This document shows, piece after piece, positions 1 through 64,000 of a stretch of DNA of 64,000 bases. Position 1 is the first letter of the stretch, and every line of letters begins with the position of its first letter. Source of the stretch: Hydrangea macrophylla (lineage: Eukaryota > Streptophyta > Magnoliopsida > Cornales > Hydrangeaceae); NCBI GenBank assembly GCA_033977485.1, contig CM066989.1, positions 35,776,595 through 35,840,594 of the forward strand, read 5' to 3'. The position numbers and the translations under genes were made by a program. The notes below the pieces were generated by a model. That model searched no databases. It saw nothing but the letters and a program-made list of their open reading frames with translations, and had not been told where the DNA came from.

Positions 1-95
1 TTTTGATTGCTTCTGCTAGATCTCTGTACAAGTTAAAAGGCCTCGTCGGCCGGTCATGATCCCTAAATCTATTATATTGAATTTGGGGGCGTGAC
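1..95 (+). mobile_element. 3' terminal piece of a family B LTR
   Basis: The last bases of a Ty3/gypsy-type family B LTR, ending in GGGGGCGTGACA at position 95. The same sequence recurs at 5656-5750, where it closes the B block 2557-5750. The rest of this LTR lies outside the window to the left. The DNA joins directly to a reversed family A LTR piece. Confidence 0.8.
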
Positions 96-2556
96 AGTTT
101 GACATAAACTTAAAGCATATAAAAGTAAATTCTCTTTCCAGCAGTTGTTCTCAATTAGCGTAGTCATAAGGTTCTTCCTGATTGTAACCTGAAAAGCCTG
201 AACACGAATGTCCAGGACGCATCAACGCCATCTGCTTCAAGAAGCTGGTGAGTATTAAAAATATAACTTTGAATGTAAAACATACTCACTTACCATTTTC
301 AAATTCCCATTTAATTCCATGAGTTTACATTAGAGTAAAGAGTTCATTTTAGAAAACAACAACAATATCATTTGAAAGCTATAATTCACATATATGTGAC
401 CGTGTATGAAAACAATGCACCAAACTCATCTTACCGACTCTTTTCTCTCGACAAAACCCAACAATCCATTATCACACACCAGTATCTTTGAAATACTCCG
501 ATAGCCACACTTTAGCACAGGGGTGCTAGGGAATGTCCGGTTTACCTCACACTTTGGTCCGGGGTACCAGGGAGTGTCCAATGCCTCACACTTTAATACC
601 TAATCCGCCATGCAAATACCGTAGGAACCCTCACGCAGTATCCAGACTCGGGTATCAGGGAGTGTCCGTAGGCCACACTTTAGCACTACCATGGGTGCCA
701 GGGAATGTCCAAGTTCGGCTTCACACACTTTGACGCTACCATGGTCGTCAGGGAGTGTCCAATTTTGCCACCGTCGCATTTCAAAGACACCCTCGCCGCA
801 ATCTCAATCACAACACACTTTGGTACTCACTTACCAGGGAGTGTCCACAACACAATCTCAACCGCACTCACTATACCACACTGTCCATTACTCTTTTCTA
901 TACTGACCAACACTCACCATGCATGTACAACTGACTCCACATGAATGATATGTGACTTAATACAAAAATATAAAGTACTGGGAATGATAACCATGGATGT
1001 ACGAGAAGAAATCAAATCTTATATTAAACAACCGGTGAATTCATCAAAGAATGCTTTAACATGCTTTTATCGCTATTAGAACACAAGTGGGTCTACTTTG
1101 AAGTAATGCCCTCAAAAATGAGTTATAATTTGTATACATGAATTACATATCAACAGAAAGGTCTTTGAGTCTAGTTTCCAACGCTTCAAACCGTGCGCGT
1201 TTTCGAGTTTCCTAGAGGAAGTTATGGCCATTTTACTAAACGTCGTCAGTGTTGAAAAATGTCAATCGTAGCTCTCGGATTTCACGTAAAACCGAGAGGT
1301 GACAACACTTTAAATCAACGGTACGTCGCGATACGGATGAATTAAGCCGTAGTATTCGAACCACAACTTATTGGAAATAAGATCTTTCATTCCCAATTCA
1401 CAGAATTGATTTTGGTTGAGTTTGAAAAATTACCATTTTTGAGCTTCAAGTTTTCATACGAAAATTAACAATGGTGTTCTTCAAATTAGACTAAACTAAC
1501 AGTAAATAAATATGAGATTACATTCCAAGTGAGTTTAGAATACTCACTGTGATATAGATTGAAGAAGTTGTTGAGAAAGAAACACAAGAACAAGAATTAC
1601 GAATTTCCAATTTCAAGCTTTGGCTATGGAGGATTGAGCTCTTCAAATTCTGAAATTATGAACTCTCTGCACTCTCTTATCTCTCTGTGTGACTCTCTCA
1701 AGCTCTCTATGCTAGAAGTGCAGAATGCGTGTGTTTGAGAGAGTAGGTGAGTGTTTAAATAATTAAGCTTCCACTTGGAGACAATGGCCTAACAATCCAC
1801 TCATTAACCACTAACTTTTAATTAATTGGTGGATTAGTAGAATATGCAAGATGATGTAAACATACACTGATGCACATATAGCTCCACTAATTAGTGTATA
1901 AATAACCAAGTCTCCACTTGGAGACAATGGCCTAACAATCTAATCATTAACCACTAACTTTCTAATCAATTGGTAGTTTATAAGGAATATGCAAGATGAT
2001 GTAAACATACACTGATGCACATATACCTCCACTAATTAGTGTATAAATAACCAAGTCTCCACTTGGAGACAATGGCCTAACTATCCAATCATTAACCACC
2101 AACTTCTAATTAATTGGTAGTTTATAAGGAATATGGAGGATGATGTAAACATACACTGATATTGAAAGGGTAGTGTAGATCGATAATGGTCAAGGTGTGT
2201 TTGGGAATTTAAGCTTATGGCATTAGGAAAACACACATACTACAAGCATTGCCAAACAAGGCCTAAGGAAAATCATTAGCAACATTAATTGTATATAAAG
2301 CAATTGTCCAATCAGTCACTTCCAAAAGATGTGGAAGTTTAGCACCACGCGGACAGTTTTAAACTTAAACTGGTATTTTCGTGACACGGTGTTCATCACA
2401 AAAATACAGAAAATTCATTTAATTGAAAGAAACAATTTTCCGGTTTTATAAAAATTCAGTTTGAGTTAAAAGAATTTATTTTCACCGTTTTGGAAATACA
2501 GATTTGAAATTCAACACAGGTATTGCCAAATTTTATAAAAATCGCATTTTGACCCC
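96..2556 (-). mobile_element. Family A LTR fragment, reversed
   Basis: Reverse-strand piece of the family A LTR, matching the forward copy at 12206-15225. It contains the degenerate 'CACTTT...CAGGGAGTGTCC' minisatellite (about 500-890) and three roughly 144-bp promoter-region repeats (about 1770-2160). The right edge is abrupt: after TTTTGACCCC the sequence switches to family B at about 2557, so the LTR start and any internal region are missing. The left edge carries a deletion relative to 46016-48799. Short reading frames of 66-98 codons here lie in the minisatellite and are not genes. Confidence 0.85.
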
Positions 2557-5500
2557 AGAAATTGACACATGTCAAAATCCTTGCAGGAAACAAACATTTG
2601 GCCATATCATTTTCATTCACCTGGTTTTCAATTCATCCACCTACCACTTTCAAAAAAGAAAAGAAGGTGGCACATGATAGATCATATTTTCATCAATAAA
2701 AAAATCATACTTAATTTAAAAGAAAAACAAATAAGATTTTAAAAAGAAAAAGAAAAGAAAGTGGCACATGATAAATCATATCTTTTTAATAAACTAAAAC
2801 TCTACTTAATTTAAAAGAAAAATAAATAAGATTTTAAAAGAAAAAGAAAAGATATTGGCACATAATAGATCACATCTTACTAATAAATAATGAATTAAAT
2901 GAAAAAGAAAATAAAGTAGGAGTATCAATGTAATAAATTAAAACCTTACCTAATTAAATTAATGAAGCACTACATCTTTTTCTTGCTATATAAACACACA
3001 TCCATGAGTTAATTTTCACACCACTTCATAAGATTATGTTTGGAGAGAGAGCTAGGAAGTAAAAGAGTGAGAATTCTTGTATTTTCCTATCATCAAATCA
3101 AGGTAAGTTCTTTTCTTCTCTATATTTATATAGTTTATAAACACTCACATTTACATTATTTTCAGTAATAATTAGATTCTATTAGCTTAATTTTGGAAGG
3201 GTTAAATTAATTATTAATCTAGAATTAAGAACATAGCTAGATTTGATCAAAATGGTAAAATTTTTATATCTCTTTACTCCAACCACATTAAAATCCGAAA
3301 TTTTAGAGGTAGACTCTTTTAATGCCCAGGAAATACCTCTTAAAACAGTTTTTGATTTGTTTGTACCGTTTGAGTTTTATTTAGGATTCGTCTTAAAGGG
3401 TAAATTGGTCATTTCACATTCTGTGATTTAAATTTGCTAAAATCAACTTTAGATTTGGATTCTCCACGAAATTTCACTCGAGATAGACACTGATTTCACT
3501 TTAAAAGGTTAAGAAATGAGTGAGCTATGGCCATTAGAAGTTTGGAATTACAATCTGTCCAAACAGGGCATTCTGCCCAGTTTATTTCCGAAAATTTCAT
3601 TTACACCCCTGAAAACTGTAAACCAACATATAAAGGTCTACCGATATCGGATTTGATCACGGTTTCAAGCTTAGTACTTCTAATTATGTTTATTTCCATC
3701 TGAAGTATTAATTTTTCAGTTTATGATAATTCTTATATTTTGGTATATTTACAGAATGACCCCTAAACTTTTAAAAAGGGTATTTTTGGTCATTCTGGGA
3801 TTTTGTAAACTCATTATAAATCATTTATATATTCTATAATGATATTATGATAATATATACTGTTTTATAAATTTGTTAATTATAAAACCATAGAATAATA
3901 AATCTTACTACTTATCAATTGATTTAAATAAAGGTTTGATTATTTTATCATAGCTATTATATTTCTTAAACTATGGGAAAAATACAAAAAAAATGTTCTT
4001 ATGGCATTTTATGACCATTAAAAATAGTCCCACACTTAAATTATGGTATTTGGATATGAAAATGGAATTACGGTCCTGTTATGACTATTTTAAAAATAGT
4101 GTTAATAAATAAGTTAGGCCTTGTCAGATTTTAAATTATATAAATAAAAACCCTTATATTTCAGTATTATTCTGTATCATTAGGATATAACAAATAGATA
4201 TTACAATTAGAAATGTTGGGGTACTAAGTACGAATAACTACTAATTTATTTATATCCTTTGGGTAATAAAATTGGTAAAAGAAAAGTAATACGCTATTAA
4301 TATTATGATTTTATAAAGAATCGTTTAACGAATAAATTCTCACCCTTATGGAGATTATATATGAGCTTTACGGCTCAATAGTAACTATTTAAAAAAAAAA
4401 AATAGTATTTTAACTTCCAAAATCTGTAGTAAATAATCGATAACTCGGGAAAATACGCCGTTAATTCCTATAGTCTTGGAATTATATCTAGTATTATATT
4501 TAAGAGTTTGGAGACAATCTGACACCGTTTTCAAATGCAGCTTACTTGTAGGACCCACATTTATGTAAGAAATTATGATTTAGGAACTACTACGGACTCC
4601 AAATGGAGTCCAGTTAGTGATGTTAAACTCGGTGTAGTATAAGGAATGTTATAGTGAAGACATAGAGAAGCCTTAATTACAGTTTTATCCTTATGCTTGC
4701 AACCTATGATTAAATGTCTAGTTTCTTTTACCTGTATTGATGTAGGAACTGTTTCATCGACAATTCCTAAGTCGCCAAGGTGAGTGTTCGTATCCTGTAT
4801 TTAACTCAACTCTATATGTGAGTGTTCATACTCGGTATTCAGTTCAACTCCATATGTGAGTGTTCATATCCTTTTTGCTAATTCTACTCCTCACGAGTGG
4901 ATCTGATTCTACCTTCAGTTATTAATAATATTATACAATTGTTATAATTCATTTCTGGAACATTATCGTTTGGTTCCACTGAAAAAGGAATTATGTTAAT
5001 ATTTGTTATGCCATTGTGCAATTCATTCATTATTCCCAATGTCAATTACCACTACAACGAACTATAAAGTATAGCCCTATGTGGTTGGTCCTATTGGGCC
5101 CATGGAATGAAGCCCAAGTGGCTGGTCCTTTTGGACCCATGAACCCGACTAGCAGGGTTGCCTTTGATCAATGTGCCATGTAATGAAAGGAACGTGTGTG
5201 TGAGTGGGTGGTTGGTAATTTGACATTCATGAAAAGATGCCTTTCGTATAAATATTCTTTGAATCTGTTATAATATTTTGTATTCATCACTATTAATATT
5301 GCTATCTCTTCTATACAAATCCTCTTTATGATTATTATCCAGGTTTATGTTCATTCACTGAGCCTTCTGCTCACACTCTCCAAATGTTTTAAAAACCCTT
5401 TTCAGATGACAATGATATGCTTTACGCTGAACCAAATGAAGAACAAGAGATAGCAATAGAAGGAGAAGACCCTCTCCTAGATGCCCTTGAAGGGTCACTT

Positions 5501-5750
5501 TCTTAGGAGCTCAAATAATGAATCTAAGTATTCCAATGGATACTTTCTTTTCTTGTACTGGATTTAAAGCCTATGTAAAGCCTTAAACTCTAATTGTAAG
5601 TTTGTATTGGTGTGATGGTTGGGGGTCTCTTCGATCCCATTTAATAAAATGAATGTTTTGATTGCTTCTGCTAGATCTCTGTACAAGTTAAAAGGCCTCG
5701 TCGGCCGGTCATGATCCCTAAATCTATTATATTGAATTTGGGGGCGTGAC
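2557..5750 (+). mobile_element. Family B LTR, lacking its first ~230 bp
   Basis: Forward family B LTR from about GAAATTGACACATG to the terminal GGGGGCGTGACA. It holds a TATA-like TATATAAAC (2987-2995), a leader with a consensus 5' splice site (AAGGTAAGT, about 3100), two 38-bp GTGAGTGTTC repeats plus a partial third (about 4781-4876), and a 62-codon frame at 3243-3431 that recurs in sister copies. I regard that frame as LTR sequence and not a gene. The TGTCATGACCCG start is missing because the block is fused to LTR A at its left. Confidence 0.85.
2987..2995 (+). promoter_or_regulatory. TATA box of LTR B
   Basis: TATATAAAC in the middle of LTR B, followed about 40 bp later by a purine-rich leader and a GTAAGT donor-like site. 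The same motif is present in the other B copies, for example at 43841-43849 (+). This is the likely U3/R boundary; the transcription start is inferred, not seen. Confidence 0.5.
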
Positions 5751-8339
5751 AGTTTGACATAAACTTAAAGCATATAAAAGTAAATTCTCTTTCCAGCAGT
5801 TGTTCTCAATTAGCGTAGTCATAAGGTTCTTCCTGATTGTAACCTGAAAAGCCTGAACACGAATGTCCAGGACGCATCAACGCCATCTGCTTCAAGAAGC
5901 TGATGAGTATTAAAAATATAACTTTGAATGTAAAACATACTCACTTACCATTTTCAAATTCCCATTTAATTCCATGAGTTTACATTAGAGTAAAGAGTTC
6001 ATTTTAGAAAACAACAACAATATCATTTGAAAGCTATAATTCACATATATGTGACCGTGTATGAAAACAATGCACCAAACTCATCTTACCGACTCTTTTC
6101 TCTCGACAAAACCCAACAATCCATTATCACACACCAGTATCTTTGAAATACTCCGATAGCCACACTTTAGCACAGGGGTGCTAGGGAATGTCCGGTTTAC
6201 CTCACACTTTGGTCCGGGGTACCAGGGAGTGTCCAATGCCTCACACTTTAATACCTAATCCGCCATGCAAATACCGGAGGAACCCTCACGCAGTATCCAG
6301 ACTCGGGTATCAGGGAGTGTCCGTAGGCCACACTTTAGCACTACCATGGGTGCCAGGGAATGTCCAAGTTCGGCTTCACACACTTTGACGCTACCATGGT
6401 CATCAGGGAGTGTCCAATTTTGCCACCGTCGCATTTCAAAGACACCCTCGCCGCAATCTCAATCACAACACACTTTGGTACTCACTTACCAGGGAGTGTC
6501 CACAACACAATCTCAACCGCACTCACTATACCACACTGTCCATTACTCTTTTCTATACTGACCAACACTCACCATGCATGTACAACTGACTCCACATGAA
6601 TGATATGTGACTTAATACAAAAATATAAAGTACTGGAAATGATAACCATGGATGTACGAGAAGAAATCAAATCTTATATTAAACAACCGGTGAATTCATC
6701 AAAGAATGCTTTAACATGCTTTTATCGCTATTAGAACACAAGTGGGTCTACTTTGAAGTAATGCCCTAAAAAATGAGTTAAATTTTGTATACATGAATTA
6801 CATATCAACAGAAAGGTCTTTGAGTCTAGTTTTCAACGCTTCAAACCGTGCGTGTTTTCGAGTTTCCTAGAGGAAGTTATGGCCATTTTACTAAAGTCGT
6901 CAGTGCTGAAAAATGTCAATCGTAGCTCTCGGATTTCACGTAAAACCGAGAGGTGACAACACTTTAAATCAACGGTACGTCGCGATACGGATGAATTAAG
7001 CCGTAGTATTCGAACCACAACTTATTGGGACTAAGATCTTTCATTCCCAATTCACAGAATTGATTTTGGTTGAGTTTGAAAAATTACCATTTTTGAGCTT
7101 CAAGCTTTCATACGAAAATTAACAATGGTGTTCTTCAAATTAGACTAAACTAACAGTAAATAAATATGAGATTACATTCCAAGTGAGTTTAGAATACTCA
7201 CTGTGATATAGATTGAAGAAGTTGTTGAGAAAGAAATACAAGAACAAGAATTACGAATTTCCAATTTCAAGCTTTGGCTATGGAGGATTGAGCTCTTCAA
7301 ATTCTGAAATTATGAACTCTCTGCACTCTCTTATCTCTCTGTGTGACTCTCTCAAGCTCTGTATACTAGAAGTGCAGAATGCGTGTGTTTGAGAGAGTAG
7401 GTGAGTGTTTAAATAATTAAGCTTCCACTTGGAGACAATGGCCTAACAATCCACTCATTAACCACTAACTTTTAATTAATTGGTGGATTAGTAGAATATG
7501 CAAGATGATGTAAACATACACTGATGCACATATAGCTCCACTAATTAGTGTATAAATAACCAAGTCTCCACTTGGAGACAATGGCCTAACAATCTAATCA
7601 TTAACCACTAACTTTCTAATCAATTGGTAGTTTATAAGGAATATGCAAGATGATGTAAACATACACTGATGCACATATACCTCCACTAATTAGTGTATAA
7701 ATAACCAAGTCTCCACTTGGAGACAATGGCCTAACAATCCAATCATTAACCACTAACTTCTAATTAATTGGTAGTTTATAAGGAATATGGAGGATGATGT
7801 AAACATACACTGATATTGAAAGGGTAGTGTAGATCGATAATGGTCAAGGTGTGTTTGGGAATTTAAGCTTATGGCATTAGGAAAACACACATACTACAAG
7901 CATTGCCAAACAAGGCCTAAGGAAAATCATTAGCAACATTAATTGTATGTAAATCAATTGTCCAATCAGTCACTTCCAAAATCTGTGGAAGTTTAGCACC
8001 ACGCGGACAGTTTTAAACTTAAACTGGTATTTTCGTGACACGGTGTTCATCACAAAAATACAGAAAATTCATTTTATTGAAAGAAACAATTTTCCGATTT
8101 TATAAAAATTCAGTTTGAGTTAAAAGAATTTATTTTCACCGTTTTGGAAATACAGATTTGAAATTCAACACAGGTATTGCCAAATTTTATAAAAATCGCA
8201 TTTTGACCCCAAAAGTAATTTCAATTATGAGATCAGTTAAGAAATAAATTTTACACATAAGAATTGAAATTTAAAATAAAGGCAGACAATGTATATGTAA
8301 TTTTAAATATGACAATGCAAGAAAATGCGGGTTATTACA
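5751..8339 (-). mobile_element. Family A LTR, reversed, 3' end deleted
   Basis: Reverse-strand LTR A. Its true start (TGTAATAAC read on the minus strand) is at 8339, directly downstream of a minus-strand polyprotein, so this is a 3' LTR. The distal end lacks the terminal few hundred bases found in 12206-15225: the junction keeps GACAGTTTGA and then jumps to the ATAAACTTAAAGC region. It carries three 144-bp repeats (about 7430-7810). Confidence 0.85.
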
Positions 8340-8384
8340 CTCTTCCTCCCTTAAACAGGATTTCGTCCCCGAAATCAAGACTAA
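8340..8384 (-). other. Polypurine tract region of family A (-)
   Basis: On the minus strand the sequence between the polyprotein stop and the LTR start includes TTAAGGGAGGAAGAG just before TGTAATAAC. This is the position and composition of a Ty3/gypsy plus-strand primer. The same arrangement is present at 12161-12205 (+) and next to 48800 (-). Confidence 0.7.
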
Positions 8385-9540
8385 CTAGTCATGAAACAAC
8401 TCCGGGTACTTCTTCCTCATATCAGCTTCAACTTCCCACGAGGCTTCATTCTCGTCGCGGTGATTCCACTGAACCTTCACCAACGGAATTTCCTTATTTC
8501 TCAGCTTCTTGATATTCTGATCTAGAATCTTCACAGGTCTCTCCTTGTAAGAAACGTTATATCTCGTCTCAATATCGTCATAAATAACCACGTGCGAGGG
8601 GTCTCGTATGTACTTTCTTAGCATACTCACATGGAATACATTGTGAATCCCAGACATCTTTGGTGGTAGCGCCAGTTGATAGGCCACTTTCCCGACACGT
8701 TCCAAAATCTCGAATGGTCCGATGAATCTCGGAGCTAGTTTCCCTCTTTTGAGACCAAAACGTACCACTCCTCGGGTCGGTGAAACCTTAAGGAGTACGT
8801 GATCTCCAACACTAAACTCCAGATCTTTTCGGCGTTGATCAGCATAACTCTTATACCTGCTCTGAGCGGTTCTCATTCTTTCCTTGACCAAGATAATCTT
8901 CTCGTTGGTTTCTCTAACCAAATCCGGTCCCAACAACTCCGTGTCACCAACTTCTGCCCAACATAACGGAGAACGACATGGTCGTCCGTACAGTGCTTCG
9001 AACGGAGCCATACCGATACTCGCGTGATAACTATTGTTAGAGGCAAATTCAACCAACGGCAAGTGTGTCTCCCAAGATTCTTCAAAATCGATCACACAAG
9101 CCCTGAGCATGTCTTCCATGATCTGATTAACACGCTCAGTTTGCCCATCTGTCTGAGGGTGAAAAGCAGTACTCATCTTGAGCGAAGTTCCCATAGCTTC
9201 TTGCAGACTTTCCCAAAATCCAGAAGTAAAACGCGCGTCACGGTCTGACACAATCGTCACAGGTGCACCGTGAAGTCGCACCACTTGTTGTATGTACATC
9301 CGGCTCATCTTTTCCACCGGGTATGTCATACTGTAAGCGATAAAATGAGCCGACTTTGTCAATCGATCCACAATTACCCAAATAGCGTCATGATTCTGCT
9401 GTGATCGAGGAAATCCTACAACAAAATCCATCGTAATGTGCTCCCATTTCCAACCAGGAATAGGTAAAGGTTACAACAATCCTGACGGTCTCTGATGTTC
9501 GGCCTTGACTTGCTGACACGTCAAACACTTGGATACAAGC
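8385..9540 (-). pseudogene. pol: Family A chromovirus polyprotein remnant: integrase, GPY/F, chromodomain
   Basis: C-terminal part of a Ty3/gypsy chromovirus polyprotein that would insert element cDNA and target it through a chromodomain. The open stretch 8385-9431 (348 codons) starts at the first integrase aspartate (MDFVVG) and keeps the SDRDARF and TDGQTER motifs, giving a D,D(35)E core. It then has the GPF-type module ([19 protein letters not shown]) and a C-terminal chromodomain ([17 protein letters not shown]). The frame continues upstream to about 9540 but is broken by a TAA at 9471-9473, where the sister copy at 48845 has a Gln codon. At about 9540 it is cut by LBD sequence. Reverse transcriptase, RNase H, protease and gag are absent. 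It is a dead fragment; the lineage (Tekay-like) is inferred from the chromodomain and LTR style. Confidence 0.9.
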
Positions 9541-10626
9541 CGACTTGGTGCATGCGAGTATAACAGAAGACGGTGCAGAAGTGACTGTTCCTTGGCTCCC
9601 TACTTTCAATATGCTGGGAGTGTGAAGGATTATGAGGCAATTCACGGCCTTTTCGGATATAGGAATTTTCTACGCCTTATTGAAAGGGTACCTGAGGTAG
9701 ATCATCTACAAACTATCAAATCCCTTGTGTTTGAAGCCACAGCTAGGCTTCAGGATCCCATTTTGGGTTGTGTTTCTTACATCTTTTTTCTCGAACAACA
9801 AGTTCTTGAAACGAAAGAACAAGTCTCACAACTTCAAGCTCAATCAAAAGAAGAGTCACCCAAACAATCCAAAGAGCCTGATCCAGATCCTTGGCTCAAC
9901 TATGCCATGGTAGATCTAGATCAAGACATAGAAAACCCTCGAAAGTGTTCCAATCTCATTTCTCACACCACAACTACTCCAATCTCTTCTGAAATCTCTA
10001 GCCCTACCTGTATTCCCCCTGTCACTCAAATTTGTACAACCTCTCCTTGGTCTAATATGATCCAGTCCTTACTGTCTAGCAACAACCAACAAACCTCTCC
10101 AAGTCTGTTGGATCTCGCTACTCCCAACACAATTTCTCCAGTCCGGTCCTTGCTATCTAGCAACAACCACCAAACTTCTTTAAATCCATTGGATCTCGCT
10201 GTTCCCAACACAATTTCTCCAGTCCAGTCCTTACAATCTAGCACCAACCACCAAACCTCTCCAACACCACTGGATCTCGCTACTCCCGACGCAATTTCTC
10301 CAGTCTCTCGTCCTGCCCCCACCACCTCTGTTACTCCAACTTGCTCCTGCTGGTCTAATTTAGTCCAACACTCACAATCTAACAAGTCCCGGATTCCCTT
10401 GGAGCAAACGAAAAAACCAGAGGTCCCAAGATATCCAAATCTCCTCCCAAATCTTCAAGCAAGTTCATCAAAAGCACCTACTCCATCCACTGATCCTTAC
10501 TCTTTCTTCACTGTTAATAACTTAGCTCAAAGCTCCTTCTTGGGTTTAATTGACATGGTGGAGAGTCAACGTGTCTCTAAAAGAAAAGGAAAAAGGGTCG
10601 CGAGGTGGCTTGAGCCTCAAAACTAA
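9541..10626 (+). pseudogene. LOB-domain (LBD) gene copy 1, 5'-truncated
   Basis: LBD proteins are plant-specific DNA-binding transcription factors. This copy begins inside the zinc motif: the reading frame 9529-10626 opens in antisense polyprotein DNA, and LBD identity starts at GACEYNRRRCRSDC, so the first Cys of CX2CX6CX3C is gone together with the start Met. The rest of the LOB region follows (FGYRNFLRLIERV, DPILGCVSY, LEQQVLETKEQV coiled coil), then a Ser/Thr/Pro-rich tail with three 27-residue repeats ending in ISPV, and an intact C-terminus (RVARWLEPQN). Compared with the copy at 41183 the C-terminal frame is undamaged, but the DNA-binding motif is broken. There is no native promoter; the gene sits between inverted family A polyprotein pieces. 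It is a captured gene fragment, probably non-functional. Confidence 0.85.
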
Positions 10627-11828
10627 GACTCTTTTTTTTTTTGTGTTTTCTTTAAAAAAAAAAAAAATTCAAAAATTCAAAAAAAAAAAAAAAAAAAAAA
10701 GGGAAGTGGAATGAACATCATGGTCCGTATTCGAGGTAGTCCCTGTACGTCGAGTGTGCGTGGGATTGAGCCCATATGTCTTACTATGCGTGTCCCTCCA
10801 CCAGCTTAATGTAGTTTGGATCATTGGGTATTGTTTTATAGGACAAATGGGAGGGTAAGCATCCCAGGACGGTATTGTCCTCAGAAGTAAGTCCCGAAGA
10901 ACATTAACCCAAGGTTCTGTGGAACGGACTATAGGATCTATATGGTTGCTGAAAAGCGTGTAGGATGTCGTTAGCATTTGATCTCTGGAGGGAAGCCTCA
11001 CGTTGGCAGAACTCAGTTCCCACTCAGCAAAATCCAAATGTACATTTGTATCATTGTAACTTTTCATATCTAAAAAAAATATAAAAATAAATAAATAAAA
11101 TCCCTTTTCAGCACTATCTTCGCTTCTTATGCAATGTACCCTAAACATTGGGCTATCAGTTCAAGAATCAGCTGTGGAAATACTATCTCTTGTTAGTAAC
11201 ATAAGTGCACTTTCTAAAAAGAGGGTTCTAATCCCCATCACTTTCACGATCCACTTGTGTTTGCTATCATCAATTTAAACTAGCTCAAAGGCTGACATGA
11301 CATGTTTGATCATTCCTAATCCTTCATTCAGGCCCAATTCGATACAATGGCAGCACATGCAAATCAATACTGCGAACACTGATATTACCAAATCCAAACA
11401 GCACTAGTGCATTCGCAATTGTCCAAATCATCTCATTGCCAAATCAATAGGTTGCTCCACTTTCTCAAAACTTTTACTCTCTTTTAAAACAAAACAAAAA
11501 AAATCAAAAAGGAAAAAGGAAAAAGCAAAAAGAAAAAGAAAACATGAAAAAAAAGAGAGAGAGTGTGCGTCGGCAGCAGAGAAAACAGAAAAAGAAAAAG
11601 TAAAGGAAGAGAGAGAGTGTCTCGACAAAAAAAAAGCATAAATATTCTCTCTCTCCCTCATTTCTTATTCACTCCTCCTCCTCGAACGCAACTCTTCCCT
11701 CATCTGTGCCGATCAAGGATCGTGTAAATACATGAGCAAACAATCATATGTGTTGTTCCCATCCATCCAGTACATGCATTGTTTCTAAACCCTATACCAA
11801 CAGTCTGATACCCCACAAGCCTTTGGAA
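10627..11828 (+). other. Tail cassette of LBD copy 1 with a private insert
   Basis: After the LBD stop come A-rich tracts (about 10653-10700), then a segment (10706-11070) that recurs at 18500-18870 (-), 28140-28365 (+) and 42352-42715 (+). The next part, about 11100-11720, is found only here. It is A/G-rich, with a TATA-like GCATAAATATTC near 11634 followed by CT-rich leader-like DNA. From about 11723 to 11828 the shared tail resumes (GTGTAAATACATGAGC to CCACAAGCCTTTGG) and stops at polyprotein DNA. An open frame on the minus strand (10669-11148) recurs in other copies, but most base differences change amino acids, so I do not call it a gene. Confidence 0.6.
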
Positions 11829-12160
11829 CGTTCGAGATTTTGGAACGTGTCGGGAAAGTGGCCTATCAACTGGCGCTACCACCAAAGATGTCTGGGGTTC
11901 ACAATGTATTCCATGTGAGTATGCTAAGAAAGTACATACGAGACCCCTCGCACGTGGTTAATTATGACGATATTGAGACGAGTCATAACGTTTCTTACAA
12001 GGAGAGACCTGTGAAGATTCTAGATCAGAGTATCAAGAAGCTGAGAAATAAGGAAATTCCGTTGGTGAAGGTTCAGTGGAATCACCGTGACGAGAATGAA
12101 GCCTCGTGGGAAGTTGAAGCTGATATGAGGAAGAAGTACCCGGAGTTGTTTCATTACTAG
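11829..12160 (+). pseudogene. pol: Family A polyprotein 3' fragment (GPY/F end plus chromodomain)
   Basis: The last roughly 110 codons of the family A polyprotein, from [14 protein letters not shown] through [12 protein letters not shown] to the chromodomain ([18 protein letters not shown]) and the stop. The catalytic integrase core is missing because the fragment begins at the edge of the captured tail cassette. It lies opposite in strand to the piece at 8385-9540, so the LBD cassette is flanked by inverted family A polyprotein ends. It continues correctly into the polypurine tract and LTR A. Confidence 0.85.
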
Positions 12161-12205
12161 TTAGTCTTGATTTCGGGGACGAAATCCTGTTTAAGGGAGG
12201 AAGAG
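12161..12205 (+). other. Polypurine tract region of family A (+)
   Basis: TTAAGGGAGGAAGAG immediately precedes the LTR start TGTAATAACCCG at 12206. Its position and purine content fit a plus-strand priming tract of a Ty3/gypsy element. Confidence 0.75.
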
Positions 12206-12729
12206 TGTAATAACCCGCATTTTCTTGCATTGTCATATTTAAAATTAAATATACATTGTCTGCCTTTATTTTAAATTTCAATTCTTATGTGTAAAATTTA
12301 TTTCTTAACTGATCTCATAATTGAAATTACTTTTGGGGTCAAAATGCGATTTTCATAAAATCTGGCAATACCTGTGTTAAATTTCAAATCTGTATATCCA
12401 AAACGGTGAAAATAAATTCTTTTAACTCAAACTGAATTTTTATAAAACCGAAAAATTGTTTCTTTCAATAAAATGAATTTTCTGTATTTTTGTGATGAAC
12501 ACCGTGTCACGAAAATACCAGTTTAGGTTTAAAACTGTCCGCGCAGTGCTAAACTTCCACAGATTTTGGAAGTGACTGATTGGACATTTACTTTATATAC
12601 AATTAATGTTGCTAATGATTTTCCTTAGGCCTTGTTTGGCAATGCTTGTAGTATGTGTGTTTTCCTAATGCCATAAGCTTAAATTCCCAAACACACCTTG
12701 ACCCCTATCGATCTACACTACCCTTTCAA

Positions 12730-13305
12730 TATTAGTGGAGCTATATGTGCATTAGTGTATGTTTACATCATCTTGCATATTCCTTATAAACTACCAATTA
12801 ATTAGAAGTTAGTGGTTAATGATTAGATTGTTAGGCCATTGTCTCCAAGTGGAGGCTTGGTTATTTATACACTAATATGTGGAGCTATATGTGCATTAGT
12901 GTATGTTTACATCATCTTGCATATTCCTTATAAACTACCAATTAATTAGAAGTTAGTGGTTAATGATTAGATTGTTAGGGCATTGTCTCCAAGTGGAGGC
13001 TTGGTTATTTATACACTAATATGTGGAGCTATATGTGCATTAGTGTATGTTTACATCATCTTGCATATTCCTTATAAACTACCGATTAATTAGAAGTTAG
13101 TGGTTAATGATTAGATTGTTAGGCCATTGTCTCCAAGTGGAGGCTTGGTTATTTATACACTAATATGTGGAGCTATATGTGCATTAGTGTATGTTTACAT
13201 CATCTTGCATATTCCTTATAAACTACCAATTGATTAGAAAGTTAGTGGTTAATGAGTGGATTGTTAGGCCATTGTCTCCAAGTGGAAACTTAATTATTTA
13301 TACAC
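12730..13305 (+). repeat. Tandem 144-bp promoter-region repeats in LTR A
   Basis: GTCTCCAAGTGGA recurs at about 12841, 12985, 13129 and 13274, giving spacings of 144, 144 and 145. Each unit carries a TTATTTATACACT TATA-like box and a CATTAGTGTATG motif. Other LTR A copies in the window have three units (about 1770-2160, 7430-7810, 47880-48260, 50760-51140), so copy number varies within the family. Confidence 0.85.
13295..13303 (+). promoter_or_regulatory. Probable TATA box of LTR A
   Basis: TATTTATAC in the last 144-bp unit, followed by CA-rich DNA and a leader with GAGAGAGTCACACAGAGAG. It is the TATA-like copy closest to the donor-like GGTGAGT. Earlier repeats carry equivalent boxes, so several start sites are possible. 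Confidence 0.4.
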
Positions 13306-14204
13306 TCACATACTCTTTCAAACACACACATTCTGCACTTCTAGCATAGAGAGCTTGAGAGAGTCACACAGAGAGATAAGAGAGTGCAGAGAGTTCATAA
13401 TTTCAGAATTTGAAGAGCTCAATCCTCCATAGCCAAAGCTTGAAATTGGAGATTCTTAATTCTTGTTCTTGTATTTCTTTCTCAACAACTTCTTCAATCT
13501 ATATCATGGTGAGTATTCTAAACTCACTTGGAATGTAATCTCATGTTTATTTACTGTTAGTTTAGTCTAATTTGAAGAACACCATTGTTAATTTTCGTAT
13601 GAAAGCTTGAAGCTCAAAAATGGTAATTTTTCAAACTTAACCAAAATCAATTCCGTGAATTGGGAATGAAAGATCTTAGTCCCAATAAGTTGTGGTTCGA
13701 ATACTACGGCTTAATTCATCCTTATCGCGACGTACCGTTGATTTAAAGTTTTGTCACCTCTCGGTTTTACGTGAAATCCGAGAGCTACGATTGACATTTT
13801 TCAGCACTGACGACTTTTAGTAAAACGGCCATAACATCCTCTAGGAAACTCGAAAACGCGCACGGTTTGAAGCGTTGGAAACTATACTCAAAGACCTTTC
13901 TGTTGATATGTAATTCATGTATACAAATTATAACTCATTTTTTAGGACATTACTTCAAAGTAGACCCACTTGTGTTCTAATAGCGATAAAAGCATGTTAA
14001 AGCATTCTTTGGTGAATTCACCGGTTGTTTAATATAAGATTTGATTTCTTCTCGTACATCCATGGTTATCGTTCCCAGTACTTTATATTTCTGTATTAAG
14101 TCACATATCATTCATGTGGAGTCAATTGTACATGCATGGTGAGTGTTGGTCAGTATGGAAAAGAGTAATGGACAGTGTGGTATAGTGAGTGATGTTGAGA
14201 TTGT

Positions 14205-14565
14205 GTTGTGGACACTCCCTGGTAAGTGAATACCAAAGTGTGTTGTGATTGAGATTGCGGCGAGGGTGTCTTTGAAATGCGACGGTGGCAAAATTGGACA
14301 CTCCCTAACGACCATGGTAGCGTCAAAGTGTGTGAAGCCGAACTTGGACATTCCCTGGCACCCATGGTAGTGCTAAAGTGTGGCCTACGGACACTCCCTG
14401 ATACCCGAGTCTGGATACTGCGTGAGGTTGCTCCGGTATTTGCATGGCGGTTTAGGTATTCAAAGTATGAGGCAATGGACACTCCCTGGTACCCCGGACC
14501 AAAGTGTGAGGCAAACTGGACATTCCCTGGCACCTCTGTGCTAAAGTGTGGCTATCGGAGTATTT
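14205..14565 (+). repeat. Degenerate minisatellite in LTR A
   Basis: Repeated GGACACTCCCTG or GGACATTCCCTGGCACC blocks alternate with CAAAGTGTG, about eight times. The complementary form appears in every reversed LTR A (about 500-890, 6155-6545, 46610-47010). The overlapping 66-127-codon frames are by-products of this repeat. Confidence 0.7.
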
Positions 14566-15225
14566 CAAAGATACTGGTGTGTGATAATGGATTGTTGGGT
14601 TTTGTCGAGAGAAAAGAGTCGGTAAGATGAGTTTGGTGCATTATTTTCATACACGGTCACATATATGTGAATTATAGCTTTCAAATGATATTGTTGTTGT
14701 TTTCTAAAATGAACTCTTTACTTTAATGTAAACTCATTGAATTAAATGGGAATTTGAAAATGGTAAATGAGTATGTTTTACATTCAAAGTTATGTTTTTA
14801 ATACTCACCAGCTTCTTGAAGCTGACGGCGTTGATGAGTCCTGGACATTCGTGTTCAGGCTTTTCAGGTTACAATCAGGAAGAACCTTATGACTACGCTA
14901 ATTGAGAACAACTGCTGGAAAGAGAATTTACTTTTATATGCTTTAAGTTTATGTGCTTTAAGTTATGAATTAGTTTTGTAATAAGGATGACTGTAATAGA
15001 TGACAAGTTATTATTTGTTTCAAGGCGGCCTGTGCCTTTAGATGACCCGTGCTGTAGTATTTATTAAGTTAGAAAAAATTTATAAGCCTTGATTTCTCTA
15101 CTCTGATTAATGGTTTTATGTTGTTCGACGCTTGGGACGGAATTGATCCTTCAAACTGTCGCGACCTACGGGTCCATAAAGGAAATTAAACGCTTTCCAT
15201 ATTTATGCTACGTCGGGGCGTGACA

Positions 15226-17962
15226 GGATTTAGTGACCAACCACTTAGGGCTATACTTTATAGTTCGTTGTAGTGGTAATTGACATTGGGAATAATGAAT
15301 GAATTGCACAATGGCATAACAAATATTAACATAATCCCTTTTTCAGTGGAACCAAACGATAATGTTCCAGAAATGAATTATAACAATTGTATAATATTAT
15401 TAATAACTGAAGGTAGAATCAGATCCACTCGTGAGGAGTAGAATTAGCAAAAAGGATATGAACACTCACATATGGAGTTGAACTGAATACCGAGTATGAA
15501 CACTCACATATAGAGTTAAGTTAAATACAGGATACGAACACTCACCTTGGCGACTTAGGAATTGACGATGAAACAGTTCCTACATCAATACAGGTAAAAG
15601 AAACTAGACATTTAATCATAGGTTGCAAGCATAAGGGTAAAACTGTAATTAAGGCTTCTTTATGTCTTCACTATAACATTCCTTATACTACACCGAGTTT
15701 AACATCACTAACTGGACTCCATTTGGAGTCCGTAGTAGTTCCTAAATCATAATTTCTTACATAAATGTGGGTCCTACAAGTAAGCTGCATTTGAAAACGG
15801 TGTCAGATTGTCTCCAAACTCTTAAATATAATACTAGATATAATTCCAAGACTATAGGAATTAACGGCGTATTTTCCCGAGTTATAGATTATTTACTACA
15901 GATTTTGGAAGTTAAAATACTATTTTTTTTTAAATAGTTACTATTGAGCCGTAAAGCTCATATATAATCTCCATAAGGGTGAGAATTTATTCGTTAAACG
16001 ATTCTTTATAAAATCATAATATTAATAGCGTATTACTTTTCTTTTACCAATTTTATTACCCAGAGGATATAAATAAATTAGTAGTTATTCGTACTTAGTA
16101 CCCCAACATTTCTAATTGTAATATCTATTTGTTATATCCTAATGATACAGAATAATACTGAAATATAAGGGTTTTTATTTATATAATTTAAAATCTGACA
16201 AGGCCTAACTTATTTATTAACACTATTTTTAAAATAGTCATAACAGGACCGTAATTCCATTTTCATATCCAAATACCATAATTTAAGTGTGAGACTATTT
16301 TTAATGGTCATAAAATGCCATAAGAACATTTTTTGTATTTTTCCCATAGTTTAAGAAATATAATAGCTATGATAAAATAATCAAACCTTTATTTAAATCA
16401 ATTGATAAGTAGTAAGATTTATTATTCTATGGTTTTATAATTAACCAATTTATAAAACAGTATATATTATCATAATATCATTATAGAATATATAAATGAT
16501 TTATAATGAGTTTACGAAATCCCAGAATGACCAAAAATACCCTTTTTTAAAGTTTAGGGGTCATTCTGTAAATATACCAAAATATAAGAATTATCATAAA
16601 CTGAAAAATTAATACTTCAGATGGAAATAAACATAATTAGAAGTACTAAGCTTGAAACCATGATCAAATCCGATATCGGTAGACCTTTATATGTTCGTTT
16701 ACAGTTTTCAGGGGCGTAAATGAAATTTCGGAAATAAACTGGGCAGAATGCCCTGTTTGGGCAGATTGTAATTCCAAACTTCTAATGGTCATAGCTCACT
16801 CATTTCTTAACCGTTTTAAGTGAAATCAGTGTCTATCTCGAGTGAAATTTTGTGGAGAATCCAAATCTAAAGTTGGTTTTAGCAAATTCAAATCACAGAA
16901 TGTGAAATGACCTATTTACCCTTTAAGAAAAATCCTAAATAAAACCCAAACGGTACAAACAAATCAAAAACTGTTTTAAGAGGTATTTCCTGGGCATTAA
17001 AAAAGTCTACCTCTAAAATTTCGGAATTTAATGTCGTCGGAGTAAAGAGATATAAAAATTTTACCATTTTGATCAAATCTAGCTATGTTCTTAATTCTAG
17101 ATTAATAATTAATTTAACCCTTCCTAAATTAAGCTAATAGAATCTAATTATTACTGAAAATAATGTAAATGTGAGTGTTTATAAACTATATAAATATAGA
17201 GAAGAAAAGAACTTACCTTGATTTGATGATAGGAAAATACAAGAATTCTCACTCTTTTACTTCCTAGCTCTCTCTCCAAACATAATCTTATGAATTAGTG
17301 GTGAGGAATTTGTGGTGTGAAAAATAACTCATGGATGTGTGTTTATATAGCAAGAAAAAGATGTAGTGCTTCATTAATTTAATTAGGTAAGGTTTTAATT
17401 TATTACATTGATACTCCTACTTTATTTTCTTTTTCATTTAATTCATTATTTATTAGTAAGATGTGATCTATTATGTGCCACTATCTTTTCTTTTTCTTGT
17501 AAAATCTTATTTATTTTTCTTTTAAATTAGGTAGAGTTTTAGTTTATTAAAAAGATATGATTTATCATGTGCCACTTTCTTTCCTTTTTCTTTTAAAATC
17601 TTATTTGTTTTTCTTTTAAATTAAGTATGATTTATTTTATTGATGAAAATATGATCTATCATGTGCCACCTTCTTCCTTTTTTTTTTTTTTGAAAGTGGT
17701 AGGTGGATGAATTGAAAACCATGTGAATGAAAATGATATGGCCAAATGTTTGTTTCCTACAAGGATTTTCAAGTATTTTTACACTGCAAAACATAAAATC
17801 AGGTAAAGTTAAGCTGTGAGATGTGGTCAGAAATTCACATAAATTTCGCAGTGTATAATAAACGTAATTTAGGCATATATAGATATATATATATATGTAT
17901 ATTTAAAAGATATTTTTTTTATAATTTTCTAAATTTTATTTTCAATTATTCGGGTCATGACA
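15226..17962 (-). mobile_element. Family B LTR, reversed, 3' end missing
   Basis: Reverse-strand LTR B whose true start (TGTCATGACCCG on the minus strand) is at 17962, preceded on that strand by the PPT-like AAGTAGAGGAGAA. It lacks the last several hundred bases of the LTR and begins next to the end of LTR A (15225) with about nine unmatched bases between. It carries the three-unit version of the GTGAGTGTTC repeat near 15460-15545. Confidence 0.85.
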
Positions 17963-18914
17963 TTCTCCTCTACTTAGAAAGTTTGGTCCCCAAACTTAAC
18001 TCACTAGGTGCTTAAATTTATTTATTTATTTATTTATTTATTTATTTTTTATTTATTTATTTATTTTAAATGTATGTACTTATACAAAGCAGACAATGCA
18101 TATATATTTAGTAGTGGAGAAACTGCCCCAGTGTGGCATTTTGATGCTTTGTAAGGAGTGAAATTTTAGGCAGTGATTGAAGTATTGGCCTTTTGCGAGA
18201 GTGACCAAAGGCTTGTGGGTGATGGAGAATCAGACTGTTGGTACAGGGTATAGAAATAGTGCATGGCCTGAATGGCTGGGAAACAACACATATGACTGGT
18301 TGCTCATGTATTTACACAATCTTTGACATTCTCTTTTTATTGATGATATTTTTTTGATACATATAAGAGCGAAAAGAGAACAACAAGAAAACTCTTACAT
18401 TTCATCAACCCATTGTTCGTTGGTAAGGCCACCCCTTCCAACAAATGATTTGAATTGCAAGGGCGGACCAAATTTCCAAGAACATTTTTTTTTTTTTTTG
18501 AATATGAAAAGTTACAATGATACAAATGTACATTTGGATTTTGATGAGTGGGAACAGAGTTCTGCCAACGTGAGGCTTCCTTTCAGAGGTTGGATGCTAA
18601 CGACATCCTACGCGCTTTTCAGCAACCATATAGATCCTATAGTCCGTTCCACAGAACCCTGGGTTAATGCTCTTCAGGACTTACTTCTGAGGACAATACC
18701 GTCCTGGGATGATTACCCTCCCAGTTGCCCTATAAAACAATACCCAAAGGTCCAAACTACATTAAGCTGGTGGAGGGACACGCGTAGTAAGACATGTGGG
18801 CTCAATCCCACGCACACTCAACGTACAAGGACTACCTCGAAACTGGACCATGATGTTCATTCCACCTTTTTTTTTTTTTTTTAATTTTAAAACAAAAAGA
18901 GCCTTAGTTCTAAG
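17963..18914 (-). other. Tail cassette, reversed, with the last bases of an LBD gene
   Basis: Reverse complement of 42300-43243: a PPT-like stretch, TTTA-rich microsatellite (18013-18067), the GTGTAAATACATGAGC segment, an A-tract boundary near 18490, and the segment matching 42352-42715. At its far end (about 18884-18914) it still carries the reverse complement of the LBD stop region (GCCTTAGAACTAAGGCTC), proving the cassette once included an LBD gene that was deleted. A 176-codon plus-strand frame (18354-18884) spans two segments and an A-tract and is not supported as a gene. Confidence 0.7.
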
Positions 18915-19553
18915 CAAGCAAGTATCGGTATGGCACCTTATGAAGCACTCTATGGAAGGAAATGTCGATCACCAATCTGTTGGACAGAGGTTGGCGAACG
19001 TAAAATTTTGGGACCAGAGATTGTCCAATTAACGACTGAAAAGATCCAACTTATTCGCCAACGAATTCAAACAGCTCAGAGCCGACACAAGAGTTATGCC
19101 GATACTCATCGAAGAAACCTAGAGTTCGAAGAAGGAGATCATGTATTTCTCAAGATTTCACCATCCAAGGGTATCGTTCGCTTTGGCAGAAAAGGAAAAC
19201 TCAATCCTCGATTTATAGGACCCTTTGAAATCTTGGGAAAGGTTGGACCAGTGGCCTACCGATTAGCATTACCTCCTGATCTATCTAACGTTCACAATGT
19301 GTTCCACGTCTCAATGCTTAGACACTACATCAAAGATCGTAGCCACGTATTATCACATGAACCGTTAGAAATACGAGAAGATCTTACTTATGTGGAACAA
19401 CCGGTTCAAATCATGGATCGTCGTGATCAAGTCCTCAGAACCAAGATTATTCCATTAGTCAAAGTCTTATGGCGGAATCATGCGATAAAAGAAGCAACAT
19501 GGGAACGAGAAGATGAAATGCGTGCCAAATATCCTCAACTTTTTGAATCATGA
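18915..19553 (+). pseudogene. pol: Family B chromovirus polyprotein 3' fragment
   Basis: The end of a Ty3/gypsy integrase region, distinct from family A. It begins mid-integrase at SIGMAPYEALYGRKCRSP, then has KSYADTHRR, the GPF module (RFIGPFEILGKVGPVAYRL), [12 protein letters not shown] and a chromodomain (PLVKVLWRNHAIKEATWE), ending in a TGA at 19551-19553. The DDE core, RNase H, RT and gag are absent. It is joined upstream to the reversed tail cassette at about 18914. It runs properly into a PPT (TCTAAGTAGAGGAAAA) and LTR B, so this is the genuine 3' end of a family B element. Confidence 0.9.
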
Positions 19554-20166
19554 GGTGAGTTAAGTTTGGGGACCAAACTTTCTAAGTAGAGGAAAATGTC
19601 ATGACCCGAATAATTGAAAATAAAATTTAGAAAATTATAGGAAATATCTTTTAAATATATATATATATATATATGCCTAAATTACGTTTATTATACACTG
19701 CGAAATTTATGTGAATTTCTGACCACATCTCACAGCTTAACTTTACCTGATTTTATGTTTTGCAGTGTAAAAATACCTGAAATTGACACATGTCAAAATC
19801 CTTATAGGAAACAAACATTTGGCCATATCATTTTCATTCACATGGTTTTCAATTCATCCACCTACCACTTTCATTAAAAAAAAAAAAAAGAAAAGAAAAG
19901 AAAGTGGCACATGATAAATCATATCTTTTTAATAAACTAAAACTCTACTTAATTTAAAAGAAAAATAAAAAAGATTTTAAAAGAAAAAGAAAAGATATTG
20001 GCACACGATAGATCACATCTTACTAATAAATAATGAATTAAATGAAAAAGAAAATAAAGTAGGAGTATTAATGTAATAAATTAAAACCTTACCTAATTAA
20101 ATTAGTGAAACACTACATCCTTTTCTTGCTATATAAACACACATCAATGAGTTATTTTTCACACCA

Positions 20167-20171
20167 CAAAT
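20167..20171 (+). repeat. Target-site duplication, left (CAAAT)
   Basis: The 5-bp duplication bordering solo LTR C; the right copy is at 22406-22410. Five bases is the usual staggered-cut length for Ty3/gypsy integrases. Confidence 0.9.
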
Positions 20172-20261
20172 TGTAATACCCTGTATTTTGGTATTTTAAT
20201 AAGACCCGGTATTTCATTTCTATATTCGTATAAACTTTCTCTTCCTTTTGGTGAATTTTGA

Positions 20262-20482
20262 TACCAATCGATTGACATATTCCCAATCGATTGACACTTT
20301 TCTGATACCAATCGATTGATAAGTTATCCCAATCGATTTTCATTCAACCGACTAAAAGTGATTACGTGTCAACATTTCCAATCGATTGCCATTCATCTCA
20401 ATCGATTGACATTGTTTCCAATCGATTGACTACAAATATCTGTTGCCAATCGATTGACTGGTGTCTCAATCGATTGACATAA
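20262..20482 (+). repeat. CAATCGATTG cluster 1 in LTR C
   Basis: About nine copies of CCAATCGATTGACA or TCAATCGATTGACA (one decayed to CAATCGATTTTC), at irregular 15-45-bp spacing. They lie 60-280 bp upstream of the TATA box at 20540. The core is a perfect 10-bp palindrome. Confidence 0.85.
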
Positions 20483-20539
20483 GCTGAGAAATGTTTTCTT
20501 CTTTCCTTCAGCTTTAAACGCGTGGCACTCCCTTATGTC

Positions 20540-20548
20540 TATATATAT
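20540..20548 (+). promoter_or_regulatory. Probable TATA box of LTR C
   Basis: TATATATAT-type run followed about 30 bp later by leader-like DNA (GGGCTGTTTTTCAGACC) and purine-rich sequence. A donor-like CCTAGGTGAGTTC lies at about 20819. It sits between the two CAATCGATTG clusters. Confidence 0.45.
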
Positions 20549-20950
20549 GTTTCATTTAGTGGCCTTGGGGCTGTTTTTCAGACCTTGAGAGAGGGAGAGG
20601 CATACTCTTGAGTTATACATATACATATATCTATATCTATACATATATACACACCCTCACACACACTCACTCCTTCGGCAGCTGGGAGAAGAAGAAGAAA
20701 GAAGACAGAAAGAAGAAGAAAGAAGAAAGGAGGAGACAGAGAGGGAAGACAGAGACAGAGAAGAGGAGAGAGAGAGAGAGAGTTTGAAGTTTTCAAACTT
20801 AAACACACCCAAACGCACCCTAGGTGAGTTCTAACTCACTTGGTCCCTTTATATGAGGTTTATATAAGCTATTATGATGTTTAGATGGGTTACATGCATG
20901 TAGTGCACGTTTATATATGCTGTTTTTACAATCTGCTGGAGAATACGTAG

Positions 20951-21117
20951 TTCCAATCGATTGACATAAATCTCAATCGATTGACATCAGTTGCATCCCA
21001 ATCGATTGAATAGGATTCCAATCGATTGACATTATTCCAATCGATTGACATATTTCTCAATCGATTGACATAACTTTTGTTCCAATCGATTGAACTTTTG
21101 TTCCAATCGATTGACAT
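20951..21117 (+). repeat. CAATCGATTG cluster 2 in LTR C
   Basis: Eight further copies of the (C/T)CAATCGATTGA motif, about 400 bp downstream of the TATA box and beyond the donor-like GGTGAGT. A frame of 63 codons on the minus strand merely translates the repeat (SIDWN units). Confidence 0.85.
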
Positions 21118-21429
21118 GATCAGTACATGGATTCTTTTGCCCGTTTATTTTATAAGAGGTTTAGTTGTTCGATTTCTGATTCGGGAATTCCATTATGCGA
21201 TTATGGGGTAGACAGGAGTAATGTGACACCAAAGATTTATGGATAATGAATAAAAAGTAATATGAAGACGTGGGTTGACGTGTTGTTCCTGATATGAGTT
21301 CGATATCCGTTTCTTTTAATCCGAGTAGTCAGGCCACATTGGGAGTTTGTCATGTGTCGATGTAGAATGGAACGTAAGTAGGTTTGGTAAGTTCTGGGAA
21401 TGGTACGTGGATGGACGTTCGGTCATGAC

Positions 21430-21740
21430 ATGGTTCTTAAAAGCGGTGAGCTGTTCATATGCTCTTAAAAGCGGTGAGCTGGACCAAATAGTCTTAAGAT
21501 AGACTGGATGATCTGTGATATGCTCTTAAAAGCGGTGAACAGGACCATTGTTCTTAAAAGCGGTGAGCTGGGATCACTAGTAGATGACGTTGAGTCGTGG
21601 CAATAGATTGATATGCCTTGTTCGAAACGTTATATCCCTGAAATGCGGTGAACAGGACCATTGTTCTTAAAAGCTGGGGACAGACTGACGTGGAGTCCAT
21701 GACATGCGGTGAGCTGTTCATATGCTCTTAAAAGCGATGG
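21430..21740 (+). repeat. Irregular AAAGCGGTGAGCTG repeat in LTR C
   Basis: CTTAAAAGCGGTGAGCTG or its variants (…GCGGTGAACAGGACC) occur about eight times between 21430 and 21740, with TTCATATG or GGACCATTG between them. No coding potential is seen. Confidence 0.65.
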
Positions 21741-22405
21741 ACAGAATAAGGGTGTATCCCTAGAGTTAAACGATTGAGTCTGTTCATGATATCAGAGTCT
21801 GTTGAGTTCGGTATTTGAGTAACAAGACGATAAGGGTCGGTTTACAAGAATGAATAGAGGAACAAGATAATGTTATTTTTTTTATAAGATGTTAACTCGT
21901 GTTTTCATAAGCTTGTGTTTACTTCAGATAACTGGTACCTCGTTAGTTTATGCTCACTCAGCTCTCAGTAAGCTGACGGCCTTTTTATTGCCTGGACATT
22001 CCCCGTCCAGAATATCCTGCCCCTCATTCTGCAGGTAGGGACCAGTACACTGATGACTATTATCCAGAGGAGGGCCCCACCGATGATGGTTACGCCAGGA
22101 AGGATTATCCTTATGCCAGTTGAAGACTGAAGATGTTATAATTAGATTTAATTTCAGTTGTTCTGTTAAACTTTTGTTAATGGGTACTTGGGCATTTGTT
22201 GTCTTCAGACCTGTTGTGATCCTGTGGACCATACTCTGATAATTTGTAATAGTTAGCACTTTGTGCTATTTTCAGTTGATTACTGTTGTTTTTTTTGGGA
22301 CTAGTACTGCGTGGTGTGGATTATTAGTGACTTTCACCTGTCATTCCTTATGGACCCATAAAGGAAATTTATTTTTCTCTATTTATGCTGCTCCGGGGCG
22401 TGACA

Positions 22406-22410
22406 CAAAT
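22406..22410 (+). repeat. Target-site duplication, right (CAAAT)
   Basis: Matches 20167-20171. The interrupted LTR B resumes immediately after with TCCTCACCAC. Confidence 0.9.
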
Positions 22411-25074
22411 TCCTCACCACTTCATAAGATTATGTTTGGAGAGAGAGCTAGGAAGTAAAAGAGTGAGAATTCTTGTATTTTCCTATCATCAAATCAAGGA
22501 AAGTTCTTTTCTTCTCTATATTTATATAGTTTATAAACACTCACATTTACATTATTTTCAGTAATAATTAGATTCTATTAGCTTAATTTAGGAAGGGTTA
22601 AATTAATTATTAATCTAGAATTAAGAACATAGCTATATTTGATCAAAATGGTAAAATTTTTATATCTCTTTACTCCGACCACATTAAATTTCGAAATTTT
22701 AGAGGTAGACTTTTTTAATGCCCAGGAAATACCTCTTAAAACAGTTTTTGATTTGTTTGTACCGTTTGGGTTTTATTTAGGATTCGTCTTAAAGGGTAAA
22801 TTGGTCATTTCACATTTTGTGATTCGAATTTGCTAAAACCAACTTTAGATTTGGATTCTCCACGAAATTTCACTCGAGATAGACACTGATTTCACTTAAA
22901 AAGGTTAAGAAATGAGTGAGCTATGGCCATTAGAAATTTGGAATTACAATCTGCCCAAACAGGGCATTCTGCCCAGTTTATTTCCGAAAATTTCATTTAC
23001 GCCCCTGAAAACTGTAAACGAACATATAAAGGTCTACCAATATCGGATTTGATCACGGTTTCAAGCTTAGTACTTCTAATTATGTTTATTTCCATCTGAA
23101 GTATTAATTTTTCAGTTTATGATAATTCTTATATTTTGGTATATTTACAGAATGACCCCTAAACTTTTAAAAAGGGTATTTTTGGTCATTCTGGGATTTT
23201 GTAAACTCATTATAAATCATTTATATATTCTATAATGATATTATGATAATATATACTGTTTTATAAATTTGTTAATTATAAAACCATAGAATAATAAATC
23301 TTACTACTTATCAATTGATTTAAATAAAGGTTTGATTATTTTATCATAGCTATTATATTTCTTAAACTATGGGAAAAATACAAAAAATGTTCTTATGGCA
23401 TTTTATGACCATTAAAAATAGTCCCACACTTAAATTATGGTATTTGGATATGAAAATGGAATTACGGTCCTGTTATGACTATTTTAAAAATAGTGTTAAT
23501 AAATAAGTTAGGCCTTGTGAGATTTTAAATTATATAAATAAAAACCCTTATATTTCAGTATTATTCTGTATCATTAGGATATAACAAATAGATATTACAG
23601 TTAGAAATGTTGGGGTACTAAGTACGAATAACTACTAATTTATTTATATCCTTTGGGTAATAAAATTGGTAAAAGAAAAGTAATACGCTATTAATATTAT
23701 GATTTTATAAAGAATCGTTTAACGAATAAATTATCACCCTTATGGAGATTATATATGAGCTTTACGGCTCAATAGTAACTATTTAAAAAAAAATAGTATT
23801 TTAACTTCCAAAATCTGTAGTAAATAATATATAACTCGGGAAAATACGCCGTTAATTCCTATAGTCTTGGAATTATATCTAGTATTATATTTAAGAGTTT
23901 GGAGACAATTTGACACCGTTTTCAAATGCAGCTTACTTGTAGGACCCACATTTATGTAAGAAATTATGATTTAGGAACTACTACGGACTCCAAATGGAGT
24001 CCAGTTAGTGATGTTAAACTCGGTGTAGTATAAGGAATGTTATAGTGAAGACATAGAGAAGCCTTAATTACAGTTTTACCCTTATGCTTGCAACCTATGA
24101 TTAAATGTCTAGTTTCTTTTACCAGTATTGATGTAGGAACTGTTTCATCGTCAATTCCTAAGTCGCCAAGGTGAGTGTTCGTATCCTGTATTTAACTCAA
24201 CTCTATATGTGAGTGTTCATACCCGGTATTCAGTTCAACTCCATATGTGAGTGTTCATATCCTTTTTGCTGATTCTACTCCTCACGAGTGGATCTGATTC
24301 TACCTTCAGTTATTAATAATATTATACAATTGTTATAATTCATTTTTGGAACATTATCGTTTGGTTCCACTGAAAAAGGGATTATGTTAATGTTTGTTAT
24401 GCCATTGTGCAATTCATTAATTATTCCCAATGTCAATTACCACTACAACGAACTATAAATTATAGCCCTAAGTGGTTGGTCCTATTGGGCCCATGTAATG
24501 AAGCCCAAGTGGCTGGTCCTTTTGGACCCATGAACCCGACTAGCAGGGTTGCCTTTGATCAATGTGCCATGTAATGAAAGGAACGTGTGTGTGAGTGGGT
24601 GGTTGGTAATTTGACATTCATGAAAAGATGCCTTTCGTATAAATATTCTTTGAATCTGTTATAATATTTCGTATTCATCACTATTAATATTGCTATCTCT
24701 TCTATACAAATCCTCTTTATGATTATTATCCAGGTTTATGTTCATTCACTGAGCCTTCTGCTCACACTCTCCAAATGTTTTAAAAACCCTTTTCAGATGA
24801 CAATGATATGCTTTACGCTGAACCAAATGAAGAACAAGAGATAGCAATAGAAGGAGAAGACCCTCTCCTAGATGCCCTTGAAGTGTCACTTTCTTAGGAG
24901 CTCAAATAATGAATCTAAGTATTCCAATGGATACTTTCTTTTCTTGTACTGGATTTAAAGGCTATGTAAAGCCTTAAACTCTATTTGTAAGTTTGTATTG
25001 GTGTGATGGTTGGGGGTCTCTTCGATCCCATTTAATAAAATGAATGTTTTGATTGCTTCCGCTAGAGTAAAAGG

Positions 25075-25158
25075 CCAGGCCATAGCCAATTTCTTGGCCG
25101 ATCACCCAGATCCTACTGATTTGGGGGAACTGCCTTCAACACCCAAAGTATTGAGCAC
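25075..25158 (+). pseudogene. Tat-type pol scrap (RT/RNase H boundary)
   Basis: Translates in frame as VKGQAIANFLADHP and onward to a TAG near 25159. This resembles the segment that joins reverse transcriptase to RNase H in Tat/Ogre-lineage Ty3 elements. It is under 30 codons and has nothing of the enzyme either side. It lies exactly between two family B LTR blocks of opposite strand. Some short resemblance to the LTR B terminus (GGCCG...TTTGGGGG) makes the left boundary uncertain. Confidence 0.55.
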
Positions 25159-28139
25159 GTAGCTTAATTCTGTTTATATATTGAAGTCTACAAAAACCTC
25201 GAAAATATTATTACAATTGAAGGCAAAACTCTCCTAAATATTCTAAATATCTAACAATCAGCTACTCCTCATTTGCATCAAGAAGATAATCTTTATCTTC
25301 TATCGAAATGTTCTGTTCTTCTAAGGGTTCTGTAATAGCCTATCATCGTCACTTCGTCACCTGAAAAGGGTTTTAAAAATATTTGGAGAGTGTGAGCTGA
25401 AGGCTCAGTGAATGAACATAACCTTGGAATAATCACTTAAAAGGTTTGCCTTTTTAGAATAGATAAGACAATAATATTAAAATTTCATGCAATAAAATAA
25501 AATATAATGACAGGTTCTATTTGCATGGAAAACATCATCTTTACATAAATGTCAAATTACCAACCACCCACTCACACACACGTTCCTTTCATTACATGGC
25601 ACAGTGATCAAAGGCAACCCTGCTAGTCGGGTTCATGGGTCCAAAAGGACCAGCCACTTGGGCTTCATTACATGGGCCCAATAGGACCAACCACTTAGGG
25701 CTATACTTTATAGTTCGTTGTAGTGGTAATTGACATTGGGAATAATGAATGAATTGCACAATGACATAACAAATATTAACATAATCCCTTTTTCAGTGGA
25801 ACCAAACGATAATGTTCCAAAAATGAATTATAACAATTGTATAATATTATTAATAACTGAAGGTAGAATCAGATCCACTCGTGAGGAGTAGGATCAGCAA
25901 AAAGGATATGAACACTCACATATGGAGTTGAACTGAATACCGGGTATGAACACTCACCTTGGCGACTTAGGAATTGACGATGAAACAGTTCCTACATCAA
26001 TACAAGTAAAAGAGCTAAACATTTAATCATAGGTTGCAAGCATAAGGGTAAAACTGTAATTAAGGCTTCTCTATGTCTTCACTATAACATTCCTTATACT
26101 ACACCGAGTTTAACATCACTAACTGGACTCCATTTGGAGTCCGCAGTAATTCCTAAATCATAATTTCTTACATAAATGTGGGTCCTACAAGTAAGCTGTA
26201 TTTGAAAACGATGTCAGATTGTCTCCAAACTCTTAAATATAATACTAGATATAATTCCAAGACTATAGGAATTAACGGCGTATTTTCCCGAGTTATAGAT
26301 TATTTACTACAGACTTTGGAAGTTAAAATTCTTTTTTTTTTAAATAGTTACTATTGAGCCGTAAAACTCATATATAATCTCCATAAGGGTGAGAATTTAT
26401 TCGTTAAACGATTCTTTATAAAATCATAATATTAATAGCGTATTACTTTTCTTTTACCAATTTTATTACCCAAAGGATATAAATAAATTAGTAGTTATTC
26501 GTACTTAGTACCCCAACATTTCTAATTGTAATATCTATTAGTTATATCCTAATGATACCGAATAATACTGAAATATAAGAGTTTTTATTTATATAATTTA
26601 AAATCTGACAAGGCCTAACTTATTTACTAACACTATTTTTAAAATAGTCATAACAGGACCGTAATTCCATTTTCATATCCAAATACCATAATTTAAGTGT
26701 GGGACTATTTTTAATGGTCATAAAATGCCATAAGAACATTTTTGTATTTTTTCCATAGTTTAAGAAATATAATAGCTATGATAAAATAATCAAACATTTA
26801 TTTAAATCAATTGATAAGTAGTAAGATTTATTATTCTATGGTTTTATAATTAACAAATTTATAAAACAGTATATATTATCATAATATCATTATAGAATAT
26901 ATAAATGATTTACAATGAGTTTACAAAATCCCAGAATGACCAAAATTACCCTTTTTAAAAGTTTAGGGGTCATTCTGTAAATATACCAAAATATAAGAAT
27001 TATCAGAAACTGAAAAATTAATACTTCAGATGGAAATAAACATAATTAGAAGTACTAAGCTTGAAACCGTGATCAAATCCGATATCGGTAGACCTTTATA
27101 TGTTCGTTTACAATTTTCAGAGGTGTAAATGAAATTTTCGGAAATAAACTAGGCAGAATGCCCTGTTTGGGCAGATTGTAATTCCAAACTTCTAATGGCC
27201 ATAGCTCACTCATTTCTTAACCTTTTTAAGTGAAATCAGTATCTATCTCGAGTGAAATTTCGTGGAGAATCCAAATCTAAAGTTGGTTTTAGCAAATTCG
27301 AATCACAGAATGTGAAATGACCAATTTACCCTTTAAGACGAATCCTAAATAAAACCCAAACGGTACAAACAAATCAAAAACTGTTTTAAGAGGTATTTCC
27401 TGGGCATTAAAAGAGTCTACCTCTAAAATTTCAGAATTTAATGTGGTCGGAGTAAAGAGATATAAAAATTTTAACATTTTGATCAAATCTAGCTATGTTC
27501 TTAATTCTAGATTAATAATTAATTTAACCATTCCTAAATTAAGCTAATAGGATCTAATTATTACTGAAAATAATGTAAATGTGAGTGTTTATAAACTATA
27601 TAAATATAGAGAAGAAAAGAACTTACCTTGATTTGATGATAGGAAAATACAAGAATTCTCACTCTTTTACTTCCTAGCTCTCTCTCCAAACATAATCTTA
27701 TGAAGTGGTGAGGAATTTGTGGTGTGAAAAATAACTCATGGATGTGTGTTTATATAGCAAGAAAAAGATGTAGTGCTTCATTAATTTAATTAGGTAAGGT
27801 TTTAATTTATTACATTGATACTCCTACTTTATTTTATTTTTCATTTAATTCATTATTTATTAGTAAGATGTGATCTATTATGTGCCAATATCTTTTCTTT
27901 TTCTTTTAAAATCTTATTTATTTTTCTTTTAAATTAAGTAGAGTTTTAGTTTATTAAAAAGATATGATTTATCATGTGCCACTTTCTTTTCTTTTTCTTT
28001 TAAAATCTTATTTGTTTTTCTTTTAAATTAAGTATGATTTATTTTATTGATGAAAATATGATCTATCATGTGCCACCTTCTTTTCTTTTTTGAAAGTGGT
28101 AGGTGGATGAATTGAAAACCATGTGAATGAAAATGATAT
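25159..28139 (-). mobile_element. Family B' LTR, reversed, 5' start missing
   Basis: Reverse-strand LTR B of a subfamily whose 3' part (25159-25440) differs from the main type and matches 34582-34860. It has one 38-bp GTGAGTGTTC unit fewer than the main type (about 25910-25960). It ends at 28139 (AATGATATG), about 230 bp short of the LTR start, and is fused to a tail-cassette segment. A 65-codon minus-strand frame (27289-27486) is the same LTR sequence as elsewhere. Confidence 0.8.
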
Positions 28140-28884
28140 GGTAGGGTAAGCATCCCAGGACGGTATTGTCCTCAGAAGTAAGTCCTGAAGAGCATTAACC
28201 CAGGGTTCTGTGGAACGAACTATAGGATCTATATGGTTGCTGAAAAGCGCGTAGGATGTCGTTAGCATCCAACCTCTGAAAGGAAGCCTCACGTTGGCAG
28301 AACTCTGTTCCCACTCATCAAAATCCAAATGTACATTTGTATCATTGTAACTTTTCATATTCAAAAAAAAAAAAAAATTGTTCTTGGAAATTTGGTCCGC
28401 CCTTGCAATTCAAATCATTTGTTGGATGGGGTGGCCTTACCAACGAACAATGGGTTGATGAAATGTAAGGGTTTGCTTGTTGTTCTCTTTTCGCTCTTAT
28501 ATGTATCAAAAAAATATCATCAATAAAAAGAGAATATCAAAGATTGTGTAAATACATGAGCAACCAGTCATATGTGTTGTTTCCCAGCCATTCAGGCCAT
28601 GCACTATTTCTATACCCTGTACCAACAGTCTGATTCTCCATCACCCACAAGCCTTTGGTCACTCTCGCAAAAGGCCAATACTTCAATCACTGCCTAAAAT
28701 TTCACTCCTTACAAAGCATCAAAACGCCACACTGGGGCAGTTTCTCCACTACTAAATATATACGCATTGTCTGCTTTGTATAAGTACATACATTTAAAAA
28801 AAAAATAATAAATAAAAAAAAAAAAAAAAATTTAAGCACCTAGTGAGTTAAGTTTGGGGACTAAACTTTCTAAGTAGAGGAGAA
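28140..28884 (+). other. Tail cassette, partial, in front of LTR B
   Basis: Begins inside the segment shared with 42496 (GTAGGGTAAGCATCCCAGG), passes an A-tract (28364-28377), the GTTCTTGGAAATTTGG and GTGTAAATACATGAGC segments and an A-rich microsatellite (about 28795-28832). It ends in CACCTAGTGAGTTAAG and the PPT-like AAGTAGAGGAGAA before LTR B. The LBD gene and the first part of the cassette are missing. Confidence 0.7.
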
Positions 28885-31800
28885 TGTCATGACCCGAATA
28901 ATTGAAAATAAAAATTTAGAAAATTATAGGAAATATCTTTTAAATATATATATATGCCTAAATTACGAAATTTATGTGAATTTCTGACCACATCTCACAG
29001 CTTAATTTACTTGATTTTATGTTTTGCAGTGTAAAAAAATACCTGAAATTGACACATGTCAAAATCCTTGCAGGAAACAAACATTTAGCCATATCATTTT
29101 CATTCACATGGTTTTCAATTCATCCACCTACCACTTTCAAAAAAGAAAAGAAGGTGGCACATGATAGATCATATTTTCATCAATAAAATAAATCATACTT
29201 AATTTAAAAGAAAAACAAATAAGATTTTAAAAGAAAAAGAAAAGAAAGTGGCACATGATAAATCATATCTTTTTAATAAACTAAAACTCTACTTAATTTA
29301 AAAGAAAAATAAATAAGATTTTAAAAGAAAAAGAAAAGATAGTGGCACATAATAGATCACATCTTACTAATAAATAATGAATTAAATGAAAAAGAAAATA
29401 AAGTAGGAGTATCAATGTAATAAATTAAAACCTTACCTAATTAAATTAATGAAGCACTACATCTTTTTCTTGCTATATAAACACACATCCATGAGTTATT
29501 TTTCACACCACAAACTCCTCACCACTTCATAAGATTATGTTTGGAGAGAGAGCTAGGAAGTAAAAGAGTGAGAATTCTTGTATTTTCCTATCATCAAATC
29601 AAGGTAAGTTCTTTTCTTCTCTATATTTATATAGTTTATAAACACTCACATTTACATTATTTTCAGTAATAATTAGATTCTATTAGCTTAATTTAGGAAG
29701 GGTTAAATTAATTATTAATCTAGAATTAAGAACATAGCTAGATTTGATCAAAATGGTAAAATTTTTATATCTCTTTACTCCGACCACATTAAATTCCGAA
29801 ATTTTAGAGGTAGACTCTTTTAATGCCCAGGAAATACCTCTTAAAACAGTTTTTGATTTGTTTGTACCGTTTGGGTTTTATTTAGGATTCGTCTTAAAGG
29901 GTAAATTGGTCATTTCACATTCTGTGATTCGAATTTGCTAAAACCAACTTTAGATTTGGATTCTCCACGAAATTTCACTCGAGATAGATACTGATTTCAC
30001 TTAAAAAGGTTAAGAAATGAGTGAGCTATGGCCATTAGAAGTTTGGAATTACAATCTGCCCAAACAGGGCATTCTGCCCAGTTTATTTCCGAAAATTTCA
30101 TTGACACCCCTGAAAACTGTAAACGAACATATAAAGGTCTACCGATATCGGATTTGATCACGGTTTCAAGCTTAGTACTTCTAATTATGTTTATTTCCAT
30201 CTGAAGTATTAATTTTTCAGTTTATGATAATTCTTATATTTTGGTATATTTACAGAATGACCCCTAAACTTTTCAAAAGGGTATTTTTGGTCATTCTGGG
30301 ATTTTGTAAACTCATTATAAATCATTTATATATTCTATAATGATATTATGATAATATATATTGTTTTATAAATTTGTTAATTATAAAACCATAGAATAAT
30401 AAATCTTACTACTTATCAATTGATTTAAATAAAGGTTTGATTATTTTATCATAGCTATTATATTTCTTAAACTATGGGAAAAATACAAAAAAATATATTC
30501 TTATGGCATTTTATGACCATTAAAAATAGTCCCACACTTAAATTATGGTATTTGGATATGAAAATGGAATTACGGCCCTGTTATGACTATTTTAAAAATA
30601 GTGTTAATAAATAAGTTAGGCCTTGTCAGATTTTAAATTATATAAATAAAAACCCTTATATTTCAGTATTATTCTGTATCATTAGGATATAACAAATAGA
30701 TATTACAATTAGAAATGTTGGGGTACTAAGTACGAATAACTACTAATTTATTTATATCCTTTGGGTAATAAAATTGGTAAAAGAAAAGTAATACGCTATA
30801 AATATTATGATTTTATAAAGAATCGTTTAACGAATAAATTCTCACCCTTATGGAGATTATATATGAGCTTTACGGCTCAATAGTAACTATTTTTAAAAAA
30901 AATAGTATTTTAACTTCCAAAATCTGTAGTAAATAATCTATAACTCGGGAAAAAACGTCGTTTATTCCTATAGTCTTGGAATTATATCTAGTATTATATT
31001 TAAGAGTTTGGAGACAATCTGACACCGTTTTCAAATGCAGCTTACTTGTAGGACCCACATTTATATAAGAAATTATGATTTAGGAACTACTACGGACTCC
31101 AAATGGAGTCCAGTTAGTGATGTTAAACTCGGTGTAGTATAAGGAATGTTATAGTGAAGACATAGAGAAGCCTTAATTACAGTTTTACCCTTATGCTTGC
31201 AACCTATGATTAAATGTCTAGTTTCTTTTACCTGTATTGATGTAGGAACTGTTTCATCGTCAATTCCTAAGTCGCCAAGGTGAGTGTTCGTATCCTGTAT
31301 TTAACTCAACTCTATATGTGAGTGTTCATACTCGGTATTCAGTTCAACTCCATATGTGAGTGTTCATATCCTTTTTGCTGATTCTACTCCTCACGAGTGG
31401 ATCTGATTCTACCTTCAGTTATTAATAATATTATACAATTGTTATAATTCATTTTTGGAACATTATCGTTTGGTCCACTGAAAAAGGGATTATGTTAATA
31501 TTTGTTATGCCATTGTGCAATTCATTCATTATTCCCAATGTCAATTACCACTACAACGAACTATAAAGTATAGCCCTAAGTGGTTGGTCCTATTGGGCCC
31601 ATGTAATGAAGCCCAAGTGGCTGGTCCTTTTGGACCCCATGAACCCGACTAGCAGGGTTGCCTTTGATCAATGTGTCATGTAATGAAAGGAACGTGTGTG
31701 TGAGTGGGTGGTTGGTAATTTGATATTCATGAAAAGATGCCTTTCGTATAAATATTCTTTGAATCTGTTATAATATTTCGTATTCATCACTATTAATATT

Positions 31801-32240
31801 GCTATCTCTTCTATACAAATCCTCTTTATGATTATTATCCAGGTTTATGTTCATTCGCTGAGCCTTCTGCTCACACTCTCCAAATGTTTTAAAAACCCTT
31901 TTCAGATGACAATGATATGCTTTACGCTGAACCAAATGAAGAACAAGAGATAGCAATAGAAGGAGAAGACCCTCTCCTAGATGCCCTTGAAGGGTCACTT
32001 TCTTAGGAGCTCAAATAATGAATCTAAGTATTCCAATGGATACTTTCTTTTCTTGTACTGGATTCAAAGGTTATGTAAAGCCTTAAACTCTATTTGTAAG
32101 TTTGTATTGGTGTGATGGTTGGGGGTCTCTTCGATCCCATTTAATAAATGAATGTTTTGATTGCTTCCGCTAGATCTCTGTACAAGTTAAAAGGCCTCGT
32201 CGGCCGGTCATGATCCCTAAATCTATTATTTGGAATTTGT
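28885..32240 (+). mobile_element. Family B LTR, nearly complete (~3.3 kb)
   Basis: Starts TGTCATGACCCG and runs through all recognised LTR B landmarks: TA-repeat, TATATAAAC near 29475, donor-like AAGGTAAGT, the recurrent 65-codon frame (29744-29941), three GTGAGTGTTC units (31280-31375) and the GGCCTCGTCGGCCGG near-palindrome. Only the terminal GGGGGCGTGACA is lost: at about 32240 it turns into a reversed LTR B, giving a large inverted repeat. Confidence 0.9.
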
Positions 32241-33834
32241 AGCGGAACCAATCAAAACATTCATTTATTAAATGGGATCGAAGAGACCCCCAACCATCAC
32301 ACCAATACAAACTTACAAATAGAGTTTAAGGCTTTACATAGCCTTTAAATCCAGTACAAGAAAAGAAAGTATCCATTGGAATACTTAGATTCATTATTTG
32401 AGCTCCTTAGAAAGTGACCCTTCAAGGGCATCTAGGTGAGGGTCTTCTCTTTCTATTGCTATCTCTTATTCTTCATTTGGTTCAGTGTAAAGCATATCAT
32501 TGTCATCTGAAAAGGGTTTTTAAAACATTTGGAGAGTGTGAGCAGAAGGCTCAGTGAATGAACATAAACCTGGATAATAATCATAAAGAGGATTTGTATA
32601 GAAGAGATAGCAATATTAATAGTGATGAATACGAAATATTATAACAGATTCAAAGAATATTTATACGAAAGGCATCTTTTTATGAATGTCAAATTACCAA
32701 CCACCCACTCACACACACGTTCCTTTCATTACATGGCACATTGATCAAAGGCAACCCTGCTAGTCGGGTTCATGGGTCCAAAAGGACCAGCCACTTGGGC
32801 TTCATTACATGGGCCCAATAGGACCAACCACTTAGGGCTATACTTTATAGTTCGTTGTAGTGGTAATTGACATTGGGAATAATGAATGAATTGCACAATG
32901 GCATAACAAATATTAACATAATCCCTTTTTCAGTGGAACCAAACGATAATGTTCCAAAAATGAATTATAACAATTGTATAATATTATTAATAACTGAAGG
33001 TAGAATCAGATCCACTCGTGAGGAGTAGAATCAGCAAAAAGGATATGAACACTCATATATGGAGTTGAACTGAATACCGAGTATGAACACTCACATATAG
33101 AGTTGAGTTAAATACAGGATACGAACACTCACCTTGGCGACTTAGGAATTGACGATGAAACAGTTCCTACATCAATACAGGTAAAAAAAACTAGACATTT
33201 AATCATAGGTTGCAAGCATAAGGGTAAAACTGTAATTAAGGCTTCTCTATGTCTTCACTATAACATTCCTTATACTACACCGAGTTTAACATCACTAACT
33301 GGACTCCATTTGGAGTCCGTAGTAGTTCCTAAATCATAATTTCTTATATAAATGTGGGTCCTACAAGTAAATTGCATTTGAAAACGGTGTCAGATTGTCT
33401 CCAAACTCTTAAATATAATACTAGATATAATTCCAAGACTATAGGAATTAACGGCGTATTTTCCCGAGTTATAGATTATTTACTACGGATTTTGGAAGTT
33501 AAAATAGTATTTTTTTTTAAATAGTTACTATTGAGCCGTAAAGCTCATATATAATCTCCATAAGGGTGAGAATTTATTCGTTAAACGATTCTTTATAAAA
33601 TCATAATATTAATAGCGTATTACTTTTCTTTTACCAATTTTATTACCCAAAGGATATAAATAAATTAGTAGTTATTCGTACTTAGTACCCCAATATTTCT
33701 AATTGTAATATCTATTTGTTATATCCTAATGATACAGAATAATACTGAAATATAAGGGTTTTTATTTATATAATTTAAAATCTGACATGGCCTAACTTAT
33801 TTATTAACACTATTTTTAAAATAGTCATAAAAGA
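32241..33834 (-). mobile_element. Family B LTR 3' half, reversed
   Basis: Reverse complement of about 30590-32172, beginning TAGCGGAACCAATC. About 68 bp separate the two arms. It stops in the middle of the LTR at AATAGTCATAA and switches back to plus orientation. Confidence 0.85.
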
Positions 33835-34374
33835 AAAGTAATACGCTATTAATATTATGATTTTATAAAGAATCGTTTAACGAATAAATTCTCACCCTTT
33901 TGGAGATTATATATGAGCTTTACGACTCAATAGTAACTATTTAAAAAAAAAATAGTATTTTAACTTCCAAAATCTGTAGTAAATAATCTATAACTCGGGA
34001 AAATACGCCGTTAATTCCTATAGTCTTGGAATTATATCTAGTATTATATTTAAGAGTTTGGAGACAATCTGACACCGTTTTCAAATGCAGCTTACTTGTA
34101 GGACCCACATTTATGTAAGAAATTATGATTTAGGAACTACTACGGACTCCAAATGGAGTCCAGTTAGTGATGTTAAACTCGGTGTAGTATAAGGAATGTT
34201 ATAGTGAAGACATAGAGAAGCCTTAATTACAGTTTTACCCTTATGCTTGCAACCTATGATTAAATGTCTAGTTTCTTTTACCTGTATTGATGTAGGAACT
34301 GTTTCATCGTCAATTCCTAAGTCGCCAAGGTGAGTGTTCGTATCCTGTATTTAACTCAACTCTATATGTGAGTG
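33835..34374 (+). mobile_element. Family B LTR internal fragment
   Basis: Plus-strand piece equivalent to about 45147-45690, from AAGAAAAGTAATACGC to the second GTGAGTG unit, where it breaks into family D-type DNA. It shares no PPT or LTR end with its neighbours, so both edges are breakpoints. Confidence 0.8.
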
Positions 34375-34487
34375 CCACCTCGTTTGCCGCTAGTTTGGAT
34401 GATGGTTTATTGGAGGTTTTGGGCAAACGAGGTAGGTGACCGAAGTTTGCCCCTTGTATGAAGGGTAGATAGTAAAAGTCAAGCAAA
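34375..34487 (-). mobile_element. Scrap of Tat-type (family D) 3' region, reversed
   Basis: Reverse complement of a stretch very similar to 59688-59790: it contains GGGCAAACGAGGTAGG and GAAGTTTGCCCCTTG, the inverted form of the GGGGCAAACTTCGG...CCTCGTTTGCC repeats of the family D element. It is about 110 bp long and non-coding, and lies between two family B blocks of opposite strand. Confidence 0.75.
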
Positions 34488-37400
34488 CTTCACGACCCCA
34501 AAATTCGACTTCAAAATTCTGGGCTCGAGATCGGCCTCTAGGCCTCTTCATAATTAAATAGAGCTCTAGCGGAAGCAAACATAGCTTAATTCTGTTTATA
34601 TATTGAGGTCTACATAAACCTCAAAAATATTATTACAATTGAAGGCAAAACTCTCCTAAATATTCTACATATCTAACAACCAGCTACTCCTCATTTGCAT
34701 CAAGAAGATAATCTTTATCTTCTATCAAAATGTTCTGTTCTTCTAAGGGTTCTGTAATAGCCTATCATCGTCACTTCGTCACCTGAAAAGGGTTTTAAAA
34801 ATATTTGGAGAGTGTGAGCTGAAGGCTCAGTGAATGAACATAACCTTGGAATAATCACTTAAAAGGTTTGCCTTTTTAGAATAGATAAGATAATAATATT
34901 CAAATTTCATGCAATAAAATAAAATATAAAGACAGGTTCTATTTGCATGGAAAACAGCATCTTTACATAAATGTCAAATTACCAACCACCACTCACACAC
35001 ACGTTCCTTTCATTACATGGCACAGTGATCAAAGGCAACCCTGCTAGTCGGGTTCATGGGTCCAAAAGGACCAGCCACTTGGGCTTCATTACATGGGCCC
35101 AATAGGACCAACCACTTAGGGCTATACTTTATAGTTCATTGTAGTGGTAATTGACATTGGGAATAATGAATGAATTGCACAATGGCATAACAAATATTAA
35201 CATAATCCCTTTTTCAGTGGAACCTAACGATAATGTTCCAAAAATGAATTATAACAATTGTATAATATTATTATTAACTGAAGGTAGAATCAGATCCACT
35301 CGTGAGGAGTAGAATCAGCAAAAAGGATATGAACACTCACATATGGAGTTGAACTGAATACCGGGTATGAACACTCACCTTGGCGACTTAGGAATTGATG
35401 ATGAAACAGTTCCTACATCAATACAGGTAAAAGAGCTAAACATTTAATCATAGGTTGCAAGCATAAGGGTAAAACTGTAATTAAGGCTTCTCTATGTCTT
35501 CACTATAACATTCCTTATACTACACCTAGTTTAACATCACTAACTGGACTCCATTTGGAGTCCGCAGTAATTCCTAAATCATAATTTCTTACATAAATGT
35601 GGGTCCTACAAGTAAGCTGTATTTGAAAACGGTGTCAGATTGTCTCCAAACTCTTAAATATAATACTAGATATAATTCCAAGACTATAGGAATGAACGGC
35701 GTATTTTCCCGAGTTATAGATTATTTACTACAGATTTTGGAAGTTAAAATACTATTTTTTAAATAGTTACTATTGAGCCGTAAAGCTCATATATAATCTC
35801 CATAAGGGTGAGAATTTATTCGTTAAATGATTCTTTATAAAATCATAATATTAATAGCGTATTACTTTTCTTTTACCAATTTTATTATCCAAAGGATATA
35901 AATAAATTAGTAGTTATTCATACTTAGTATCCCAACATTTCTAATTGTAATATCTATTTGTTATATCCTAATGATACAGAATAATACTGAAATATAAGGG
36001 TTTTTATTTATATAATTTAAAATCTGACAAGGCCTAACTTATTTACTAACACTATTTTTAAAATAGTCATAATAGGACCGTAATTCCATTTTCATATCCA
36101 AATACCATAATTTAAGTGTGGGACTATTTTTAATGGTCATAAAATACCATAAGAACATTTTTGTATTTTTCCCATAGTTTAAGAAATATAATAGCTATGA
36201 TAAAATAATCAAACCTTTATTTAAATCAATTGATAAGTAGTAAGATTTATTATTCTATGGTTTTATAATTAACAAATTTATAAAACAGTATATATTATCA
36301 TAATATCATTATAGAATATATAAATGATTTATAATGAGTTTACAAAATCCCAGAATGACCAAAAATACCCTTTTTAAAAGTTTAGGGGTCATTCTGTAAA
36401 TATACCAAAATATAAGAATTATCAGAAACTGAAAAATTAATACTTCAGTTGGAAATAAACATAATTAGAAGTACTAAGCTTGAAACCGTGATAAAATCCG
36501 ATATCGGTAGACCTTTATATGTTCGTTTACAGTTTTCAGGGGTGTAAATGAAATTTTCAGAAATAAACTGGGCAGAATGCCCTGTTTGGGCAGATTGTAA
36601 TTCCAAACTTCTAATGGCCATAGCTCACTCATTTCTTAACCTTTTTAAGTGAAATCAGTGTCTATCTCGAGTGAAATTTCGTGGAGAATCCAAATCTAAA
36701 GTTGATTTTAGCAAATTCGAATCACATAATATTAAATGACCAATTTACCCTTTAAGACGAATCCTAAATAAAATCCAAACGTTACAAACAAATCAAAAAC
36801 TGTTTTAAGTGGTATTTCCTGGGCATTAAAAGAGTCTACCTCTAAAATTTCGGAATTTAATGTGGTCGGAGTAAAGAGATATAAAAATTTTACCATTTTG
36901 ATCAAATCTAGCTATGTTCTTAATTCTAGATTAATGATTAATTTAACCCTTCCTAAATTAAGCTAATAGAATCTAATTATTACTGAAAATAATGTAAATG
37001 TGAGTGTTTATAAACTATATAAATATAGAGAAGAAAAGAACTTACCTTGATTTGATGATAGGAAAATACAAGAATTCTCACTCTTTTACTTCCTAGCTCT
37101 CTCTCCAAACATGATCTTATGAAGTGGTGAGGAATTTGTGGTGTGAAAAATAACTCATGGATGTGTGTTTATATAGCAAGAAAAAGATGTAGTGCTTCAT
37201 TAATTTAATTAGGTAAGGTTTTAATTTATTACATTGATACTCCTACTTTATTTTCTTTTTCATTTAATTCATTATTTATTAGTAAGATGTGATCTATTAT
37301 GTGCTAATATCTTTTCTTTTTCTTTTAAAATCTTATTTATTTTTCTTTTAAATTAAGTAGAGTTTTAGTTTATTAAAAAGATATGATTTATCATGTGCCA

Positions 37401-37776
37401 CTTTCTTTTCTTTTTCTTTTAAAATCTTATTTGTTTTTCTTTTAAATTAAGTATGATTTATTTTATTGATGAAAATATGATCTATCATGTGCCACCTTCT
37501 TTTCTTTTTTTGAAAGTGGTAGGTGGATGAATTGAAAACCATGTGAATGAAAATGATATGGCCAAATGTTTGTTTCCTGCAAGGATTTTGACATGTGTCA
37601 ATTTCAGGTATTTTTTTACACTGCAAAACATAAAATCAGGTAAAGTTAAGCTGTGAGATATGGCCAGAAATTCACATAAATTTCGTAATTTAGGCTTATA
37701 TATATATATATATATATTTAAAAGATATTTCCTATAATTTTCTAAATTTTTATTTTCAATTATTCGGGTCATGACA
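34488..37776 (-). mobile_element. Family B' LTR, reversed, complete 5' start
   Basis: Reverse-strand LTR whose start (TGTCATGACCCG on the minus strand) is at 37776, followed outward by PPT-like AAGTAGGGGAGAA. The distal 90 bp (34488-34580) look like a diverged LTR B terminus (AATTTTGGGGTCGTGAAG). It carries two GTGAGTGTTC units, like 25159-28139, which marks the B' subfamily. The edge near 34488 is approximate. Confidence 0.8.
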
Positions 37777-39740
37777 TTCTCCCCTACTTAGAAAGTTTGG
37801 TCCCCAAACTTAACTCACTAGGTGCTTAAAAAGGCAATCATAATTTTAGGATAATTTCCAAATTTACAAACTCGAAATACGTTACTATAGTAAAATATCA
37901 AAATATTCTAACATGTTAGAAACGAAATTATTACACTAATTAAATAATCAGAATAGTCAATAATACCTAAAATATTTCCCAAAAAGAGCAATTCGGGATC
38001 TTATATAGTACATATCTTATGTTTATATGTTCTGTGAATAGAGATTGCGAGGAGATATAGATAAGCTAAATCTTGAAAATTAATTTTATATCAATCACTG
38101 TTTTGTAAGGTAATTACAAGTTGCTTCATTGTCCTAAAAATTAAGGTTCAAAGCTTTAGGGGTATAAATTTATAATAGTCCAAATACCTATAAGAATATT
38201 TATAAATTCTAAGAATTTCCTTACATTTCTATTTCTGAAAATGGTGTTTATCACTTCTAAGGAATTACCTAAATATTTTTTTTTTTTTAACAATTCTATT
38301 ATAATTCTGGCATAAATGGTATATTTTAAAAATAGAATTTGACCATACTAATGAAAAAAAATAGCTACGATTAAAAGATATAGAAAATTGGTAAAGTCTC
38401 AGGTTATTATTGTGGTAACTAAAGTAGAATTTATATGCGAAGTATGTTCATAGATTATATTCTACAAAGGTACTATGCAATATGTGTTACTATTCAATTC
38501 GTCTATTTAACTATTTCTAAATTCAAGTAATTGAAACTAAACATTAATGCACATGTTTTCTTAACCACAATGTTGGAATGGTAAATTTGATATTACTAAC
38601 TTATGGTCCTGAGTTTGAGTAAATATGATAATAGCATTTAATTTTTGTCTAAGACGCAACGTAGACCAATTGTTTGTTTACTATACATATTATCCTAAAT
38701 AATATGCTAAATTGATGATTAACACGCGTTTTTTTTTTTTTTTTTTTTTTTTTTGTAAATCACTTAACACATTATTAATGCATGCAAATTGAGAATATGA
38801 ACTTAGATATGAAACACAAGCACCCTCTAAATACCCCGTATTACTCCTCGATCAATTAGAATACCCATGTCCTTAAAGATACCATGCTTCAAGAAGTTCT
38901 CACATAAAATATAGTATGTCGTCGGACTGAGTAGATAATACTCCTGTTGACGATAAACCAATACTTCGTGATAGAAGAGTAAGATCATTGCTTGATTGAT
39001 AATTCAGAAGATCGTAGTTATAGAATCTCCACATAGAGAGATAAATAGCAGCAGTAGAATACCCGTTCACAATATCCATAATATTAGCATAATGAGAAAT
39101 CCAGAATATCCGTAATATCAGCATCATAAGAAATCCAGAATATCCGTAATAGCGGCATCATAAGAAATCCAGAATATCCGCAAAATAGAATCCCCATCAG
39201 AAAACCAAATGACAATAAGAACCCATCGGAAATATAAGATCTAGATACCCAAGATACGAATTCCGAATATGTTGCTACTGTCAGCTCCGATCATTGATAT
39301 GATAATAAGGATTCAATTGTCGATTCTGAATTCTCAACGCGTACCCCCCAATTATGCAAACACAATATGAATGCACTGAAACTATACAATAATGTACATA
39401 GTTTTTATTTTTATTTTTATATATTTATTTATTTATTTTTTAGAGTTATGGAACGTTAATTACTAGGAAAAATAAACAAATGTACACTTAGTAAAATACA
39501 CAAATGTTTTATTACATTTTCTTTTAAGTCACATTTTCCACTTCTATTTGATTAGTCCCTTGACTTATTTCTAAATTTAGTGAATTAGAATTTTACAAAA
39601 TGGCAGGCATATATCATTATCGTATACTATTTATAGACACCCGTATAATGTAAGAATTCACTATAGTAGTTAAGTTATTGCAAGTATGGGTTAATACTAA
39701 TGAATAAGAATTTATGTTGTGCCCAATTGCAATTTTTTTT
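37777..39740. other. AT-rich unique internal DNA of the LBD unit
   Basis: After the family B PPT and the shared CACCTAGTGAGTTAAG (here reversed), the sequence leaves all repeats recognised in the window at about 37832. It is AT-rich with no convincing coding frame. It includes a T26 tract (about 38730-38755) and a 34-bp tandem repeat at 39071-39180. It may be host flanking DNA captured with the LBD gene, or an unrecognised element. Confidence 0.5.
39071..39180 (+). repeat. 34-bp tandem repeat, about 3 copies
   Basis: AATATCCGTAATATCAGC...AAGAAATCCAG repeated at 39071, 39105 and 39139 with a few substitutions, then a partial unit. Non-coding. Confidence 0.8.
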
Positions 39741-40638
39741 TACTCTTCCTATTACTCCGTGTATGCGTGTTTCAACTATTACAATATTTTTACTAATATT
39801 TCGTGGTTGTGTTCTCTACTTTCTCTCTTTTTTTTTTCACAAAAATTTTAAAAGTAGGGTACTTCCTATTTTTCCTACTTATTTAAATTTTTATATTTAA
39901 GGCATTAGTTTGTACCACGCCTAGTAGTTGTGGTTATCAAACACTCTATAACTCTTAATAGATTTACAATGACTTATGAAACGTCACCTTGGATTTATTA
40001 GTAAAATAAAATTCGTTATCGTTGTAACGTCGTTGCGTGTTAATACTATTTCTAAGGTTAAGATATAGACACATAAGAATTCGTTAGAAAGCTTGGGTTA
40101 CAACTTAGGACCAGATATCATCTTGCACGAAAGTCTAGAAGTAGGACTCATTTTCTATAGAAAGAACATAAGGAAGAGAGAGAAGATATCTAGCTAGAAC
40201 CTATATAGAATTTTTAGTCTAAAAGATCTGATTTGAATATCCGTGAGTCTAGAATTTAATTGTAGTTAGAAGTCTTACATTTATGATATGGAATGTTAAC
40301 TTTATTTACCAATAGAAATAGTATTAACACGCAACGACGTTACAACGATAACGAATTTTATTTTACTAATAACTCCAAGGTGACGTTTCATAAGTCATTG
40401 TAAATCTATTAAGAGTTATAGAGTGTTTGATAACCACAACTACTAGGCGTGGTACAAACTAGTGCCTCAAATATAAAAATTTAAATAAGTAGGAAAAATA
40501 GGGAGTACCCTACTTCTAAAATTTTTGTAAAAAAAAAAAAAAAAAAGAAAGAGAAGAGATTAGAGAACACAACCATGAAATATTAGTAAAAATATGGTAA
40601 TAGTTGAAACACACATACACGGAGTAATAGGAAGAGTA
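39741..40638. mobile_element. 898-bp hairpin (foldback/MITE-like) element
   Basis: Left arm 39741-40053 is the inverted complement of right arm 40314-40638, with a 260-bp loop. The ends read TA-CTCTTCCTATTACTCC and GGAGTAATAGGAAGAG-TA, so a TA target duplication with roughly 313-325-bp inverted repeats is possible. That fits a Stowaway-like or foldback MITE more than an LTR element. Homology of the arms is high but not perfect (indels around the A/T tracts). No transposase frame is present. It lies about 540 bp upstream of the LBD start. Confidence 0.8.
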
Positions 40639-41182
40639 GGGGACCAGACCTGATTTAGGTTTGCATTAGACATCAGCCTCTCCACATGCTCTCACTCTCT
40701 ACACATGTATCACTCTCCCCACGCGCAGGTAACAGTCAGTGCTGATTCAGCGCTGACTCAGCAGTTGACTGACCAATCAACAACTGACATGTGGCATACA
40801 AGCCACGTCAACTGACACGTGTCATGCCACGTGTACTACCACGTCACCGACGCTTCTTTCTCTCTCTCTCTCTCTCTCTCTCTGTCACTCTCACCGACAC
40901 CTTTCTCTCTCTCTCCACGTGCTCTCTGTCTCTCTATCTCTATCACTCTCACTAACCCGCTCTCTCTCTCTCTTTCTCCTTTGATCTACCTTTTCCCCTC
41001 TTTTCCTCTCCCTTTAAAGTCACTCCATTTCCCCTTTCTCTCTCTGTCCCTCTCACCATTCTCTCTCTCTCTCTTTGACGAACCTTTCTCCTTCTGACCC
41101 TCCCTCTCTCTTTCTTTCTCTCTTCTTCTTCCTTCCGCCTCTTGGCAGAAACTCACCTCCCCCTAAAAAAAAAATAAAAATA
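40639..41182 (+). promoter_or_regulatory. LBD copy 2 promoter and CT-rich leader
   Basis: Non-repeat DNA between the hairpin and the LBD start. A compact cluster of ACGT-core elements lies at 40800-40850: CCACGTCA, GACACGTGTC, CCACGTGT and CCACGTCACC. Just before it (about 40735-40790) are TGAC-rich motifs including the palindrome GCTGACTCAGC and a CCAAT box. From 40857 the sequence becomes (CT)n-rich, typical of plant leaders. A TATA-like TTTAAAG lies near 41013. The transcription start is not determinable by eye. Confidence 0.6.
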
Positions 41183-42187
41183 ATGGTTTTTAAGAAGGCT
41201 GTTAGTCGTTGTGGTGCATGCGAGTATAACAGAAGACGATGCAGAAGTGACTGTTCCTTGGCTCCCTACTTTCTGTACGCAGGGAGTATGAAGGATTATG
41301 AGGCAATTCACGAATTTTTCGGATATAGGAATTTTCTGCGCCTTATTGAAAGGGTCTCTGAGGCAGATCATCAACAAACTATCAAATCCATTGTGTATGA
41401 AGCCACAACCAGGCTTCAGGATCCCATTTTGGGTTGTGTTTCCTACGTCTTTTTCCTCGAACAACAAGTTCTAGAACTGAAGGAACAAGTCTCACAACTT
41501 CAAGCTCAATCAAAAGAAGAGTCACCCAAACAATCCAAAGAGCCTGATCTAGATTCTTGGCTCAACTATGCCATGGAAGATCTAGATCACAACATAGAAA
41601 GCCCTCGAAAGTGTTCCAATCTCATTTCTCCCACCACAACTACTCTAATCTCTTCAGAAATCTCTAGCCCTACCCATATCCCCCCTGCCACTCAAATTTG
41701 TACAACTTCTCCAAGTCTGTTGGATCTCACTGCTCCCAGCACGATCTCTCCAGTCCAGTCTTTGCAATCTAACAACAACCACCAAACTTCTCCAAGTCTG
41801 TTGGATCTCACTGCTCCCAACACGATCTCTCCAGTCCGGTCTTTGCAATCTAACAACAGCCACCAAACTTCTCCAAGTCTGTTGGATCTCACTGCTCCCA
41901 ACACGATCTCTCCAGTCCGGTCTTTACAATCTAGCAACAACCACCAAACTTCTCCAAGTCCGTTGGATCTCACTATTCCCAACATAATTTCTCCAGTCTC
42001 TCGTCCTATCCACACCACCTCTATTACTCCAACTTGCTCCTGCTGGTCTAATTTAGTCCAACACTCACAATCTAAAAAGTCCCAGATTCTTTTGGATCAA
42101 ACGAAAAAAAATGGAGGTCCCAAAATATCCAAATCTCCCCCCAAATCTTCAAGTAAGTTCATCAAAAACACCTACTCCGTCCACTGA
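41183..42187 (+). CDS. LOB-domain (LBD) transcription factor copy 2, frameshifted near the 3' end
   Basis: Encodes a class I-like LBD protein, a plant-specific nuclear DNA-binding regulator of organ and lateral-organ development. From the ATG at 41183 (preceded by A-rich AATAATGG) the zinc motif CX2CX6CX3C uses Cys10, 13, 20 and 24. The GAS-type block is diverged (FGYRNFLRLIERV), the DP-x2-GC motif is at residues 80-85, and a coiled coil (LEQQVLELKEQVSQLQ) at 92-107. A Ser/Thr-rich tail then has about four 27-residue repeats ending ISPV (41701-42000). An upstream in-frame ATG at 41075 would add 36 low-complexity residues and is unlikely. After residue ~308 an 8-A run (about 42104-42111) gives one base more than copy 1, so the frame stops at 42187. 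The conserved C-terminus continues in the next frame to 42314. There is no intron. Function as a regulator is possible, since the LOB domain is complete. Confidence 0.78.
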   Translation: MVFKKAVSRCGACEYNRRRCRSDCSLAPYFLYAGSMKDYEAIHEFFGYRNFLRLIERVSEADHQQTIKSIVYEATTRLQDPILGCVSYVFFLEQQVLELKEQVSQLQAQSKEESPKQSKEPDLDSWLNYAMEDLDHNIESPRKCSNLISPTTTTLISSEISSPTHIPPATQICTTSPSLLDLTAPSTISPVQSLQSNNNHQTSPSLLDLTAPNTISPVRSLQSNNSHQTSPSLLDLTAPNTISPVRSLQSSNNHQTSPSPLDLTIPNIISPVSRPIHTTSITPTCSCWSNLVQHSQSKKSQILLDQTKKNGGPKISKSPPKSSSKFIKNTYSVH

Positions 42188-42314
42188 TCCTTACTCTTTC
42201 TTCACTGTTAATAACCTAGCTCAAAACTCTTTCTTGGGTTTAATTAAAGAGATGGAAAGTCAACATGTCTTTAAAAGGAGAAGAAAGAAAGTCACGAGAT
42301 GGCTTGAGCCTTAG
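42111..42314 (+). pseudogene. Displaced C-terminus of LBD copy 2
   Basis: The +1-frame continuation of the LBD gene: EVPKYPNLPPNLQ, SFFTVNNLAQNSFLGLI and the basic end KVTRWLEP, matching the in-frame tail of copy 1 (ending at 10626). It becomes separate only because of the homopolymer length difference just before it. It is not an independent gene. Confidence 0.8.
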
Positions 42315-42315
42315 A

Positions 42316-43243
42316 ACTAAGGCTCTTTTTGTTTTAAAATAAAAAAAAAAAAAATGAACATCATGGTCCGGTTTCGAGGTAGTCCTTGTACGTTGAGTGT
42401 GCGTGGGATTGAGCCCACATGTCTTACTACGCGTGTCCCTCCACCAGCTTAATGTAGTTTGGACCTTTGGGTATTGTTTTATAGGGCAACTGGGAGGGTA
42501 AGCATCCCAGGACGGTATTGTCCTCAGAAGTAAGTCCTGAAGAGCATTAACCCAGGGTTCTGTGGAACGGACTATAGGATCTATATGGTTGCTGAAAAAC
42601 GCGTAGGATGTCATTAGCATCCAACCTCTGAAAGGAAGCCTCACGTTGGCAGAACTCTGTTCCCACTCATCAAAATCCAAATGTACATTTGTATCATTGT
42701 AACTTTTCATATTTAAAAAAAAAAAAAAATGTTCTTGGAAATTTGGTCCGCCCTTGCAATTCAAATCATTTGTTGGATGGGGTGGCCTTACCAACGAACA
42801 ATGGGTTGATGAAATGTAAGGGTTTTCTTGTTGTTCTCTTTTCGCTCTTATATGTATCAAAAAAATATCATCAATAAAAAGAGAATGTCAAAGATTGTGT
42901 AAATACATGAGCAACCAGTCATATGTGTTGTTTCCCAGCCATTCAGGCCATGCACTATTTCTATACCCTGTACCAACAGTCTGATTCTCCATCACCCACA
43001 AGCCTTTGGTCACTCTCGCAAAAGGCCAATACTTCAATCACTGCCTAAAATTTCACTCCTTACAAAGCATCAAAATGCCACACTGGGGCAGTTTCTCCAC
43101 TACTAAATATATATGCATTGTCTGCTTTGTATAAGTACATATATTTAAAAAAAAAAAAATAATAAATAAATAAATTAAAAAAAAAAAAATTTAAGCACCT
43201 AGTGAGTTAAGTTTGGGGACCAAACTTTCTAAGTAGGGGAGAA
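42316..43243 (+). other. Tail cassette, most complete copy, between LBD and LTR B
   Basis: Follows the LBD stop: a T/A-rich end with an A14 tract (about 42341-42354); segment 1 (42355-42714); an A13 tract; segment 2 (42730-42890, GTTCTTGGAAATTTGG to GAGAATGTCAAAG); segment 3 (42894-43145, GTGTAAATACATGAGC to ACATATATTT); two A-rich tracts; then TTTAAGCACCTAGTGAG and the PPT-like AAGTAGGGGAGAA before LTR B. A 206-codon minus-strand frame (42240-42860) runs across three segments and an A-tract, so it is unlikely to be a gene. The origin of the segments is not recognised. Confidence 0.65.
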
Positions 43244-46015
43244 TGTCATGACCCGAATAATTGAAAATAAAAATTTAGAAAATTATGGAAATATCTTTTA
43301 AATATATATATATATATATATGCCTAAATTACGAAATTAATGTGAATTTCTGACCACATCTCACAGCTTAACTTTACCTGATTTTATGTTTTGCAGTGTA
43401 AAAAAATACCTGAAATTGACACATGTCAAAATCCTTGCAGGAAACAAACATTTGGCCATATCATTTTCATTCACATGGTTTTCAATTCATCCACCTACCA
43501 CTTTCAAAAAAGAAAAGAAGGTGGCACATGATAGATCATATTTTCATCAATAAAATAAATCATACTTAATTTAAAAGAAAAACAAGTAAGATTTTAAAAG
43601 AAAAAGAAAAGAAATTGGCACATGATAAATCATATCTTTTTAATAAACTAAAACTCTACTTAATTTAAAAGAAAAATAAGTAAGATTTTAAAAGAAAAAG
43701 AAAAGATAGTGGCACATAATAGATCACATCTTACTAATAAATAATGAATTAAATGAAAAAGAAAATAAAGTAGGAGTATCAATGTAATAAATTAAAACCT
43801 TACCTAATTAAATTAATGAAGCACTACATCTTTTTCTTGCTATATAAACACACATCCATGAGTTATTTTTCACACCACAAATTCCTCACCACTTCATAAG
43901 ATTATGTTTGGAGAGAGAGCTAGGAAGTAAAAGAGTGAGAATTCTTGTATTTTCCTATCATCAAATCAAGGTAAGTTCTTTTCTTCTCTATATTTATATA
44001 GTTTATAAACACTCACATTTACATTATTTTCAGTAATAATTAGATTCTATTAGCTTAATTTAGGAAGTGTTAAATTAATTATTAATCTAGAATTAAGAAC
44101 ATAGCTAGATTTGATCAAAATGGTAAAATTTTTATATCTCTTTACTCCGACCACATTAAATTCCGAAATTTTAGAGGTAGACTCTTTTAATGCCCAGGAA
44201 ATACCTCTTAAAACAGTTTTTGATTTGTTTGTACCGTTTGGGTTTTATTTAAGATTTTTCTTAAAGGGTAAATTGGTCATTTCACATTCTGTGATTCGAA
44301 TTTGCTAAAACCAACTTTAGATTTGGATTCTCCACGAAATTTCACTCGAGATAGACACTGATTTCACTTAAAAAGGTTAAGAAATGAGTGAGCTATGACC
44401 ATTAGAAGTTTGGAATTACAATCTGTCCAAACAGGGCATTCTGCCCAGTTTATTTCCGAAAATTTCTTTGACACCCCTGAAAACTGTAAACGAACATATA
44501 AAGGTCTACCGATATCGGATTTGATCACGGTTTCAAGCTTAGTACTTCTAATTATGTTTATTTCCATCTGAAGTATTAATTTTTCAGTTTATGATAATTC
44601 TTATATTTTGGTATATTTACAGAATGACCCCTAAACTTTTAAAAAGGGTATTTTTGGTCATTCTGGGATTTTGTAAACTCATTATAAATCATTGATATAT
44701 TCTATAATGATATTATGATAATATATACTGTTTTATAAATTTGTTAATTATAAAACCATAGAATAATAAATCTTACTACTTATCAATTGATTTAAATAAA
44801 GGTTTGATTATTTTATCATAGCTATTATATTTCTTAAACTATGGGAAAAATACAAAAAAAAATGTTTTTATGGCATTTTATGACCATTAAAAATAGTCCC
44901 ACACTTAAATTATGGTATTTGGATATGAAAATGGAATTACGGTTCTGTTATGACGATTTTAAAAATAGTGTTAATAAATAAGTTAGGCCTTGTCAGATTT
45001 TAAATTATATAAATAAAAACCCTTATATTTCAGTATTATTCTGTATCATTAGGATATAACAAATAGATATTACAATTAGAAACGTTGGGGTATTAAGTAC
45101 GAATAACTACTAATTTATTTATATCCTTTGGGTAATAAAATTGGTAAAAGAAAAGTAATACGCTATTAATATTATGATTTTATAAAGAATCGTTTAACGA
45201 ATAAATTCTCACCCTTATGGAGATTATATATAAGCTTTACGGCTCAATAGTAACTATTTAAAAAAAATAGTATTTTAACTTCCAAAATCTGTAGTAAATA
45301 ATCTATAACTCGGGAAAATACGCCGTTAATTCCTATAGTCTTGGAATTATATCTAGTATTATATTTAAGAGTTTGGAGACAATCTGACACCGTTTTCAAA
45401 TGCAGCTTACTTGTAGGACCCACATTTATGTAAGAAATTATGATTTAGGAACTACTACGGACTCCAAATGGAGTCCAGTTAGTGATGTTGAACTCGGTGT
45501 AGTATAAGGAATGTTATAGTGAAGACATAGATAAGCCTTAATTACAGTTTTACCCTTATGCTTGCAACCTATAATTAAATGTCTAGTTTCTTTTACCTGT
45601 ATTGATGTAGGAACTGTTTCATCGTCAATTCCTAAGTCGCCAAGGTGAGTGTTCGTATCCTGTATTTAACTCAACTCTATATGTGAGTGTTCATACTCGG
45701 TATTCAGTTCAACTCCATATGTGAGTGTTCATATCCCTTTTGCTGATTCTACTCCTCACGAATGGATCTGATTCTACTTTCAGTTATTAATAATATTATA
45801 CAATTGTTATAATTCATTTTTGGAACATTATCGTTTGGTTCCACTGAAAAAGGGATTATGTTAATATTTGTTATGCCATTGTGCAATTCATTCATTATTC
45901 CCAATGTCAATTACCACTACAACGAACTATAAAGTATAGCCCTAAGTGGTTGGTCCTATTGGGCCCATATAATGAAGCCCAAGTGGCTGGTCCTTTTGGA
46001 CCCATGAACTCGACA
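43244..46015 (+). mobile_element. Family B LTR, 3' ~500 bp missing
   Basis: Starts TGTCATGACCCG, preceded by a PPT, so it reads as a 3' LTR of the unit carrying LBD copy 2. TATA at 43841-43849, donor-like AAGGTAAGT near 43968, the recurrent 65-codon frame (44111-44308) and three GTGAGTGTTC units (about 45645-45740) are present. It ends at about 46012 (ACCCATGAACTCGAC) inside a GACAGTTTGA overlap with a reversed LTR A. Confidence 0.88.
43841..43849 (+). promoter_or_regulatory. TATA box of LTR B downstream of LBD copy 2
   Basis: TATATAAAC followed by ACACATCCATGAG leader DNA and, about 125 bp on, an AAGGTAAGT donor-like site. It is identical in placement to 2987-2995. Transcription from here would run away from the LBD gene. 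Confidence 0.5.
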
Positions 46016-48799
46016 GTTTGAAGGATCGATTCCGTCCCAAACGTCGAACAACATAAAACCATTAATCAGAGTAGAGCAATCAAGGCTTATAAAATTTTTC
46101 TAACTTATTACATCTTATGATACGGGGTCAACTAAGGCACAGACCGCCTTGAAATAAGACAATAACTTAAAGTCTATTACAGTCATCCTTATTACAAAAC
46201 TAATTCATAACTTAAAGCACATAAACTTAAAGCATATAAAAGTAAATTCTCTTTCCAGCAGTTGTTCTCAATTAGCGTAGTCATAAGGTTCTTCCTGATT
46301 GTAACCTGAAAAGCCTGAACACGAATGTCCAGGACGCATCAACGCCGTCAGCTTCAAGAAGCTGGTGAGTATTAAAAACATAACTTTGAATGTAAAACAT
46401 ACTCACCATTTTCACATTCCCATTTAATTCCATGAGTTTACATTAAAGTAAAGAGTTCATTTTAGAAAACAACAACAATATCATTTGAAAGCTATAATTC
46501 ACATATATGTGACCGTGTATGAAAACAATGCACCAAACTCATCTTACCGACTCTTTTCTCTCGACAAAACCCAACAATCCATTATCACACACCAGTATCT
46601 TTGAAATACTCCGATAGCCACACTTTAGCACAGGGGTGCCAGGGAATGTCCAGTTTGCCTCACACTTTGGTCCGGGGTACCAGGGAGTGTCCAATGCCTC
46701 ACACTTTAATACCTAATCCGCCATGCAAATACCGGAGGAACCCTCACGCAGTATCCAGACTCGGGTATCAGGGAGTGTCCGTAGGCCACACTTTAGCACT
46801 ACCATGGGTGCCAGGGAATGTCCAAGTTCGGCTTCACACACTTTGACGCTACCATGGTCGTCAGGGAGTGTCCAATTTTGCCACCGTCGCATTTCAAAGA
46901 CACCCTCGCCGCAATCTCAATCACAACACACTTTGGTACTCACTTACCAGGGAGTGTCCACAATACAATCTCAACCGCACTCACTATACCACACTGTCTA
47001 TTACTCTTTTCTATACTGACCAACACTCACCATGCATGTACAACTGACTCCACATGAATGATATGTGACTTAATACAAAAATATAAAGTACTGGGAATGA
47101 TAACCATGGATGTACGAGAAGAAATCAAATCTTATATTAAACAACCGGTGAATTCATCAAAGAATGCTTTAACATGCTTTTATCGCTATTAGAACACAAG
47201 TGGGTCTACTTTGAAGTAATGCCCTAAAAAATGAGTTATAATTTGTATACATGAATTACATATCAACAGAAAGGTCTTTGAGTCTAGTTTCCAACGCTTC
47301 AAACCGTGCGCGTTTTCGAGTTTCCTAGAGGAAGTTATGGCCGTTTTACTATAAGTCGTCAGTGCTGAAAAATGTCAATCGTAACTCTCGGATTTCACGT
47401 AAAACCGAGAGGTGACAACACTTTAAATCAACGGTACATCGCGATACGGATGAATTAAGCCGTAGTATTCGAACCACAACTTATTGGGACTAAGATCTTT
47501 CATTCCCAATTCACAGAATTGATTTTGGCTAAGTTTGAAAAATTACCATTTTTGAGCTTCAAGTTTTCATACGAAAATTAACAATGGTGTTCTTCAAATT
47601 AGACTAAACTAACAGTAAATAAATACGAGATTACATTCCAAGTGAGTTTAGAATAATCACTGTAATATAGATTGAAGAAGTTGTTGAGAAAGAAATACAA
47701 GAACAAGAATTACGAATTTCCAATTTCAAGCTTTGGCTATGGAGATTTGAGCTCTTCATATTCTGAAATTATGAACTCTCTGCACTCTCTTATCTCTCTG
47801 TGTGACTCTCTCAAGCTCTCTATGCTAGAAGTGCAGAATGCGTGTGTTTGAGAGAGTAGGTGAGTGTTTAAATAATTAAGCTTCCACTTGGAGACAATGG
47901 CCTAACAATCCACTCATTAACCACTAACTTTTAATTAATTGGTGGATTAGTAGAATATGCAAGATGATGTAAACATACACTGATGCACATATAGCTCCAC
48001 TAATTAGTGTATAAATAACCAAGTCTTCACTTGGAGACAATGGCCTAACAATCTAATCATTAACCACTAACTTTCTAATCAATTGGTAGTTTATAAGGAA
48101 TATGCAAGATGATGTAAACATACACTGATGCACAAATAGCTCCACTAATTAGTGTATAAATAACCAAGTCTCCACTTGGAGACAATGGCCTAACAATCCA
48201 ATCATTAACCACTAACTTCGAATTAATTGGTAGTTTATAAGGAATATGGAGGATGATGTAAACATACACTGATATTGAAAGGGTAGTGTAGATCGATAAT
48301 GGTCAAGGTGTTTTTGGGAATTTAAGCTTATGGCATTAGGAAAACACACATACTACAAGCATTGCCAAACAAGGCCTAAGGAAAATCATTAGCAACATTA
48401 ATTGTATGTAAAGCAATTGTCCAATCAGTCACTTCAAAAATCTGTGGAAGTTTAGCACCACGCGGACAGTTTTAAACTTAAACTGGTATTTTCGTGACAC
48501 GGTGTTCATCACAAAAATACAGAAAATTCATTTTATTGAAAGAAACAATTTTCCGGTTTTATAAAAATTCAGTTTGAGTTAAAAGAATTTATTTTCACCG
48601 TTTTGGAAATACAGATTTGAAATTCAACACAGGTATTGCCAAATTTTATAAAAAATCACATTTTGACCCCACAAGTAATTTCAATTATGAGATCAGTTAA
48701 GAAATAAATTTTACACATAAGAATTGAAATTTAAAATAAAGGCAGACAATGTATATTTAATTTTAAATATGACAATGCAAGAAAATGCGGGTTATTACA
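46016..48799 (-). mobile_element. Family A LTR, reversed, almost complete
   Basis: Reverse-strand LTR A with its start at 48799, next to a minus-strand polyprotein and PPT, so it is a 3' LTR. It keeps the AGTTTGAAGGATCG to TTAAAGCAC region deleted from the copies at 96 and 5751. It lacks only the terminal ~90 bp (ending CGGGGCGTGACA). Minisatellite about 46615-47010; three 144-bp repeats about 47880-48260. Confidence 0.88.
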
Positions 48800-48844
48800 C
48801 TCTTCCTCCCTTAAACAGGATTTCATCCCCGAAATCAAGACTAA

Positions 48845-50568
48845 CTAGTCATGAAACAACTCCGGGTACTTCTTCCTCATATCAGCTTCAACTTCCCACG
48901 AGGCTTCATTCTCGTCACGGTGATTCCACTGAACCTTCACCAACGGAATTTCCTTATTTCTCAGCTTCTTGATATTCTGATCTAGAATCTTCACAGGTCT
49001 CTCCTTGTAAGAAACGTTATATCTCATCTCAATATCGTCATAATTAACCACGTGCGGGGGGTCTCGTATGTACTTTCTTAGCATACTCACATGGAATACA
49101 TTGTGAATCCCAGACATCTTTGGTGGTAGCGCCAGTTGATAGGCCACTTTCCCGACACGTTCCAAAATCTTGAATGGTCCGATGAATCTCGGAGCTAGTT
49201 TCCCTCTTTTGAGACCAAAACGTACCACTCCTCGGGTCGGTGAAACCTTAAGGAGTACGTGATCTCCAACACTAAACTCCAGATCTTTTCGGCGTTGATC
49301 AGCATAACTTTTATACCTGCTCTGAGCGGTTCTCATTCTTTCCTTGACCAAGGAAATCTTCTCGTTGGTTTCTCTAACCAAATCCGGTCCCAACAACTCC
49401 GTGTCACCAACTTCTGCCCAACATAACGGAGAACGACATGGTCGTCCGTACAGTGCTTCGAACGGAGCCATACCGATACTCGCGTGATAACTATTGTTAT
49501 AGGCAAATTCAACCAACGGCAAGTGTGTCTCCCAAGATTCTTCAAAATCGATCACACAAGCCCTGAGCATGTCTTCCATGATCTGATTAACACGCTCAGT
49601 TTGCCCATCTGTCTGAGGGTGAAAAGCAGTACTCATCTTGAGCGAAGTTCCCATAGCTTCTTGCAGACTTTCCCAAAATCCAGAAGTAAAATGCGCGTCA
49701 TGGTCTGACATAATCGTCACAGGTGCACCGTGAAGTCGCACCACTTGTTGTATGTACATCCGGCTCATCTTTTCCACCGGGTATGTCATACTGTAAGCGA
49801 TAAAATGAGTCGACTTTGTCAATCGATCCACAATTACCCAAATAGCGTCATGATTCTGTTGTGATCGAGGCAATCCTACAACAAAATCCATCGTAATGTG
49901 CTCCCATTTCCAACCAGGAATAGGTAGAGGTTGCAACAATCCTGACGGTCTCTGATGTTCGGCCTTGACTTGCTGACACGTCAAACACTTGGATACGAAC
50001 TCGGCCACATCCTTCTTCATGCCTTCCCACCAAAAATTTCTCTTCAAATCCTTGTACATCTTAGTTCCTCCCGGGTGAACTGTATACCTTGATTTATGTG
50101 CTTCTTCCAGAATATCCTTCCTAAGTTCTCCAACATCTGGCACACATAATCTATTCCTGCAACGATACCCTCCATCGATTCCCACCTTCCATTCTGTCGG
50201 GTCTTTTTCTGACATCTTTACGAACCACGTCCGAAACTTCTCATCTTCTTTCTGAGCTTCAATAACGTGGTCGACAAGAACAGGCTGTAGGATAAGACAT
50301 CCAAACAGTTGTCCTTCTCCTCCTTCAGCACTCTGTACATCGAACTCCGCCAATGTCTCCAAAGCTCGCCACTCTCTAACCATTAAGGAGGCGATCGTCT
50401 CCCGAGTCTGTCGACTCAAAGCATCAGCGACCACATTAGCTTTACCGGGGTGATACTCTAACGTGAAGTCGTAATCTTTGATCAGCTCCATCCATCTGCA
50501 TTGCCTCATGTTCAACTCTTTCTGTGTGAATAAGTATTTTAGGCTCTTGTGATTGGACAATTGCTTTA
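48845..50568 (-). pseudogene. pol: Family A chromovirus polyprotein remnant: RNase H end to chromodomain
   Basis: Longest polyprotein piece, about 570 codons, open throughout. In order: the end of RNase H ([15 protein letters not shown]...[14 protein letters not shown], residues 11-55); the integrase zinc region (His160, His167, Cys197, Cys200); the DDE core (Asp230, Asp291, Glu327, spacing D,D35E); the GPF module (residues 464-480); and a chromodomain (about 528-575). In the second Asp motif SDHDAHF replaces SDRDARF of the sister copy, both changes being G-to-A-type at CG sites. There is no native start: the frame opens in an antisense LTR A fragment through a TTG codon at 50575. Protease, RT and gag are missing, so it cannot be autonomous. 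Confidence 0.92.
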
Positions 50569-51989
50569 TATACAATTAATGTTGCTAATGATTTTCCTTA
50601 GGCCTTGTTTGGCAATGCTTGTAGTATGTGTGTTTTCCTAATGCCATAAGCTTAAAGTTGGTGACACGGAGTTGTTGGGACGATTATCGATCAGGGAGTG
50701 TCCCAAACACACCTTGACCATTATCGATCTATACTACCCTTTCAATATCAGTGTATGTTTACATCATCCTCCATATTCCTTATAAACTACCAATTAATTA
50801 GAAGTTAGTGGTTAATGATTGGATTGTTAGGCCATTGTCTCCAAGTGGAGACTTGGTTATTTATACACTAATTAGTGGAGCTATATGTGCATCAGTGTAT
50901 GTTTACATCATCCTCCATATTCCTTATAAACTACCAATTGATTAGAAAGTTAGTGGTTAATGATTAGATTGTTAGGCCATTGTCTCCAAGTGGAGACTTG
51001 GTTATTTATACACTAATTAGTGGAGCTATATGTGCATCAGTGTATGTTTACATCATCTTGCATATTCTACTAATCCACCAATTAATTAAAAGTTAGTGGT
51101 TAATGAGTGGATTGTTAGGCCATTGTCTCCAAGTGGAAGCTTAATTATTTAAACACTCACCTACTCTCTCAAACACACACATTCTGCACTTCTAGCATAG
51201 AGAGCTTGAGAGAGTCACACAGAGAGATAAGAGAGTGCAGAGAGTTCATAATTTCAGAATTTGAAGAGCTCAATCCTCCATAGCCAAAGCTTGAAATTGG
51301 AAATTCGTAATTCTTGTTCTTGTATTTCTTTCTCAACAACTTCATCAATCTATATCACAGTGAGTATTCTAAACTCACTTGGAATGTAATCTCATATTTA
51401 TTTACTGTTAGTTTAGTCTAATTTGAAGAACACCATTGTTAATTTTCGTATGAAAGCTTGAAGCTCAAAAATGGTAATTTTTCAAACTCAACCAAAATCA
51501 ATTCTGTGAATTGGGAATGAAAGATCTTAGTCCCAATAAGTTGTGGTTCGAATACTACGGCTTAATTCATCCGTATCGCAACGTACCGTTGATTTAAAGT
51601 TTTGTCACCTCTCGGTTTTACGTGAAATCCGAGAGCTACGATTGACATTTTTCAGCACTGACGACTTTTAGTAAAACGGCCATAACTTCCTCTAGGAAAC
51701 TCGAAAACGCGCACGGTTTGAAGCGTTGGAAACTAGACTCAAAGTCCTTTCTGTTGATATGTAATGCATGTATACAAATTATAATTCATTTTTGAGGGCA
51801 TTACTTCAAAGTAGACCCACTTGTGTTCTAATAGCGATAAAAGCATATTAAAGCATTCTTTGATGAATTCACCGGTTGTTTAATATAAGATTTGATTTCT
51901 TCTCGTACATCCATAGTTATCATTCCCAGTACTTTATATTTTTGTATTAAGTCACATATCATTCATGTGGAGTCAGTTGTACATGCATA
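50569..51989 (+). mobile_element. Family A LTR fragment, plus strand
   Basis: Plus-strand LTR A from about ACAATTAATGTTGC to CATGCAT, lacking the start and the distal third. It contains three 144-bp repeats (about 50760-51140), the leader and the GTGAGTATTCTAAACTCAC inverted element (51360-51378). Its left edge shares TGATTGGACAATTG with the polyprotein, a microhomology join. A 47-bp patchwork insertion lies at 50656-50702. Confidence 0.85.
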
Positions 51990-52041
51990 AAAAAACCAAA
52001 TACGTACTTTCTTCACCAAACTTCTTTAGTTCACATTTCTT

Positions 52042-52183
52042 TGTAACGACCCACCTCCGTGTCTAGCAACAATATTGTCCGCTTTGGGTCTAAACACAAA
52101 GAACTTCCCAGGGGGTCACCCATCCCTGGTACTGCTCTGGCAGCAGCACGCTTAACTGTGGAGTTCTTTTGTGTTTAGCTCCC
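52042..52183 (-). mobile_element. 5S-rRNA-like, Cassandra-type TRIM LTR fragment
   Basis: Starts TGTAACGACCC at 52042, an LTR-like 5' end. On the minus strand, 52101-52165 closely resembles the 3' two-thirds of plant 5S rRNA: GAACTCCACAGTTAAGCGTG, then GGGATGGGTGACC and CTGGGAAGTTC. A 5S-like block inside a small LTR is the hallmark of Cassandra TRIM elements; a 5S-derived SINE is the alternative. It is cut at 52183 by the family D LTR, which probably inserted into it. It is not a functional 5S gene, because the 5' third is absent. Confidence 0.65.
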
Positions 52184-52483
52184 TGTAGACACCCCATTTT
52201 GTCGGCTATCAGATTTAGGAGACCCATAGCTTGGTGGTTCACAATGATCGTAAAAGACGCAAAAGGACTCCTGGAAGTCAGCTCTATCTCTCAGAATGCT
52301 CAGAATGACCAAATGCCCCTGAAAGCCCGAAAACTCTCAGATTTGGTCCCAAAGTTCTGGAAACATGCTACGTCGTAAGAAAAGCAATAAAATGAGTTTT
52401 TAAGTAAAAATCTGGATAAAATCGTCAGCTCCCAGAGACCCCCGGAAGTCCCGGAAGTCCCGGAAGTTCCCCGAAAGTCCCCG

Positions 52484-52560
52484 TTGACCGGTTTGACCAA
52501 GGTTTGACTAGGTTTGACCAAGGTTTGACCAGGTTTGACCAAATTTGACCAAGTTTGACC
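52484..52560 (+). promoter_or_regulatory. W-box cluster in LTR D
   Basis: Eight TTGACC/TTGACT cores in 77 bp, as alternating TTTGACCAAGG and TTTGACTAGG-like units. Three more follow at 52685-52711. TTGAC(C/T) is the WRKY-factor binding core. The 3' LTR has the same array at 62393-62470, with one core mutated (TTTAACT). Regulation is inferred from the motif alone. Confidence 0.6.
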
Positions 52561-53069
52561 GAAATCGTCCGAATTCACCGGAATCATTAGAAAAGTATTA
52601 AAATGAGTTTTAAAAGAGAATCGCGCGAAAACGTCGGCTCCTGGGAGCTCCCGGAGGTTCCCAGAACTTCCCGGGAATCCCAAGTTTGACCAGTTTGACC
52701 AAGATTTGACTTTGGAATCGGGGCACCGAAACAATTTTCAAATATTTTTCATGGATACTAGAGGTCAATAGCTTTCCAACGGTATATCGCACATAATTCC
52801 TGGATTTAAAACGAATTTATTTTGAATTTCCGAAGGTGAAAAAGGCGATCAAATCAGCTTTTATCGCGAATACCGCAAAACTTTTCAAAGTGACCTATCC
52901 CCGAACTATTTTTTATGTAAAGTAGACTCCATTACCTTTCCAACGATATATCACAACCTCAATTTGGAGTTCGTATGCATTTTCTGTGAATTTCGGACGA
53001 AATAGGGCCTTTTTGCGAATACCGGAACCTCTGGGGGCCTAAACGTAATTTTCTGGGCTTCTGAGGAGC

Positions 53070-53130
53070 AGTGCCGCCGCGGCACTGGCCCACTGCCGCC
53101 GCAGCACTGGCCCAGTGCCGCCGCGGCACT
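53070..53130 (+). repeat. GC-rich palindromic triple repeat in LTR D
   Basis: Three 22-bp units built on GTGCCGCCGCGGCAC followed by TGGCC(C). It is the only strongly GC-rich block in the LTR, about 145 bp upstream of the TATA-like box. One unit in this LTR has GCAGCAC, whereas the 3' LTR (62979-63039) keeps GCGGCAC. Confidence 0.75.
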
Positions 53131-53273
53131 CAAACCTCGCAGAGTCCATTTTTGTAATTTTTTTGGGGGTCCAATTTGATTAATTGAAAGCCAAAACGAC
53201 ATAGTTTTATGTTCACAGTTGTTTGGGACCAATGGGAGTACTTCTAAAACCCCAAAACCACCCCAAATTGGCC

Positions 53274-53281
53274 TATTTAAA
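53274..53281 (+). promoter_or_regulatory. Probable TATA box of LTR D
   Basis: TATTTAAA followed by CCCCCCATTGCTCTTCATT and a GA-rich leader. It is the best TATA candidate in the 5' LTR, and the equivalent site in the 3' LTR is at 63183-63190. Confidence 0.5.
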
Positions 53282-55508
53282 CCCCCCATTGCTCTTCATT
53301 TTGGGGGAGCCAAATGCAAAGCTTAAAAAGTTGTAGAGAAGAAGAGAGATAGAGATAGGTTTAGAAGAGAGAAAGGGAGCTTCTCCCATTGATTTTCCAT
53401 AAGAAAGTGAGTTTTATTCTTGTTTTCTTCCATCATCCTTCTATATACTTCACATTCAAAGTCCACTCCAACCCTCATTCTTGAGCATTCATGAGATAGG
53501 AAGCTACTTCCATGTCCAAATGTCAAAATCTATGAGTGAAACACCAAGCTACAAGTCCAAAATCACATTGATTATCATCTATTGATTGCTATTTACTTGC
53601 TTTGATTATATATATGTTCATCTCTCCTTATCTCATTTCTTTTTCTTTTCTTTATTTACTTACTAGTTCATCATCATCTAAGTGATGACATGAAGTTTGG
53701 GGTGAGTGAATCCTTATGGATAGTAGCTCTTGACCTCAAAAACATGTTTGATAGATGATCATAACCTCAATACTTCCAAGGTATTCTTGGAATGTATTGA
53801 AGTTATGCCCAAAAATAAAATAAATCTCTCCAACAATCTTGGAGGTTCTTAAATGATGAGTTTGATGTAGGTATTCTAAGTGGATATGATCCTCATTGAG
53901 TGTTGAAAACATGTTTTCAAAACATCTATTTCAAAACCCCTCTCAATCCCTCTCATTTGGTTTCAAGAAACTAAACTTTGTTTTCTCTAAAATCTTCAAA
54001 ACAATGAGTCAAAACAGTGAGTGAGTTGAGTTCAAAGATTTTTCTAGAACACAATACTCAACATATGGATACAAGGCCACTTGGAAAGTCTTCCTAACTC
54101 ATTGGAGAACACCCATGATTTTTGGTTTGACTTGGAAGTACTTGGAAATGGTCCATTTGGGTCCCAACATTCCTTCCAAACATTCTGTTTTTTGCTGTCA
54201 CAGCAGCTAGGTCAACTTACGACCTCTTTTACAGAAAACTTTTCCAAAAGGGGTGGTCCTAACTTATTTTTCCCTTAAAATTCAATGTCTTAGGAAACTT
54301 TCTGTATAAAATGGGCCTCTAGATCATTCCTTTTCATTTTCTAAGATTTTCTAACATTTCAGACGACAGTACGAACTCTGTTTCTGAGTGACCTCTATTG
54401 TTTATATAATTTCTCTCAATCTGTGATAGCTATTCAAGATTGGCCTTTTGGGTTGTGTTCTAGACACAATAAGGAACATCTCCATAAAAAATCATGCATT
54501 GAAAACATTCCTAACCCCTCTTTTCAAATTCCAAAAGATCATGCTACTGTTCTGTCCACTATTCACAGCAAGCATACTTTAACTTGCATTCTTTGATTTG
54601 ATGCTTATATGCATTCCAAATTAGTTCATATCTTAGGAAGTAGTTCATACTATATTTGTACACATCCCATGTTAATTTCATTCATTCATTCATACACATT
54701 TTAGACTTCTAAGTCATTCTAGAAATCCATGTACACAAAACACACTACAACCTTTGCACATTTTAGATACATACATTGCATTCATGCAAGATTTGGGGTT
54801 TTTGTAACTCTTAATCCAAAGAGATTATAAGGAATGAACTTGATCACACATTCATGCTTCCCCTTGATCTATTCATCCTTTCTCATCCGCCCCGGGGATT
54901 GAGAGGTCTTCTTTTATCAAAGAATAACATGCATCATTCTAGCCTTGCTAAGCATATTTTGATTTCTTTGCTTACTTGTTTCAATAACAATTCATGTCCC
55001 CCTTTAGATTAGGAAGTCTTGATTATTTGATACATGATTAGACGATCTTTCCTAGGTTTATTTGTGTGATCTTTCACTTTACATTGCATGATATTTGGCT
55101 TAGATCTTATGAATGATATCTTATCTTTTGATCTTCCAATTTCAAGTTTTCTTATGTGATGTAATATACTACAATAGTATTAATTGTCGAACCAAACATA
55201 GTATAAGATGATTATTTGGATGCTAATTGAGGCCCGTCGAAAGACGGGGCGAGTTGAGGGTGTTTTAGTCGCGACAAAGGCTCCTTCCTCTCTCGTACCA
55301 AAACCCCGAACCAACTTCTTTGGTTATGAAGGGCCGGTGCCCTTTATCCATTTGGGTGAGTCAAAATTAGGTTTCTTGGTTCCTTAAAGACCAAGTGGCG
55401 ACTCTGTATCTGTTTTCAACAGACCTTTCGTTTTCTTTCCTTGATTCAAATCAATTTCAAAACAATCTCAAACGAAGAGAAGTGGTCCGATTCCCGGTAT
55501 CCACAATC

Positions 55509-55526
55509 TGGCGACTCTGCTGGGGA
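55509..55526 (+). other. Primer-binding site of family D
   Basis: TGGCGACTCTGCTGGGGA, three bases after the LTR end. TGGCGAC(T/C)C-type tRNA-complementary sites at this position are characteristic of Tat/Athila-related plant Ty3 elements. The exact primer tRNA is not assigned here. Confidence 0.85.
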
Positions 55527-56899
55527 TATTTATTTTTAAAACAAAATAATACAGAGGTTTGACTCATAAGAAGCATCCTTAAAATCATCTTTTTACTGTG
55601 TCTGGTTCACTGCATTGCACTTCTGCATTTCCCCCTTTCGACTGTGTCTGAAACGCGGCGCTGACATTGTTCAGGTCTTGCTGTGCCAGGGCACAAGTCA
55701 CCGTTGATATTGTACCTTCCAAGGTATATCAAAAAGAGTAAAAACCTCCGTACTGTTCCTGACGGTATATTGGAACTCTCGTCAACGGACCCTCTTTGAC
55801 TAAACCCGGCCTTTGCATATAGATTCCTGTAGAACCTTTCATAGGACTGTTCATTTATCTTTTCAGATAGGACAATGTGGTATAACTGCTGTATGCCCTG
55901 ACGGGATTACCCGCGGTGTAGACGCTTATGTGGCATAGAACAGAACCTCTTTCTTATGATCCCCAAGGCAATCACTCACATGTGATCACATTGAGTTGAC
56001 TTGCCTAGGCACCATGATAAGGATGTCTGCTCCATGCTCACAAAGATATACACCGCAAACCTTGTTTGTTGGTCCTGAGATATAGGAGTATGAAAACTAG
56101 CTAGACAGTATGATCACCATCATAACCAGTTTCTCCCAGAAACTCTGTCCAGATATCCCAGATATAACCATATTAACCAGTTTCTCCCAGAAACTCTGTC
56201 CAGATATCCCAGATATAACCATATTAACCAGTCTATCCCCGAAACTCTATCCAAATTTCCTAGAAATATCCAAAATACCTGTTGTCCTAGAAGCTCTGCC
56301 CAAATCACCTAGAAATGCCCAGATATACTTGTTTCCCCTGGAAACTCTATCCATATTTCTCAGAAATACCCAAAATACCAGTTTCTCCTAGAAGCTCAGT
56401 CCAAATCAACCAGAAATCCTTTTTTCTCCTAGAAACTCAAATGACTTCTAGAAATTTCTCCGAATCTTCCAAACCCGTGTTTCTCCCAGAAACTCTATCC
56501 GAAATTCCCGAAGTATCCCGGAAATCCCTGTTATCCCTTGGTGATCATACTAGAAAGTAAGGTTAGCACACTCTGTATGGCTAGGACCTTATTTGTTTGA
56601 CTGCTCTCTGTTAGAAGTAGGGGCATCATATAGATTAGGGCTTGCATCCGCATGCTTGTCCCATATGCATACACCATTCCTATCGGTCTGCACGCACTGT
56701 TTCAGTCAGGCTGTACACGAGTCAGTCCACGTCTGTTAACATCACTATAGTTGTCATCTCAATCATCACTGTTAAAAGTCTAACACAGTCTTTTCACACC
56801 TATATGTCAGTACAAGTTTTGAGCACCCAGGATCTGCATTTGTGAGTCAGAGGATTAGGGAGTCACCTTGTCAGAATCACTCAGCCGAAAGTCAGCTTT
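55527..56899 (+). other. Gag leader region of family D with ~50-bp minisatellite
   Basis: Non-coding leader between PBS and gag. From 56126 to about 56530 there are about eight degenerate units based on CCAGTTTCTCCCAGAAACTC followed by TGTCCAGATATCCCAG; the first two are nearly identical (period 50) and later ones drift. Short frames of 60-93 codons on both strands here come from the repeat. Nothing else was recognised. Confidence 0.7.
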
Positions 56900-58129
56900 A
56901 TGGATCCAGAAGGTTTGGAAGCAAGAATGACAGAAATGATCAACCAACAGTCTGAACGGTTGGCCCAAGTTTTATCCTTCATGGAGGAATTGAAGCAGCA
57001 GCGGCCGCAGCCTCCACCTGGGTTTGAACCACCCCTACATGAGAACGACGGAGAAGAAGTATGGTTTCAAGGGGTCCCGCCGCCTGCATATGAGAAAAAG
57101 CTCCAAGAGAAAATGGATAAGGTCGACAAGCTCGAGAACATACTAAGGAAGAGTAAAGGGATCGACGACTACATGCTAGATCTGGAAGGCCTTTTTGAGC
57201 CTGTTAAGCTGAAACTGCCAGAAAACTTCAAGATGCCTGAAATTGATCGTTTTGATGGAACCGGGAATCCGAAGAGCCATGTAAAGTTCTGCATGAGTGT
57301 TTTCCAATCAATGGGCTGCAGCCATGAGCACATCGCAATGTTGTTCCCTCAAACCCTCGCCAAGGCTGCTCTATCTTGGTTTCTGACCTTGGAGGTTTCT
57401 AAGACGCGGACTTGGGAAGATATAGTCCAGGTCTTCGTTGATCATTACTCCTACAACCAAGAGCTCGATGTCACCATCCGGGATCTGGAGACTACCCGGC
57501 AGAACTTCAATGAGTCCTTCGCTGCGTTCTTGAGCAGATGGAGGAGCAAAGTGGCCCAAATGACCCACCGACCAATCGAAAAGGAACAAGTCTGGATGTT
57601 GATCAAGAATCTACTGCCGCTGTACCATGAGAAACTCTTCTACCAATCCATCTCAACATTTGAAGAACTGTTTGAGATTGGGACTAGAATTGAGGATGCA
57701 ATCAGGGAAGGGAAAATCAAGAATGAAGAATCGCAAAGCCAGTCCAAGAGGCCCGACTACTCCCGAAACCCTTCGAATGTCAACGCCCTTAGTAACCAAC
57801 CCATGGCCTGTTCTCCCCAATCATACCAGTTCACAAACCAAACCAGCTCGCCTAGCCGCCCTTACCAAAATAGGGTACCCCGTGAATTCTCCAAGCTGGA
57901 TATCTCTCCCTCCGTAGCCTTAGGCTGCCTGCTAAAAAAGGGACACCTCCAACTCCTTCAGCCTCGTGCTGACCCCCCACCACCTAACTGTAACATGTCC
58001 AAACGATGTGCCTACCACCAAGGCCCAGGCCATGACACCGACCGGTGCATACGTCTCCGCCATGATATCCAAGACCTCATTGATCGAGGAATCATCGAGC
58101 CACCACCCATTCAACCCCATATCACCTAA
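56900..58129 (+). CDS. gag: Gag protein of a Tat-lineage TR-GAG element
   Basis: A 409-residue capsid/nucleocapsid precursor that would package element RNA in cytoplasmic particles. The N-terminal third is helical and coiled-coil prone (residues 5-35, 65-85). A retrotransposon gag domain spans about 120-265 (FDGTGNPKSHVKFCMSVF, TLAKAALSWF, TWEDIVQVFVDHY, ESFAAFLSRWR). A Ser/Gln/Pro linker follows. The zinc knuckle-like CAYHQGPGHDTDRC has Cys370, His373, His378 and Cys383: the CCHC spacing with the second Cys replaced by His, as usual in this lineage. It ends QDLIDRGIIEPPP and a TAA. The ATG at 56900 is the first in frame and starts the conserved helical region. No frame downstream encodes protease or pol. 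The frame is undamaged, so it may still be expressed. Confidence 0.92.
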   Translation: MDPEGLEARMTEMINQQSERLAQVLSFMEELKQQRPQPPPGFEPPLHENDGEEVWFQGVPPPAYEKKLQEKMDKVDKLENILRKSKGIDDYMLDLEGLFEPVKLKLPENFKMPEIDRFDGTGNPKSHVKFCMSVFQSMGCSHEHIAMLFPQTLAKAALSWFLTLEVSKTRTWEDIVQVFVDHYSYNQELDVTIRDLETTRQNFNESFAAFLSRWRSKVAQMTHRPIEKEQVWMLIKNLLPLYHEKLFYQSISTFEELFEIGTRIEDAIREGKIKNEESQSQSKRPDYSRNPSNVNALSNQPMACSPQSYQFTNQTSSPSRPYQNRVPREFSKLDISPSVALGCLLKKGHLQLLQPRADPPPPNCNMSKRCAYHQGPGHDTDRCIRLRHDIQDLIDRGIIEPPPIQPHIT

Positions 58130-59649
58130 GCCCATGGCCTATCCTCTCAAATGATCCCTGTCATTGACACCCATGAATGTTGAATCCGTGCAGTGGAGCG
58201 ATAGTGTTTGGAACTTCTGCTAAAATAATAATAATAATAAATGGGTCACAAAGACACTCCATTTGAGACCAAGTCGAGTCTGTTCTATGTTTTGAGTATA
58301 TTTCAAGTTTAGTCTTATGGTCAAGTTCGTCCGTCATCGAGTTGTTGTGAGTCTGTATCGAGTAATGTAATCCTTCTCTTCTGAATGGAATGAAGTCTCA
58401 ATTTGCTTAATCTGATGTGCCTAGTCATAAATGCATGAATCACTAAACTGAAGTGTCACTTTTCAAATTACTATGGATATTACTCTGCTAATAATCTTTC
58501 TACGACAAAACAAAAAAGAATCCTGAAAGGTTAAAGTCGATTTCCCGCTGACACTGATGAAGAGCTGAGAATTGAATAGCTTTACTTTAAGAATTTAAAG
58601 ATGCTCTTGCCTCAATCTTGAAAAGACATACTTGGAACTGACTTGGGGCTTGCCCAACATCCTTTTTCCACCATTTCGAAGCCTTAAGCCCAATCCAATT
58701 GGGAGTCACGCAATCTGTCTGATTGAAAAGCAATGCGAACTTAGCCCTTGATGGTAGCCAAACATTTCAGTGAGTTTCATCTCCACTTTCAAAAAAAAAA
58801 AAAAAGAAAGAAAAAGAAAAGAAAAGAAAAGAAAAAGCTCGCTAGGTTGAAAACCCGAAAGGGCACCTAGGCAAAAGTTAGAGCTGAAAAAGGTGTTGAT
58901 TTCCAAAATCTGACCCTAGCCAGTCAAAATGTTGGAGGAAAATTTTGATAGAATCATACGCTTCAAAATACATCTTAAGAACGTGCCAAGATCACATTTC
59001 AAAAGGCACAGAATGACCACAAATAAATTCCGAGAGCTGACATGCACATTCTGAAATTCTGAGATTGCGATTGAAAGATTTCACAAGAATCGACTACATT
59101 AAAAGGCAAAATTGACTGGCTAGGCGAAAGTGAAAAGGATCAATCCTCAAAACAAAACAATAAGAAAAAGAAAAAGAAAAGAAAGGGAGATTGAAACTAA
59201 ATCCTTTCATTCAAAGCTACCACAAGTGGCTCAAGTTTGAACTCCTTTGACGATTGGTTTGAAAAACCCTCATACCTCTAACCCCTTATTTCAGACCTTG
59301 ACTTGAACTACGCTCGACCTGATTCCCACTCGGGGATACGTAGGCAACCGCATCGGTTCGGTCACCCCACCTACCCAAAAATCAACTCGCTTCTTTTCAA
59401 CCATGGCCCGAACTACGTTGGACCTGATCCCCACTTGGGGGTACGTAGGCAGACTTTCAAAAGGAAAAGAAGGATGGCTCGCTAGGTCGAAAATCCAAAA
59501 GGACGCCTAGGCAAAAATTAGAGTTAAATCCAAGGTGAGCAATAACAAAAGAGAGAAAAGAGCTTTCTAGGTCACCTCACTAGTGCCTAGGCAAAAGTTA
59601 TGAGCATTTGAGAGATTAAAGTCACGGTCCATGCCTCAAGCAAGAAAAT
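58130..59649 (+). other. Non-coding post-gag region of family D
   Basis: Where pol would be expected there is only AT-rich DNA with an A/GAAAA tract (about 58790-58835), GCTCGCTAGGT...CGCCTAGGCAAAA repeats (58838-58880, 59478-59515, 59565-59600), and two copies of TACG-(C/T)T(C/G)GACCTGAT...GGG(G/A)TACGTAGGC (about 59310-59345 and 59410-59450). The latter motif is common in the 3' region of Tat-type elements and recurs at 61905-61937. No reading frame of note. Confidence 0.65.
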
Positions 59650-59870
59650 CACCTTCCACACTAGGGGCAAACTTCGGCTACCCGCCTCGTTTGCCTGACT
59701 TTTACTATCTACCCTTCACACAAGGGGCAAACTTCGGTCACCTACCTCGTTTGCCCAAAACCTCCAATGAACCTTCCTCCAAACTAGGGGCAAACTTCGG
59801 TCATTTACCTCGTTTGCCTACCGATCCCACTTCATGCCCTTCAAACTAGGGGCAAACTTCGTTTGCCACC
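59650..59870 (+). repeat. PPT-like GGGGCAAACTTCGG repeat array
   Basis: Four copies of (C)TAGGGGCAAACTTCGG or AAGGGGCAAACTTCGG, three followed by (T/C)(C/A)(C/T)(C/T)(C/T)(G/A)CCTCGTTTGCC, at about 50-60-bp spacing. The first part matches the real PPT (GAGGGGCAAAC, 62091), so the array multiplies PPT-like sites 2.3 kb before the true one. Confidence 0.75.
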
Positions 59871-60732
59871 CGATCCCTGTACACCAATGGTAAGCCTTCA
59901 AGTCACAATATTGTCTTGAACAGATGGAAATGGAGCATCTTTTATTCTATAAGCTAAGGCACTAATTCAAAGCACATCTTGGGAGAAGCAAAGAAATTGA
60001 TTAGATCAATAGGGAGGAATTTTCAAAAAACCAGATTTATTAGCAAAGTGCTGACATATCAAGATGAGGAGTGAACATAAAAGATGAGCGGTACATCATT
60101 CATGGTAAAGGCACTTTGGATCGTGGCAATTTGAGAATTTCATGTCCAAGTCAATCCTTCTTTATTTGAGTCAGTAGTAATCTGATCACAAGTGTGTCAG
60201 AGACCGAGGTTTCATACAAACTAACCCAACTTTCCTTGTCGTTCCCGTTAAGTCCATTTGTCCTGATGGTCTCAAATGTGTGGGTTAAAGGTGATTCCCA
60301 ATTATAAAAAAAAAAAAAAAAAACTTTGGATATAAGCAGAAGTGCCAAACATTATTACTACACCAGTCAAGGTCATAACATGAGAATGTCCCAGGTACGA
60401 GTGACATAAACTCGTAAGTGGTTGCAAACTACAAACCGACACTTGTTTCTCAAGGCGGCCGATCGGAGAAAATATCGCCAGCACTGAGAAACTATTGCTG
60501 ATAAGGTGTGTCGATGAGACGTGTTGTTGAGGTGTTTTAGGGCCCAAAGTCTAGATGTGTTGATAAGGAGTGTTGATAAGATGCATTTTAGGGCCCAAAG
60601 TCTGGATGTGTTGATAAGGAGTGTTGATAAGATGCGTTTTAGTGCCCAAAGTCCAAGTGTGTTGTTGAGGAAGAGCATCAGATGTGTCGAGGAACATCAG
60701 AAGAGAGTATTGTTGAAGAGAACATCGGATGT

Positions 60733-61260
60733 GTTGAGGAACATCAGATTTGTTGAGAAGCGTCGTTGAAGAGTTGAGGAATATCGGATGAGTTGAGGAA
60801 CATCAGATTTGTTGAGAAGCGTCGTTGAAGAGTTGAGGAATATCGGATGAGTTGAGGAACATCAGATTTGTTGAGAAGCATCGTTGAAGAGTTGAGGAAT
60901 ATCGGATGAGTTGAGGAACATCAGATTTGTTGAGAAGCGTCATTGAAGAGTTGAGGAATATCGGATGGGTTGAGGAACATCAGATTTGTTGAGAAGCGTC
61001 TTTGAAGAGTTGAGGAATATCGGATGAGTTGAGGAACATCAGATTTGTTGAGAAGCGTCGGATGAGTTGAGGAACATCAGATTTGTTGAGAAGCGTCGGA
61101 TGAGTTGAGGAACATCAGATTTGTTGAGAAGCGTCATTGAAGAGTTGAGGAATATCGGATGGGTTGAGGAACATCAGATTTGTTGAGAAGCGTCTTTGAA
61201 GAGTTGAGGAATATCGGATGGGTTGAGGAACATCAGATTTGTTGAGAAGCATCATGGAAA
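60733..61260 (+). repeat. 59/38-bp minisatellite in the family D 3' region
   Basis: GTTGAGGAACATCAGATTTG recurs at 60733, 60792, 60851, 60910, 60969 and 61028 (period 59). Two 38-bp short units follow (61066, 61104), then 61163 and 61222 (59 again). The short units lack the GTTGAAGAGTTGAGGAATAT part. Upstream, 60520-60730 has a looser version (GTGTTGATAAGGAGTGTTG). The 82-101-codon frames here merely translate the repeat. Confidence 0.9.
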
Positions 61261-62086
61261 AATCGAGAAGCATCGTTAAGATTTGAAGAACACCGTTGAC
61301 AATCAAGAAGCCTTGAGAAAGCACCGTCAAAGATTCGAGGAACAACGTAAGCGCCATTGAGAATTGAGGATTGAGAAGCACCGTTGAGACTTTGGGAGTC
61401 ACCGAGTCCATAGTGTCACGACTAAGAGGAGCACGAGTCAAGAATTACTTCACCCAACATGACACATAGCCCATCGGTTGCGGAACACACAAATCACAAA
61501 GCCCACTGGAGTGGCAAACACACCATAAGCATTCTTTTGAGCACCACAGTATCACTTTGAGCACCACGCTCTTCCTTGAGTAAGACCTCCAGGTCGAGCT
61601 CCCTCACAAGTCTATTAGTCATAGTGAAGCATAGATCACCAAGCCCACTGAGAGTGGCAAAAGCACTGAACACATGTACTAGGACCACAAGCGTTTTAGA
61701 ACACAATACAGGCATGACACAAGTCCACTCGGAGTGGTACACCCCACAGCACCAATTCATGCTAGGATCAGAACACTAGACATGATAGGACTTAGGAAAA
61801 AATTCATATCACATCCATGCATAGCATATCACTCTTATAACATAGCATCCGCCTGATTGTTGTGTATGTGCATGTGTGATTTATTCCTTTGTGCCCTGAA
61901 CTACGTCCTGGTCTGATTCCCCTTGGGATACGTAGGCAGCTCACGCAGAGCACGACCAGCGCTAGCCTCAGCATCATTGCATCTTTTACAAACGCTTTTT
62001 ATCCTAAATCTATAGCCTCCAAAAGACCTGTCTCTTCAAAACTTTGGCACTCGCTTGCGACATGCGTTGCCTCGCAAGTTCCTGCC
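61261..62086 (+). other. Non-coding 3' region of family D before the PPT
   Basis: Degenerate continuation of the GAGAAGCACCGTTGAG repeat to about 61400, then unique DNA with the TGAACTACGTCC...GGGATACGTAGGCAGC motif (61898-61940). No supported gene. Confidence 0.55.
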
Positions 62087-62100
62087 AAAGAGGGGCAAAC
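62087..62100 (+). other. Polypurine tract of family D
   Basis: AAAGAGGGGCAAAC directly before the 3' LTR start TGTAGACACC at 62101; plus-strand primer site. Confidence 0.85.
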
Positions 62101-64000
62101 TGTAGACACCCCATTTTGTCGGCTATCAGATTTAGGAGACCCATAGCTTGGTGGTTCACAATGATCGTAAAAGACGCAAAAGGACTCCTGGAAGTCAGCT
62201 CTATCTCTCAGAATGCTCAGAATGACCAAAATGCCCCTGAAAGCCTGAAAACTCTCAGATTTGGTCCCAAAGTTCTGGAAACATGCTACGTCGTAAGAAA
62301 AGCAATAAAATGAGTTTTTAAGTAAAAATCTGGATGAAATCGTCAGCTCCCAGAGACCCCCGGAAGTCCCGGAAGTCCCCCGAAAGTCCCCGTTGACCGG
62401 TTTGACCAAGGTTTAACTAGGTTTGACCAAGGTTTGACCAGGTTTGACCAAATTTGACCAAGTTTGACCGAAATCGTCCGAATTCACCGGAATCATTAGA
62501 AAAGTATTAAAATGAGTTTTAAAAGAGAATCGCGCGAAAACGTCGGCTCCTGGGAGCTCCCGGAGGTTCCCAGAACTTCCCGGGAATCCCAAGTTTGACC
62601 AGTTTGACCAAGATTTGACTTTGGAATCGGGGCACCAAAACAATTTTCAAATATTTTTCATGGATACTAGAGGTCAATAGCTTTCCAACGGTATATCGCA
62701 CATAATTCCTGGATTTAAAACGAATTTATTTTGAATTTCCGAAGGTGAAAAAGGCGATCAAATCAGCTTTTATCGTGAATACCGCAAAACTTTTCAAAGT
62801 GACCTATCCCCGAACTATTTTTTATGTAAAGTAGACTCCATTACCTTTCCAACGATATATCACAACCTCAATTTGGAGTTCGTATGCATTTTCTGTGAAT
62901 TTCGGACGAAATAGGGCCTTTTCGCGAATACCGGAACCTCTGGGGGCCTAAACGTAATTTTCTGGGCTTCTGAGGAGCAGTGCCGCCGCGGCACTGGCCC
63001 ACTGCCGCCGCGGCACTGGCCCAGTGCCGCCGCGGCACTCAAACCTCGCAGAGTCCATTTTTGTAATTTTTTTGGGGGTCCAATTTGATTAATTGAAAGC
63101 CAAAACGACATAGTTTTATGTTCACAGTTGTTTGGGACCAATGGGAGTACTTCTAAAACCCCAAAACCACCCCAAATTGGCCTATTTAAACCCCCCATTG
63201 CTCTTCATTTTGGGGGAGCCAAATGCAAAGCTTAAAAAATTGTAGAGAAGAAGAGAGATAGAGATAGGTTTAGAAGAGAGAAAGGGAGCTTCTCCCATTG
63301 ATTTTCCATAAGAAAGTGAGTTTTATTCTTGTTTTCTTCCATCATCCTTCTATATACTTCACATTCAAAGTCCACTCCAACCCTCATTCTTGAGCATTCA
63401 TGAGATAGGAAGCTACTTCCATGTCCAAATGTCAAAATCTATGAGTGAAACACCAAGCTACAAGTCCAAAATCACATTGATTATCATCTATTGATTGCTA
63501 TTTACTTGCTTTGATTATATATATGTTCATCTCTCCTTATCTCATTTCTTTTTCTTTTCTTTATTTACTTACTAGTTCATCATCATCTAAGTGATGACAT
63601 GAAGTTTGGGGTGAGTGAATCCTTATGGATAGTAGCTCTTGACCTCAAAAACATGTTTGATAGATGATCATAACCTCAATACTTCCAAGGTATTCTTGGA
63701 ATGTATTGAAGTTATGCCCAAAAATAAAATAAATCTCTCCAACAATCTTGGAGGTTCTTAAATGATGAGTTTGATGTAGGTATTCTAAGTGGATATGATC
63801 CTCATTGAGTGTTGAAAACATGTTTTCAAAACATCTATTTCAAAACCCCTCTCAATCCCTCTCATTTGGTTTCAAGAAACTAAACTTTGTTTTCTCTAAA
63901 ATCTTCAAAACAATGAGTCAAAACAGTGAGTGAGTTGAGTTCAAAGATTTTTCTAGAACACAATACTCAACATATGGATACAAGGCCACTTGGAAAGTCT
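62101..64000 (+). repeat. Family D 3' LTR, first 1900 bp (cut by window end)
   Basis: Matches 52184-54083 almost base for base. Visible differences include a shortened CCCGGAAGT run (one 9-bp unit fewer), one TTTGACT to TTTAACT change, and a few transitions, several at CG sites. The W-box array, GC-rich triple repeat and TATA-like site are all present. Confidence 0.92.

Follow-up and report, generated by a model that had tools for sequence, protein, structure and literature searches.

Fifteen LTR blocks belonging to two Ty3-type families (A and B) alternate strictly in strand (+ - + -) over positions 1-51988 of the window, a 64,000-nucleotide stretch of the Hydrangea macrophylla genome (contig CM066989.1), without a single pair of same-strand neighbours. 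This alternation, proposed in an earlier sequence-only reading, was borne out by self-alignment, probe mapping and terminal motifs, and the proposed layout of its units, with a minus-strand LTR, an internal region and a plus-strand LTR following one another and LTR 5′-ends directed inward, was recovered as well. With nearly as much confidence as doubt, we interpret the array as a mosaic assembled from truncated pieces of retrotransposons, in which incompletely reverse-transcribed, unintegrated cDNAs would have been end-joined with one another and onto a broken chromosome without integrase. The pattern, the unit layout and an origin from retrotransposon cDNA plus end joining, which fits best among the origins suggested earlier, are retained from that reading; a mobile lineage, fold-back and full independence of the blocks are not.

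Strand switching was also scored in the wider cluster of 32 blocks spanning ~141 kb (a list made by hand, with LTR pairs of the same element merged), where 27 of 31 neighbour pairs switch strand, or 25 of 29 when a tandem duplicate is left out. The corresponding binomial tails (1.7e-5 and 5.2e-5, respectively) are valid if the blocks are independent. Outside the window the alternation is imperfect, with B-,B- on the left and B-,A-,B- on the right. The earlier estimate of (1/2)^14 for a chance origin is too small, since a B-,A+ stretch has been tandem-duplicated and the window takes in the best stretch of a cluster that extends further: the alternation is real, but the assumption of independence is partly wrong. 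The duplication is direct, 5.65 kb long, and shows 98.98% identity over 2560 bp in self-alignment. Sequence so repetitive and inverted could invite misjoining of repeats during assembly; we nevertheless regard such an artefact as very improbable, given that the arms differ by 1–3%, that the joins tested have their own breakpoints and filler, and that the pattern carries on through 141 kb. The divergence of the arms had been noted before and is confirmed for 11 long A blocks, which share 98.4–99.8% identity with their respective best matches within the cluster. The order and condition of all pieces are given in Table 1.

Table 1. Retroelement pieces, fillers and an internal join of the window, in order of position.
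Feature	Position	Strand	Condition
A LTR #2, 3′ tail	1..96	+	LTR begins at -3098
B LTR piece b8	102..2560	-	Both ends truncated; tandem duplicate of piece left of window
A LTR #3	2555..5751	+	5′-truncated; 3′ end GACA, then GTT, then B- (join J2)
B LTR b9	5757..8339	-	3′ LTR; 271 nt missing at 3′ end
B polyprotein end (integrase, SH3, chromodomain)	8340..9536	-	Attached to b9
Head-to-head join J3, b9 polyprotein end versus LOB element	near 9540		
Non-autonomous LOB-carrying B element, 3′ part	9546..12205	+	LOB ORF (open to 10626), downstream region, polyprotein-end remnant, PPT
B LTR b10	12206..15225	+	Complete 3′ LTR; then leader GGATTTAG, then A- (join J4)
A LTR #4	15235..17962	-	3′ LTR; ~660 nt missing at 3′ end
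LOB-element internal 3′ region with PPT	17963..18914	-	Attached to #4
Chromodomain-type polyprotein end	18891..19553	+	Attached to A LTR #5
A LTR #5	19597..25066	+	3′ LTR; split by solo LTR; 76 nt short at 3′ end
Solo LTR, third family, ordinary	20168..22405	+	Inside #5; 5-bp target duplication CAAAT
Filler, tail-to-tail join J6	25067..25159		
A LTR #6	25160..28141	-	~94 nt short at 3′ end
LOB-element internal 3′ region with PPT	28139..28884	+	Attached to #7; head-to-head join J7 at 28140
A LTR #7	28885..32239	+	3′ LTR; ~11 nt short at 3′ end
A LTR piece #8	32240..33830	-	78 nt short at 3′ end
A LTR piece #9	33828..34374	+	547 bp
Filler, join J10	34375..34488		107 bp match 59689-59795 (- strand) at 94%
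A LTR #10	34489..37776	-	Complete 3′ LTR, one base missing near end; then GTT, filler
Internal region s38, non-autonomous A type	37777..40638	-	Attached to #10; type found at C5, C13, C15
LOB-carrying A-type internal region with PPT	40862..43243	+	LOB ORF 41075-42187
A LTR #11	43244..46014	+	3′ LTR; ~600 nt missing at 3′ end
B LTR b11	46015..48799	-	3′ LTR; ~70 nt short at 3′ end
B polyprotein end	48800..50575	-	Attached to b11; 576-aa open frame
B LTR piece b12	50747..51988	+	Last block

Family B is a Ty3-type chromovirus (Tekay being one candidate clade name for it): SH3_Tf2-1 and Integrase_H2C2 exceed Pfam cut-offs at the polyprotein end, where Chromo and rve stay under the cut-off (E from 3e-4 to 1e-3). 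It has an LTR, a PPT and a PBS, the latter presumably corresponding to initiator-Met tRNA. Family A carries a TG...CA LTR and is flanked by 5-bp target duplications at seven of eight loci outside the window; A relatives at C13:4.68 Mb are arranged as a direct array of five LTRs that has one target duplication. A LOB-domain gene is carried by both families, and one version of it is dispersed genome-wide. LTR elements with a LOB domain were not reported in the open-licence literature searched, where the one record matching all terms concerns Amaranthus. Two arrangements considered as duplicated insertion joins (LOB-region next to B at 11149-15225 and 76563-80635, and A next to s38 at 37782 and 84385) were rejected, both being native internal architecture of non-autonomous elements. 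The J6 filler reads, by eye, as putative RNase H coding sequence of a retroelement. The window contains no tRNA gene and yields no Rfam match at gathering score.

The ends of the LTRs bear signs expected of captured cDNA. The window contains eight PPT-LTR joins and no PBS (searched with up to 1 mismatch), and 144 kb of the region contain 16 and three, respectively. Wherever internal sequence accompanies a window LTR, that LTR is a 5′-truncated 3′ LTR. At six tail-to-tail joins read by eye, 8 of 12 termini lie at most 100 nt from the LTR 3′-end. The leader GGATTTAG, which makes up the whole 8 nt between LTR and PBS, is kept by four of the eight B termini running into other DNA (b10, b15, b16 and b3), and a fifth retains 4–5 nt of it; none of the 12 ordinary B ends outside that could be read has the full leader (Fisher test, 0.014 for 4/8 and 0.0036 for 5/8). 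The b3 terminus reads LTR-leader-LTR start, and the leader at b16 may be a degraded native one. The remaining three B termini have no leader (two end at GACA and one is 2 nt short), which speaks against cDNA capture. Two further candidates were discarded: b13 is not a kept leader but a 5′ LTR whose leader carries a deletion, and L071 is not a join but a leader with a PBS deletion. In family A, ends #3 and #10 retain GTT; A loci outside end at GACA in 8/8 cases.

Leftover bases at several joins suggest that unfinished cDNA was probably stitched into a broken chromosome by the cell, and not inserted by the element's own activity. Integrase self-integration, one of the origins suggested earlier, is disfavoured where termini retain unprocessed leader bases. 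Ordinary integrase activity could also be invoked, in the form of nested insertions in both orientations later broken by deletions and inversions: the families are abundant, B is young genome-wide, the solo LTR inside #5 has its target duplication, and longer elements with a PBS are present in the cluster. We consider this improbable in view of the 8-to-0 bias towards 3′ LTRs and the kept leader bases. A target duplication is absent at #12, the single A or B block in which both LTR ends are intact and to which no internal sequence is joined (the other pieces being truncated), against the seven of eight A loci outside that have one.

Recurrence of the joins was assessed with 18 probes for 14 window joins, covering the cluster and 22 other loci. 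Close second copies were detected for J1 and J2 only, both direct and both belonging to the 5.65-kb tandem duplication, and inverted copies of the same joins, which would be a sign of inverted segmental duplication, were not found among the 14 window joins probed. The J12 probe matches the J4 region at 79% across the join, with A edges ~59 bp apart; a reading of both as one inverted join was set aside, and judging by this alignment we count them as two, although they may descend from a single ancestral join altered later. As J1 and J2 are the sole window joins with a close counterpart in the sequence probed, the array appears neither to be mobile as an inverted-LTR unit nor to consist mainly of copies of one palindrome.

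The earlier suggestion that a non-autonomous lineage might move in the form of inverted-LTR units is largely refuted, and we see scarcely any chance of it being correct. The LTR 3′-ends of such a unit point outward on both sides and in principle might be usable by integrase, but unit contents and breakpoints differ, J3 has one full match among the 40 candidates scored of 1307 genome-wide, so that the same unit was not found at a second site within that set, and the 12 close LTR pairs listed outside the window are all direct. Repeated fold-back of one molecule, also proposed earlier, leaves units with arms of different element types unexplained.

Further observations against cDNA capture concern relatedness within the cluster. 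All 11 A LTRs in the comparison fall into a single local clade (support 100/99), although three kinds of internal region are attached to them, and such a clade is not expected if the cDNA came from sources across the genome; their best identity to 14 outside copies is 94.4–95.5%. A 6.05-kb inverted pair (12895-18914 versus 48273-42310, 95.3% identity) spans J4 and J12. Both observations agree with local copying at the DNA level, whereby template switching or inverted duplication in replication or break repair would have amplified pieces of a small number of resident elements in both orientations, as do the palindromic joins J8 and J9, which border A piece #8 and form palindrome centres, the J10 filler derived from 25 kb away, and the one proven direct tandem duplication. 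Yet inverted copying would repeat joins, and among the joins tested the two that recur closely do so in direct orientation; nor does copying predict the exclusive 3′ LTRs, the joins near LTR ends or the kept leader bases. We judge local copying rather unlikely.

Under the cDNA interpretation, minus-strand synthesis would start at the tRNA primer, yielding a complete 3′ LTR with leader, and would stop early, leaving the 5′ side truncated. Pairing or ligation of two arrested ends could then produce head-to-head dimers (LTR-, internal-, internal+, LTR+), and tail-to-tail ligation would link these dimers at LTR ends that had escaped processing. The product would later have been altered by trimming, tandem duplication and further insertions of the ordinary kind. 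A more specific version is a real possibility, though one we doubt more than we believe: that a single locus acted as a chromosomal trap, taking up unfinished minus-strand cDNAs of several co-active types as head-to-head dimers with intact tRNA-primed ends, and so preserving fossil reverse transcription intermediates. The types presumed to have entered such a trap are B with polyprotein, B-LOB, A-LOB, A-chromodomain and A-s38.

Capture of retrotransposon cDNA without integrase has, to our knowledge, been described mostly in break assays in yeast, and earlier yeast work reportedly found Ty1 cDNA fragments at double-strand breaks. Among Ty1 fragments at breaks, the 3′ LTR is a hotspot and 40 of 56 contain bases present only in cDNA (PMC10802722). 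The array resembles these inserts in its 3′ LTR hotspot and cDNA-only bases and, under the proposed origin, in its replication-intermediate source and end joining; in that study they are single and come from a break assay, whereas here many pieces in alternating orientation form a natural plant array (PMC10802722). Complex LTR elements produced by template switching likewise fuse parent elements at the cDNA level but, as described, are inserted as complex elements, unlike the head-to-head pieces with seemingly unprocessed ends described here (PMC1950507). Ty1 autointegration and 2-LTR circles share inverted LTR products and LTR-end joins (b3 in our case); there the product is one circle, in contrast to a chromosomal array of several element types (PMC4751563). 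Long tandem arrays of Cassandra are also plant LTR arrays, but direct rather than alternating (PMC7215508). An alternating LTR array was not found in the open-licence literature searched.

The LOB gene provides a second lead: here retroelements have multiplied a gene encoding a plant transcription factor. The signature of LTR ends with a leader and without a PBS allows a simple genome-wide count, and C13:88.99-89.12 Mb is a candidate second site. If the proposed origin is true, unintegrated cDNA would be able to build long, palindrome-rich chromosome segments.

The window lies at C8:35776595-35840594 of an assembly of 2.22 Gb in 19 contigs, and the LOB-domain proteins it encodes mark the source as a plant. 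The strict strand alternation described by the sequence-only reading was borne out across all fifteen LTR blocks in the window. Over ~141 kb strand switches at 27 of 31 neighbouring blocks. The underlying list was compiled by hand: LTR pairs of one element count once, neither an A fragment at 103198 nor a diverged B-like LTR at -48185 (flanking positions, in window coordinates) is included, and ~3.6 kb of the span was not covered. One of the origins offered by that reading, a non-autonomous lineage moving as inverted-LTR units, found no support: among the matches listed outside the cluster (29 A and 22 B, each from the best 40 scored), all 12 neighbouring LTR pairs within ~25 kb are direct.

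Both LTR families, A and B, are of Ty3 type. The polyprotein end beside the B LTR has integrase-type, SH3 and chromodomain matches. The eight outside A loci examined comprise copies with 2.1-2.4-kb internals (C5, C13, C15) and single LTRs (C1, C11, C12, C16, C18); all eight terminate in GACA and seven have perfect 5-bp target duplications, the C15 copy being truncated at its 5′ end. An A relative at C13:4680000-4709999 (L017-L019) forms a direct tandem array of five LTRs and four internals, and only one 5-bp target duplication (CATAG) encloses the array.

Features of the window and composition of its seven units (#n, A LTR blocks; bn, B LTR blocks; slash, join between arms)
Feature	Position	Description
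B LTR	12206-15225	3.0 kb, TGTAATAACCCGC...GGGGCGTGACA; adjoins polyprotein end
A LTR		~3.3 kb, TGTCATGACCCG...GGGGGCGTGACA; stands behind PPT
Unit 1		b8- / #3+
Unit 2		b9- polyprotein / LOB b10+
Unit 3		#4- LOB-internal / chromodomain #5+
Unit 4		#6- / LOB-internal #7+
Unit 5		#8- / #9+
Unit 6		#10- s38 (internal of non-autonomous A type) / LOB #11+
Unit 7		b11- polyprotein / b12+
LOB-domain ORFs	9546-10626; 41075-42187	plant transcription factor domain; within non-autonomous LTR elements
Third-family solo LTR	20168-22405	terminates in GACA, flanked by CAAAT target duplication; interrupts A LTR #5 as an ordinary insertion
Direct duplication	52183-54091; 62100-64000	99.0%, extends rightward beyond window to ~65417
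ORF, 409 aa	56900-58129	retrotransposon gag domain, outside array
Tandem repeats	60655-61334	59-base period

Seven head-to-head joins (LTR 5′ sides inward) are interleaved in the window with six tail-to-tail joins (LTR 3′ ends facing), and in 3 of the seven units the internal regions of the two arms differ in kind. The 14 window joins (J numbers) were probed with eighteen 200-bp sequences, searched against the 144-kb cluster and 22 further loci. J1 and J2 each have one further copy, both within a 5.65-kb stretch duplicated directly in tandem. Other matches crossing join centres are weaker: J8 matches its own palindrome at 80%, J12 reaches 79% against the J4 region over the join centre, and the matches of J9 and J13b cover barely more than one side. 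An inverted alignment of 6.05 kb (95.3%) includes both J4 and J12, whose A edges differ by ~59 bp. Genome-wide, J3 gave 1 full match, the other 39 of 40 scored covering the B half only.

LTRs with internal sequence attached are predominantly 3′ LTRs. The window contains eight PPT-LTR joins, while a search of it for PBS with at most 1 mismatch found none; two matches with 2 mismatches both lie inside the unrelated solo LTR. Over 144 kb the ratio of PPT-LTR joins to PBS is 16 to 3, leaving out 72045 (a PPT match without a real PPT) and 65444 (PBS-like, off the LTR end). The three PBS stand at b1, b7 and #13, which we read as LTRs of longer elements. Eight of 12 tail-to-tail termini (#3, b10, #5, #6, #7, #8, #10, b11) fall within 100 nt of the LTR 3′ end, the other four ~271, 600, 660 and 927 nt from it.

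In PBS-bearing B copies (b1, b7, L038, L039, L040) the LTR is followed by the 8-nt leader GGATTTAG and then TGGTATCAGAGC. Retention of this leader at a terminus is a proposed sign of unintegrated cDNA. Eight B termini in the cluster pass into other DNA. Not counted are b1 and b7, which have a PBS, b13, whose leader carries a deletion, and b11 and the other pieces cut before the LTR end. Four retain GGATTTAG: b10 with 1-2 nt more, then A; b15 with 1 nt more, then an inverted stretch 81% identical to B internal over 59 bp; b16 with 2 nt more, then unassigned DNA; and b3, whose LTR end has two changes, followed first by 23 nt from the beginning of an LTR and then by A. Of the other four, the terminus at -44444 has 4-5 nt of leader left, those at -54801 and -52219 end in GACA with no leader, and b5 is short by 2 nt. 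Among 13 control B ends outside the cluster, taken from the best matches and including L036 (L045 was unreadable), GACA gives way to unrelated DNA in 12 of 12 readable cases (Fisher test against 0/12, 0.014 for 4/8 and 0.0036 for 5/8). On the A side, #3, its tandem copy and #10 retain GTT; #12 ends in GACA followed by G, and a target duplication sought there was not found.

A genome-wide pattern (perfect LTR end, leader, and TG without the third PBS base) found 28 sites, 2 of them in the cluster (b10, b16); requiring TG and a perfect LTR end, it is blind to b15 and b3. Ten sites are single-base PBS variants. The remaining 16, all read, comprise 7 that by eye resemble degraded PBS, L071, a leader whose PBS has a deletion, and 8 passing into other DNA, one of which (L072) is an LTR-leader-LTR join. 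Kept-leader ends are rare, yet present beyond the C8 locus. Two of the 8 (L066, L067), separated by 21 kb at C13:89.08-89.10 Mb, may mark a second array of the same kind. Several B polyprotein matches occur in that region, on both strands.

We favour end-joined capture of incomplete cDNA. Minus-strand cDNA primed at the tRNA would yield a 3′ LTR with the leader at its end, and early arrest of reverse transcription would truncate the 5′ side. Two arrested ends may then have been joined into head-to-head dimers, a step we infer, and joining of unprocessed LTR ends would produce the tail-to-tail joins. Captured Ty1 fragments in yeast have their hotspot at the 3′ LTR, and in wild type 40 of 56 captured inserts contained cDNA-only bases (PMC10802722).

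The close kinship of the A LTRs does not fit this capture mechanism. The 11 compared form a single local clade against 14 outside copies (100/99) with short inner branches, and their best identity to those copies is 94.4-95.5%, yet LOB, s38 and chromodomain internals are all attached to them. L041, an outside LOB-A element, matches at 93% in the internal and LTR start and at only ~87% in the LTR body. The clade may stem from gene conversion within the locus, from template switches onto a single LTR, or from a local source. B copies from the cluster and outside are interleaved, with no local clade among the matches listed.

Families A and B both include elements with LOB ORFs. Counting the window copy, at least 40 full-length matches to the B-type ORF, 98-100% identical, are spread over 15 contigs (best 40 of 623 candidates); in three dispersed copies the ORF is flanked by a B-like LTR end and by a B-like PPT and LTR start. 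The nearest outside copies of the A-type ORF are 97% identical. Between the two types, dN is 0.063 and dS 0.215 in the LOB domain (dN/dS ~0.29), and 0.136 and 0.256 over the entire aligned ORF. The window B-type domain differs from three others by 2 non-silent and 0 silent changes, too few to tell. These substitution rates suggest past constraint on the LOB ORF, and its presence in retroelements merits separate study.
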